DNA of 64,000 nucleotides from Pseudopyrenochaeta lycopersici (lineage: Eukaryota; Ascomycota; Dothideomycetes; Pleosporales; Pseudopyrenochaetaceae): positions 1,054,001 to 1,118,000 of the forward strand of contig NHZP01000001.1 in assembly GCA_003313425.1 (NCBI GenBank), given 5' to 3'. A program made the translations under genes and the position numbers. Under the pieces are notes generated by a model. The model searched no databases. It was not told the origin of the DNA and saw only the letters and a program-made list of their open reading frames with translations. Below are positions 1 through 64,000 of this stretch, one piece after another; the first letter of the stretch is position 1; each line of letters starts with the position of its first letter.

Positions 1-1092
1 GACACCCTCAAGGGTCGGTGCAAATAGACGGAGCGGTGTACGGGGAAGCTACTTGGGCAGGAACGACATTGTGAATAGTCCATATTAGGTGGATTGACAG
101 TCTTGGCTTGGATTTGTTTTCAATAGTCTGGAGAGGACATAATGGTAGGGGTATATGGTGGTGGTAGTGATACTTTCGGCACTGGCGTTTGATTTCTCAC
201 TCAGAGCAACGTAAAGCGATGCAACAGCAATCGCAGTACGCGGTACTGAAACTGATTCCCCTAGATCGAACGACGAATAAATGAATGATGATTCCGATTT
301 CACAGTAGTCCACTAGTTGTATAAGACGAAGTTACGACCACCAAGTATTTGACTGATGAAATGCGAACTGCCAGGCGCCTCTCTAAGCCCAAACCTTAGT
401 TCCGTGCTACTCAAACGAGGAAACCAATGTGAGGACCTCGTCCGACGACAAATACTAACTATCATACCCAACAGTTTGCGCCATGCGATGAAAAGACCAC
501 AGGTTTATTTCATTTGCTTGCTGTGCGGCCGGCCCTTTCGCTAATTGGCGCCGAAACGCTCTCGCCACCGTTCAACGCTAGGATCCAGCTCGTGAGCGCC
601 GCCGATCAGACATCTTCCGGCATCAGTGCGTCAATATGCCTGTAAGTCTTGAAAAGGCAACCTTGTCATATGCTTGACGTCGGCCGAGCTCCAGCAATCG
701 AGATTTTGATGCGACGCATCAGCACTTGGCATGCTTTGTTATTGATGCTGTGATGCTTGCACATATTAGCACATATGGGTAATTTTCGAAATGTCATGCC
801 TATATGGGATTGTTTACTCAGTGCAGCTCGGTACGGTCCGTCTTGGCTCAAGGTCAACACGTTTTCTGATGCGAGTAAGCAATGGGGTACGAGATCCAGA
901 ACTTTGCTAAGCACAGCAATCGGGGAGTATCCTTTTGAGATTTCTACGCAGAAATTGATGATGGTTGTCCGGGTTGATGGGTCACTTCGGTTCCATGAGG
1001 TACACTTATTCGTCAAGAAGCGGTACCTGAGAGGTCCCGAGTTAATTTTATGTCACTAACCAAACTCGATATTGCTGCATAGATTTCTCTCG

Positions 1093-1503
1093 CTAGTGTT
1101 GGGTTTCAGTTTTGCTCCTGCAGCCACGTTTGGAGGTTTTGAACGCATTTTCGAGTAATTGGCCAGTCGCTAGGAAGTTACTGTGAATGACGTCAATTTC
1201 ACGCTCGGAGAGAAGGCCTTCGGAGGGAAAGCCTTGAAAGATAAGAAGACCCTGCGTCGTCAACGACCCAGTATCTGTGAGAACAGTGGGGCAATTATCC
1301 AGAAAGGACGTGCAGACGGTCGACATATTGAAAGCCTTGTCGGAGCACGCTCGGCTTTTACTCACCTTGAACCACATGGCGAGACTTGCGCCATGCCTAA
1401 TTCGCACTAGTGTGCGGCAACTATCGACAAGCCTTCCGTCAACTAAACATTGAGCATTCGAGATGAACAGTTTCCGAGCGAACTCCGTCAGGCTGTCTCT
1501 CAT
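1093..1503 (-). CDS. Doubtful open frame, 136 aa
   Basis: This ATG-started frame ends at a stop at 1093. The translation is not low-complexity and includes a Cys- and Arg-containing first half, but I recognise no family. Splice-like signals occur inside it (a GTGAGT donor and a pyrimidine-rich CACAG acceptor). Using them leads quickly to a stop, so they do not give a better model. It could be a fragment of an old gene, a lineage-specific protein, or chance. Its promoter side faces the divergent MFS gene at 1827. Confidence 0.15.
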   Translation of the reverse strand: MRDSLTEFARKLFISNAQCLVDGRLVDSCRTLVRIRHGASLAMWFKVSKSRACSDKAFNMSTVCTSFLDNCPTVLTDTGSLTTQGLLIFQGFPSEGLLSEREIDVIHSNFLATGQLLENAFKTSKRGCRSKTETQH

Positions 1504-1750
1504 TTCAAATTTGACAAAAACTTTGATAAGAAACGTTGTAGGTATATATATTGAGAGATGCGCCGCCCATACATGCAGATCAGTCCATTCGACCAGAATC
1601 ACAATTGCATCACTCTTCCGTACTATCAGCTCATATCCCCTGGATAGTTCTTATCTGTGCATACTGCCTTGGAAGCACGGTCACTATTACACATACGAAG
1701 ATCATTTCTACATATCTGAACCAACATAAATTCACATTCTCGACGTCACT

Positions 1751-1758
1751 TATATAAG
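1751..1758 (+). promoter_or_regulatory. TATA box of the MFS gene
   Basis: TATATAAG lies 76 bases upstream of the ATG at 1827, a normal distance for a fungal core promoter with a short 5' leader. A CGACGTCA element sits directly upstream (1741-1748). Confidence 0.55.
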
Positions 1759-1826
1759 GAAGAGTCGACTCGATAAACTCAACACTGGTCATTGAACCTA
1801 TCGAAAACCACGAAATCCAAACAGCC

Positions 1827-3521
1827 ATGGCTGAAGAAGCCATAAGAAACCCTCGGTCGCGAGACTTCGCCAACCCAACACATGCCGTACCCGACGACAG
1901 CTCTTCTGAGAAAACCCGCGTCGATGCCGACAGGCCGGAAGAACCCATCCGCCGCATCCCCACCATCGAAGACGTCGTCAATCTCCCCCTCCGAACCCTC
2001 AGCAACGATGCCAACCTCGATGAATACACCCAGGAGACCATCAATGGCCAGATGCTGCGGGAAGTGCGCTCAGGCGCGGGCAAGATTGAGCGCTACGAGC
2101 TCGTTACCTTCAAGATTGACGACGCTGAAAATCCCAAGAACTGGAGCAAAGCGTATAAGTGGTGGTGTACCATGTGCGTTGCTGTGACGTGCTTTGTTGT
2201 TGCGTTTAATTCTGCAGTTGTCACTGCTGATCTCGAGGGTGTGTCCGAGGAGTTTAATGTTAGTGAGGAAGTTTCACTCCTTACCATTACTCTCTTTGTT
2301 GTCGGCTTTGGAGTCGGACCCATGGCGTTTGCGCCGTTGAGCGAAATCTGCGGTCGACGACCTATCTATGGGGTTACACTTGCTGTTGCTGTCATCTTCA
2401 CCATCCCGGGAGCCGTTGCGAAGAATATCGGTACTCTTCTTGTCACTCGATTCATTGCTGGTGTCGCTTTTTCTGCCCCCATGTCGCTTGTTGGAGGAAC
2501 ATTGGTCGATCTGTGGAGGAACGAAGAGCGCGGTGTCCCCATGGCGGCATTCAGCGCTGCCCCGTTCATTGGGCCTGGCGTTGGGCCACTCGTGGGTGGA
2601 TTTCTTGGAGACGCTGCTGGTTGGCGATGGTTATACTGGATCCAGCTCATTCTCAGCGCTATCGTCTGGTTCTTAATTACCTTCACAGTTCCAGAGACCT
2701 ACGCCCCTAAGCTATTGTCCAACCGGGCCAAGAAGATGCGCAAGGAGACTGGTGATGACAAGTTCGTCACAGAACAGGATCTCGACGTTCGCCCATTCAG
2801 CCAACGCCTGTCGCTCTTTCTCCTCCGACCCTTCCAGCTCCTTTTCCGTGAGCTCATTGTCTTTTTCATCTCAGTCTACATGGCTGTGCTCTATGGTCTA
2901 CTGTATATGTTCTTCGTTGCCTTCCCGATTGTCTACCAGAAGGGCAAGGGCTATAGCGCAGGCACCACGGGCCTCATGTTCATCCCTCTTATTGTTGGCG
3001 TCCTCCTCTCTGCGGCTTGCGCCCCCTTAGTCAACAGCCATTATCTGAAGCTCTCCGCAAAGCACAACGGCCACCCGCCCGCAGAAGCTCGTTTAATCCC
3101 GATGATGCTGTCCTGCTGGTTCATTCCTATTGGAATGTTCATATTTGCCTGGACTTCCTATACCAATCTCCACTGGGCGGGACCCGCATTTGGCGGCCTC
3201 TCTGTTGGCTTTGGATTCATCTTCCTTTACAATAGTGCCAACAATTATCTTGTCGATTCCTACCAGCATCAAGCCGCGTCGGCGCTGGCAGCAAAGACTT
3301 TCCTTCGCTCCTTCTGGGGTGCTGGTGCGGTGCTCTTCACCAACCAGATGTACGACCGACTCGGTGACCAATGGGCTAGCTCGCTCTTAGCATTTATCGC
3401 CCTTGCTTGCTGCGCGATTCCGTTTGTGTTTTACTTTTACGGATCTAGAATTCGTGCGCACTCGCACTACGCCTATTCTGAAGACGAGGAGAATACTGCC
3501 GAGAAGAAGCAGGTTGCTTGA
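1827..3521 (+). CDS. MFS multidrug/polyamine-type exporter (DHA1)
   Basis: Intronless gene for a 564-residue plasma-membrane H+ antiporter of the DHA1 drug:H+ group (the Tpo1/Flu1/CYHR-like branch of fungal exporters). A cytosolic N-tail of about 105 residues ends in the branch-typical NPKNWSKAYKWW signature (about 102-113). Twelve hydrophobic segments follow. The loop 2-3 motif A is present as SEICGRRP (about 171-178), and the antiporter motif C is present as GPGVGPLVGG (about 249-258) in TM5. A charged loop of about 45 residues separates the two halves. The length is normal for the family. The start is the first in-frame ATG, 76 bases after a TATA box. The substrate cannot be told from sequence; drugs, polyamines or metabolites are all seen in this branch. 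The next gene downstream, on the same strand, is a Zn2Cys6 regulator that could control it. This pairing is common but unproven. Confidence 0.9.
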   Translation: MAEEAIRNPRSRDFANPTHAVPDDSSSEKTRVDADRPEEPIRRIPTIEDVVNLPLRTLSNDANLDEYTQETINGQMLREVRSGAGKIERYELVTFKIDDAENPKNWSKAYKWWCTMCVAVTCFVVAFNSAVVTADLEGVSEEFNVSEEVSLLTITLFVVGFGVGPMAFAPLSEICGRRPIYGVTLAVAVIFTIPGAVAKNIGTLLVTRFIAGVAFSAPMSLVGGTLVDLWRNEERGVPMAAFSAAPFIGPGVGPLVGGFLGDAAGWRWLYWIQLILSAIVWFLITFTVPETYAPKLLSNRAKKMRKETGDDKFVTEQDLDVRPFSQRLSLFLLRPFQLLFRELIVFFISVYMAVLYGLLYMFFVAFPIVYQKGKGYSAGTTGLMFIPLIVGVLLSAACAPLVNSHYLKLSAKHNGHPPAEARLIPMMLSCWFIPIGMFIFAWTSYTNLHWAGPAFGGLSVGFGFIFLYNSANNYLVDSYQHQAASALAAKTFLRSFWGAGAVLFTNQMYDRLGDQWASSLLAFIALACCAIPFVFYFYGSRIRAHSHYAYSEDEENTAEKKQVA

Positions 3522-4185
3522 GCGAGATAAGATTAAATTGGCATGGTCTAATTGTTGCCGAATGGAGCGGATGGCGATCCCACCTGGCTGAGGCGTTTTT
3601 TTAGCATGGTATGATCACAGAGGGCTGATTTTGGTTGCACTGCATTGCATTTGCATGGCGTTCGGGTGACTCGGATGCATCACCGGAAAAGATGGCAGGT
3701 GGCGTTTTGGTTATCTTCATTGGTGGTGTAGTATAAGAAGTGAAAATAAGCCCAAGTACTTAGCAATAATGACTGATTCTTGAACGACTGTGCGTCTTCC
3801 TTGCAAGCCTAGATGCTGCATACCATAATCCTTGTGGTAGCTGGCCTCGTCATATATGTAGATGTGACTTGTTGATTCGAAAGCGCTGAAAAGTTGCACT
3901 GATGGCAGCTCCATCAGACTCGATCGTCTTCTTCCATGTTGTCTGCAGATGGATAATTTCCACCATCAGGCCCTGGATGGATGTTGCAATAGACTAGGTT
4001 CGGCCGGCAATAGTTCAGTTGTGCAGTCAAGCTTCTCTAGCCCGTGATTAGCAACGGTTAGCCAACCGCAGATCGCTAATCCCGGGCTGGGTGGGGCTAG
4101 CACGGAAAGACCTACCAGAGCCCCAACTCCACCAGGCGCGTCTATCCGGCCCATCCTCGACTCGATCACCTCGGACGTCGCGAAC
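3522..4185. other. Intergenic region between the MFS gene and the Zn2Cys6 gene
   Basis: This stretch holds the 3' UTR of the MFS gene and the promoter of the regulator gene. Apart from the nested inverted repeat at 4039-4088, nothing was recognised. The open frames reported across 3966-4470 on the minus strand are antisense to the first exon and intron of the regulator and look like shadows. Confidence 0.6.
4039..4088. promoter_or_regulatory. Nested inverted repeat with CGG-N8-CCG core
   Basis: The outer arms are 14 bases each (4039-4052 and 4075-4088) and match at 13 of 14 positions in inverted orientation. Inside them lies a second perfect inverted repeat, CGGTT-AGCC-AACCG (4055-4068). The core reads CGG, eight bases, CCG, which is the inverted-triplet layout bound by many Zn2Cys6 dimers. 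The element ends about 97 bases before the ATG of a Zn2Cys6 gene, so an autoregulatory operator is a reasonable inference. The symmetry is seen directly; binding is not. Confidence 0.45.
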
Positions 4186-6594
4186 ATGGACAATCTCAAA
4201 TCGGTTGGGCAGTCCAATGCGCCATCGAACGACTTCCTGCAGGACACGCCGCCGCGGGCCGACGTCGACGAGATCTTGAGACGGAAGCGCAAGGCGCGAG
4301 AGTACAAGGTACGCTGGTGCGGCAGGCAGAGGCCAGTCTCGGCGCATTCGACGACGTGAACATGTCGCGGCTCCACTTGGGGGAGCTGGAAGAAAGGCGA
4401 CTCTGCGTTTCCAAATGGGGCTACAGGACCCGGCGCATTTGCACCGTCTAGCTGCTATAACCCCGCCCACTCGCTGACTCCAACCTCCAGGCCTGCTACC
4501 CGTGTCGACAGCGCAAAGTCAAGTGCGACCAGAACGTGCCCTGCAAAACATGCGTCGTGCGCGAGCACCCGGAGCTATGTACCTACCACCCGCCCAGCGA
4601 GCTGCATCCGCCTGCGAAGCGCCTCAGCATGGGCCTGGGGCAGAACGGGAATGACTTCTCCAACGGCATGGTCCACATACATGGCGGCACCGTCACGCTG
4701 CCCAGAGAGGTGCGCAAGTGCAGTGGACGTGGATGACATGGCGCGCTGACAACGGCAGGACTGGGAGCGCATCTGCGCCAAACTGCAGCAGGCCGAGAAG
4801 TCGCTCGGAGAGCTGAAGAACTCCATCAGCAGCGTCGCCGAAGTCGCCCCGCCCATCAACGGCTTCTCGCCGACCACAGCTGGGAACACTCCCTTGGCCG
4901 CCGCCGCCCCCATGGATGGCGAGCAGAGCCATGTCCGGACCCAGGGAATACACACGCGCAACGACATCACCGGCCAGACGATTCACATTGGGCCCAGCTC
5001 GGTCCCTGCGCTCGTCATGGCATTGGGGCGAGGAGACACACAGTGGGCGCCAGGCGTCCAAGATCTGCTCGGCAAGAAGAGCATGCTGCCGATATTCGGA
5101 CTGGATAACGAGAGCGCAACATATCCCTTTGTCGATCTCTGGGGCCTGCCTCACGGATCGATACTACGCGCCAACGAACTCGCAAACGCATTGCCAAGCG
5201 ACTCTGAATGCCTGAGCTTCTTCCGGAGCTACCGCGAAACTGCTCATGTTGTGTATCCCGCCGTCGCTGACATTGAGGGCATAGAATCGGATCTCCTGTT
5301 GTTTCTGATCAGCCGCGCAAGTTCCAACAGCGCCAATGGCATAACAGATCAGCAGATCTACGGCAAAGACTTTCACTGGATAGGCCTCGTTTTTGCTATC
5401 CTTGCATCAGGCTGTCAATGCTCAAGTATGTCTAGGCGTGAACGAGAGTTGACGTCGCAGGTCTACGTTTGCTGCAGCTTTGAATGCCTGCGCTTCACTA
5501 ACTTCTTGTCCCATGCGACTTTGGAGAACATTCAAACCCTGCTCATCCTTGGGAACGTCATTTCAAACAACATGAACGCTGGCGTGGCCTGGAGTCTCAT
5601 GGGCCTTACAGTTCGTTTGTCGCAAACACTAGGGTTACATCGAATGTGTCCTCCTTCCACACCCGTACAGCAAAAGGTTGTCCGGAGCAAGGTGTGGTGG
5701 GCGTTGCTGTGGCAAGATTCGCTCCTGTCCGTTTCGTACGACAGAGCGTCGTCGACTACCACAATCGACCACACCGTGCCTCTGAGTCAACACACTGCGC
5801 CTGGCACGAGGACGTACGTTGAGAGCATGTACCGGCTATGCAAAGTGGGCCTTGACATTGTACGCGAGCGACAACGACCCCAAAACTCCCACGACGCCCT
5901 GATCAGGATTACCGAGCACCGGAACGAGCTCCAGGAGATCATGATAGATGCAGCAGATTATCTGAAAGACTCCAGGAGATGCCGTTCGATGCGGGATCAG
6001 CTCGAACATTGGGCGCTCTACTTACATATGTCGTATATCACCTCTGAACTCTGCCGACCAGCCATCAGTCCAAGCACTGCCGGCCTCGACCTCTCTAAGA
6101 CTCTGCGAAAGACGTGCATAGATAGCCTCACCAACACGGTCGAAGCCTTCCTCGGTCTGCAGAACATGACGCCCTTCGCAACCCGTTCTTGGTCTGCCGT
6201 TCACCGCTCCCTTAGCTCCGCCCTCCTCCTCGGCATCCTCGGCGAGCACAATCGCAACGAGCGCGCCCGTGGCCTCCTCCAGAACGTCATCCAGGTCCTC
6301 ACTGATGTCACAAAGGACGTCGATCCTGCTGAGCTCGCTACGCCCATTACGCGTTCGGTGTCGGCGCTGGAGAGACTGCTGAGGATCACTTCAACACATA
6401 ATCGCAAGACGAGTGACACTGGAAGCCAGGCGAGCCCGACCATGCATGTGTTCACTGCTGATGATATTAACAAAGTCCTCGAGAATGGTGACAGTACTGT
6501 GTTCAGTCAGAGTCCGCTGCTGGGGCTGGACTTGGATTCAAGCCCGTACGCACTTATGGAGAGTATTGTTTGGGGGGCCCAAAAGACGCCTTGA
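4186..6594 (+). CDS. Zn2Cys6 fungal transcription factor, 725 aa
   Basis: Three exons (4186-4308, 4491-4709, 4759-6594). Both introns (182 and 49 nt) have GT-AG ends and a CTGAC branch-like sequence near the acceptor. The Zn2Cys6 cluster starts right after intron 1: C43-x2-C46-x6-C53-x5-C59-x2-C62-x8-C71, with the basic RQRKVK loop. A short heptad-like stretch encoded at the start of exon 3 could be the dimerisation linker. The large middle and C-terminal part (roughly residues 220-500) is the fungal-specific regulatory domain, recognisable from the LTSQVYVCCSFECLRF and GLTVRLSQTLGLHR stretches. It is a nuclear DNA-binding regulator, probably dimeric, with an unknown inducer. Exon 1 is short and encodes a basic lead-in (RRKRKAREYK). 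The start is the ATG in frame with the cluster. The upstream palindrome and the adjacent MFS exporter suggest autoregulation and control of export, which are inferences. Confidence 0.88.
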
Positions 6595-7274
6595 ATGCTC
6601 AAACGAGGAAAGAATATACTTACAAAAAAAGTTGTAGCCAAGTGCTGAATAGCCATTCATAAGGGATCCAACTTTCTGGCGTTGTGTGGAAGGGTAGTCG
6701 AAAGTTTTGGTCGAGTGAGAAACAGAATCTTGCCATTATACGATGAGACTCGAAGGATAGCCGCCTCGTGCCACGCCTCCATCAAGTCAAGGAGGCCTGA
6801 AGCACCTCTCTTGTGGATAAATGAGAGTGACCATGACTGTTTGCAAGAGGAGCACGCGAGTACGGGAAGCAATCCGACCCGCTACGTGCGGCATCGAAGT
6901 AATTTGGTAATGGTGTTCAAAAGCGTGAGAGTTCCATAGGTAGGAAAATTATTAACCATGGTTATGTGGGCTGTTGTCCAAACGCTCTTAAGATTTTAGC
7001 ATATTTTGATGCTTTTTGGCTTTGGTCTAGATAGTCCTGGACACAAAAAGCTTTGGATATTTTGCGATTCCATTCCTCAGACGCAAGAAGATATATGCAC
7101 ACTGCAGCTACAGCGTTACCGCTCGAGGATCTCATTTAAATGCAAACAATTAGACCCACTCAGGCTCACCGCGTCTTTGCTGCAAACGACAAACGGGCTC
7201 GTAACACTTGATTGCGTCAACGCCAATCCACGAAGCGCAATCCCCCATTTGTTCACGTTTCTTCCTCTACCCTT
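6595..7274. other. Intergenic region
   Basis: This is the 3' flank of the Zn2Cys6 gene and the 5' flank of the next gene. It is relatively AT-rich. I saw no gene, repeat or convincing TATA box. Open frames here lack ATG starts or overlap each other on both strands. Confidence 0.6.
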
Positions 7275-8360
7275 ATGATGGCGAACGATGAAGGCGATAC
7301 CGTCACTCTTCCAAAGCTCAGTGACGCGCTCGCAGATCCTGAACCTACGCTTATCTACCGCGAAGCAAAGCTTCAATACGATGCCCTTCTACAACAGAGC
7401 CAGGAAAAGGATATCGATATTATGCTGCACTACCGGACGCTGTTTGAAGCTGCGACGAAGGATTTAAGAGAGGACCACCGGTTCACATTGCTCCAGTTGT
7501 GCTTTGCGTTCAAACGACGATGGACGGTGTTGAGATTTCTGGATGATCTGGATGAGCAGGCGTTTGATTGGGTGACGCCGCTTAGGAAGGTGGTAAGTGA
7601 AAGCGGGAAAGACTCGCTTTTTGATGGCGCTGGGGTGGAAGAGAAGGAGTGTGGTCGTTTCTCTCAACCACGAACCCGTAAGCGTTCACGGCTTCACCAA
7701 ACGTCACGTGTCAACGATGCTGCCAACCCGGGATCTGGAAGGCTGGAACAACACACCACGGCCATGTCGGTACCAAAACCGAGACCGACCAAACAGCGAA
7801 GACCCTACTTCGTCATTCCCACCCTCAGCCTTGCCTACCCAACCCAGTTCTTCACCGCCTACGCCTCCCAAGTGCCCCTCATCCACCTCACAGTCCGCCA
7901 CCTCCTCTCGTTCCCTGCCATCCTCCTCATCTCGCTCTCACCCAGCCTATGGCCCACGCTGCAATCCCGCATCCGCCAAGACTGGGAGCAAATGCAAGTT
8001 GGAGCTCAAGACAGCGAGGCCTGGGTATGTTTCTTTGAGCATCTCCTGCGCAACGAAGGGAAGCTGTTCGATCACGGCTTTAGGCGGCCTGTGCTAAACC
8101 ATGACGTCCGAGGCGGGTATGATGGCGCGGATCTGGACATGTGGCTGAGCAAGTGGTTTGGGAACAGGCAGATGGCTGGGTTGAAGGAGAGGGGTATCGA
8201 AGCGATGAACGAGATTAGCGCAGGAGCGGCGGCGATTGTGTTTGTGGATGATGGGAAGAATGGCCAGGAAGGTGGAGGTGGAATGGAGATTGACCGTGAG
8301 TATGAGACTGCAGTGGTCAGGAAGAAAAAGAGCGTGAGTTGGTGTGAGTCGGTTAAGTAG
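7275..8360 (+). CDS. Unrecognised protein, up to 361 aa
   Basis: I do not recognise a family. The frame begins at ATGATGGCGAAC after a pyrimidine-rich leader; an earlier in-frame start would need a TTG. The first 106 residues look like a compact helical domain (LREDHRFTLLQLCFAFKRRW, then a FLDDLDEQAFDWVTPLRKV stretch). A hydrophobic segment follows later (LTVRHLLSFPAILLISLSPS). The C-terminus is basic and low-complexity. A strong GTAAGT donor at 7593 and an AAACAG acceptor ending at 7796 would remove 204 nt exactly in frame, together with an odd Arg/Ser-rich stretch, giving a 293-residue protein. I cannot choose between the two models. The gene is convergent with the dehydrogenase at 8719. 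Confidence 0.6.
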   Translation: MMANDEGDTVTLPKLSDALADPEPTLIYREAKLQYDALLQQSQEKDIDIMLHYRTLFEAATKDLREDHRFTLLQLCFAFKRRWTVLRFLDDLDEQAFDWVTPLRKVVSESGKDSLFDGAGVEEKECGRFSQPRTRKRSRLHQTSRVNDAANPGSGRLEQHTTAMSVPKPRPTKQRRPYFVIPTLSLAYPTQFFTAYASQVPLIHLTVRHLLSFPAILLISLSPSLWPTLQSRIRQDWEQMQVGAQDSEAWVCFFEHLLRNEGKLFDHGFRRPVLNHDVRGGYDGADLDMWLSKWFGNRQMAGLKERGIEAMNEISAGAAAIVFVDDGKNGQEGGGGMEIDREYETAVVRKKKSVSWCESVK

Positions 8361-8718
8361 GAGTGCTTTAGGGAGATTCCGACGCCGCTTGATCATAGTT
8401 GGGTCGTTTCGACTGTTCGACTCCAAGCACGACCAGTGATTGCGGGAATTTCCTTAGACATCAGAAACTGCCTATGCAAATTCATCAGTACCTTTCATCC
8501 CACTTTTGCATGATAAGCGCGGAGCGTTACACGTGCAAGGGACCTGGCTATTAGATCATCTGACATATCTTTCTACAACGCTTCCCTTGATAACACTCTA
8601 GTCGTGTTATACAGTCTTAAGATGAGTATGATGTAAAAACTACATTTCGGACAAGTCTAAAAATATGTATTACCACAAATGTGTCTCAACTAAGATGGAA
8701 TAGGGAGTTACCCAAAAT
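8361..8718. other. Convergent intergenic region
   Basis: These 358 bases lie between two converging genes and presumably hold both 3' UTRs. Nothing else was seen. Confidence 0.6.
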
Positions 8719-10032
8719 CTACTCTCCCTGAACGAGAACACCGCTCTCCTCAACCTTCTTGCCGTCCCCGAACAGCCCATTACCCTCACCTTCAACCTCA
8801 CTAGGCTGCACAACTTGTCTTCCCTTCCAACCCTTCATCATGTTATCCATCTTCTTCCTCATCCCGTACTGCATCCACAGCGGGAACCCCCGAATCCTCG
8901 GCGCTACATACCACGCCGCCTCGGGCAACGTGAGATGCTTTGATTTCCCGCCTAGCACCGCTTTGACGATTTCGTCAGCGACTGTCTCAGGGAAGAGCGC
9001 CTTGCTGTCGAAGCCCTCGAAAAGCGCTGTCCGCGTGTAGCCCTGGCACATGAGCACGGTGCGGACCTTGGGCGCTTTGTAGTGCGTTATTAGCTCCGAG
9101 GCAAGCCCTTCATGGAAGGACACTGCAGCGCTCTTGCTCGCGGCGTAGTCGACCATGGAAGGCGCTGTCACGTATCCGGCCAAGGAAGCTACAGTTACAA
9201 TCATGCCGTGGTTGTTCTTCACCATGCTCGGGAGGAATTGCTGCGCGAGGTAGTAATGGCTGAATGTGTTTACTTTGAAGGTCAAGTTGATGTCTTTCTC
9301 GGTGGTTTCGAGGATAGTTTTTCCGCGCGCGACACCAGCGTTGTTGATCAGGACGGTGGGGTTCCCGAGCGAGGACCGGATGGCGGAGGCGGCAGACGCG
9401 ATCGAGGACGGAGACGAGAGGTCGCATTTGAAGAAGCGGACAGAGGATGGTGCTGCTAAATTGTCAGTGAAGCTCTCTCAATACGAAATCGCCATGTCAT
9501 CGCCATGTCGTGACCCAAAATTAAAAGACCAGCCGAGATAAAGACTCACCCGCATAGGTTAAATCCTGCACATCCAGTACCGCTACCTTGATTCCTTTCT
9601 CTGCCAGCAACTTCACCACAATCTTGCCAATGCCATCACTGCCGCCCGTCACCACCACCACCTCGCGACTCCACACGTACGCATCATTCGTCCAATTGTT
9701 TGTCACGGCGTCGTTCAGCCACGAATTGACGCTGCTGAGCAGCCCCAACGTAAGCAACGTCTTCAGGTGCTTAAAAGCCGTCCCATGCTGCGATGCGAGA
9801 ACGTTACCCCGGGTCGTGTACTTGGCGGCGAGGAGGAGAGGAAGGGTGATAGCAGGGTTGAGCGCAGTGAGCTTGATAAGACGGCCAATGGTGTCGCCTG
9901 TCACGCCTGTTCATAATGTCAGTCATGAATGCACTTCCCTTATCGTTGGTGCTCCATTTTTCAAGAAAGTAGCTGCCTCGTAGGGCTAAACATACCTTCG
10001 CGCGCAAGACTCCACTCGCTTCGAACTGGCAT
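8719..10032 (-). CDS. Membrane-anchored short-chain dehydrogenase (SDR16C/HSD17B11-like)
   Basis: Three exons on the minus strand (10032-9996, 9906-9550, 9452-8719), encoding 375 residues. A hydrophobic N-terminal segment (about residues 22-43, including AITLPLLLAAK) should anchor the protein to the ER or lipid droplets. The Rossmann fold shows the nucleotide loop TGGSDGIG at 99-106, an Asp at 124 at the end of the second strand (suggesting NAD(H) preference), NNAG at 168-171, and the catalytic triad Ser221, Tyr234, Lys238 (YAASK). The layout matches retinol/17-beta-hydroxysteroid dehydrogenase-like fungal SDRs; the real substrate is unknown. The acceptor of intron 2 is a tandem NAGNAG (9457-9452), so products with or without one Ala are possible. 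The start is the only ATG that splices into the conserved frame. The C-terminal tail after about residue 345 is charged and probably disordered. Confidence 0.85.
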
Positions 10033-10646
10033 CTTGATGTCTATTGTCCAAAAACCAAAATCTCCGGGAGATAAATGTACAAGAAGTAGAGTTAAGCTGC
10101 GCGACTAACGGCACACCGTCAGGCGCCTCACATGTTGCGCGCCAGCCTATTTAAAGCAGGCCTCTCAGCCTTGAAGCTCCATTGATACTGGCGCAATTCT
10201 TGGTCTAAGATTGCGGGGTTCGCGGCTTGTGGCAAGCATCCCGCCCCACAACAACCGAGGAACTGTGTAGCCGATGCCCACGCGAGAAGCACGTGTCATG
10301 GCCAATACTTGGAATGAGATTGATAAGACAGGCTTAATTCCTAGCAAATATCAATTATTGAATCCAAGTACAGCTGTGATCTTGCTATTGCTACCTGTCC
10401 ACATTGGAATGATGAGATTTGAATAAATATGAATAATGATTATTTCTACTGTTCTCTTCCTTCACATGTAAATATACAATCGCTAATTTATGTGCTCAAA
10501 CAATCGCTATGTAGCCGAACTCCAACAAAGACAATACGCAAGGAAATTCGTCAGGTATGGCCGTCGACAACGCCGTATGCAAAATGCATCCATGCTAATA
10601 CAAAATCGGAAATGAAAAGCTTTCCTCAAAATCCAAGGCAAACCCT
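10033..10646. other. Intergenic region between the SDR gene and leashin
   Basis: These 614 bases hold the SDR promoter and the 3' UTR of leashin; both genes are on the minus strand. A TTTAAATA element on the minus strand (about 10148-10155) could be a weak TATA box for the SDR gene. Nothing else was recognised. Confidence 0.5.
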
Positions 10647-13600
10647 CTATATCACATTACTCCCAGCACCGCTCAGATCCATCACAGAGCTCTCAGGTGC
10701 AATACTCGTCATGCGGCTTGCTCTTGAAATTGGCCGGTCAATCTCCATTGCCCCGCTCATCATTCTAACAACCTTCTTATTCTGAGGTCTTGCGACCAAC
10801 ACTTGCGCAGGACAGACCACAATCTCGTCCTCGCCTTCGCCAAAGTCATCTCCCTTCTTGACAACAAGCGGGAAGAGCACAATCTTGACTATCGCCCCCC
10901 GCGCTTCTAGTTCGTCATTGGACGTGGTCTCGCCAGATCGCTCGTTCATGAGGGAGGCGTTGAATGTTACTTTTGCGATCAAGTCGCCGTTGGTATCGTA
11001 CTCTGGTTGAAGCGGTGGGAGCATGATGTATTCAGCACGCTGTGTGCGCATCTCAATGGATAATTCAACTGCCAAGCGCATGACATTGCGGAGTGATTCT
11101 TGAATCTGCCGTTGCAGATGCGATGGCGGTGACAGGAGAGTAGAAAGCGTGCTGTAGATTTCATGCACAACAGCTTCGGTGTCTTGAGCGCGCTGTTGCA
11201 TGAAGGACTCTCTCCTTGAAAGGAGCGTAAGTGTAATAGCTCGCCATTGAGCAACAGCACGTGGTGGACCTGTTGAATTATTAGGATTAAATATCGTATG
11301 TAACGAACGTGTGTACTTACCAACTTCTGACAAGGTCTTTTCCAGCGACTTCAACTTTTGTCGCTGTTCTCTGTCCATACCAAAAAGGTATCTTGTGAAT
11401 ACATACTCCCAAATCATAGTCATAACTACAGACATAAACACATCTCGCCGCTTCACGCGGTCCGCTAATAGCGAATCGACATCAGAGCCATCAAGAATGG
11501 CATTGTCCAGACGAGTGTCAATCTTTTGACGCGTGGAAGTATCGAGCCGGGTGTCCCCTGAGATTTCTGATGACAGCCGGCAAGCTCGAGTATCAGAGAA
11601 CTTGCTGAACCGCAGCACCCATCCCTGGACATGTTGACATAGTTGCTGGCATGCGCTGTCAAAGTAGTCCTCATCGCGAATAGTAAGGAAGCTTTCGCTG
11701 GGTTTCTTAGACGCTAGGATCTGCTTCTGCAGAGTCTTGACTTGTTCCCGCGCGCCAGCAAGTTCTTTATTGAGGCGATCAATTTCAGCCTTGCGATCGT
11801 CCAGTACAATCCCTATCTCACCCCGAATCGCCTCCTCCATGCCTCTTGTCATCTGATTGTGCTTTGATCTCAGTTCCTCAAGCTCTCTTTGCGAAGATTC
11901 CCATTGCTGATGGACAAGCTGGCCTTCAGACTGAAGTTGTGCATACCGCTCATTGGTATCGTTGGTGAGATTGCGATTCGCTTCTGTGAGAGAGTTATTC
12001 AGCTCTGTCAGACGTGCTATCTCGTCCTGTAGTCTTTTCAGAGTGTCCTTGAGCTGCGCAATATCGATGTCCCTCTGATGAATTTCGCGATCACGTGCTT
12101 CTACAGCCTCGGCCACCAGCTGCTCGTCGACTTGGCGCTGGTGTTGTGCAGCCTGCAGGGAATCCTCGGCTCTGCTCTTTGCATCTTCAAGAGAGCTATT
12201 TTGCGCGGCAAGCTGGTCGAGTTGCGATTGCAAGTCTAATATCTGCATGCTTTGACGTTTGCGCACGCTTGGTGGACGCGTTGGTGACATTGGCGACCCT
12301 TGGGCCTCGCCCCATGCCTCCTGCAAAATATCGTTAGCATTCCACGACACAGCCGTCGCATCACCTTTTAGAGCTTACATAGGTTTCGGCCATGCTGGCC
12401 CGGCGACCCTTGCCTTCACCCCGGACTGGATCGTATTTTGACGCGGCTGCGATACCCGCGATGGCTGCTGTCGCTCCGGCCGCGAGCGCAATGCCTGAGA
12501 GGTTGGGTTGCGCGTTCTTAGCGTCGTGCGCACTGACCTCGCCAAGTCTAGAAGCAGATCGCAGGTCACCTGACGCGCTCCTATCCACTCGCCGTAAAGA
12601 GTGCGTGGAACGATTGCTTGCTGAGCTCAAGGGCCGTTCCTGATCAGGTGATCTAAGTTTTGCAATGTTGCTCATGGAACGTTCGCTCCGAACACTAGGC
12701 GAACGCTGTTCAGCCATGTGCTGCTTGATTGGATCTGTGCTTGGAGATGAACGTGGCAGTCGACGAGCAGGGCTGAGTGTCATCGATCGATCAACGCTTT
12801 CATGGACTTGATGCCATGGCGAATCTTTTGATGGAGTCTTTCTTCCGTCGGACGTATCGAGCACTGGTGGTACAACTTTACGACTTGACGCCGTCGGTGT
12901 AACTGGAGGTGGAGACTTTAGACGCTCCGAGAATGACCTTTGGCTTCCAGTGCGGCGGGCTGACTTCACCCCTCGGTCTGGGGCTCCTACATCGGTAATA
13001 GATCGTCCTTTTTTATGTAACGGAGAGTCATCCGGACTGGACTCTTTGATCGTATCAAGTTGTTGATTGCTGGGCGTGTGCACGTGTTTTGGGGTTGTTG
13101 TCGCCAACGCATCACTCTTTCCAGACTTCCTCTCGCTCGGATCACCAAATAGCGATTGGTATGGCTCCTTCTGCTTGACTTCCTTGGTAGGCGACATCTG
13201 ATCATAAAGTGACATCGAGTCTGATTTCTTGAACCTCCGCGCAGACTCGCTATTGTCTTTCAATGGAGCATGCATCACTTGAGGGTTATCATGAGCGGGC
13301 GTTCTGGGTGCGACTGCCGGTGATGTACCATATGCGCGTGTTGATGGCGAGGAATCAAACAAGTAAGAGGTTCGCTCCTTTGTCGCGTAATCTGTGCCAG
13401 ATGGCGTTGTGGCGTCCGCGAAAGTAGGGTATTCTGGAAGTGATGGGCTGTCTTCCACGTCATGATAGCCTTCCAGTGTCTGCGTGGTTTCGTTGAGGGG
13501 CGTTTTGGGCTCTTTGGATCGCCGCTTCTTCTCACGAACTGATCTCTGCGCTGATTCAGAATGAGCTTGTGAGGTGATTGGACTGTAGCTAGCATCATGA

Positions 13601-16600
13601 TAGCCGCTGTCGCGTGTGCTTTCCTGAAATTGCGGAGCAGCCTCTTGGGTTGGGGAATCAGCCACGTGTACAGCGCTATCACGGACCCCAGCAAAAGACC
13701 ATGCCGGTTCTATAGCTGGCGTGAGACCGCGAGTGGTCTTTGATGGGGCTTCCGGCGTATTTGTTATTGGACGCGAGGACGCCACATCGAATATAGAGCG
13801 TTCAGCTGCAGCTGGCATTTGCGATAGTGACGCCGTTTCGTTCGCAACAACTGGACTGCTTGAATAAACCTCTCCAGTGTGCAACCGTTTTCCTTCTGGC
13901 TGATCATCGTCCGAAGATACGGGATGTGCCCGTCGTTTGTGCGGTTCGTGGGCTGCAGGTTGTGCAACGTGGACAGACTTATCTTTGGCCACGTCTCTTG
14001 TCTGATGGTCTGATGGTAATCCGTGATCGAGATTTTCGTCTTTCTCATATATCTCTCTTTGCTCCGCTGAACCAAGCTCAACCTGAAGCTTGTCTTTTCC
14101 CTTCTTGCTCTTTTTGCCCCTCTTCTGTGATGGCGAAGCTTGCTCATCCTCCCCCTCATTGCAAATCCTTTCCTCGGTTGACTGTTGTGTTGCTTCTTCT
14201 GGTCGTAAAACCTGTGGGAAAGGATACTCGCCACCTTCGCCTCCCGTCAATGATCTCGATTCTTGATTTGATGTTGCAGATAGACTCGGTGTCTCATCAA
14301 TTGCTAACCTCTCATCTACACTCTTGTTGTCCCTTTCCACCTTTTTAGGTTTCTCTTTCTTCAAGTTCTTGCCCTTCTTCGGTGTTTCATCCCAGTCGAC
14401 TGTCTCTTGAGGCCGCATTGTTCCTACCGGATCTACTACCTGATTGAAGGTACTCATTGGCGCAGAAGACAAAGGCAAGGCTTCATCAAGCTCGATTCCG
14501 CGGACGGTGGAGTCAGCCGGAGTCTCAACAGCAAGAGGCACATCTGAGATAGTCTCGATCGCCGGAGTCTCAGCAGCTGCATACTCAACACTGTCTTGCG
14601 GAAGTGAAACTCGTTTCTTGTCCTTTTTGGTCTTCCTGTCTGTCTTCTTTGTCATTGCAGGCCATGCATCATCTTCCTCGTTCTTAGATGTAACTTGGGA
14701 GGCCTCAATTGGGGTAGCATATTGTTGGTCAGACGGGACGGTCATCAATTTGTTCCCAAAAGTCTCTCCAACCAAGCCAGGATCAAGACTTTTGTGCGGC
14801 TTGTCCACTGGCTCGTCTTTGAGTACAGTTTCTACGGGATTGTTGGCATCCACTGGCGTTTCGAGAAGAGATGCACGCTTTTTCTTTCCCTTCGCAGTCT
14901 TTGTTTTGGAAGATGACCAAAGTTCCTCCGGATCAGCAGCCTCAAGTATCCCGGGAGGCGTTTTCCGTCTCGAGAAAGTCGGGTCATTAAGTACATCCAG
15001 TGGATCGAATGAAATCGCATCAGTTGAGGCTAAAGCAACTTCGATGGGAGGTAAGACATCGGACTCCACGGGCTTTGTAGGTTGCATCTTCGGTGAAGCC
15101 GAGAGTGAAGAAGAACGACTCAAATTACCGAGCCTCGAAGTGTTCGCTCTTTCCTTAGCAGTTGCTACCTCATCATCCGGAGCGATGTCACGAACTTCGT
15201 GGACAGAAGCAGAACGGTGGAAGGAAGGGTCGTTGACTGCATAGCCAGGGTCAAAGCCAGACTCCTGGAGACTTGCTGCAACGGTCGCAGCAAATCCATA
15301 GTCTTCCTCTGGAGACTTTTTGAACGATTGATCCTCTGATGCAGCTCGTGATGCAATACGTGCCTCAGATGTCGGGAGTAAGACTGGCGTTACCGATCGG
15401 GATTGGTTCTCGTACTGTTCCGCAAGGTTCTTAACGCTCCCTGTGCCTTCCCTCCGTAGCCCACGTTCCGGGGTGAAGTCATCTTGTGTTGTACCTCGCT
15501 CAAACAAGGCGGCCAATCTGTGTTTCTGGGATGTCTTCTTCGTCAAAGGCGGTGGTTGCGGTTCCTGTGGAGACGTGGTGGATTCTCCAGGAGAGGTTGC
15601 TGAAGAAGCCTGAACGGCCATGTTTGTGTCTTTTACGGAATCTTCCTTGATCTCACTCGGGACGATTGCGCTTTGGCGTTGTTGTGGGCCATCAATGCCC
15701 TTCTCAGTTGGAGTTTCTGCTTTGACAGACACAGCAGGACTTTGGTCAGATACGATGTCAGTCTTCTTAGACTTCCGTTTCTCTTTCTTGGATTTCCTGG
15801 GAGCATCTAGAGTTTCTGGTTCTAGCTCTAAATTTGCTGCTCGAACTTCTTCCGCAATTTGCGGGCTACCTGCTGTAGAATCTTGCACAATGTCTCGAGA
15901 AGTAGAAGCAGGTTCATCCTGAGTGGGTTCGGTGGAGATCACAGTCGATTTGAGCTTCTCTGTATTGATCTTGTTCGCTTGTTGGACCTGTTCGAGCTCC
16001 ACTTCTACTTCTGGTTCGTTCACCAATACGGGCTCTGGTTTGATAGATGGTTCAGGCACTTCTTCAACCGAGGTAGAGAGAGATGCATCATCGAATGGCT
16101 CTCCCTGGGATACTGCAGCCAGCTTCGATTTGCGTTTCTGTTTCTTACTCTTCTTCGAAATGGGTTCAAACTCAGGGTCAGCGCCGCCTGTGGACGTATC
16201 AGCCACAATTGGGGCATCATTGGCTCTTGTCTCGATGTCGAAAAGTTGAGATTGCGTGTTGAACAGTACATTTGGTTGAATGTCTTGGGAGGCTTCTGGA
16301 AGAGGTATATCTGGTTTAGTCTCGGCCTGTGATTCAAAGTCTGTCGTCGGTAGTTCATCTACAGACTGCTCCGCTTGAACTGCTTGTTCTATGGGCTGGA
16401 TGGCTTCCGTCATTTCTACGTCTTCAGTCTTTTCAGCCTCGGTAGATTCATCGGTCGTCCCCTTTTTTTTGCCCTTTTTCTTGTCTTTCTTGCTCTGCTT
16501 GCGTGTCAGAGCAGGTGCAATGGTAGCCTCTTCATGTAAAGTGATTGGGACGCTGGTACCATCTTTGGGCTTGTCGTTGTCGATTGCTGAAGCATGCTCC

Positions 16601-19600
16601 ATTTGCTTAACCAGTGAGGGAGTATCGAGAGTGGTAGACTCTGATTCGGGAAACGATCGTGATACTGCATCTGATCTAGGTTCGACACCATCCATCTCTG
16701 TGAAATGGATATCATTTGGGTTCGGAATGTTGTCTCGTCGCGTTTCCACAAAGGGGGTATGCTGTTCTGTCGGCGTGTCTACAGCAAATTCAATATGTTG
16801 ATCCGCTTCTTCTGTCCTGCTTGGTTCAAGCTCAGATGGTGTATCAACAGCTACTGCGTCCGCTGATGTCGGCTCTACAGGAGGTTGCAATAAATTGTCC
16901 CTGACAGACGCCTCAATGACAGGGGCTTCAGGGACCATGTCCTCGATATGCTCTCGAATATTGGATGAAGGTGTTGCATCCATGGCTAAACCCTCAGGTT
17001 CGTCCCACACCAGGGCGTCTTTTTTGGCTTTTTTCTTGTCTTTCTTACTGGGCTTGTGGACTGAGGCTGGTGGTTCTTCGATAAGCACCTCTCGTTGCTC
17101 GATAATCGGCGGAAGCACATCGTCCTTAGTAGCCTCCTCAACCACTGAACTTGGTAGTGGTTCCGCGATCACTTCCGAGAATGTGTCTTCTGGAGTTGAA
17201 GTAGCCGCTTTAGCCTGCTTCTTCTTGTCTTTCTTGCTCAATTTGCGTGGCAGCGAAGGCCGCTCCTCGAGAGCTATGTCTTGGGTATCAGGCACACTGA
17301 TAGGTGGAGTTGCTTCCATAATCGGGGCAGCATCTGAGATGGTCGGCTCGACCACAGGTTCAGCGACGTTGCGAACCTGGGTAGGTCCGGTGTTAAAAGC
17401 GACCTCAGGCTGAAAGGTTGGACTGTCAAAGGTATGAACCGTCTGCTTAGCATTCTTCTTATCCTTTTTGCTGAGCCTCCGCGATAGCACTGGCAGTTCT
17501 TCTGCGGCTACTTCTTGGCTTTCTGTCGCAGCGACAGGCGGAGCTTCACTCTCAGTCACTAGAAGTTCTGTGGTTGGAGATTGCTCGATGTCCTTGGCCA
17601 CAACATCGCGAGACTTGCGCCCTAGGACGTCTTGCTTTGTTGTGGGGTCCACGGGTGTTGAAGAGTCTTCTGTTCGCTGCTCAGTGACTGGTTCTTGGAG
17701 GTCATTGCCTGACGTGGACAATTCAATCGGCGTCTCTGACGGTTCATCTAAACTGATAGCAGTTCGCTTTGCCTTCTTCTTGTCTTTTTTGCTTAGCTTG
17801 CGCGAAGGGACGTTAAACTGGTTTGGTTCCTCTTCGATAACAGGCGTTTCGACTATCTCCTTTGTCTCAACCGCACCTTCGGATTCAGCTGCGGGAGTTG
17901 TTGGCTCGAAATCGACAGTACTGCTTTTGCCCTTTTTCGCTTTCTTTCTATCTTTCTTGCTCAGCTTGCTCACAACATCAAACATTGACGGAAGCTCTGT
18001 AGTGGAGGATTCGTCAGGCTGTTCAGTAGCGTTGAAGGCATTGTCGAGTGCTTCAGACCGCAGCCTCAGATCCGCAACTTCATCTTGGACGGCTTTGAAG
18101 GGTGGCGAAATTTGACCTGCGTGGTGCTCTATTTCCCGATTCTCTTGCTTGGAAGCCTCGGCAGTGATGTTGAGAGAGGGTTGCTGCGGAGGATCATCGA
18201 TGACAGGAATGTCGCTTGGCTCAGGCTGGTCTACACGTTGAACATAATCCGGCGTAGGGGATACAGGCCTTTCGGTTTCAGTCTTCGTTTCCGTGACAAT
18301 TGGCAAGACTTCTTGGTTTTCGAAAAATTGCTCTTGCGGGATAGTTGGTGGGGTCTCAGTGAGCGGTGTAGCAGGTGTAGATGCCTCGCTTTCAGCCTCG
18401 TCGACGAGTATCTGGCCCTTCTTGCCCTTTTTCTTTTTGCCCTTTTTTGATGTAGAGCGAGGTAGAGGCAGCTCAGAGCTACCGACTTCAATCGGTTGCG
18501 GGTCAGGCTCTTGAATCGGTTCGGGGACAAGCGACGCCGCTTCAATGACACTCTCCAGACCAGAAGTTGGGAGTGTCACGGGTACTGGCTGTGTGTCCAA
18601 GATTGGCTCAGCGATGGCCTCTTGTGGTGCATCGGGCTGAACGTCGCTGGCTTGGACATCAATGTGCTCAGCATGATCGTTTACAGCAACCTCATCGGTA
18701 GTTGCAACGGTTGGCTCCATTTGTAGTTCAGCCGAAGCTGCATCCTTAGACATCGACTTACTCTTCCTGCCCTTTTTCTTCTCTTTCTTCGAAGTTTGAG
18801 GAGCAACGCCCAACTCAGCTTCAGTTTCCTGTCTTGTAATGTATTCCGGCTCCTGTGAGTCAATGGTGGTCTTGACGAGGGGTTCAGACGTCGATGGCTC
18901 GAGCACTTGCTCTGTGTCTTTTGGCTGCTCGGCGGTCTGAATCGGTTCTTCATCAACAGGCAGAGCGAAAGTGGGTTCGAGAGGCTGCTCGCGGGCAATG
19001 GACTCAGCGAGAACAGGTGTCTCAAGCTTCTCATTCAGCTGTGCCAAATCTAATGAGCTGTCTGCGGCTTTCTTTCCCTTTTTACCTTTTTTAGAGGTTT
19101 TGCGGCTCAATGACATGGAAACGTCACCCACTTCGACTGCTCTTAGCGCCTCAGCATCGATAATGGGCACGTTTTCAGGTAACACGGCTACTTCTGGTTC
19201 GTCAGTCTTGGGATTTTGGCCGTTTTCCTGTTCGGAAAGCTGCTCTCTGTGACCAACAAGTGGCGGAGAAATGTCATTTGCATATCTCGTCTCAGACGAC
19301 GGGTCCTCAACCTCGTTCTCGGCGTCGATCCTAAGATCGGCGAGAGGCGCCGAATCGGTGGTGACTGACGCAGCCTGTGTTACTCCAGCGGCATGAGACT
19401 GCTCAGCAATCTCTGAAGATTGGGTTTCAGTGGTATCAGGCGCATCGAGTGCTTCAGATTGCTTCTTGACCTTCTTGTCTCTCTTTGGCTTCTTCGCCTT
19501 CTTCGAAGTAGGCGCTTCCTCGTCTTCAAGAGCAACCTCACGAGTTTGCTGATCGGTCGAAGTAGCTGTGACTTCTTCGGCTGCGGGTGGCGATTCATTT

Positions 19601-22600
19601 AGGATGGCGTGCGGTGGCTCAAGTTCAGGCGGACGTTCTGGCATGGGCGCTGGGTCATTGTGAATAGTCTGTTGGATTCTGCCGATTTGAGCAAGCTGTG
19701 TCGGTTCCGGGGCTGGGGGGACTTCCGCGATTTCGTGTTCGATTCCTTGTTTATTCTCGGGGATCGAGCTTTCGTCAAGAGCTACTGCTTCCTTCTGCTT
19801 CTGAGCCATCTTTTTTGCCTTCTTACTGAGCTTGCGGCTGAGGACAGGCTTCTCAACGTCAACGTTCTCCGGAAATTCCTGCAACGGCTCTGGTTCATTC
19901 ATTTGAACAGACTCCTGAGCCGGTATGTTCCGCCCAGGCTCGGTCACTGGTGTCTGAAGAACATCTTCAGAGGCTTCGGGAGTTTCTGTGGCGATGAGCT
20001 TGACAAATTCAGCAACAGGAGTTTTGGATTCCAATTTCTTGACTTTAATCTCCTCCTCCATGTTCTTGGAAGTGGGTGGCACCTCTTCATCGATCGGCCA
20101 TTGTTCTTCGACTGCAGGGGCTGTGGAAGGCGAGATATCCTCGTTCTTTCGGTTCTCTTCAACAAGCTCAACGGATTCTTGGATGTCGGCTGCGGGTGCA
20201 TCGACCGTCACCAAGGGGGTGACGACGCTGTTGGCGTCGGCTATGGAGCTGTCATCGGGAATTGGCGTGGCGGTACCGGACTTCTTCCCCTTTTTCTTGG
20301 CTTTGGTTGTAGAAACAGGCAATGCCCAGTCGTCAACTATCGTCTTAACCTCCATAGTAGGTGTAAGTGTATGCGGATCCTCTGCCTCATTCGGCTGCTC
20401 CTCAGCGACTTTCTCAATCGGCTCTGGAATATCGGCAAGCCGTGGCACAATGTCCTCAGCGGGTGCACTGGCAACATCAGCCTCAACAATAGGGAGATTA
20501 TCAACTGTTGGCGTTGCTGTGCCAGATTTCTTTCCCTTTTTCTTGCTTTTCTTCTTGGATGCGGACGATGAAGCCAGATCAACCGAAGGTTCTGGTTCTG
20601 CCACCGATACGGCCGCTGGTCCAGCCTGCTCGACTTCGCCCTGCTCTTGGGGAGAAGATTCTTCTTGTACGGCAACAATTGGAGTACTGTCAAGGCTGAT
20701 GTTCTTTTCTGATTCTGCTACTAGCGAATCCGTGGTCATCTCAGGCGTTACAACGACTGGGACTGGGGTTGCTGTTCCGGACTTCTTTCCCTTTTTCTTG
20801 CTCTTTTTTGTAGATGCGGATTGCGAGGGCCACTCCTCAAAGGAAGCATCGGGCTGTGCCGCAGGCACGATTGTCGCATCGAGCGGCTCAATTTTGTGAA
20901 CATGAGCCACAGCGTCTTCTTGGAGCGTAGCAAGCGGAGTCTCACTGGACACAACCTCCTTGCCTGTTTCGATGGGTTCAATTGCAGATTCTTGGGCGGT
21001 CTCTTGCAAGACTTCTGAAATGTCCTCGTTAATTGGCGTTGTAGCACCGGACTTCTTCCCCTTCTTTTTGCTCTTTTTCGTGGAAACGGATGGTGAGGGC
21101 TCCTCATCAAGTGAGGGCTCCTGTTCGACTACGGGCAAGGAAGTATCGTCAGCATGGCTGCTTTCCCCTGTCTCCTTCACCAACGATGTCTCGTGAGTTG
21201 TAGGAGTTTGAGCGTCGTCTGCCGCAATTTGCTCACCGATGAGTTGTGCAAACGGGAGCTCTTGAGCGTTCTCGGGTTGTGGCATTGGCAGCTCCTCGGT
21301 AGTAGGAGTAGCGGTACCTGAGTCTTTGGCTTTGGCCTTCTTGGCCTTTTTCTTATCTTTCTTCGATGTTGAGGTCAAGAACTCAAGTGATGTATCAGTT
21401 TCGACTGCTGGGGTTGCGAGTGGTTCAGCATTGGCAATGTCCACAGCTGCAGTATCCAACGAAATGTCGAACATGGCCTTGCTATCAACTTCGTCTTTGG
21501 TTTTTGCATCAGCCACGATCAGAGGCTCCTCATCTACCTGTTGAATTTCCGGGACGACTTCGATAGTTGGCGTTGCTGTGCCCGACTTCTTGCCTTTCTT
21601 TCCTTTCTTTTTGTCTTTCTTCGATGGGGTGAAGCCCACAGTTTCGATGGGCTGCGTTGGCTCGACAATCTCTTCGGGTAAAGACTGGCTTTGTTCCTGT
21701 TGGGAAGGTTCAATGCTCTTGTCAATGGGCAGAGCATTATCATGCTGTGTTAGGAGCGGGACTTCGACGGTTTGTTCAGACTCCAAAGTTCTCTCAGTAA
21801 TGGCTAGGTTGTCTTGCGGCGTCGTGGCCTCCTCAATCTTGTCCTTTGGAAGCTCAGAAATAACTTCTTCAGCAGGCGTCGATGTTTCAGATTGCCCTGT
21901 CATTTTTTGAGCGATTTCAATGTCTTTATTCGGTAGCAGAGACCCACGGTCCTCCTCGGTGGGCTGCTGAATGTCCTCAGAACTCACGACGGCGACCTGG
22001 ACATCATGTGATTGCTCGGGCAAAGTATCCTCGACAGGTGGTTCCCGTATGATAAGTGGTTCTTGTGCTACTTCTTCAACCTGAGGTGAAATTGGGTCCT
22101 TCGATTGAACGGGCTTGATTTCTGGCTGGGCTTCGATCGAAGTGTCGTGACTGGCCAGCATTGTGCCTTTCCTATTTTTCTTGTTTTTACTAGACAACAA
22201 CGATCTCCACTGATCAGGCGAAGGATCTGCCATCTGCTGAGGCTTCATGGAGGTGCGTGGAGTCTGCTTTGCAACAAATGCTGGCTTGGGTTCTACTGTT
22301 GGGATAGCTTCAGTGATATCGATACTTGGCGATTCAACGGACGACTGCTGGACCGTAACTTCTCGAGATTGGCCAAAATCCTCGTCACGTTTTGCACTTT
22401 CGACTGGAGCCGAAATAGAGTTCTCGGGTTGGGTTGCTGGGATAGTATCGTCAAGCTTGTCTTCGATGGGAACGTTGCGAACAGGTTCCAAGATACTGGT
22501 GTCTTGCGCTGGCTCTTCCAATGTCGTTGCGCTCTTACCCATCTTTCCTTTCTTTTTCTTTTTGAGCGATGCAGACATACCCTGCTCGTCTCTGTCTACC

Positions 22601-25600
22601 TCTCCTAGTTGCGTGGTGGTACTGGCAGGCTCATCGACTATTGCTGGACTCTTCTCCGAATGTTGAACCTCGGAGGATTGGTCAATCGCAGCGTCCGATT
22701 TAGTGAGCGACTGCTCCTGAAGATCCTCTGGCAACTGAGTCGGTCTTGATTCGGCAACCGGCTCAGAATGCTCTGGTGTAGGAGGCTCGATAACGGGCTC
22801 AGCGATCTCAACGACAGTAGTAGTGGTATCGGCCAAGGGCTCTTCAACAACAGATCCTCGCTTCTTCTTTTCCTTTTTGCTCTTTTTCTCTTTCTTCGCC
22901 ACAGCAACAGCTCCGTCATCTGCTGTGGGTTCTCCTGCCTCCTTCTCTACAGTAACCTGCTCCGCAGGCAAAGCTCTCTCCCCGGCGCCCTCCACATTCT
23001 CTTGCGTGCCCTCTGGCCGTACATTCGCACTTGTAAAATCAACAAACTCGCTAGCAATAACAGGAAGGGGATATGAGGTCGGTATCCCCGAGAAAGGTAT
23101 AGGTGTCTCCGAAGGTATAAGAGTGGTTGGAGACGACTGAGTATCAGAAACTTTGGCTTCCTCAGACGTCTCATCCGCTAAAAAAGGCACGGACTTCTTG
23201 GATTGTTTCTTAGCCTTCTTCTTATCCTTCTTCGATGTTGACGCGGTCGCGTCGTCCTCGTCGATCGACTTAGGTTCGCTTGTCAGCTCGTCAACCACGT
23301 GGGGGCTTGGTGGTTGAGCCTCCTTTGGTTGCTCCTCACTTGTTGGCTCTTCGGTGGCTTGTGGGACAGAGGGTGGGTCTTCCTGAACGAGTTCCTTGAT
23401 TGCTTCCTCTGCAGGGGTGACAGGCTGAGATGGCTCGTTGTCAGTGACGGATGCACGCTTAGACTTCTTCGCTTTCTTCTTTTGCGCCTTCGAAAGTAAT
23501 ACTCCTGCTTCTGGTTCAGCTTGTTCGTCCTTCTGATCGTCGATCACTGCAAGCGAAGGAGTGGTCTCTTCGCCTGGTGTAGCTCGTTCTGTTTCTAGCG
23601 GCTGCGTTCCCTCAGACACAGGTATCACTTCCACAGGCTGTGACTCCAAGGTTGCTGAAGTAGCAACAGCATGCTGTTCATCAAAAGGGGCCATGGCTGC
23701 TTCCTCATCAAGAGCTAGCGGTGTCGCAATTGGGGCGTTGTCAGTGGAGATGTCTCTTGCCTCTTGGGTTGGCTGTTCGACAAGAGCAGAGGATGCACTC
23801 TCTGCAACTGAGCCACGCTTCGCCGCCTTCTTCGCCTTTTTCTTGTCTTTCTTTGACGTCGACGCAGAAACCTCATCTTCAACTACACCTTTCGGAGATT
23901 CCTCCACCAACACAGGACCGGAAGTCAATGGCTCGTCCAAAGACATGGAAGCATCGACTGCTTGCGTCTCGTGAGGAACAGCAGGGACCTCAACTTGCTG
24001 CGCATTAGTAGGAACGATGTTGGCTTCTTCCATAAGCGGTTTGTCAGCCTCACCAACCGGAGTCGAGGGTGCTGAAAGCTCAGCTTCTGCAAGAGACGCA
24101 CGCTTGGCCGCTTTCTTTGCCTTCTTCTTGTCCTTCTTAGCTACTGACGCGAAATCTTCCTCCTGAATATTCTCTTTTACCAGTTCGTCGGAAATCGGTG
24201 GCGTAGAAGCAAATTGCTCAGCCTGAACGAAGTCAGGCAATTGCTCCTCGGTGACTGCGATAGGAGGAAGCTGCTGCACATCAAGCGGACTCTCCTTCTT
24301 CTCTTCCACTGGTGTCTCGATTGGTGTCGAAGGATCGCTCTCAGCAACAGAACCACGCTTAGCTTTCTTTGCCTTCTTCTTTTCCTTCTTAGACAGGGCA
24401 ATTGAGTCTTCCGCCGGGACCGTGTCTTTTGGTAGATTGTCAACAATTGGTGGCACAGGCGATGGCTCTTCAAAGACTGTAGGGACTGGGGTTGGTAGCT
24501 CTTCGATAGTCAGGGTTGTGGGGATTGGCTGGGTATCAGTTGGCATCTCTTTCTCTTCAACCGGTGTCGCAGGAATGGACAAGGAGTCTTCAGCAATGGA
24601 GCTACGTTTGGCCTTCTTCGCTTTTTTCTTGTCTTTCTTAGACAAAGGTGCTGTGTCGTCTGCTGGGGTAGCATCGGTCGATAATTCACCAATGATTGGT
24701 GAGATAGAAGCTGGCTCTTCAGTAATTGTAGGACTAGAGACTGGCTGACCGGTGGGTCCAATCTCCTTCTCTTCGATAGTCGTAGCTGGGAGGGAAACGG
24801 TTTCCTCGGCGATGGAAACACCATCATCTTTCTTGGCCTTCTTCTCGTCGTTTGCCTTCGATAGGGTGGCCCACTCATCAGCCTCAACTGGCTCCGTGGA
24901 TGGTGTCTCGGTAAAAGTGGGGGTAGGCAGTGGTTGCCCCTCAAGTGGCACATTTGTTGACCCATCAGTCGGTATTTCAGGCACCGTGGGAACGGAAATT
25001 AACGACTCGTCAAGGGGCGCATTTTTCAACTCGAGCGTTGGCGTGTCCAGTGGAGTAGATGGCTCACTTTCGACAATAGAAGCGCGTTTGCCCTTCTTTG
25101 CCTTCTTTTTGTTCTTCTTGGAAGTGGTTATCTCGTCAATATCAATTTTCTGCTCTGGCTCCGCTGATGCGTCATCAGCTTGGGGAGTGGGAGCCTGTTC
25201 ATCAGTGGCAACTGGCACGGGTTCTAGCTCAAGTGAAGATGTCAAATTGATATCTTCAATCAGCCCTGTCGTAGGCGCAAGCACATCTTCCTCAGCGACT
25301 TCGATAGGAACGGCTTTTGAAGAAGTGGACTCAGAGGCAACATTGCTTTCAGGCAAAGGTGCTATAACAGGAGGTGGCTCGGCGGTACTGGCTTGAGGGC
25401 CTTCCTCGACGGCTTCATTTGGAAATGCTGGCTCCAATTCGGTACTCGGAGTTTCAGGTTCGGAGATGGACTTGCCCTTCTTACTCTTCTTCTTCTTGGC
25501 CTTCTTAGAAGTTGGTGCTTGTTCTTCGATATCAACCGGATGCTCAAGTTTTGGTGCTTCCAGCTGTGATGTCTCAGACTGCGGTAACTCCGGCAGAGTC

Positions 25601-28600
25601 TGATCGCGGAAAGTTTCGCCTTCGAGTGGAACTTTGAAAGAGATAGGCTCCGCCAGTTGACCCATTTCAAGGGCAAGTTCCCTTTCTACAGGTAAATCTT
25701 CGCTAGTTTCCATCGTAGATTCCTTCTCAGGGGCAGCGCTTTCGATCGGCATCTCCGGCTGAGGTGTTTCCATCGGTGGCACGATGTCTTCAATAGGTTT
25801 GGCTTTGAATGTATCATCCACGGAGAGCTCAGATTGGGCGATACCAGGACTCTGCTCAAATGTGTTATCTTGACTGGCTTTACCCTTCTTCCCTTTTTTC
25901 TTGGTTGTCTTCGAAGACAGCTCAGTCAAATCGGTCTCAACAATTGGCTCAACGGTTGTGGAACTTGTCGTGACGTCCTGCTCAAGTGCGTCCTGTTTTG
26001 ATAATGCAGTCTCAGGAGGAAGATTCTCAGGCAAGGAAGGCTCAGGTGAAGGCTGCCGGTCAAGAGTTGCGCTAAGTTCATCCTGCGGTGGCTGTACCGG
26101 GTTTTCGATGCTTTTATCGATATGGACAGGCTCCGAAGTGAGGTGAATTTGGGGTATGGGCTCCTCACTTATTGGCGTGCTTGGCTCCGTATCATCTTGC
26201 TTGCCCTTCTTGCCCTTCTTCTTCTTTTTGGCTTTCTGAGAAGAAGGTTCGGCCACGTCGACTTCCACTGCTCGCTCGAGAGGCGCAAAAGACGTATCGA
26301 TATTATGCACAGGATCATCATGCGCAGGGATTAAAGTATCATCTGCCTTCTCTCCAGCTTGTGCCGCATCAGCAAGCGGTAGTAAGTTTGCATCTGGCGT
26401 TGTCTCATCTTTGGCACGAGTCTCATCTTGCACGGGCAAAGCAGCATCGTCAATATTGCCCTCAGTCTGAGTGGCTTCCGTCGGAACTGCGAATTGGATC
26501 GTAGGATCCTCGCTGATAGGTGTACTGGGCTCCGTAATATCAGTCGATTTACCTTTCTTGCCCTTCTTTTTCTTGCTCTTTTTTGAAGTTGCAGCTGATT
26601 CTTCTTCGATAATGGGATCCGTGATCTGGTGACTCAGTGTTCTGATGTCCGAGGTAGCAACGTCTCTGATGGTCTGCTCGTCTTGTGTGGGCTCTGGACG
26701 AATGTTCTCGATCGGTATCGAAGATTTCGATTCTTCTAGTAGAGACTCAACCGGGAGTGTAGGGGGCACACCAACTTCGGACTTGTCTTCTACTGGGTCA
26801 AGAGTAGCTGCTTGAAGCACTGCGTCTGAAGCTGCAGGTAAAGGAGCATTGGTGAACTCGGTTTTGGCAGTTTCCTGGAGACTTTCTGGCTCAATCATTC
26901 CTTCAGGCGCATCCGTGGTGCTTGGCTCAATGTCAACTGACTTGCCCTTTTTGCCTTTCCTTTTCTTTGCCTTCTTAGATAAGGTATCGATTTCTTCTCC
27001 CACAGGCGCAGAAGGCTGCGATGACTCTTCTGCCAAATCATCTTGTCTCAGCGGAGTACTGTCAATGGAAGGCTCGACTTCTGATGAATCTAGTAGAGAC
27101 TGTCCTTGTACAGGAGCAGAATCTTCGAAGCTGGGCTCGGCCTGAACAGGCTCGACGGGTGTCTCAACTAGCGTTGGCTCTTGGAGTGATTGCTCGATAA
27201 CAGGCGCAGCGATTTCAGGAGTAAGCTCAGCTTGAAGGCTTTCGCCAGGAATCTCGAGGTCGCGCTGTTCTTCGGACGCCAGTGTGTTCGGTTCAATATC
27301 GACAGATTTTCCCTTCTTGCCCTTCTTCTTCCTTGCCTTCTTCGAAGAGGTAACTATATCTTCCTCCATGGGAGTAGAAGGTTGCGACAGTTCTTCAGTC
27401 AATTCCACTTGCGTCGGCGCAATAATGTCAGGAGAAGGCTCAGTCACCGATGGCGTTTCCAGAGGTTGCACTTCAACAGCAGTAGTATCGTCCAGGCTAG
27501 GCTCAGCTGGAATATTCTTCACGAGTGGCTCAACTTCGTGCTGTTCTTCAGGGATTGGGGCTTCGGCGACTCGGGTGCTTGACTCTTCATCTGCCCCTTT
27601 CCCCTTTTTACCTTTCTTCTTTTTCTTGTCTTTCTTCGAAGAAGATGGTAAAGCAGACTCATCGTTTGCCGCCGGTTCTGCAGATTTGTCAAGTGCCTGT
27701 GACAATTCTTCATTCAATACTGAGGGGATATCAGGCTGTAGGTCGAATTGTACAGACTCAGCTACCTTCGAAGGCTCATCAAGAGTTTTGTCAATAACGT
27801 CTTCAGCGCCTCCATCATCTCTGGCAATGTCGCGTTGGGATAGGTCCTTGGTATCTTCAAGTCGAGGCTCAATATCTTTCTCGGTGCTCTCATGTTTGGT
27901 CTCTAGGTCCATGCTCTTGCTTTCCTCCTGAGCACCGGAACTTGACTCAACAGACTTCTCCTGGGGTATGCTCTCCTCGACCGGTGTCTCAGTACCCTTA
28001 CTCTTCTTACCCTTCTTCTTTTTCTTGTCTTTTTTAGAAGAAGCGGGCAGCACCGACTCGTCGTCTGCTGTTGACTTTGCAACTTGGCTACTTTCTTGAG
28101 AAGACTGTGCAACGACTGGAGTCTGAATATCTCGTTCCGATTCGAGTTGGACAGGTACCGTGGGCTCATCGTCAGTAGGCTCAATTGCATCCTTGGTAGC
28201 TGGCTCGGCTTTGACGGAGTCGGACTGTAACTGGACTTGAGCATCTTCTGGAAGATGGTCTCCCTCTTTTTTATCGTCTTTACCACTGACCTCAATGTCT
28301 TGAGGCTCAACGACATCTTCAGTGGTCTCTACAGCCTTGAAAGGTGCGTCTTTTTGATCAATCTCTTGCGCTGTGACAACATCCCGCCCCGGAAGCTCTA
28401 GTTCAACAAGTTCCTGCACTTCCGCCCCTTCAACTGGTGTCTCCGTACCCTTGCCCTTTTTCACTTTCTTCTTCTTTTTGTCCCTTTTTGAAGGAGACGC
28501 TGCTGAATTATCCTCAGTTGATTGCGATCCACGTATTGAAATGTCTTGCGTTGTCTCGCCTTGCTCCGGTACCGTCGACACAACATCAATTGTTAGTTTT

Positions 28601-31600
28601 TCAGGGAGCAGAGTATCATTTACATCAAGCCGAGCGGCCACAGAAGGATGGTCCAAGTCTTTTGGCGTTTCAGGATCACCGTGTGCTGTTCCTGAGGGCT
28701 CAGAGATGAGAGCGGAGGGTTCGACAACTCTCGACGAATCGGGGGCATGTTCTATCGGGGCTAGAGTCTCAGAGACAGGTACCGAAGGTTCGGTGATTGG
28801 CTCGGGAGCAGCTTGAGGAGTCTGCGTACCACTCTTCCTCTTGCTTCTCTTGCTCTTCTCCGTCTTAGGCGTGAAACCCCACTCATCCTCTACAGCTGCG
28901 GGCGCAGTCTCGGGAACTTCTTGAACGGCAGGAATGCGCTCCGATTGTACATCCTGGACAGCAACTGCAGGCTCTAGTATTGTCTCTTCGGTAGAACCTG
29001 AGGGCTCTGATATGATGTTCTCAGAGACCACCGCAGGTACTGACAGGCTCTCTTGGGTAGTGGACGTGGTCATCCCATCTGTTTCCTTGATATTGTCTGG
29101 CTTCAGCTCATCTGAAGGGAGTTCCATCGTTGTCTCCACAGTAGGCACAGAAACAAAATCATCTAATTCACGCTCGAGGACAGGCGTACTGGGCTCCGTG
29201 ACGTCTGGTGTCTCCGGCTGCGCACTACCGCGCTTGGCCTTTTTCCCTTTCTTTCCCTTCTTCTTGCCCAAAGCCAGTGTCGCATTCTCATCGGCTGGCG
29301 TAGACAGTCCTATTGCCTTTTGTTCCAGGACGTCGGGTTGTTCGATGACTTTGCTCTCCTGTGGCAGTTCCGTTACATTTCGATCCAGCTGTTGTTCAGG
29401 CGAAAGCTCATCTTGGGTATCAACAGAAGTTGCGGCTTCAGGAATGGGAAGAATGGGCTCTCTAAGAACAGTTGCATTCTCTGGAATATCAGAGAGAATT
29501 TGCTCACCCCCTGCGTCGGCAGCGGTGTCCATTGCAGTTCCAAAAGGGGCTTCGGCCTTGAGCTCACGGTCTATGGGCTCCGCAATTTGTACGCTGGCTC
29601 TCTTTCCCTTCTTTCCCTTCTTACCTTTAGTGTTTTCCGAGGTGATTGGGTGGGATACATCCTCCATAGCTGAAGTTAAGGGTCCAACGGACATAGGCTG
29701 GGTACTATCTTTGACTCGCTCGGTCTGATCGGTTGCGAGTGAACTCTTGTCGTTGAGCGCCGATGTTTCCTCCTCATCAGTTGGCGGGAGTGGCGGAAGA
29801 AGCTCCACTGCATCGCTGACAACAGGGAGATCTCTTTGGGTCTCTACAGGTTCTTGATGGCCTACGGCTGAAGTGTGTGGGAAAGTGAAGGATGGTTTCC
29901 CATCATCTGTAAAGAACGCAGTATGTGGCGTGACATATGCCGAGGTCTTCGTTTGCTCTAATGCATCATTCTTGATAACATCTATAGGGTCCAGATCTTT
30001 GAATGATCTTATGTCGGCTTCTGTTTCGCCTTGTGGTAGTAGCTTTGAGGGTGCTTCTTCAGGCTCTGATGGAGGTAACTCTTGAGCTAGAAGTGGTTCA
30101 TTTCCAGAGTTGTCAAGGGACTGAGAATTGGATGGATTGCTCTTTGGCTGGACCATTACGTCGAGCTGAGGCATGGATTCGACGCGCTCCTCCACAACCG
30201 CCGGCACCGCAATAGTAGTCTTGTGTTCGGACTTCATGTCCATTGAACCAACAGGTGCAATCGGTGGGGGTATCTGCTTGACAACATCTTCTACCACAAC
30301 TGGTACTGGAGTAGGAATTTCACGGGCCGAAGAAGCCTTCTTCTTGCCCCAGCCAATTGCACCCCACAGGCTCGAACCCCAACCCGATTTTGCAGGCTCA
30401 GGCTCAGGAACCACGGAACGTTGATTTGAAATACTTTTAACGGTGTCAGGACTGGCTGCAGTAACGGCACTTTGCTCAGGTACGGCTTCTATGAGTTGTG
30501 AGACCTTCGACTGTGACAGTGCTGGCGTTTGCTCCGACACGGGGGATGTAGCACTATGCATAGTGAATGTTGATGGGAGTTGCTCAGCAGGTGTAGCAAT
30601 TGCCGATCCGTCTTGTTCGACTAGGAAGTTCATTACATCAACCTTTTCCTGTTCGTCAACATCCGCAAATGCTGGTTCGACGGCTTCTTGCTGCATGGTG
30701 TCTTGTTGCGGCTCCGATAAGGCCTTCGGTTCCGCTTCTGGAGTCGAGGAAACGACCTCAGGTAGTATCTCTCGCGGACGCTCGTCTTGCGCGGCTCCTG
30801 TTGGTTCGTCTTTGACCAAGAAGTCCATGACATTCAGGTTCGGATTCCCGCCAACATCAGCGAATGCTGGCTCAAGAATCTCGCGCTCAATAGTCTGTTG
30901 CTGTGGTACCGGACCCGGCAGAATAGCTTCTTCTTTCACAAAGTCCTCCGGAATCACCGAAGATTCAGGCTCGAGTAGTTGACTGCCACGTTTACCCTTC
31001 TTATTCTTCTTCACTTTCTTACCTTTTGGAGTAACTGGAGATGCCTGATCAATGGTAGTTTCGTCAATAGATGTCTCTGTTACGACCTTGGGAGCATTTT
31101 GTCGCTCGGTTTCACTAGTCTCGGCAAAGACAATAGACTTGGTTGGCGTAGTCCTTTCAACACTGGGCGCGTTACCGGATTCAAAATCAATGGACTGCTC
31201 CTCTCGCCGTTTGGTTTCCTCAATTCCCTCCAGCTTGTGGACCGGGAGATCTCGGAGCTCCATTTCTGCATCTGTCTCAAAAGTGACCCGCCTGACCTCA
31301 GTATCTTGGCTGTCTTGCGGTACTGTGCTCTCAAGAACCTTTTCCCGAAGCTCTTTTAAATCGGAAGAACCCGCAGTGGGCTCACCGACAAGTGTAGCGT
31401 CGTCCGTGATAATCGAGTCTTGTGTATTCTTTGCCCAGTCCTCTTCGTTCTCGATGAAAGTAGGGACAAATTGTTCGGCTTCCCGCTGCTCTTCGGTTGG
31501 AGTAGGCAGAGGCGATTCAGCTGTAGAGTCTTTTTGGCCCCTGGCTTTTTTCTTAGCCTTACCTTTTCCCTTGCTATCGCGGCGAAAGAGATTTAGATCA

Positions 31601-34600
31601 GGCTCAATTGGTGGTTCGCTGGGAGCTTGTTCTGGTTTCTTCTCTTCGGCAGAAGGCTTCAGCTTTTCAGTATGGTCTTCAAACCAACCATCCACAGCCA
31701 TAGCAGTATCTGTCTCTTTTATCCTCTGGTGATCTTCAACAGTGAGTTCTCTCGGTGGCGAAGCACTAACGTCGATACTTTTATCTTTTGATCCTTTCTT
31801 GCCCTTCCTGCCCTTCTTTGTGCTTGATGAAGTGGCTCGGTTGAGAGTTGGGCGAACCAACTCGGTCGCGGGCGGTTCGACAGGTACTGACTGCGCCGCG
31901 GCATGCATGGTCTCTTCGTCGAGGTCTCCACTCATGAAATCGTCAGATTTGTATCCAACTGGTGATGGGGACCGATGTCGTAATGCAGCAGCGGTTAAAC
32001 CACCTATTGCTGTGCCAAGTGCAGCGCTTTGGAGCCGGGAAGACATGTTCCTTGGAGATGAGTCCCCACTGCGAGCAGAAGCTATATCACCCATTTTCGA
32101 ATCATCAAGAGGCGCACTCGGGGCAAGACCTGCCTTTGGCCCAGGCAGCTCTTCATATAATTTACCACGCTCTTCAGCCTTCACATGCTCAAGTGCAGCA
32201 GCAAGGACATCGTGAGGAGGACCAACACTCTCCACAGAAGCATGCGGAACGCCATCAGGAAAGTCAGAAGCCTTTGGCGTTGCCTGCCCAGAATCATCGA
32301 CCTCCTCAACTTCACGGTAGGCGAGCTCAGGGTGCTGCAGCTCAGGTCCAGGCTGCGGAGATATGAGGTCTGAGACAACGCTGAGAGGATCGAAAAAAGG
32401 ATCATCTGACGTCACACTGGCGCTCATCTGAGGTGACTCGAGAGCAGATTCATACTCCACGTCTGTCTCTGTCGCAGACTCCGCTCGAGAGGGGCTGCCA
32501 CTTGAAGGTAGAGCTGGCAATATTTCATCAATCTCATCAGATTTACGGTTGCGCTCGACAAGATACAATGGCCGGAACTCCCGGGACGTCTTGAACTCAG
32601 CAGAGTGAGACTTGGCATGACGAGTACGAAGAGGGGAGCTCCCAGGAAGTGGGCTAGACGCCGGCTCAGGCTCAACGTCACGCTGCACGCTAGGAGATCC
32701 AGGAGGCTTTCGAAAGCGGATTGGGACGGCCGTTGAAGACAATCGACGTTCAGCAAAGTGCGATGATGGGCGTACAGTTTCTGGAGATCGAAGTGGAGAA
32801 CTTGGTCTTGAGAGTGGTAGAGGAGGGAATTCATCCGGAAAAGCTTCGAGCTGCCATGGTTGCAGCCCTGTGAGGCGTGTCAACAGAGCGCGACTATCTT
32901 CGAACGACAGTTCAGGTGGTGTACGTGGACGATCGATACTTCCAGGTGCGGTGAGGAAGCCGTGATTATTGTCAAGTGTTGGTAAGGGAAACTCGGGCCG
33001 ATCTCCAGGGATGATGCCACTATCTTCACGCGCCTGAGTCGCAGGCTCACTTGCGGGCAGTGGAGTTGGAGTGGCGTCGGCCACTGCCCGATTGCCTAAA
33101 AAAGACTGCTGTTCTTGGTCTTGTTGTTCATCGGCATACGAAGGCGAGATTCGAGGGTATGAGCGATCCTATAAACACAACATCAACATTCATTCTAATT
33201 ACATTCAAAACAGTAATGCTATCGCGCATAAGAAGAGCGATGTACCTTGTCGTCATATGAATCCCTCCTGTCACCTTCCCCTCTTTCAGAGCGACTGCTT
33301 CTCTTCTCGCGACGACTACTACTCGAAATGGTTGAGCGAACATCATCGTCGTCTGAACCGTACGTCGAACCGCGGTCCGACCGATGCTTCCTCCTACGAT
33401 GCTTGCGTTCTTCATCCTCATCATCCTTCGACTTGGAAGACTTGCTCGAGGTTTCTGCTAAGTTCTCCTTCGACTTGCTGAACAGTCCGAACAAACCACT
33501 AGAACGCTTTTCCCTTTCTTTCTCTTTCTTCGAGAACCGATCGTCATCATAGCGGGAAGAAGATGAAATGATGGAAGCGTTGTCATCATCACCATCCCGT
33601 CTTGACTTTCTTCTTGACGACTTTCGGTCATCAAAAAGATCCCCTGGTTCGGATGCCGCAGACGAGCGAGACCTAGCTTTACTCTCGACAGATCCATCTC
33701 TCTCACTTCCTCGTCTCTTGTGCTTACGTCTTCGCTCACCATTCGCTTCAGAGCGAGCCTCAGAGATCGTGGACTTCGTATCCCAATCGTCGGAACGCTC
33801 ATCAGTGTCACGACGGCGATGCCTCCGCTGTCGTTCACTGCCCTCGTCGAATTCGTAGCCTCGATCACGGCTCGGCTCTCGGCTCTCGGACTTTGCCTCC
33901 CGACGTCGACGTCGCCTTTCTTCGCGATCTGGATCATCGTATCTGCTGCTTGAAGAGATGACTGATCTCACATCTTCGTCATCATACTTGCTACGTGATT
34001 TTGTGGCGTCGTCATCGTATCTGCTTCGCGTGATTGAGTCCTCCGTATTGTACTTAACATCGTACTTGGGCGACTCGAGGGATTTGGCTTTAGACTTCTC
34101 TCTTTCTTCTGACCCCGCCGAAAAGAATTCATCCGAATCTCGCTCTGCCGGCTCCTTGCGTGGTAAATCATCGGGAGCGTAATAACCGGAGTCGTACACA
34201 TCTCGAGCGATGGGCGGCTCTGCTGGAATGGTAGCTGCAGAACTGGTGAACACCTGGGGAGCCTCAACAAGAGCCTGTTCGTTGGAGGCAAATGAGTGCC
34301 TCTGAGCTCCCATGTAATCGTCGTATTTCATCTCTGTCCTGAGCGGAGATCCTATCGTTGGCGAGAACTTGCCACTACTGTGTCTTTTATCCTTCTTCCG
34401 CTGAGGTGTCTTGACATCGGTTAGTTCAGCATCCTGAGAAGTTGTGCTGGTTGTATTGGGCTGGACGCTGTCATCGAGCGTGCGGACGCCATTGGGAGGA
34501 GATGCCGGAGCTTCGCGATTGGTGTGTTTGGCTGCAGACTCTAGCTTCTGCCTCGCATGTTCAAGGTCTGAAGCCATCCTGTCTTGGTCTTGCTTCATGG

Positions 34601-37600
34601 CGGACCCCACAAGAGCAGCGAAACCGCCAGCCATGGCTGCTGCTGCTACTTTGCTGCTACTGCTGCTGCTCTCACCGTACCGAGAGGCGTCTTTCACATG
34701 CGTGCCTTCACGGCTCGCTTCAGCAGATCGTGAAGGCTCGATGTCCCTGATGTCACGTTCGACTGTTGGAGTAGACAAGGGACTAACATCGCTCTCCTCC
34801 CAGCTATCTACACTAAGTCGTTTCGCTGCCTTAGCCTTTTTCTTCTTGTCCTTCTTACTCAGCTTGACCTCTGGCTTAGGCTCAGCTTCTTTTACAGGCT
34901 CTGGGATGTAGGCAGGAACAGGAGGTGGCTCAACACGCCTCGAGACCTCTTGCGCCGCTATGGTATGGTCAGTACTCTTGCCATCTTTCTTACCCTTCTT
35001 ACTCTTTTCCGTCGGAGCCTCCCAGTCTTCCTGGACAGGTTCATCAACTACAGGCGGTTCGTCAAAACTGCCAGGTATATGCATCGATACGGGCTCTGCA
35101 GTTACCTCGCCCTCCACGAAGCCCGAGGCCTTTGTCTTTTGATCTACCACTTTGCGCAAGTCCAGGTCAGAAACAGAAGTGTAGTGAGGTGACTGATAGA
35201 CACTGCTAGTTGAAGGGATTGACGAGGCCACAGTCGACGGAGCAACAATCGATGATGCTACAGTCGATGGCGCAGCATGCGAGTCCGTGAAGGGATTGCT
35301 GATGACGGATGAAGTGTCTTGCTTGTAGTCGCGTTCGACACTCCCATCACGCTCATCTCGAGAACGCACCGCTGCCGTTGTCAGAGCCGCAGCCGTGGCG
35401 GCAGCAGCGGCTGCAGCCTTGGCTTTCTTCTTGTCCTTTTTGCTACTCTTCTTCGCAGCAGCGCCAACGATACTATCCCATGTGGAATCGTCCTGATCTC
35501 GAACGAACTGCGTACTTGGGGCAATCTCCTTATTTTCGGGGGCCTGGACTATCTCTTTTGGTTGTTGAGGCTGATAAGTGGAAGTCTTCCGGCCAGACTT
35601 GGGTGATTCGTGCTCAATGGTAACCTCATCTTGTGAATATTTCTTCTCTGAGTCCTTGAAGTCCCCGTCGGAGACGAACTGCTCGCGAAAGGAATCAGGA
35701 GTTTGCACTTCAAAGTGATGGAACTGATTTTCGCCCCAGCTGACTCTAGAACCTGCCCGACTTCCTTTCTCCTGCTTCGGCTCTGTTGCTTCTTCTCTAA
35801 TGGCCTCAATATTTGGTGACGGGGGAACAGACACGCTCCGAACAGAAGGTGCGCGACTACCGGGAGGCGTAGGCTGAATGAGATTCAATGAAGGCACAGA
35901 CCAGGATTCTCCCAAAGCAGAACGACCGTCCTTAGTGGCGGTGAATGAATACGACACAGGGTATGGAGGGACCATTGGTTGACGAATAGCGATTTCGTCA
36001 TGAGCTTGAGAAATGTGAAGATCAGTGGCGCCTTCATTGGGATCCACCGGGCGAACCTTGGGCAGATTGTCCTTTTCCAGAAGCTCTTTAGGCGCGAAGA
36101 AATCGGCTTGAGACACTGGCTTCTCGTTATATCTGTCCTCCCAGTCCCGATACACGTCATGAACGCTCTCGCGAGGGCGATCGCGGGCGGTGTCCTTCTT
36201 CTTGAACATATTTGGGTCAAAGATCTCATCATCGAAGTAATCCTGTTCGATTTTGCTTGGCTCAAATGTCTTGATACTGCTAGGCTCGTAAGTTTTGACG
36301 GTGCTTGGTTCATAAGTCTTCACCTTATCCGAGTCGTAAGGCCTGACATTGCCGGCTTCGTAGGTCTTGACATTATTGGGCTCGTAGGTCCTGGTGTTGT
36401 TTGGCTCAAATGACTGAATACTGCTGGTAGCTTGAATTGGTTTAACAGCACTTGGCTCCGTCGTCTTCACAACTGAGGGTCTGCGGTCACGGTCGCGGTC
36501 TCCTACTTTTGTCTTCTCTTTGCTTTTGTCCTTGTAAGATGAGATCGCCGCACTGGTGATTGCTGCTGCTGCACCAGCAGCTACAGCACCCGCGGCGGTT
36601 GACTTCCAAGTATCAGGTTGGACAATGTCACGTTCGCGTTCTTCGAGCTCTTTCTCTTTACGACGCACATCTGTAGCAACCGAGCTCACTGAGCTCCCAG
36701 TCCGCTGTTGTTCAAGTTTTCGACGCTCTCGGTCGCTCTCATATCGGCTGGAATACTCTTGCGCCTCACGCTCTCTTCGCCGACGCTCAGTGTCTTCTCG
36801 AATTTCAGCTTCACGCCTCAAGGCTTCGAGGCGCTCAACTTCTCGTCGCTCAGTTTCACGACGCTCTCTCCGCATCTGCTCAGCTTCCGCCTCGAGATCT
36901 GTTTTACGCTTAGCCTCGGCTCGAGCATCACGCTCTTGACGGTCCCGCTCTTCTGCCTCTCGAGCGTCGCGTGCTCGCATATCTTCCTGTTGACGACGTC
37001 GCTCGTCTAAACGTCGTTCACTTTCTATCTTGGCCAAGCGTTCAGCCTCCATGTATTTACGGGCTTCTTCTTGCTGGCGTTGCAACTCGCGTCGGCGGCG
37101 CTCTTCTTCTTGACGGGCTTCATCTTCACGGCGAAGCTGCTCTCGGCGGCGGTCCTCATCTGCTCTTCTTGCGTCTTCATCTCGCCGTAACTGATCCCGT
37201 CTGAGGCGCTCCTCTTCTTCTCGACGGGCCTCATCCTCTCGACGAGACTGATCTTCCCTCCTCTGTTGATCACGGCGGCGAGCCTCTTCTTCATCGCGTC
37301 GGGCTAGCTGCTTTTGCCGCTCACGTTCTTCTTTAGCAGTCTGCTCCTGCGTCAGATTAAAGCGGACGTTACCAGATTCACTGGGCGGCCGATCGCCGCT
37401 CTTTGCTGCAGCGATTGCTGCAGCTCCAGCGGTCGCTGCAAGTCCTGCAATAGCTGCATCTCGTTTCCAAGATGAGCTTTGAATGGGTGATGAGTTGGCA
37501 CGGCGAGGGCCAGGAGGATATCCAGAGTACTGGGGAGTTTGTACAATGACGTTCTGGGTCTGGAATTGAGCAGGATGTGGTGACTGAAAAGGTGCTTGCG

Positions 37601-40600
37601 AGAAAACTGGGGGCCCAGCTGGGACGACATAGCCAGGCTGAGAGGATGGCTGCGTAGAATATATGGCTCCTGGAACCTGATGAATGGGCTGAGGCTGTTG
37701 AATGCTAATCGTTCCTGGTCCTGAAGTGATAAGAGGCTGAGGTGTCGGAACGGAGCTCGTACGTCTAGCATCGAATGATGCAGTAGGGTCATTTGGAGCA
37801 ACGGGATAAACAGACTGCAATGTCTGCACGCTACTCGATTCGCTGTCGTGACGTCCGAGGCCTGTCCCTATTGCTGCTCCAGCGAGTGCACCAGCGGCGC
37901 CTGCGGCGGTGGGACCAATAAGTGAGGTGCTGGCAATGTTGTCGTAGAGGTTATCAGAAGATCTTCTCTTCTTTTTACCAAAACCCCATCGCCAGCCCCA
38001 TTTGCTCGTCCCCGAGCCGTTTGATGCTAATGACTCCTGGCTCTTTCCATTCCGCCAATCACCGTAGACAAGGCCAGCATCGCTCGACGAATCAGAAGTT
38101 CCATCATCGGGCAAATCTTCCCATTCATCGTCACCGTAGCGTGAGCCAGGTCGGGGTCGATCGCTGCTCTTCCGTCCATGCCGATGTTCTTTCACTGCCA
38201 CTACCTCACTCTTGCGCTTGCTTGAAGACTTCCCGGCTTTGGCGGCTGCGATAGCTGCTGCAGTAGCTCCCAGGCCTGCCAGTGTAGCCTTAAGGCGCTC
38301 CTCCGAATTTCTTCTCTTTGGTGATGTTCGCCTACGCCTTCTAACGTAGCCAGTGCCAAACGCCATCTCGGAGTCGGAGGAAGACGTTGAAGCATTACCA
38401 AAATTGAAGAAGCCCTTCTTTTTCTGTTTGTGGCTGGTCGTTGACGGTTTTCGCTGTTTTTGTTTCGGTGGTGGTGCAGCAAAGAAGCCCCCCAGGAAGC
38501 CGCCCTGGGACTGGTGCGTTTGTCCGATCTCAATAACGGAAGCTCCAGAGACTGAGCTTCGAGAGGACTTGTGTCTTAGTTGCTGGGATCTTCTTCTCCG
38601 GCGCTCATCGTCACTACTGTCTCTCCGATGATGTTGCACGTAGACCTTCTTGGGAGATCGCGAGCGACTACGGCTTCGATGCTTTTTCTTTGTAGCAGCT
38701 CCCAAGACGGCCCCTGCCAAACCCGCACCAATTGCTGTCCCGATTAAGCCAGACTTCCCATTTCGAGAACCAGAGCTTGACCGCGACCGTGATCGCGAGT
38801 GGCGTCGAATGATCTTATAATCCTTCTTATCTTTTGTTACGCCGACAGACATTTGAGACATGCGGTCTCGTGAACGACTGCGGCGACGGATCTCAGAATG
38901 ACCGTAACTGTAGCCTTTCCTATCTTGTGACCGGCTGCGGCTTCGATGAGAGGTTTTCGTGCGAGGGTCGCGTCCAGACTTGATACTATAAGTATCGTCG
39001 AAGTCGTTCCGGCCTGCGTTCCATACTGCCTGCCCGGCTTTGGCAAGACCAATCCCTCCAAGCCCCGCAGCAACCCATCCTGCAGCACTATTGTTTGCTC
39101 GCTTCCGTCTCTCGTCGCCCGAAGAGAGTGAGCTGTGAGACTTCTTTTCTTTTAATGAGTATCGAGATTGCTTCTCGATACCGCCAGAGGGACGCATGTA
39201 TTCACTTGAACGCCTCTTATTGTAATGATGCTTGCGCGGCGCGTCATATATGCTGGATTGGGGGTCGAAGCAGCCTCTGCAAACACCGATATACTCCGTA
39301 TACTCCTCCATCTTCTGGACATCTTCGTGATCCTTCCACCAATCAACGAATCTGGAAACAGGGCCGGTATGCTGATGCCGCTGAGTCATGCCACCGGCCA
39401 TAAATGGACTTGGTGAGGGTCCAATACCATTATACTGTTGGCCGGGGAACGCTCCTGGAGTCGAGGTCGAGTAGCTATGCGGGGTGTGCTGCGAATTCGA
39501 ATGTGAATTATGTTTATGTAAACCATACGCTGCCAGCCCGGCAGCTCCAGCGGCGTAGAGGCCAGCATTGCTGCCAGATGACTGCTTCTCAGGCTTTGCA
39601 GGGCGAGGTGGCTTTTGAGGAGGCACACCTTCAGTGTCATATGTCGCCTGAGAGTAGGCTGGCGGATAGCCACTGCCGTCAGTAGTAGTGGCAGAAGGGT
39701 TTCCAGCTTGATAGTACAAAGAAGCAGTGGATCCTCCGACACCATTAGAATTAGATGCTGAATGATGAACACTCGAGGAGCTATAGCTCGTGGTGTGCTG
39801 TTGATTGTTAGACGAGCTATGGCCGATGGCGTAACCAAGGGCAGCTCCGCCAGCCAGTGCAGCTGGACCGAATTTGCTTGGTTTGACGGGCTTGGCTGGT
39901 TTGTCGGATTTGGAGGGTCGTGGAGGTTTCTGGGGCGCAGGGCCCTCTTCGATGAAAGCACCAGGCATTGTCGAGCTCGAGGGTCGTGGAGGCTTCGAGG
40001 GTGGAGTGTTCATGCTAGTACCATAAAAGTCTGCAGCAGCGCCCGAACCAGTGTCGGCGACCGGGTTGGCGTGCGCTGCCGCAGCCATGAGATGAGGAGT
40101 GTCTTGACCTATGATGACCGAGGGTGGTTGAGGCCTAACGCCGGGCTGCTGGTGGACAGACTCGCCCTGGTCATTGTAAAAGTCTGCAGCTGCTCCAAAC
40201 GGATTGCCTCCGGGCAAGGCACTCGTCGCATACTGCACGGGATCCTGACCGGGGAACTGGTCCTGCACGTGGCTCGACATTTCCCCTGAGTGTGGTCGAC
40301 TTCCTGGTGGCAGAGCGCCTGACATCATGGGCGCTCCTGCCTGGCCTGGAAACGGTGAGAAGCCCTCGCTCGCAATCTGGCCGCTGAAGCTGCGCTGCAC
40401 GGGCTTTGGGCTCTCTACGATGTCGCCTCTGTAGCCGCCGGCCTGCGACATGCTCCCTGACTGCTCTGAGCGCGTAGATCGCCGCTTCTCTGTCTTCCTA
40501 TCCTTCTCTTTGTCTTTACTCTTCTTCCTGTCCTTCTCGTCACGGTCTCTGCTGCGAGACCGGTCGCGTCGTGTTGTTGATACAGAGGACGCTGCATAGC

Positions 40601-40907
40601 TGGTAGGTCGTTCATCGCGCCTACGAGAATAGCGCTCGTCTCTTGGGTCCTCGTAGAGGTCATCATTTGCCCGTGAACGCGGCACGTCGTCGAAAGCAGT
40701 GACAAAAGATGCAATCGAGGAAGGTGCAGTGTCGCGTCGCGATGGCTTGCGGGTCGAGGTGGACGAGACCACTGATCGGGTATCCAAATCTCTCTCGCGC
40801 TTAGAACGCGTAGAGTCACCAGTTCGGCGACGGCGGGCGTCGTCGTCCTTGTCTCTGTTAGAAGCAGAGGAGCCGCTATCGCTCTTGCCCGTAAACCTGC
40901 TCCACAT
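10647..40907 (-). CDS. Leashin, fused giant Woronin-body tether, 10,024 aa
   Basis: Four exons on the minus strand: 40907-33246, 33168-12379, 12320-11321, 11269-10647. The introns are 77, 58 and 51 nt. All are GT-AG, and the second has a GCTAAC branch site. All phases agree, giving 10,024 residues (about 1.1 MDa). In Neurospora, N-terminal leashin sequence binds the Woronin-body membrane protein WSC, and other parts attach to the cell cortex or septal pore rim. Seen here: an N-terminal RS- and Gly-rich region with a conserved Trp/CxxC block (about 515-575), an ER/K helix (about 1192-1398), an octapeptide repeat (about 1496-1552), and conserved blocks at about 2645-2675 and 2748-2775. About fifty lysine-block modules follow to about 8900, then conserved Ser/Pro-rich sequence. 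A coiled coil (about 9511-9690) and a globular end complete the protein. The C-terminal part matches the family long annotated as involucrin repeat protein. ATG 40907 is the first Met of the conserved start. Small in-frame introns could remain hidden in the long exons. Confidence 0.9.
14090..31830 (-). repeat. Array of about fifty lysine-block modules in leashin
   Basis: A module of about 85-140 residues recurs about fifty times. Each has an acidic/Pro-rich linker and then a block of the type SKKDKKKKKGKKGK. On the plus strand this appears as recurring TTCTTGCCCTTCTT-like tracts. The blocks fall into neighbouring subclasses: KKGKKGKSVDIEPST (about 25.8-27.6 kb), KAKKAKRxSxAE (about 23.2-25.1 kb), KKGKKSGTATP (20.2-21.6 kb) and LSKKDKKKAK (about 16.4-18 kb). 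That pattern suggests local duplication followed by divergence. Third codon positions differ freely between copies, so protein sequence appears to be what is conserved. Three further blocks lie in exon 1 (about 34.8-35.5 kb). Confidence 0.85.
20258..21630 (-). repeat. Six-copy GTATP sub-array
   Basis: Six consecutive modules carry the block KKGKKSGTATP or a close variant. The copies lie near plus-strand positions 20276, 20521, 20775, 21046, 21315 and 21580, so the spacing is 245-271 nt. This is the most regular and most similar part of the array and looks like its most recent expansion. Confidence 0.75.
36251..36420 (-). repeat. Octapeptide tandem repeat in leashin exon 1
   Basis: About seven copies of an eight-residue unit with consensus [VI]KTYEPSx encode residues about 1496-1552. 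The central Tyr is replaced by Phe in the first and last copies. The unit is 24 nt long on the DNA. It sits between an Ala-rich segment and a more ordinary region containing DWEDRYNEKP. Confidence 0.8.
36716..37335 (-). other. ER/K-rich helix region of leashin
   Basis: About 205 residues (about 1192-1398) consist almost only of Arg, Glu, Lys, Asp, Gln and Ala, in patterns such as RRDEEEARRRDQQRRED. Opposite charges recur at i to i+4. This is the signature of a stable single alpha-helix (caldesmon/myosin-X type), or less likely a coiled coil, because hydrophobic a/d positions are mostly missing. Confidence 0.7.
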
Positions 40908-42153
40908 GATAATGGGCCGGTTGAGGGGGGCGAGGGTGTGGGAATATTAGGTTGTACTGTTGTCAATGAAGCGGGCGCAAATGAGGTGGTTCTTGACGGG
41001 CAAGATGCTGGGTATATCGCTGCACGAGCTGCAAGTGGGAGAGAATCGTTTAGGTCGTCATATCGTAGTAGATAATGTACAGAAGCTTAGTGTAATGTAG
41101 CTTGGAAAGATGCGCGCAATGCCAAAAAGATACACAATGCAGCCTCTCGCCGGCCCTCGTCGCGATCGATGGTGTGTTTGAGGAAAGCTGAGGGCTTGTC
41201 AGTTCAACAGCTCAGCATGGGCCTAGCGCAGTAGGCTGATCGACATGGGGGGCTGGGAGCGAATCCCACCTCGGATGGCGCCCAAACATTGCCTCCCTAC
41301 CCATGCACAGCTGATAGACGAAAGCTTCGCCAATGCTAGCATCAAGAACGCATCAGTGTCAAGTCCTGTTTTGTTGCGACATGGTTTGACATCCGAGTAA
41401 ATGTTTTTGGAGCTCCCCACTTGTTTACGGGCATTCTTGACAGGGTCCACAATCAGCCCGTGGGCGCCATAGTCATGACACCCTAGAGCGGAAGCGGAAG
41501 ACCCAAGGTAGCCCCAGCATTTGGCCCCTCGATGAAAGGAAATTGGCCATGTGCATTCAAAATATCCAGTCCCACAGTTGCCCGTCAGATCAACAGTTAT
41601 CAGATAAGTGTCTTGTAGAGTGGAGTTGACAGAATCGCAGCAATGGATTGGAATGATGTTTATTATTGGATCAAGTGCCATGCGACACTTGACCGGGTAT
41701 CTAAATACGGTTGAGCATGGAAGTTTGGAAACATTCCTATCGCGGAAGCTTGTCATGGCTTCCAACTAAGCGACCACCCGCCAAGCCGAAGGATTCCTAT
41801 CCAACTCAAAAGTCTACATCCACAACCTCAGAGGCATTGTCCTCACCCAAATCCTTTCCTCAAATAAGAGTGTGCAGGGGTTGCAGTTGCCAACTCCTGC
41901 CTTACACTGGGAAGTGTGTTGAACTCAGAAAGCCTGCATCCCATAGTGTCTGCTTCAAACAATACGCTCTGAACTTGCTCTCTCGCACACTGATGGCATG
42001 GTGTATCACCTCAGCTACATATCCAGTCTGTGGGCGTGCATGGCGCCTCTACAATACAAGACGCTCAGGCAGCAATATGCGTCTTTCTGGGGAAACTTCA
42101 CTCACTGGCACATGGAGCGGCTCATATATCCGCTCCTAATCTCTAGGGCTACG
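40908..42153. other. Leashin promoter region and 3' flank of rna15
   Basis: Both flanking genes are on the minus strand, so this 1.25 kb holds the leashin promoter and 5' leader plus the rna15 3' UTR. Open frames on both strands (41223-41756 minus, 41711-42139 plus) overlap each other. They lack recognisable domains or signal peptides, and I regard them as chance. No TATA box was found near 40908. Confidence 0.5.
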
Positions 42154-43130
42154 CTATGGTCGTCCTCCTGCCATCAACATTTGTCGAATCTGCATGATTT
42201 GCGCGCGGTACTCCGGGGTCAACTGGTCAATCTGCTGTGGAGTCAATGCCATGACCTGGGCGTACAGTGCTGATTGATCCATTGCCGGTGGTTGATGTTG
42301 CTGCTGTGGCGGAAGCTGGGTGTATGGTTGAGGTGCGGGTTGCTGGACTTGCTGCGGTGTGGGGGCAGGCTGTGGAGGGTATACGGGATAGTTCACGGGC
42401 GGCCGGGCAACTTGCGGTGGTGGCTGCTGAATCGGCTGAGCTTGCGCAACTGGTGCAGGAGCAGCAGATGTCTCCACAAGCGAACCAAGAATGGCCGGGT
42501 CGACAAGTTGGAGAAGGAGTAGCGACTGGAAGATGGCGTAGGCCAGCTGAGGCGCCTGCCGGAGCAGTTCGGTAGCCTTGCTCGGGTCCGTCATGACCAA
42601 GCCCTTCATCTGCGAGAGGATATCGAGGAGCTGCTCTGGGGGCAGTGTAGAGAGGGTGCGCGAAATGGCGTCGGGGCAGGTGAGGGTGGGTGGCAGCTCA
42701 ACGCCCGGAGGAAGCGGGCCCAGTGCGCTCGACTGCTGCGTCGGTGCTGGTGCTGCGGGCTGTCCATTCATGGGAGGTTGGGCGTCTCGAGTTGAGGGCG
42801 CATTATCGCCAGAGCCGCTCTCGTTTGACCAGTCGACCCTCAATTTCCTGCCCATGAGGTCGTAGTCGTTTAAGTTGCGTACGGCGGAGGCTGCTGCGTC
42901 GGCGTCTGCGAATTCTGCAAAACCAAAACCCTTGGGTCGCCCAGTTTCCTTGTCGTAGACCAAGCGAAAGTTATTGACCTGTCCGACGCGCCCGAGCGTT
43001 TCGATAATGAGTTCTTCTGTGCCGCCTGCGTGTATATATTAGCAACGCGCTGGCGCTGTGGAAGCGGTTACTTACCATAAGGGATGTTTCCGATGAACAC
43101 AACACGGCCCGCTTTGTCATTCGGTGCCAT
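42154..43130 (-). CDS. CstF-64 / Rna15 polyadenylation factor
   Basis: Two exons on the minus strand (43130-43076, 43025-42154) with a 50-nt intron, encoding 308 residues. This is the RNA-binding subunit of cleavage factor IA (CstF), which recognises the U/GU-rich element in pre-mRNA 3' ends in the nucleus. The N-terminal RRM has RNP2 VVFIGNIPY (10-18) and RNP1 KGFGFAEF (50-57). A hinge domain (about 122-195, including LPPEQLLDILSQMKGLV) is the part that binds the CstF-77/Rna14 partner. A Pro/Gln-rich linker of about 70 residues follows. The C-terminal three-helix domain (about 268-308, LTPQQIDQLTPEYRAQI) is the Pcf11-contacting element. Its length is close to yeast Rna15. The intron interrupts the RRM right after RNP2. 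CFT2, another 3'-end processing gene, lies 20 kb away at the right edge. Confidence 0.93.
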
Positions 43131-43549
43131 GATGAACAATCAGAGGATGAATGGAAGTATATGCGGCAGTGAAAGATGTGAGCGATTGTTGGAGGTTTGG
43201 AGATGGAGGCCGAATTGGTGTTTCTGTGAGTTTGGGTTCCTGGGTTGCTGAAGCACGGAAAGAGCACGCGAGGGCTTGGCGACATCTCTCCTCACCATGT
43301 ACGCAATCGTCCCAACTTTGATGTTACGGCCTAGAATCACAGGCAATTTATAGTACAAGGATGCTCATTCCCTCACTCCGTTAAGATCTATGGCTTGTAT
43401 TTCTATGTATATTGCTGGTCGGAACTGCATCCTGATTCTACGGCATTAGGCTTCCCGGTCGATCCAGGATAGTTTCAGCATCCGGCATGTATCTGCGAGG
43501 CTGTCTAGACGCTTTGAATCAATCCCCATTTACAAAGCGTCTCTCTCAT
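43131..43549. other. Intergenic region
   Basis: These 419 bases hold the promoter of rna15 (minus) and the 3' UTR of the amine oxidase gene (minus). I saw no other element. Confidence 0.6.
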
Positions 43550-45788
43550 TCACAACTTTGGTGCACAACATGTACCACCCTGACCAATCACTGCCTCGAC
43601 GCTGGGCTGCTGGTGCTGCTCGCTCAGCAAGTTGCTCTTGTTGAAGGCCTGCTCGCTCGGCGGGACATCTAATGCCGGGTTTTTGTCGAAGAAGTTGACA
43701 GGCTTCATGTGGATCTTCAAGATCTCACAAGGCATAACCGGGAAATCTTCCTGATGATGTGTCAGCTCGTTTGCACAGCGATCGTCAAAAAGGCTCTTAC
43801 AATCCTAGGCACATGGTTGATCCCCGCTTGGATGTACACCACCAAATCATCGTCTTTCACATTTTCATTCCTCTCCGCCCATGATCTCACACCAGTCCCA
43901 CCTCTTGACTGATTCGTATACGTCCCACCCGCGTATAGTTCGCCATCCCGATGCTTAACCACATAAATATTGTGATCTGAGAACTCAGCCCTCTTATAGT
44001 TGAAACTATCCTTATCCGACAAAATCTTCTGGAAAGGGGGAGCCTGAATCTTGTATGCAACTGGTTTACCATTGACAGGATTGCGCACATTCGGATTCTG
44101 GATCTTGAACGTCCGGTTGTTTTCGTACGCGATGTCATAGCCACCAGACTTTTCAACCACAGTCTCTTGCACGTAGTACCCAGTCCCGTGGGGATTCGAC
44201 TCTGAGCGCGGCATGGGGAATGCTTCGTCATACACGAGACGGTTAGAGTATCCGTCAAGCATAGGATCAACACGGAGACTGAAAATATGTTGGTGGTGTA
44301 CGGCGAGGACACCAGGGTGCACAACAGTGCCAAATGGTACTTCGACGCCTTCGTCAATAGGTTGAGTGCTAAGGATACCTGTCGCTCGGATCTCGTAATT
44401 GATTTCTCCAGCCTGGTTGAAAATGAATGCAAGGATGTATTCGTAGTTCGATACAGTGATGATCGACTGCAGGACCAACTCTCTCGATCGAACGACGGCC
44501 GCTCGTCCAGTCCTATAGTTCGTGTGCTTCCAGCCTAGGAGGGACAGAGTGAGTTTGTATCACATGTGTAGTTCTTGCATGCACACTTACCGATACCAGC
44601 ATCTTGCTCGTGGATACAAACAACATTGGGCATCTCCAGCACACCACCTTTGTCGTCTGAAAGGACTGCGCTGAGATAGTAGATTGAACCAAGGCAGTCG
44701 CAGCCCAACTTGAGGTTATTCGCCATTATCCCAGCACCAGCATCTCCAAGGTCAAATGCAGATTTCTTGTGGAACGGGTGTCTCGGGTCGGCGTAGGGAA
44801 TGTTCATGTCGCTCAAACTCATCCGGTAGAATAAACTTCGATTATCGTACCGCACATCATACAGCACCATACCCTCGCGCTGATTGAAGCCGACTCTGAA
44901 GTTCCACTTTTGCCACGACAGGACGCTCGACGTCCCTTCCTGTTGGACCTGGAAACTCGCTCCCTCTGGCTGAACAACATTTAAGGGTTTCAAGTCGGTT
45001 CGGAGATTTTGAGCTTCCGGTATGTATTCGTTCGGCGGCTGGACTTTGTATTTCTCTGTTGGCTTGATCGTGTTATCAGCACCAGTGGGTAGAAGGTCAA
45101 CGCGAATGACCTTCATATTCTCGGTGCTAATGACAGGTGAGATCGGAAGCGGCATAGCATAGTGGTTCGAGTCGGCTTCGGAGGAGTTCATCGGATCTCG
45201 CAGGTAGAGGAAACATTGGTAGAGTCTGTCCTCGTCGCCAATGCCGTCGGAGCCATATATCCAGGGATCACTGATGACAACTGCGCCTTCAGGAAGCTGC
45301 AATTTTGCAATTTCGGCTTGGACTTCTGGATCTGCAAGAGCCACTTTTTCGATGGTTATGATTTCGTCTCCATCACCGTTCGCATGTACGAAGGGCCCCA
45401 GGAGTGCATTCTGGATTACGCGACTTGATTTCAGATCGACCACCGCCTCGTGGAATTTATTCTAACGTCACACGTATCAGTCTTGCAGCCGTCACAAATC
45501 GAGTAATGAACCAACCGTATTTCTGATGTAGTAATTCAAGAACGCCCTCCTCGACACATCAGGTAGCGGCTTGCCACTGTGCTCTGCCTCAAGATACTTC
45601 AAAACCTCGGCCTTTGGTGGCTCCTGTAGTGTCACAACCTTGAAGTGCAAGTCTGTGTGCGCTGGCCATGAAGCTTTGATTATGGCGGCTGCCGTTTGAA
45701 GCTCCGATGCTGAAAGCGGGGCAAGAGGGTGCGAAAGGACTGTTCTCGCAGTCCGCGGCGTCGCGTCAGTGACGATCTCTGTCGACAT
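43550..45788 (-). CDS. Copper amine oxidase (topaquinone enzyme), 692 aa
   Basis: Four exons on the minus strand (45788-45516, 45461-44591, 44534-43801, 43750-43550) with introns of 50-56 nt, encoding 692 residues, the usual length. The enzyme oxidises primary amines to aldehydes with release of ammonia and H2O2, allowing use of amines as nitrogen source. All key residues are present. The catalytic base is Asp328 in AFDLGD. The NYEY site gives Tyr412, which becomes topaquinone. The copper ligands are His462 and His464 (HQH) and His622 in NHVPRIEDFPVMP; this last motif is split by the final intron. ATG 45788 has a good context (AAAATG). A longer frame upstream exists but adds atypical sequence. 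The C-terminus ends in Pro-Lys-Leu, a weak variant of the SKL peroxisomal signal. Fungal relatives are often peroxisomal, so import is plausible but not certain. Confidence 0.93.
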
Positions 45789-46846
45789 TTTTTTCAAGAT
45801 ATTGCCGATGACCACCAGATCTGAACTAAATTGTAGAATGGAGGAAATGGATGGGAAATGGGGCGTTCGATAGTCGGTCTTTGTAGTCCCAAGCGAAATC
45901 GCACGCTCCTTACCTAACACGTCTCTTGCGCGATCCAACATCCGTCGTCATGATAAGAGAGTGGGACTTTGTGGTATCTTCGGGCTTGAAGTGTTCGCAA
46001 GGACCTACCAGATCGGATTTAGTGGAGCGACGACCTGGTGAATGTTCCGCTTCTAGGCACGAAGTGTGGCACGAGAACACGGGATGAGTACCCCGCTTTC
46101 AGTGGGGTCAGGGCGAATGCTGACTGTGCACCGGTTGGGAGGACAGTAGAGCAGAGCGTCTCGGCCATACGGCCACAACGTCAACTGTTCTTCTCAATTT
46201 GGCGACAGTATCGATCTCAACGTGATGAGATCTGCCAGTCAATGTGCATGCCAAACGCATTCTGTCTTTGTAGGCCTGAGGTCAATACCATCTGCTGGCT
46301 TCTCGTGGCCTAGTGTGAATATCTCAGCATCGTCTTTTGAGTGCAACAAAAATTCAGCGTACTGGTTGTGAGCAGAAAGACGTCGCAAATTCAAGACTTC
46401 GTCCATAAACCTCTAAAAACAGCCAGGTATACTCCCGCAGAACCAAAAGTCGCCCTCGCTCGTCCGAATGTATTTACTTCTTCAAACGCAAGTAGCCCGC
46501 CACACCATTCGATTGACTCGTTTGCAGTACCGGATTGAATCATGATATTTAGACTTTGAATGTTTTATCGCTCTGCGGCCATCTCCAGGTTTTTTTTAAG
46601 TTGAGTTCGACTTAGACACGGATGCGCTTCATGCTCTTCGAAGGAGTCGGTTCTCTCACTTCAAACATGTACACTTTATTTTATGGCCACATTTCCCCCC
46701 TTTAGAAACACATACCAGCCTTCTCACGTTCTGTTCTAATCTTTCTATAGTTGTTGCTACCTTGAGTCAGGTAGACATTGGAAACTTTCCTGTTTCTACA
46801 AGTCCGCTTTCCGTCTTAGTCGCCTCCCAATCAATATAGCATATTA

Positions 46847-46870
46847 CCCCAGATATTAATCTACCTGGGG
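46847..46870. promoter_or_regulatory. Inverted pair of CreA/CRE1-type sites
   Basis: CCCCAG (46847-46852) and CTGGGG (46865-46870) form an inverted pair 12 bases apart. Both match the SYGGRG consensus of the carbon catabolite repressor CreA/CRE1. Closely paired sites are the functional arrangement known from cellulase and ethanol-use promoters. The pair lies about 570 bases before the LPMO start. It is a sequence match only. Confidence 0.4.
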
Positions 46871-47332
46871 CATTCACTGCACCATCATGCGCCAACTTCA
46901 ATTTGCACTCCGCAGGAAAACAATCCGCCGCTCGTCCTCGCCTTACGTTCGACCCTTTTTACACAGGACGATTGGTCAAATATTCTCCTACACGCCGGTG
47001 CCCGGCCAAGCGGCATTCATGGAAGGTGAACGCCATACTTCTCGATATTACTTGCCCTACCACGACACGCCAGCCTTGTCTTTTTGTCACCGTGCTCACC
47101 CTAAAATGGTTTTCAAATTAACATCCACCGGCAAAGAATATATGCAGTCCGCCTCATGATCCGGGTCGTTTACCGACATGGAGACCCACAGTACCCGCAA
47201 CGTGACGTTTGTTCATTTCAGTTTTCATACTTGGCCCAATCACCCCTGATCGTTTGGTTTACTTGGAGATACTCCTGGTGTGGTAATATGGAAACGGAGG
47301 CCATCCGAGGCCGTCAAGCTTTAGCAAAGCGG

Positions 47333-47340
47333 TATATAAG
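47333..47340 (+). promoter_or_regulatory. TATA box of the LPMO gene
   Basis: TATATAAG lies 97 bases upstream of the ATG at 47437, inside AT-moderate sequence with no competing TATA nearby. Confidence 0.6.
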
Positions 47341-47436
47341 GTTGGTGGAGGCGTCCTCTTGTATATTCTGCACCACGACCTTCTGCACTTTTGAGCCTCA
47401 AATACTCCCTTAAGTTTTACATACTGTTCAATCATT

Positions 47437-48208
47437 ATGAAGTGTGTCGCGGTCGCAACTGTAGCCCTCGCGGCTCTCACTGAGGTTGCCCAAGCTCACT
47501 GTATGCTCGATCAGCCATTAGAGGAGGACCCACTACTTACAAGCTCTAGACATATTCCAGTATTTGACAGCCAACGGCGCCAAGGGAGCCCTAAATCAGA
47601 ACATCAGGCCAGTCCCGAACAACTCCCCAGTCACTGTCCTCACAGACAACAATTTGCGATGCAATGTAAACGGTGGAAGTGGCGGATCAACAACTACAGT
47701 CTCAGTAGCTGCTGGATCATCCGTCTCATTTACTGCCGACCAAGCCGTCTATCACCAGGGCCCTGTCACTTTCTATCTCAGCAAGGCGTCCAGTGCAGTC
47801 GCTTCAGATGGGTCTGGTGATTGGTTCAAGATCAAGGAAATTGGTCCTTCCTTCGCCAGTGGCCAGGCGGTGTGGGATATGAGTGGTAGGTCACGAATAA
47901 CCCTAGCTCATTTCATGTATACTAATGTATCCACAGCCACTTATTCGGTCACCATTCCCTCTCAAGTTCCTGCTGGGGAGTACCTCCTTCGCATCGAACA
48001 ACTCGGTATCCACAACCCAGGCAGCCCACCTCAATTCTACATCGCTTGCGCACAGATCAAGATCACTGGCAGTGGAAGTGGCAATCCTTCTCCAGTCGTC
48101 AAGATTCCAGGTCACGTCAAGTCAACTGATTCTGGCTACACTGCCAATATCTATCAACCCAGCTTCACAAGCTACGTTGTTCCAGGCCCAAAGGTCGCGA
48201 CGTATTAG
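47437..48208 (+). CDS. AA9 lytic polysaccharide monooxygenase
   Basis: Three exons (47437-47500, 47550-47885, 47937-48208), encoding 223 residues. This is a secreted copper enzyme that oxidatively cleaves cellulose or related beta-glucans. Signal peptide residues 1-20 (MKCVAVATVALAALTEVAQA) are followed by His21, the N-terminal His of the copper histidine brace. Intron 1 sits directly after this His codon. The second brace His is His90 (AVYHQGP). The axial Tyr is Tyr168 within QFY, with Gln166 beside it. Cys59 and Cys171 form the usual disulfide. There is no cellulose-binding module; the protein ends shortly after the catalytic domain. The donor of intron 2 could be GTAGGT at 47886 (preferred) or GTGGTA at 47883. 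Either way the intron is a multiple of three without a stop. Upstream CreA-type sites suggest glucose repression. C1 or C4 specificity cannot be told from sequence. Confidence 0.92.
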
Positions 48209-49075
48209 GCATATTCATGCCTCTCGATTGGCACTGGAGATATCGTCGACCGAGTCTCATTTCGAAGTGCTTTAGCACACTTCGTTTGGTAGCCTTTCTC
48301 TTCATTGTATATACCTATACCAAAACAAACATGACATAACTTCTGCGCGCCACTCTACCTTTTCTTACGAAGTTTTGTACACTTTATTTCCACATGTTAT
48401 GCTTATCTGCAGTTACACGCTTAGTATGAGTTTGGCCCCGCAAAGGTTGCGCGACAGTGATGTGCTGATATAACGAACAGCATTATTCATTGAAGATGGA
48501 AAATGTCATCAAGATCACTGCGACTTGTGTGAATTCCCAGCTCGAATGTGATGATGTCAACGGAAGTAGCACTGTGTTACCACTTCATACGTGATGCTAC
48601 TGTATGATAATCGTCCGTCCCGAATTTCCGACATCCCTTAAATTTAATAATGGCCCTTCAACATGTATGCCAACGGTTGATTCGACTTGAATGGACCTGA
48701 CGCATTGGCTCGTTTATCCCTCAAACATCATGTACACCCCACTAACACTTCAATGGCTGTTGACAAGTTTCAGTGAACTAAAGCCAACCAATGTGAAATA
48801 TCGCTGTTCGTACTAGCGGATCTTGTACGATCACTTCAACATTCACGTATTACACCAAAGTCGAAGGGGAGGCCCTTGACAACTCATGTATATAAATGAC
48901 GACCCTTAATGAGTCTCTAGACTTAAATTCCTACTCAATGTAATCTTCTCCTATTCGTCATTGAGTAACAGAATTTCAGTTTCAAGTCACAGCAGCCTTT
49001 GCTCCGACTGTTGCACTATAACTCTGATTGTCGGCTTTCTCTGAAATATCTACATCTCTGTTTTCTACTCAACCA
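48209..49075. other. Intergenic region downstream of the LPMO gene
   Basis: These 867 bases hold the LPMO 3' flank and the promoter of the Gly/Pro-rich gene. The only element recognised is a TATA box at 48889. The region is AT-rich. Confidence 0.55.
48889..48896 (+). promoter_or_regulatory. TATA box of the Gly/Pro-rich gene
   Basis: TATATAAA lies about 187 bases before the ATG at 49076, which would leave a 5' leader of about 150 nt. Confidence 0.4.
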
Positions 49076-50128
49076 ATGTCTGGTGGCCATCCTTCCCTCG
49101 GACAACCGTGGCTCGCAAACGTTAGTAATAACCCAAATATCAACCGCGATCCGCCACCACCTTCTCTCAACGCAAGTCCGGGCGCTCAAGTCCCTCCTCC
49201 GGCCGTCGGACACCAACAAGTTGTCGTCGAGCAACAACACGCACCTGTCTACGGGCCTCCAGTTCCCATTGGCATAAGTGGTCCTCCAATCGGATTTGCT
49301 TCACCATTCGGTGGAGGCATAGGTGCGTTCCCACCCATTATCCCGCCTGTCGGCGTCGGTATCATGGACCCGTTCATGTATGGCGGTCACTATGGTGGCG
49401 GAGGTCCCCTTGCTCCTATCCGTACAGGCAGTTTTCTACCAGGCGCTCATTCTGGGATAGGATTTGGTCTCCATGCTGGCGGTGTGCCATTCCCACCTCC
49501 ACCTCCAGGGGCCATTGCTAGTATCATGTCACCATTTGCTCCTCCAGCACCACTCTGGGTACCCGGTGGTGCCCTTGCTTTTGGTAACGTACCCGCAGTG
49601 GGCGTCGGTGGTGTAGTAGCTGGAGGTATTATACCTCCCATGATGGGCAATATGATGGGCGCTGCCGCGCCGATGCAGGCTCGACCTGCACCCGTTGTGC
49701 ACGACGGCAACATGGGTTTTCCCGCACAGCCTGAACAAAATGAGGTCACAGCAATTGCCGGTGGCATACCATCTGGGGTTGCACTCATCGAAGCCGGAGA
49801 GCACACCATCATCCTTCAGATCAAGAGTAACGTTTGCCCCTGGCTTTCGCCCGGTGCGCAGTTCCAGATCGAAGCACTGGCAATGGCGAGTACTACGGGT
49901 CTCAATCGCCTCATCCAGGTTTGTAATAATAATGCCACTGCGGATGATTGCGAGAACATGGCAGTCACAGAGTGTATTGAGCTAGGCAATGGATTGTGGG
50001 AAAAAGGTCAAACGTTCAAGTACAACGACGCAGTATCTAGGGTCTTGACTATGAAGGATGCGGGCTGGGACAATACAAGAAACAGAACGAATGGGCAGAG
50101 CCTTCATCTTTGGACGCATCGAATCTAA
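49076..50128 (+). CDS. Gly/Pro-rich protein with a compact C-terminal domain, 350 aa
   Basis: Intronless frame of 350 residues, starting at the first ATG (the upstream extension begins at TTG). I do not know the family name. Residues 1 to about 235 are low-complexity and rich in Gly, Pro, Ala and Met, including a PFPPPPPGAI stretch and repeated short GG and PP runs. There is no signal peptide. The last 115 residues look folded: a HTIILQIKSNVCPWL strand-like start, a CNNNATADDCENMAVTEC stretch with three Cys, then a LWEKGQTFKYNDAVSRVL segment ending in a basic tail. Comparable C-terminal regions occur in predicted proteins of filamentous ascomycetes, but I cannot name a function. A scaffolding or condensate role for the N-terminal part would be speculation. 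The gene converges with the ABC transporter gene, 270 bases away. Confidence 0.7.
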   Translation: MSGGHPSLGQPWLANVSNNPNINRDPPPPSLNASPGAQVPPPAVGHQQVVVEQQHAPVYGPPVPIGISGPPIGFASPFGGGIGAFPPIIPPVGVGIMDPFMYGGHYGGGGPLAPIRTGSFLPGAHSGIGFGLHAGGVPFPPPPPGAIASIMSPFAPPAPLWVPGGALAFGNVPAVGVGGVVAGGIIPPMMGNMMGAAAPMQARPAPVVHDGNMGFPAQPEQNEVTAIAGGIPSGVALIEAGEHTIILQIKSNVCPWLSPGAQFQIEALAMASTTGLNRLIQVCNNNATADDCENMAVTECIELGNGLWEKGQTFKYNDAVSRVLTMKDAGWDNTRNRTNGQSLHLWTHRI

Positions 50129-50398
50129 GAACACGCTCACTCTGTTGTGGCGGTTCTCTGTGGATCTAAATCTGGACGGTTTAAGCGTGGTTGTTTCTTT
50201 CATCAAGGAATTACATGCAAAGCTGGGGTCATTGTTATTGTGTCAGAGATCTGATTATATTTATCTGACTAGTTATCTTGTTCATCCCCGCTCCTTATGT
50301 CTTCGATAGTTCTTCGGATCCGTCAACATTGAAGTCTCTTCTAAATATGCATGATCTAAAAATCCCTTGTGTATATTTTTGCACTCAAACATGACCTT

Positions 50399-53300
50399 CT
50401 ATGAAGTATCTGGTGCCGCTGTCCCCGGAGCTTGAGGTGGCTGCCCCCCTTTCTTTCGACTACCAATCTTTCTCCATAATTTACCAAACCACCTCTCCTT
50501 CACAGCCTTCAATACTAAATAAGCGCAGAACCGATACGCTACCGCACAAATCCCCAAAGCCATAAGGTTCATCTCGGGGTTTTTGTTGAGCTTGTAAAGA
50601 TCCAACACTTGCTCGCCGGTTATAATCGGACACTGCCCATTTATCCTCTGCCAGTCTTCACAGGTAAATTGCAAGTCACGAAGTGTGTATGGTGCCATAT
50701 TTCCTACTGCCCACTTTATAGGCGATAGGTGATTCCAGGCTTGCAGGAAGTCTGGGACGTCGAGGGACAGAACGCCACCCATAACTTGAGCAACACTGAG
50801 GAAGACCGACATGCAGTTGACTGAGAACCCAGTATGTGTGAAAAGCGTGTTGAATGCAATACCCAAGCTTTCACCACAACTAGTGATGCAAAAAGCATTA
50901 AAGGTGATGATGAAGAAGGTCGTGGCGTCGCGCTGTAGACCGCAAGCCAGAACAGCGAGGGTCGAGAATATGATGCAACTAACGACCTCAAATGGTGTCG
51001 TGGTCGAGATATATGTCAAAAAGAATGCTTCTACGCTGTATATACGGTCATCATAGTCGCGGTAAAATACGTCCCTCTCGGTAGGGTATACGGCAATATT
51101 ATTGAGCACTTCCAGCGGTCAGTCCGGTCATCTCAACAGGGAAGCAAATTTGGACTTACTGCCAACAAAATAAAGCGGTGCGACCTCCACAATGAAACCT
51201 AACCTGTTCTGTACAGCGAAGTAATCGTTCTTAAGCGGTGCAAAATACAGTGCAAGAACGATACCAAGACCGACAACTTGCATGATCCTAGCGATCAGGA
51301 TTTCGGGCTGCCGGAACAAGTTCTTGGTCGCACGTCTGATCAAGATCGAGTACGCTGCTGTGAACGACGTTGGCTCTCTTGCCAAACTCCCAAGCTCTGC
51401 CGGCGTAGCGATCGAACCTGTTCGAGCTACAAGGAACCTATCAGAGCTCCATGACTCTATCAGCTTGCGTACTTTAGCCCTACTGGCCGCTTCGCGCGTT
51501 TCGTGCTGGAGATCGACAGTGATAAGATCGAGGGCGAAGTCGGCAGGATTGACATGGCGAGGACAGTCATAGCCCTGAGCCGCGAAATGGCTTAACATAT
51601 TGTCTGCTGGTCCAGCATAAACTGGATGGCCACCACGGGCGAGAAGTAATACGTTGCCGAAGCGAGCAAATAAGTCTGATCGGGGCTGATGGATGGTCAC
51701 TACAAGTGTACGTCCCTCATTTGCTAGACCGTTGAGCACGTCCATAATGGAGAGCGCCGTGAAAGCATCCAGCCCAGACAATGGCTCGTCCAGCAGCAGA
51801 ATGCGAGGCTCCGTAAGAATCTGTACCGCAATTGTAACTCGGCGCTTCTCACCACCACTGATACCTTTGACTAGATCATTGCCAATGAGATTGTCAGCAC
51901 AGTCCTTCAAGCCCATCTTGAGGAGGATCTGCTCAGCTCGCTGCACTTTCTCCTCTTTTGACATCCACTTCGGTAGCCGGAGACCGGCGGCGTAGCGTAG
52001 GGTCTCGCGAACAGTCAGTGATGCCAAGAGGGCATCGTCGTCTTGAGTGACAAAAGAGCAGATGGAGTGCACCACGTCTTGGGATGGAACTGCTCCGTTG
52101 AAGGTCATACTCCCAGCTTGTTTGTACCTTGTTGACATGTCATCTTTAAGCCTTCCAGCCATACTATTCAGTAGCGAGGTCTTGCCAGATCCAGAAGGGC
52201 CCATGATCACATTCAGTGATCCAGGTTGGAAGTCGGCGGTTAGCGGCTTGAGGATGGCTTTATTCCACCGTTTCCGCAACGAACGCTTTTCGATGTCCAT
52301 ACTATAGTCCTCAAGTCGGATGCTGATTGTTCTGACGTCCCCTGGAGCCCGCTCACCCATCTTCTCTTTGCCTGCTGATGCGTCCATGTTGGAAGGCCTT
52401 GCACGTGCCATTGCGATTTCTGCGCTCCAAAACTTGAGTAATACACCTGCACCAATGTAGAACGCGATGGCGAAGCCAAGCAATGCCACTATAGGCCTCC
52501 ATACCCAGTTGTCCGGAAAGCCAAGGGAGTCAAGGATGAACTCCCCCGTATACTCCTTGCAAGCTGGATTTGAAGGTCCGCCGTCCAAAGGACAGTCGTA
52601 GAACGAGCCAGTGAATTCATTGGCGCAGAGGGCCCCGAAAGCATAGAATACGTAGGCAATCCATTTGGTCCAGCGGACATAGATTGGTATGGTGTTGGAT
52701 TGGATGAAGTATCCACAAGCCATCGATTGTAACGTGTAGGCGAGGTTTGCTACTAGACTCGCTCCGGCAAAGTTTCTAGAAACCGCGACACATGTCATAG
52801 CGAAGCAGACGGCGATGTATTGGTGTAATAATATGATCCCGAAGAAAGTTAAGAACTGGGCCCCGTCTGCACGGAAGCCACAGAAGAAGTAGTAGATGAG
52901 TGAAAAGATGAGTGGGACGGGAATATCCTCAATAAAGACACGAGCTAGCCTCCTTGATATCAAAAATGCTGGTATGCTGACAATTCCTTGTCGTGATTCT
53001 TCGTCAAAGAGTTGAATATCGGTCGTAAGTCGATATGTTTCGTAAAGGAGGATGAGGTAGCCTTGGAGCGCAGCTGCGTTGTACAGAGCACCTTGACGGG
53101 AACGGATACCAGAGAGCGAACCATCAAGCTGCAGGAAAATCCAGCCTGTTATTACAGCCATTCCGATCGCCTCCACCAGACTGCCAAACATACCCATAGG
53201 ATCTCGGATCGTAACGGTCCAGGTCCGCGCAGTGAGTACCCGGATTTGTTGCACAAGTGATGTTCGTCTTGCTTGCATCAGAATGGGCTGTATCTCTGTA

Positions 53301-54454
53301 GCATTGCCAGGCGTCGGACCATGCCCGTCCTTTTCATGAGTGGTATCCTTGAGGTGCGCTCTCCAGGCCTCTATGATGTGATTGACGCGTTCTTGAGCGG
53401 CGCTCTCGGCTTCCTCGCTCCTGTTATCCACACTGACTACATCAATCAAATATTCTGCTGGATTGGTGAATGGTGGCATCTCATGGCCCAGCTTGGCGAA
53501 GTGTGCCAGGCAGTTCTTTGCGCTACCAGCATAAGCAGGGTTACCTCTTGTCAAGAGAACCACATTATCAAAGAGGTTCCATATCTCTGAACGTGGCTGA
53601 TGAATTGTGACAATGATAGTCCTTCCCTTCCGTGCCAGGTTCTGCAAGGTTTTGACAATTTGAAAAGCGCTGGTAGAGTCCAGTCCAGTTGTTGGCTCGT
53701 CGAGCCATAGTAGACTAGGGTTCGACAAGAGTTGAACACCAATACTCGTACGCCTCTTCTCACCTCCACTGCAGCCTTTATGTGCATGGTTGCCAATCCT
53801 TGTATCGGCCGCTTCTTTCAGACCCAGTTCTAGGATGACTTCTTCTACCAATCGCTTCCTTTCCGCTTGGGTGACTGAAGACGGCAAACGTAACTGCGCA
53901 GCATACCTTAACGTTTCTCGGACCGTCAGCGTTGGTAGTAATATATCTTGTTGAATGACATAAGCACTGCGTATCCTTGATACATCTTCGGAACCGTTGA
54001 AAAGCGTCCGACCGGTGGTAGAAAGTCGATTTCCCTTCATGCGTCCGCTCATTTGGTTCAACAAAGACGTTTTGCCGCTTCCACTCCCTCCAATGATAGC
54101 CGTGAGGGTCCCGTATGGCATATCTGCCGATACGTCGTTGAGTATAGACTTGACATGACTATGGCTTTGTGGCGTTTTCTGCTTCGAGAATGCTCGAGCA
54201 AATGCATTTGGCGACTCATCTACAGATACCGACAAATTTTCCAATCGCACTGAGACAGGATCGACTTCTCGCAAAGAGATTGTATTCACATCGCCGTGAG
54301 ACGTATTTGTCGCAAGTTGGTGAATTGAGGTGGAATGCGTCAGGTGCTCGCTATCTTGATCCTTCCGCCTCGGCGGCGCTTCTGCTTCCGATCCATGCTT
54401 CTCGTTGTGCTCGACGACCGCCACTTCTTTTCGAATCTCCTGTGATGACTCCAT
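50399..54454 (-). CDS. Full-size ABCG transporter, YOL075c-like, 1,334 aa
   Basis: Two exons on the minus strand (54454-51160, 51108-50399) with a 51-nt intron near the 3' end, encoding 1,334 residues. The order is NBD1-TMD1-NBD2-TMD2. NBD1 has Walker A GGSGSGKTS (122-130), the signature CSGGEKRR (from Cys228) and Walker B LLWLDEP (248-254). NBD2 has GPSGSGKTS (about 750), ISGGEKRR (about 863) and LLLDEPLSGLD. Both sites look catalytically complete. Pdr5-type transporters instead have a degenerate NBD1 with Cys in place of the Walker A Lys. The short N-terminus, intact sites and length therefore place it with the yeast YOL075c/WHITE-like full transporters rather than the PDR drug pumps. The substrate is unknown. 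The intron joins LYFVG to MLNNIAV, a match to the family's TMD2 start. It probably acts in the plasma or vacuolar membrane. Confidence 0.9.
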
Positions 54455-57400
54455 GGATGAATCACGGTAGCAAGCCCATGATGAGTGATTGAAAGTAATG
54501 AAGAGGTTTCAAGGGCAGTCTCGTCGTCAGCAAGTTGTTCTGCAAGGCTCTTTTCCCTTTCACGGGATCGCGCGATATTGGTGTCCAGGCTGCCCACCTC
54601 GCTTGCCAGCCGAAGTGTTAGATGCATCTCGGCTAGACATCAGCGAGCCATCTGTTGGTCTAGGGAGACATATCATTAATAAAAAAAGGACTTCTGTGCC
54701 ACTTCGCAGCGTTTCAAAAAGTATTCCTAGAGCAAGACGATAGCAATGCTGTTCAACCAGCCACTGAGGCTGAATGCTAGAACAGTCAGTGGTTAAAGCC
54801 AGGCAGATCAGCCGTTGCGCTCCCCAAATCTGGCGCGGGAAGAACCCCAAGTGCGCCCCCCACCCGACGATTGTCTCGCCTACGAAACTCACTGGGGGTC
54901 GTTGTTACACAGCCAACGGTATGCTTAATAAGAATCGGATTGCGTCTTGTGCAACTCATTGCTGACGGTCGAAACCCCGCAACCAGTCATTGGTGGAGAT
55001 TTGAGGTGAGTAACTGAAGCACCAAAAGGAGATTGAAGCTCCACTTTCTGGCCAGGGTCGCTTCGCAAAGACGAATTCGACGTATGTTCGGATATCTGAT
55101 CGTTGTTATCAGTAATTATCCTCCGGTTATCTTGCGATGGACATTCCAGTCTCCACTTTCACTACTAGAGTGACGACAAGAACGTGGAGATCGAAGTGAA
55201 AATTGATAATCATGTGACATGTACTGTCTGACTTGTTAAATCCTCATACATTCAAGATTTGAAGGAAGCGAATGCGGGTTCTTCATCTCCGAGCTTTATG
55301 ATCCCTTCCTTGCCGACTGCGAATCATTTTGTATTGACCCCTAAGCGAGACTTACTCGCTTCGTCTCTCCCGTGCCGAACCCACGTCATCGGCCAAACAC
55401 CTCGTACCCTTCAACCGGAATCGCATCCTCCAATGATTGAGTGTTCAGATTCTCTCCGCAGTACCGCCGAACACACGACAAGCCGCCTGCAAGCGAGCTA
55501 GGTAGCGCATGCATGTGAACAGAGGTGGAGCAACAACCGCTCCCTGTCCCACCACGCTCCAAAAACCCCATAAAGTACAGGATTCAGCTCCTGCCAGCGC
55601 AATAGGGCCGATCCTGAACCGGCATCGCGATCTTGGAATCCAGTTTGTGCCGCTTAGTTTCGCCAGTTTCCCCTGCAATTCGTGGTACCCTTTTCAAGCA
55701 GCTCTGCGTCTCATAGGTCAGGAATAGTTTGCCGCATTCTAATTCCTCCACACCGACCAATTACCGAAACCTATAGTTGTTGACGACATGATTTGATAAT
55801 CGGTCTCAATATCCAGCCTGTGGTAGACGTGAAGCACAGCCTAAAGACGAATATGTTTCAGTGGCCGTGTTGCCTTTCTGCACATCCTCGAGGATTGCGG
55901 GAGGGGGCGCCACGGAGATTTCTTGCATATCTGATATGCACCAGTATCGATATTACGGCCTTGAAAGCCGGATCTGAGGCGATTAAAGTTTTGATCGTCA
56001 CAGGAGACTTTTTACGATGCGGCTATGTATACCGAGCTTGCACAGATAGTCACAGAACCGGTGAGTCTATGATCTTGAGACTTCTATTTCTTGGAAGAAA
56101 GCGGCCTTCTGAGCCGACCTGTGAGTGCTTGAAGTCACCCTCCATCACATGGATGCACAACACCGGAGAGCGCCGCGTGTCATGCCAAGGCACCTTTGCG
56201 GCTCACCAAGTACACCGAAGATCTTCAAGTCCCCTGGCCCCGTTCCAGTACCCAGCTTTTGCATTACCTATACATTACGCTACCGAAACCACCAAGCCGT
56301 TACTTGAATATTTTGACCTCGGCCTTAAGGTCAGCCCTGCTGTTTATTTAGCACCCTTTACAGACGGCTGTTCAGGCCGAAAGCCACTGCTACTTTGGAA
56401 TGCTGACAACGCCAGGTTCGTGTCAGCTGCAGGTCCGTTAGAATGTCAGCCCAACGGCATGCCCTGCCATCACGTCAACCCTCCATATGACCTTTTGGGG
56501 CCGTCGTTCGCATTGACAATCAATCACGTTCACAACGACGAAGACGGGGATGACTAGCATGCATCGCCTCGTGGGCCAAGACATTTAGTTCTGTGCTGAC
56601 ATCGGTGTGAGCACTACTACGATTAACGGTGTGCATCCTCCATACCGACCGCATGCAAGGGTCTAACATCCAATTTGGCGTTGATGACCTGCATTATCTG
56701 GTGGACCGATAGACTGTGAGATCGAGTATGCAGGCACCACGAGGTTCAGAATGTTGTATTCCAAGATCGGACTACTTCCTGCTTTTGGTATCATGCAAGG
56801 TGCCACTTTAGACATGTCATATCAAGAATGGGAGGCGTGTCACGAGGTGTGTGTGGCGTGTGTGATGCGTCAATGATCAGGTCATCCCGTATCGTGCAAA
56901 CGGTGTGATAGTTCGAGGCCTATTCTATGACCTTCTGTTCTGTGATTGCTGCCGCCTTGTAAGCTCGCTTATTGGGTCATTTGGGAATCATGGAAGCTCC
57001 GGAAAGGGAACGGCAGGTATCGGATCCCTGCTTCCCGCTTCCATGAATTTTGCGTACGTGTACTTTTGTTGATTTAGAACTCAGCGAGAGCGTGAATGGT
57101 GTCACAACAACGTCATACGCGAGATGGTGGTTCTGCTGGCCCAAGGGACAATGCTTGCGATAATATTTCGGAAATATGTTGTGGGATCATGCTCCTGCTC
57201 GCCATTTCACACTTAGTTCCAGGTACCAAGTACCTTCAGGCTATTTGTACCTTTCCATTGGGACATATAACCCCCCATGTTTCCTCAAGCGTGGGGGCGC
57301 ATTAGACATGGACAAAAGAAGGCCCGAGTTTTGAATATTGCGGGTGCCATAAGATTGCCCCATCCTGCCATTGCGAGCACCATGCTCATATAGATGCCGT

Positions 57401-58518
57401 CAATTAGCTGCGGGAGATGTATTCCGGGCGCATCAGGTATGCGTTTCGGGCACACTTAGCTCCAAGCACTGCCGTCCCAAGCCGTGCTAAACTTCATGCC
57501 ATGGACCAGGAGGAAAACTTGGAACACCCCACGCTCGCCGGAATAGAATGTAAACCCTTGGGCCGATCCCCAAAGACACATTTCGCCCGGGCCTCCACAA
57601 GCACTGCCCGGTTCATTTTCTCAATCTCGACGCGTGCAATTTCTTACGGCTGCTTTGCAAGGTCTCCACGATCGTCGCCGGTTAAATGCACGAGAGCGCT
57701 TTCAGAAGTGACTGCAGTAGCCTCGAGACGAAGTAACGCATTACCCCACGCTTAGAATCTTCCAACGGGATTTCGACAGGAGTTAGCGAGCGGGCTTGGT
57801 GCCTACACCCAGGATTGGAGGATAATATCCGCCGAGCGGAGTGGAGTAAAGACGCTGTGGCACGGCTGAGCTGGCCAATGCAATGCGGTTACTTTTTATG
57901 TCGTCACCAAGCCACTAGATCGTTGATTGCGATGCATACTACTTTGAGGAGCTGAATGTGCAAAGCTTGAGGAGCGGAAATCGGCATGCATTTACATCTG
58001 TGGGCAATGAACTACCAAATCCCACCTAATGCGTGCATACGTGTCGCCCATACAGAGAGCTAGCCAGTTGTTCCTCTGTTGTCTATGCGTCGACAAGTGC
58101 CGCTATGCCATGTGTACGAATTTGCCTCGCCAATGCAAGTTGATTCGACGCATACCTCCAAACCCAAAACACTATATGTGCGAATGTGATATTGCGACCA
58201 AAAAATAATGCGTAAAGAACAGAATCGAAGTGAAGTAAATGCAGGACAAGCACGACCCATTTTCCAATCCGAATCTGTACACAGTATTCCGCCTGTGATG
58301 AAAGATATGTTCCCGTGCAACCTGTTCCCTCGGCCGTAGTAAATCATTCCCAGATACCCAAAACCCAATGAGTGTCTTCCCGCGATAGTATAGTTGCAAA
58401 GTATTCTTAAAGTCAAACCTCCTTTTGCACCCCTGTAAACGCCTCTCCAAAAGGGATCCAAAAGGACCAAGAAGTACACCAAAAACAGCGTAATGTGTTG
58501 CGCAGTTCGCTAGCATGT
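54455..58518. other. Gene-poor region of 4 kb
   Basis: No convincing gene. The longest frame (55853-56557 plus, 234 aa from ATG) shows no domain, no signal peptide and no codon regularity that I could judge. Frames around 58060-58606 on the minus strand lie in the expected 3' UTR of the next gene. Near 56840-56880 there are GTGTG-rich tracts. I saw no terminal inverted repeats, reverse transcriptase or transposase signatures, or strong C-to-T decay. Confidence 0.5.
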
Positions 58519-60274
58519 CTAAGTAGCCAGAAAATCCCACCCTTTGGAATGGATGATTTTCTCCCAATCCCATGACTCTGGGTCTGCGGAATCCATCAGC
58601 TTCCAAACCTCATCGACCACCTCTTTCGCAAACCCAATGTTGCCTAGTCCTGTGCAGGCAATCAGATCACTGAATGCTTTATTGATTTCTCGGCGTTGCT
58701 CCTCTTCAAAGGCTGCGCAGCCTATCAAGAAAAGGGGGAGTAGCACATTGCTCTGAATCCAGCCTTCTGCAGGTAACTCTTTGATGTACCGTATGCCATC
58801 ATCGACTGCGCTTTTGATAAAAGGGTGTGGGCGAGAGTCTTTCGTTGTGCGGTAGAGATACACCCAGGTTGCTTGACGATACAACATGGAGATGGTGTAC
58901 CGAGGTGAACCGGGTTCCTGTGGACATACCCATCCGCGCAAACCAGTATCGATGGCATGGGCGGCAATTAGCGCTTCATAATCCATAGTGGGCTCCTGCT
59001 TATTGTCTATCCTAGCACGAAGCCTTCGTCGTAGGTTGCTGATCTTGGATATGAAACCGAACAGGCCGTCTGATACACCAATCAAAGCAGCGGTCTCTGG
59101 GTTGATCGCGAAAGGAAGGTTGAAGTTGTCCATCATAGGGACTTCGGCGCCGTCAAGGGATGTAATCTGGCTTGCGATCCAGTGGTAGTAGAAGAATTCG
59201 TCGAAAAGGGATTGAAATTCCGGGTTCGAGGATTTCTGGTTCATTGCAATCTGCTTCGCAGCGATCATGTGCATCCTGTACTCGCCAGAGGTGTTACCAT
59301 CGCATATAGAATGAAGAAGATGGAGTAGGATCTGGGCAACATTGGAGTCTTCATAGATCATGACACCGCCTTCGCCAGCCTTTTGACGTTCCAGATCGTG
59401 TTTGAGGAGCTGTAGTGCTTTGCCGCGATGGAAAGCCTGCCTATTCTCGTACTCCTCTGATGGACTCACAGAGTACATGTGGGAAGCTGAAAGGCACAGC
59501 ACAGAATGCATGAGGCCCTCATGTTGCAGAGCCATGGGCAAGAGGATTTTTGTGAAGGGATTTGTGGACTGGTCCCCGTGCAAGCTGAGGACGGCGCTGG
59601 CCCTGCTTACAAAGTGCTGCAGGAGATCACGGTCAAGATCATTTTCGACTCCTTCCATGAGAGGGGGAAGCTCGAATTTGACGTCCAGACTGCGTTTTCG
59701 AGCTATTGCCGTGTCAGCTGCACGCAATAATGAAGACAGCAACATGCTTACCTTCCGCTGCCCTCTCTTTCCCACTCTTCCATATCTCAACGGGCTTATA
59801 ACCTTCACAATGAATATTGTTTTTCTGGCAAGACAAGCAGAACGGTTTCGTTTCATCACACTTCTTCTTTCGCTTTCGACAAGTTGTACATCCAGTCTTC
59901 GATCGAGCTTTTGCCTGCTTTGCGAGCGCGGTAGGAGAGCGAGGAGGGTGTATCCGCGGTCGGCCACGAGCGCGCCTAATCCGTACAGGTTCCGTTGGGG
60001 AGATTGGTGGATCTTCTGCCGAAGGCTCTTCCTTCACATCTGCTAACTGGAGTTCTGTCTCCTCGAGCTTTGGTATTATCTCATTGGAGGATGTTCGTAG
60101 GTCTAATCTATCTTCTGGCGGCGTGTCCGAAGTGTTAAATATATTCGAGTTGAAGTTAGGCGTACTCAAGGGAGATTCGCTGGAGGACGACATGGAGGGC
60201 TGCGGAGAAGAGCTGGTACTCAGGCGAGCGTGCGCGCCTGGCGGCGGATGGCCGAGCGAAAGGGTCGAGATCAT
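58519..60274 (-). CDS. Zn2Cys6 transcription factor with AT-hook-like motif, 568 aa
   Basis: Two exons on the minus strand (60274-59752, 59702-58519) with a 49-nt intron, encoding 568 residues. The Zn2Cys6 cluster reads C129-x2-C132-x6-C139-x6-C146-x2-C149-x6-C156 with the basic RKRKKK loop. Just before it, residues 101-109 (RARGRPRIH) resemble an AT-hook. The Ser/Pro-rich N-terminus (1-95) is probably disordered. The C-terminal two thirds (from about residue 180; LLPMALQHEGLMHSVLCLSASHM) is the fungal-specific domain-2 type regulatory region of several Zn2Cys6 families. A nearer acceptor for the intron would give only 34 nt, too short to splice well; the two choices differ by five residues in frame. 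Target genes cannot be inferred, since both flanks are long and empty. Confidence 0.87.
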
Positions 60275-63200
60275 TCGGCCTAGCGATGAAGAAACCTTGA
60301 GGACTAATTGCGGGGTGAAGTATGCATTGGACGATCAAGCAGTCCTACGCGCATGAAGTAGCCAGCGGCGAGGCGTCTCTTCAAGCGTGTGAGCCCTGTG
60401 CTAATCGACGCACACAGCCAGGAGTCGTCTTGTGCTCTTGTCGCTCAATGCTAATTACGATAGAACAAGTTGTGGAACGGGAGCGCTGGTCGTCCAACAG
60501 GACTTCGATCAGAGTGTCGCAAGACGGCCTAGACGGTCCGCTTCTGATGCCGCGAGCGATCGCGCGGTACGTTGCGTGAGAGCGGGGGAATGCACCTTTA
60601 GCGAGTCGTGGGCGCCGAGGAACGTCCAATAAGATTTGGTGGAACTAACGGCAAAACCAACTCTTTCCCGAGATGAACGGCTGAGCTGAACACAGACTCG
60701 GAAGTCGACAGGGGCGGGCGAAACCAGTTATGTGGGTCAATGGTGGTGAGCGAAGATGTTGATAATCGAACACGAAAGGAGGATCCAAAATGTGTGATTG
60801 TGCAGAGCACACATAAAAGGTGTGCGAGGGCGATCTAGTGGGTGCGGATTATACGACTTTAATGACTAGGATTCCACGTATGCAAAGTGTTCCAGGGTCT
60901 TTGCACGAAGAGGCAAACCGGCGTGCTTGCACAACAAGGTGGAGACGAGGATATAGTGAGTTAAAGTAGCGTCGCAGCAACGACAACCAATTCGCCTCCT
61001 AATACATGTATGGAGGATGACCCTAGGACGAAGTCCACTTTTACCAACGCGCTGGGCCCGGTCGACTTAAAGCAGGGAGCAGGCCGAAGCTTGCAGGAAA
61101 GCACTGAGCACCGGAAGGACTGTGTTGACGACAGCTTAAAGAGGTATCCAGAGCTGCAGATGGCTTCGTAAAGAGTTGCTGGCGTGAACGCTAGGTGCTA
61201 GGGAGGCCGCAAACCCTCGTGGAATATCGAAACGTGCTTGTCAAGCAGTGTGAGTGCGAGTGTGCGTGTGTCACAGAGTGCATGGATCGCTTTCCAGCGG
61301 CTTCATATCTTGGTTTGCCAGCCTGGCCACTTCTCTGATCTTGTTGGCTGGACAAAGTCCAGCGTGGGAGCTGGTGTCCAGGATGAACAGCGGGGAAGGA
61401 TGCTTGCTGAGCGCCGCGGCAGGTCGATTTCATAGCACGAGCGAGTCTGATTAGCCAGTCAATGACGGCCAAGGTCGGCTCGACGATGGGCATTTTTGAT
61501 CGCTGCTGCTTATTGTCACAACATAAACGCCATCGACTTTTACGGCCGCGCACGCAACCGGTTAGTGAATATGCGATCCTTTTGACGGTTTCGAGGCGCC
61601 CCTAGTTGTTAATCAGCCCCACATCAGGACGACGCTTGCATCATGTTGTGCTACAGCTCCGCCCGATGACTTCCGTACTACCTGGTGACATGCTCCCCCG
61701 CTATTGAGATCCGATAAAGCAGGAAAGCATTCAAGCTTGCTCCAAGGCAGCATTCCAAAGCAAAGTTGGAGCTATTGAGCGATGACGAATATCGTTTGCT
61801 CAGCCGTGCTGAGTGTTCTCAGCATCAAGCCACGAGACAAGGGTCGCAAGGCGGCCTGTAGATCCTGACAATGTCCACCGGTCCTGGTAGGTTCAGCGAG
61901 CAACGGCCGGCCAAAGTTTGTTTGAGAAGTCATAAGGCAACCATGCGCACTCCCCGCAACTCGCTTGCCGTGTCAGCAAGAAGCAATAAAGTAATATCCG
62001 GAGTATCTGACTGGGCGCAAGTTATTCATAAAGCAGTATATCCGGCCAAACGCAACGGAGAAAGTCCGCTTTGCGAGGAGATTTTGCATCTCATCGACAG
62101 TTGCCTCTAGCGTTGCGTGGACCATTTCCCTAACAAAGTGAGGTTCTGGTTCGGGGCGGGCGGAGCGGTAGCGGGAGGGAGCTGGCTCTTCAAACAAAGC
62201 ACCCTGGCTTCGGCTTGGACCGAAAGCTCTGACGAAGATAAGGGCGCTTTCAAATTGACTTTGATTCTCTCGCGTAGGTCGTATGTAGATATATTTGGCG
62301 CTCATCATGCTCAGCATCTAGATTTGCTGAGATGCGATTTGCCCCCTGAACGCGCAGCATTTAATGTTAAGCCGCAATGGGAGCGCACCACCAGTTTGAT
62401 GGTGAATCAGACTAGCGAAAGCAGCGGTCCAGCATGATTCGGTGGGTAGCGTCATCTCCGAGCCCCATCTTGTTACGTTGTGGAGCTGCTGGGCCTTGCA
62501 CCATCTCGATCATACCATTTCCCGACGATAAACGACTATTGGAATGAGAATCCACCAGCTGAGGAACATCATGACGCACTTCTGGTCTCCATATGGATCT
62601 TTCGTCACGATTAGTAGTGTGGAAAAAAGATCATATGGCTGTGGCCGACTGTCCCTGCAGGCTTGACAGCGGCGTCGGTGATGGATGACGGGCATTAGCC
62701 CGTTATTGTGTATGGAACAGAACGGACAAATACAGCCAAGGTGGAGTCGAGAGGCGAAGCGGAAGTGTGACTTGCATATTTTAGCGGCATGGGCTAGTTG
62801 CGGGGTCCATTGGGCGTTTCTGGCCTCTCATTCGCTCGCACTATTCCCCACATGGACAATGGCTGCAGATGGCTGCGTGAGCAGTATTGTTGAGCGATGT
62901 TCGACAACGACTCAGGAGGGAAGCGCTCGTGAGCCTTACCATAACCCTGTACCAAGCCGACGGCTCACAGGGTAGAAGAACCGTCATGACGGACCGAGGC
63001 GTTCTACGGCCTGCGTTGGTACCAGGTGGCAGAGAACAGGACGCTGCGCTGTCCCTGAGCCAACCGCGCCCTGTTGCAGATGAGAAGGGATGTACATTGT
63101 TGAATCGCCAGCAGGAAGGCTGCATGCGGCGGTGGGAAGTAATGTGCAGCACTTGGTTCGTTCCGATGTGCCGCCTTGGGGTCCATCACGTGTTTCACCA

Positions 63201-63648
63201 TCGCCAGGCTTCCCAGCAAATGCATATACGGGCGGGTGATCGACTTGAGTCAATCGGGACGCGACAAAAGCCGTTCCAGAGTACAGCGAATTTCGACTTG
63301 CGCTAGCTGGAAGGCTAAGCTTGGAGGGTTGAGAGACAGTAGCTCAGTGCATAAGGCTGTGCAAAGTTAAATAACATCAATCGGGCATTGCCCCTATTCT
63401 CGCTCACGCATAGAAGTGATGTTGACTTTACAGCTGCTGGGCTGCCGGTATCATGTCAGAATGGGCGTGGGGTAAATTTTTAGTTTCTGTCCTTGGATCA
63501 ATGTTTCGCCGAAATCCGACGCTTTGACACTTTCACCAATCCGAAGCAAAGCATCCATCACCGCCTTTACAAACACAATACGGTCCATATTCATCATGCA
63601 ATCACGGCCAAAGGCTCGTCTCTACAGTATTAAGTAGCGATTGCGATA
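60275..63648. other. Long divergent intergenic region, 3.4 kb
   Basis: This region lies between the start of the Zn2Cys6 gene (minus) and CFT2 (plus). No recognisable gene, RNA or repeat was found. Open frames on both strands are short, overlap, and lack domains. A TG-rich tract occurs near 61247-61276. The length suggests extensive upstream regulation of the transcription-factor gene, a non-coding transcript, or an undetected small gene. Confidence 0.5.
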
Positions 63649-64000
63649 ATGTTCAACTTCACGCCTCTCTTGGGCGCGCAGTCTGCGTCACCTGCGTCTC
63701 AGTCGCTGTTGGAGTTCGACGGCGGAATCCAAGTACTCATAGACGTTGGCTGGGACGAGAGCTTTGATGTCGAGAAGTTGAAGGAGATTGAAAGGTAGGT
63801 CTTGACTTGGATGCGACTTGGACCGGCGTGGTGTGGACCTGCATGGTCTTTGGAATATCTTGCGCCTGCGCAAACTACGCCCGCGAGCTGTTGATGCTAT
63901 ATAGACATTCCATGTATGTAGAATACAAGCTGATATTGATCTCCTAGACATGTCCCAACACTCTCATTCATTCTGCTTACCCACGCGACGACTGCACATC
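63649..64000 (+). CDS. CFT2 / CPSF-100 subunit, partial at right edge
   Basis: Start of the gene for the second-largest subunit of the cleavage and polyadenylation factor, a metallo-beta-lactamase/beta-CASP family protein that pairs with the endonuclease Ysh1/CPSF-73 in the nucleus. Exon 1 is 63649-63794, the intron is 63795-63947 (153 nt, GTAGGT to CCTAG), and exon 2 continues past the window. The translation begins MFNFTPLLGAQSASPASQSL, then LEFDGGIQVLIDVGWDESFD. After the intron it continues HVPTLSFILLTHATTAH, the first metallo-beta-lactamase strands. This matches the family N-terminus closely. Only 65 whole codons are visible, so domains beyond that cannot be assessed. Confidence 0.88.

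What the first reader, a model, noticed from the sequence alone, without database searches (positions are those of the whole stretch)
10647..40907. Unsplit leashin gene encoding about 10,000 residues
Three very long minus-strand frames are separated by gaps that each carry correct GT-AG introns with matching phases, so they form one gene of 10,024 codons. The N-terminal and C-terminal halves correspond to LAH-1 and LAH-2, which are separate adjacent genes in Neurospora. The fused state is considered ancestral and is linked to Woronin bodies attached directly to the septal pore rim. It would be among the largest fungal proteins known.
Basis: partly seen in the sequence, partly recalled or inferred. 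Interest (0 to 1): 0.9.

Follow-up and report, generated by a model that had tools for sequence, protein, structure and literature searches.

The report
Giant unsplit Woronin-body tether gene
This fungus carries one 30-kilobase gene predicted to make a 10,000-residue rope that ties a wound-plugging organelle to the pore between cells; the protein is of a known kind, but its supposedly shapeless middle holds dozens of copies of a lysine-rich motif shared with related fungi.

Summary
On the minus strand, 40907-10647, open frames of 2,554, 6,930 and 557 codons join in phase through GT-AG introns at 33245-33169 and 12378-12321. A third in-frame intron (11320-11270), absent from spliced relatives, gives 10,024 residues. 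Homology makes it leashin (Lah), the Woronin-body tether, in a Pleosporales-like fungus; HEX-1, the Woronin-body core protein, is in the same genome. Two relatives have uninterrupted frames across junction 1, so the two long pieces are one reading frame. 'Unsplit' is supported, not proven: Neurospora lah was also predicted as one 10,821-residue frame yet is two transcription units. The Neurospora device, an 869-codon alternative-frame exon, is absent here (longest alternative frame 207 codons). Fused leashins are common; the size is high but not unique (7 of 48 relatives have a longer exon-B stretch). The new part is the linker, called poorly conserved or nonconserved in print: 37-47 lysine clusters about 120 residues apart, flanked by Ser/Thr and often preceded by acidic residues plus Trp/Phe, a pattern found in relatives of several Pezizomycotina classes but weak in the two aspergilli tested. 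I propose a phosphorylation-tunable polyampholyte tether.

The parts
10647..40907 (-). leashin (lah) gene model, 10,024 residues after removal of three introns; about 1,094 kDa, pI 5.0, net charge about -422
33246..40907 (-). exon A, residues 1-2554, begins MWSRFTGKSD; start agrees with P0026, P0052, P0053, P0054, P0055
38628..39410 (-). conserved N-terminal core, residues 500-760 (69% identity to P0026, 62% to P0038, the 2 of 51 proteins that matched)
33169..33245 (-). intron 1, 77 bp, phase 0; weak donor GTACAT; no counterpart in relatives P0026 and P0030, which read straight through
12379..33168 (-). exon B, residues 2555-9484, one uninterrupted frame
14073..31008 (-). lysine-cluster array in the linker (about residues 3275-8920): 37 strict or 47 relaxed K/R clusters in acidic surroundings; Ser/Thr on both flanks of 34 of 47; 13 of 47 preceded by Trp/Phe at -8..-4
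12321..12378 (-). intron 2, 58 bp, phase 0, GTAAGC...TGCTAACG...GCAG
11321..12320 (-). exon C1: coiled-coil-like stretch (weak Pfam and keratin matches only) and first part of the septal-pore-binding domain
11376..11441 (-). hydrophobic helix VFMSVVMTMIWEYVFTRYLFG (residues about 9778-9799), homologous to the segment of A. fumigatus Lah reported as membrane-spanning
11270..11320 (-). intron 3, 51 bp, phase 1, in frame and without stop, so invisible in the open-frame list
10647..11269 (-). exon C2: end of the C-terminal domain and stop codon

Best explanation
It is the unsplit leashin gene of a Pleosporales-like fungus. The N-terminus holds Woronin bodies (via the membrane protein WSC in Neurospora) and the C-terminal domain binds the septal pore rim; about 6,400 residues of linker, taken to be disordered from its composition, set the reach. 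In this linker, acidic stretches alternate with lysine clusters flanked by Ser/Thr. I infer that the array makes the tether a loose, self-attracting (polyampholyte) spring whose length or stickiness is tuned by phosphorylation beside the lysine clusters: held long while kinases and ATP are active, able to collapse and help draw the organelle to the pore when they are not. Shown here: gene structure, homology, array and its recurrence in relatives. Shown or reported by others in related fungi: both end functions, elastic tethering, ATP dependence of pore opening, kinase-dependent Lah phosphopeptides. Inferred: a single transcript here, and the tuning mechanism.
For: Gene model and introns. C-terminal domain 81.5-93.8% identical in the 18 of 26 matches that span it, N-core 62-69% in 2 matches. 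Continuous frame across junction 1 in two relatives. No Neurospora-type alternative-frame exon: longest other minus-strand frame inside the gene 207 codons against 2,607 bp in Neurospora. HEX-1 in the same genome, E 6.8e-77 to the solved Woronin body protein, ending SRL. 124 of 250 fetched relatives carry N-core and C-domain in one chain. Lysine clusters against shuffles: 33 against 0.02, shuffle maximum 1. Ser/Thr on both flanks of 34 of 47 clusters, 9.5 expected from composition. Trp/Phe at -8..-4 in 13 of 47, 3.7 expected, 2,000 shifts reach at most 10. Published end functions; ATP needed to keep pores open in Zymoseptoria; Lah among the septal proteins with the biggest YakA-dependent phosphorylation changes in A. 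fumigatus.
Against: No transcript data. Intron 1 has weak splice signals. Neurospora shows that one long frame can hide two genes. Several relatives are annotated as separate N- or C-terminal models (for example Lindgomyces P0052 and P0035); the breakpoints vary, but three of eight C-terminal models begin within window residues 6053-6213. The aromatic half of the motif is weak in the two aspergilli tested (2 of 14, 1 of 15 clusters) and in P0230, P0244, P0031 and P0007, although Aspergillus tethers Woronin bodies at the pore. Ser/Thr-Pro sites after clusters are not enriched beyond chance: 23 of 37 against 16.6 expected, random maximum 28. My toy electrostatic score gave the native linker more net repulsion than shuffled ones and less with flank phosphates, which does not support collapse on dephosphorylation. 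A 2017 review calls the titin parallel speculative.
Confidence: 0.82

Rival explanations
1. One long frame but two transcription units, as in Neurospora: an internal promoter in exon B makes a separate LAH-2-like protein and the N-terminal transcript ends early.
For: Neurospora precedent with a predicted single 10,821-residue frame. Relatives are often annotated as separate N- and C-terminal models, and three of eight C-terminal models begin within window residues 6053-6213.
Against: No long alternative-frame exon. Breakpoints otherwise vary: C-terminal models align from window residues 3956 to 6694 and N-terminal ones end at 4180 to 5504, as gene-caller fragmentation would give. 124 of 250 relatives are single models or frames with both ends. 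The split was shown in Neurospora and proposed for its close relatives.
Confidence: 0.12
2. The protein's main role is a Spitzenkorper or septal scaffold (LAH-2-like, recruiting clients such as the kinase COT-1), and the lysine array is a client-docking array rather than a spring.
For: [quoted passage not shown] A repeated acidic-aromatic-lysine-serine motif looks like a multivalent docking site. The toy electrostatic score does not favour a spring.
Against: The conserved N-terminus and the presence of HEX-1 argue that tethering is kept. The two roles are compatible.
Confidence: 0.3
3. The lysine clusters are only a by-product of low-complexity drift in a disordered linker.
For: The linker is biased in composition, and units vary in spacing (CV 0.60-0.66; not more regular than the 1% null quantile).
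Against: Clusters are almost absent from shuffles. Aromatic and Ser/Thr positions are fixed relative to the clusters and recur in three groups of relatives: aromatic at -8..-4 in 72 of 217, 245 of 348 and 119 of 231 clusters against 16.4, 42.4 and 26.9 by shifting.
Confidence: 0.1

Closest known systems
Aspergillus fumigatus Lah (relative P0168, 5,515 residues; 'involucrin repeat protein' in other Aspergillus records)
   Same: Single polypeptide; N-terminal region found by the N-core search; same C-terminal hydrophobic helix with the VV pair; lysine clusters in the linker (15 in the whole protein by the strict count).
   Different: About half as long; Trp/Phe before clusters in only 2 of 14. 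The paper's residue numbers 5303/5304 do not fall on VV in this record, which has it at 5280-5281.
Neurospora crassa leashin locus (LAH-1 and LAH-2)
   Same: Giant acidic tether of Woronin bodies; LAH-2 C-terminus reported to share the membrane segment.
   Different: Two transcription units, alternative 2,607-bp exon, repeats LPVDEDLDLLPALPES and PEEVELPASP; neither repeat stands clearly above shuffles in the window. Sequences not compared directly.
Pyrenochaeta sp. MPI-SDFR-AT-0127 BKA66DRAFT_503092 (P0001, 5,514 residues)
   Same: Closest relative found: 75% over the tested part of exon B, 94% over the C-terminal domain.
   Different: Its annotated model starts at window residue 4488, so the N-terminal part is not in the model.
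Titin PEVK region
   Same: Functional analogy only: long charged disordered spring, proposed by Ng et al..
   Different: No homology claimed; PEVK-like tetrapeptides are rare in the window (2 in the linker).

Membership tests
Leashin (Lah) | Conserved N-terminal region that binds Woronin bodies | tested here: met
   Sequence conservation only: residues 1-344 57% and 500-760 69% identical to P0026, whose N-terminus finds A. fumigatus P0168. Binding not tested; Neurospora LAH-1 not compared.
Leashin (Lah) | C-terminal septal-pore domain with hydrophobic segment | tested here: met
   Homology; segment at residues about 9778-9799, same helix in P0168. Whether it spans a membrane is unresolved: it holds E and R, and the structure model was poor.
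Leashin (Lah) | Coiled coil before the C-terminal domain | tested here: inconclusive
   No coiled-coil predictor was run; only sub-threshold coiled-coil matches in Pfam and keratin chains.
Leashin (Lah) | Very long acidic linker rich in P, E, L, S | tested here: met
   Exon B is E 11.8, P 10.3, S 10.2, L 5.9%; linker net charge -506.
Leashin (Lah) | Occurs with HEX-1 in Pezizomycotina | tested here: met
   HEX-1 at G000:C1:2383355-2383555 and the frame around it in L002; six Mpv17/PMP22-family matches, none assigned to WSC.
Unsplit leashin | One continuous coding sequence from N-core to C-domain | tested here: met
Unsplit leashin | One transcript and one protein | not testable with these tools
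   No RNA or protein data.
Neurospora-type split leashin | Alternative-frame exon of about 2.6 kb ending LAH-1 | tested here: not met
   Longest other minus-strand frame inside the gene 207 codons.
Neurospora-type split leashin | Internal lah-2 promoter | not tested
   Needs reporter or transcript-start data.
Neurospora-type leashin repeats | R1 and R2/R3 repeat arrays | tested here: not met
   Best ungapped scores: R1 36 against a maximum of 34 in 20 shuffles, one site; R2/R3 29 against 32. No array of either.

The most novel reading that the evidence does not exclude
The linker of leashin, called poorly conserved or nonconserved in print, is really a conserved multivalent array: [acidic]-[Trp/Phe]-x(3-7)-[Ser/Thr]-lysine cluster-x-[Ser/Thr], in up to about 35 copies per protein in several Pezizomycotina classes but weak in the two aspergilli tested. 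It makes the tether a phosphorylation-tunable polyampholyte spring, which would explain how ATP and kinases hold Woronin bodies off the pore.
Probability: 0.2. Interest if true: 0.75.

Novelty: new member of a known kind. Interest (0 to 1): 0.4.

Why it matters
As a gene this is an ordinary, if very large, ancestral-type leashin. What matters is the linker: how Woronin bodies are held near an open pore and released on wounding is open, and the review I saw in passages calls tether contraction speculative. A recurring array of lysine clusters bracketed by phosphorylatable residues gives a concrete region to delete or tag, and points to fungi outside Aspergillus as the systems in which to look. 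The window also shows how giant genes of this kind end up in fragments in databases.

Tried and rejected
R1 and R2/R3 Neurospora repeats: no array. C-terminal structure from eight sequences: mean pLDDT 45.6, pTM 0.37, so no fold search was run. Screened charge score: native 0.041 per residue, flank-phosphorylated 0.027, shuffled 0.011 (SD 0.003), which I put down to repulsion inside clusters, and not in favour of my spring. Ser/Thr-Pro enrichment after clusters: not beyond chance. Charge autocorrelation: weak peak at about 85 residues, 0.105; I claim no strict period. Spacing of clusters is not more regular than the 1% null quantile (CV 0.657 against 0.630; null mean 0.897). Rfam: 0 matches in the window. 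The genome-wide GTATGT pattern served only to learn the genome's size; its counts (832 and 982) do not exceed the reversed control (948 and 1,012). A profile-HMM count of units failed on option errors and was replaced by cluster counts. Database names such as Titin or involucrin repeat protein were treated as composition labels.

Limits of the counts: the three relative groups are 8, 12 and 12 proteins that I picked from 250 fetched, with class membership from my own knowledge; P0007 and P0025 (Pleosporales group) are unnamed and placed by similarity. Relatives share ancestry and are not independent. Linker bounds in relatives were set at 28-90% of length, partial models included. One search covers 233 of 251 proteins (4,600 residues or more, the window included). 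In one search the linker length and charge come from 24 of 32 intervals. One search compared 17 relatives; P0031 (begins near exon B), P0003, P0007 and P0038 are not in the breakpoint lists. Searches scored only the 739, 725 and 994 candidates sharing most words; two searches listed 120 of 127 and 120 of 518 hits, so '124 of 250' is not a frequency in nature. In one search the anchors of distant relatives may be misplaced.

Full report
What was checked. The window is part of a 62.7-Mb assembly in 188 contigs. Splicing at 33245-33169 and 12378-12321 keeps the frame in both cases (phase 0) and gives 10,041 residues from ATG 40907 to the stop at 10647. It is there: 11320-11270, 51 bp, GTAAGT to ACAG with a CCTAAT branch-like site, in frame and free of stops. 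In the eight-row alignment four relatives lack the 17 residues it would encode and three carry unrelated residues at that place. With three introns the protein is 10,024 residues, about 1,094 kDa, pI 5.0, net charge about -422. Over the exon-B region the five other frames examined hold 110 to 521 stops each.

How sure the joins are. Intron 2 has good signals and intron 3 is supported by homology. Intron 1 is the weak one: donor GTACAT, no CTRAY branch site, and four in-frame, stop-free GT-AG choices in the stretch tested. Homology supports the join itself: P0026 (7,214 residues) and P0030 (6,156) match the window on both sides of junction 1 with no insertion, being some 20 residues shorter there; both end in residues that fit a read-through of intron 2, so I take them as unspliced frames that lack intron 1. 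P0038, an annotated model, has extra residues at the place. The start codon agrees with five relatives that begin MW-x-[RK]-[IL]-T-G (P0026, P0052, P0053, P0054, P0055).

What it is. The closest relatives are Pleosporales proteins (placement from their names, by my knowledge). Pyrenochaeta P0001 is 75% identical over the last 1,031 residues of exon B and 94% over the C-terminal domain. The family reaches A. fumigatus (P0168), aspergilli annotated 'involucrin repeat protein', Aureobasidium, lichens and a leotiomycete. The published anatomy of leashin fits: N-terminal Woronin-body binding, C-terminal septal-pore targeting with a coiled coil and a hydrophobic segment, and a long acidic linker (PMC2690989, text parts 1-4 of 6; PMC5345055, part 1 of 5 and passages). 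The hydrophobic helix with its VV pair is at 9778-9799 in the window and at about 5277-5295 in P0168; the paper's residue numbers for that pair (5303, 5304) do not fit this record. The same genome encodes HEX-1, at E 6.8e-77 to the solved structure and ending in SRL. For exon C the genome search returned the window itself and a 28% partial match on contig 5. Exon A could not be searched there.

Is it unsplit? The gene model is. The transcript is not shown. Ng et al. first had a single predicted Neurospora protein of 10,821 residues from a gene of about 30 kb and then showed two transcription units, with an internal promoter and an alternative 2,607-bp exon in another frame. I tested the one part of that device that sequence can show: no other minus-strand frame inside the window's gene exceeds 207 codons. 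Among the 17 relatives compared, eight C-terminal models align from window residues 3956, 4488, 5279, 5565, 6065, 6212, 6213 and 6694, and five N-terminal models end at 4180, 4312, 4864, 5314 and 5504. The spread fits gene-caller fragmentation better than an inherited split, but three of the eight begin within about 6053-6213, which I cannot explain. Of 250 fetched relatives 124 hold the N-core and the C-domain in one chain in that order, with lengths 4,663 to 7,613, median 5,941.5; the window is the longest of the 125. Measured between two anchors in exon B (window 2610-9484, 6,875 residues), 48 of 250 relatives have both anchors, 7 of them with a longer stretch (up to 7,468), median 6,318.5. 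The window is thus near the top of a continuous range, not apart from it. Ng et al. gave 5,936 to 7,480 for the predicted proteins of other Pezizomycotina in 2009.

The linker. The middle of leashin is described as poorly conserved and PELS-rich, and a paper on A. oryzae names a 'large nonconserved region' in its title; I saw only that title in reference lists (the paper is not held). In the window this region holds a clear pattern. By a strict rule (7 of 10 K/R, 5 K) there are 37 clusters between residues 2700 and 9200, median spacing 121.5; by a relaxed rule (6 of 10, 4 K) 47. A third rule (8 of 12) gives 33, and 200 shuffles of the same residues 0.02 on average, 1 at most. The blocks read like SKKDKKKAKKGKRxS; in 24 of 32 intervals (40-200 residues) the linkers average 104 residues and charge -19. 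Ser/Thr lies within three residues on both sides of 34 of 47 clusters, 9.5 expected from composition; in the three relative groups 132 of 220, 171 of 353 and 113 of 233 against 44.6, 68.0 and 47.9. Trp or Phe stands 4 to 8 residues before 13 of 47 clusters in the window, 3.7 expected when the whole set of clusters is shifted round the linker (largest of 2,000 shifts 10). In the relative groups the figures are 72 of 217 (16.4), 245 of 348 (42.4) and 119 of 231 (26.9), each above the maximum of 2,000 shifts. Position by position, Trp is enriched about 14- to 33-fold at -6 and -5 in the relative groups and acidic residues peak at -9 to -7; in the window itself, of the two aromatics, only Phe at -5 passes the listing threshold. 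Over 233 proteins of at least 4,600 residues (window included, 12 copies) the simple motif occurs 11.7 times on average against 0.05 in shuffles; 211 have three or more and 2 have none. The two aspergilli tested are poor in the aromatic half (2 of 14 and 1 of 15 clusters), as are P0230 (1 of 14), P0244 (2 of 15), P0031 (4 of 35) and P0007 (3 of 28). That may be why it was overlooked, but it also counts against a universal role.

How it may work. A disordered chain of 6,350 residues would have an end-to-end distance of about 95 nm in good solvent, and 9,484 residues about 120 nm (scaling law and constants recalled). Published Woronin-body distances from the pore are 100-200 nm and the tether is described as elastic. 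In Zymoseptoria, ATP keeps Woronin bodies out of the pore, and kinases or a conformational change of Lah were suggested (PMC5656841, passages); a review by the same group calls the titin parallel speculative (PMC5745230, passages). In A. fumigatus, Lah is among the septal proteins with the biggest phosphorylation changes when the kinase YakA is lost (PMC11166925, passages); the sites are not in the text I saw. Neurospora LAH-2 is a scaffold needed at the hyphal tip by the kinase COT-1 (PMC7275032, passages). My proposal: lysine clusters attract the acidic stretches, phosphorylation of the bracketing Ser/Thr weakens that attraction, and so kinase activity sets tether length or stickiness. The array and its brackets are shown; phosphorylation of these sites and the mechanical effect are inference. 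A crude screened-charge score went the other way: the native linker scores more repulsive than shuffles, and flank phosphates lower the repulsion. I think like charges inside a cluster dominate that score, so I give it little weight, but it is not support. A docking array for clients is a serious alternative.

Literature check on novelty. Searches of the held library: leashin with Woronin (19 papers), leashin with lysine-rich (0), involucrin repeat protein (2), leashin, nonconserved region and Aspergillus oryzae, two of three (17), LAH-2, Woronin and polyampholyte, two of three (4), PEVK with Woronin (1), and Woronin, hex1, Lah, phosphorylation and septal plugging, four of five (8). In the listings and in the parts or passages that I saw of nine papers (PMC2690989, PMC5345055, PMC7275032, PMC5656841, PMC5745230, PMC10023807, PMC11166925, PMC13026334, PMC9882315) there is no description of the lysine-cluster array. 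I read none of them whole, and Han et al. 2014 is not held; the review says, citing that paper and Ng et al., that Lah carries titin-like repeats, so part of the pattern may already be in print.

Verdict. The identification as leashin is sound. 'Unsplit' is the best reading but unproven at the RNA level; the fused state is common and the size lies near the top of a continuous range. The recurring lysine-aromatic-serine array in the linker is the part worth following.

Noticed in passing
11270-11320: Third, in-frame intron of the leashin gene that an open-frame scan cannot see; three relatives carry unrelated residues at that place, as unspliced frames would.
   Followed up: yes
42154-43038 (-): Upstream of leashin lies a cleavage-stimulation-factor subunit 2 homologue (RRM, hinge, C-terminal domain); its open frame ends about 1.2 kb from the leashin start.
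   Followed up: no
43762-45461 (-), 47522-48208 (+), 50399-54508 (-): Copper amine oxidase, AA9 lytic polysaccharide monooxygenase and a large ABC transporter with two ATPase stretches.
   Followed up: no
1758-9477: Other flank: MFS transporter, fungal transcription factor domain, short-chain dehydrogenase.
   Followed up: no
G000:C5:1573001-1573489 (+): A 678-codon open frame elsewhere in the genome matches part of the leashin C-terminal domain at 28% identity, E 4.5e-5: a possible distant relative of the pore-binding domain.
   Followed up: no
L002:562-1725 (+): HEX-1 homologue whose open frame extends upstream with a His-rich stretch and ends in SRL.
   Followed up: partly
residues 9778-9799 of the protein (11376-11441): The segment published as membrane-spanning in A. 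fumigatus contains Glu and Arg and lies in a highly conserved helix; a buried helix of a soluble domain is possible. The eight-sequence structure model was too poor to decide.
   Followed up: partly
window residues about 6053-6213 (exon B): Three separately annotated C-terminal models in relatives (P0005, P0011, P0170) begin near the same place in exon B; unexplained.
   Followed up: no
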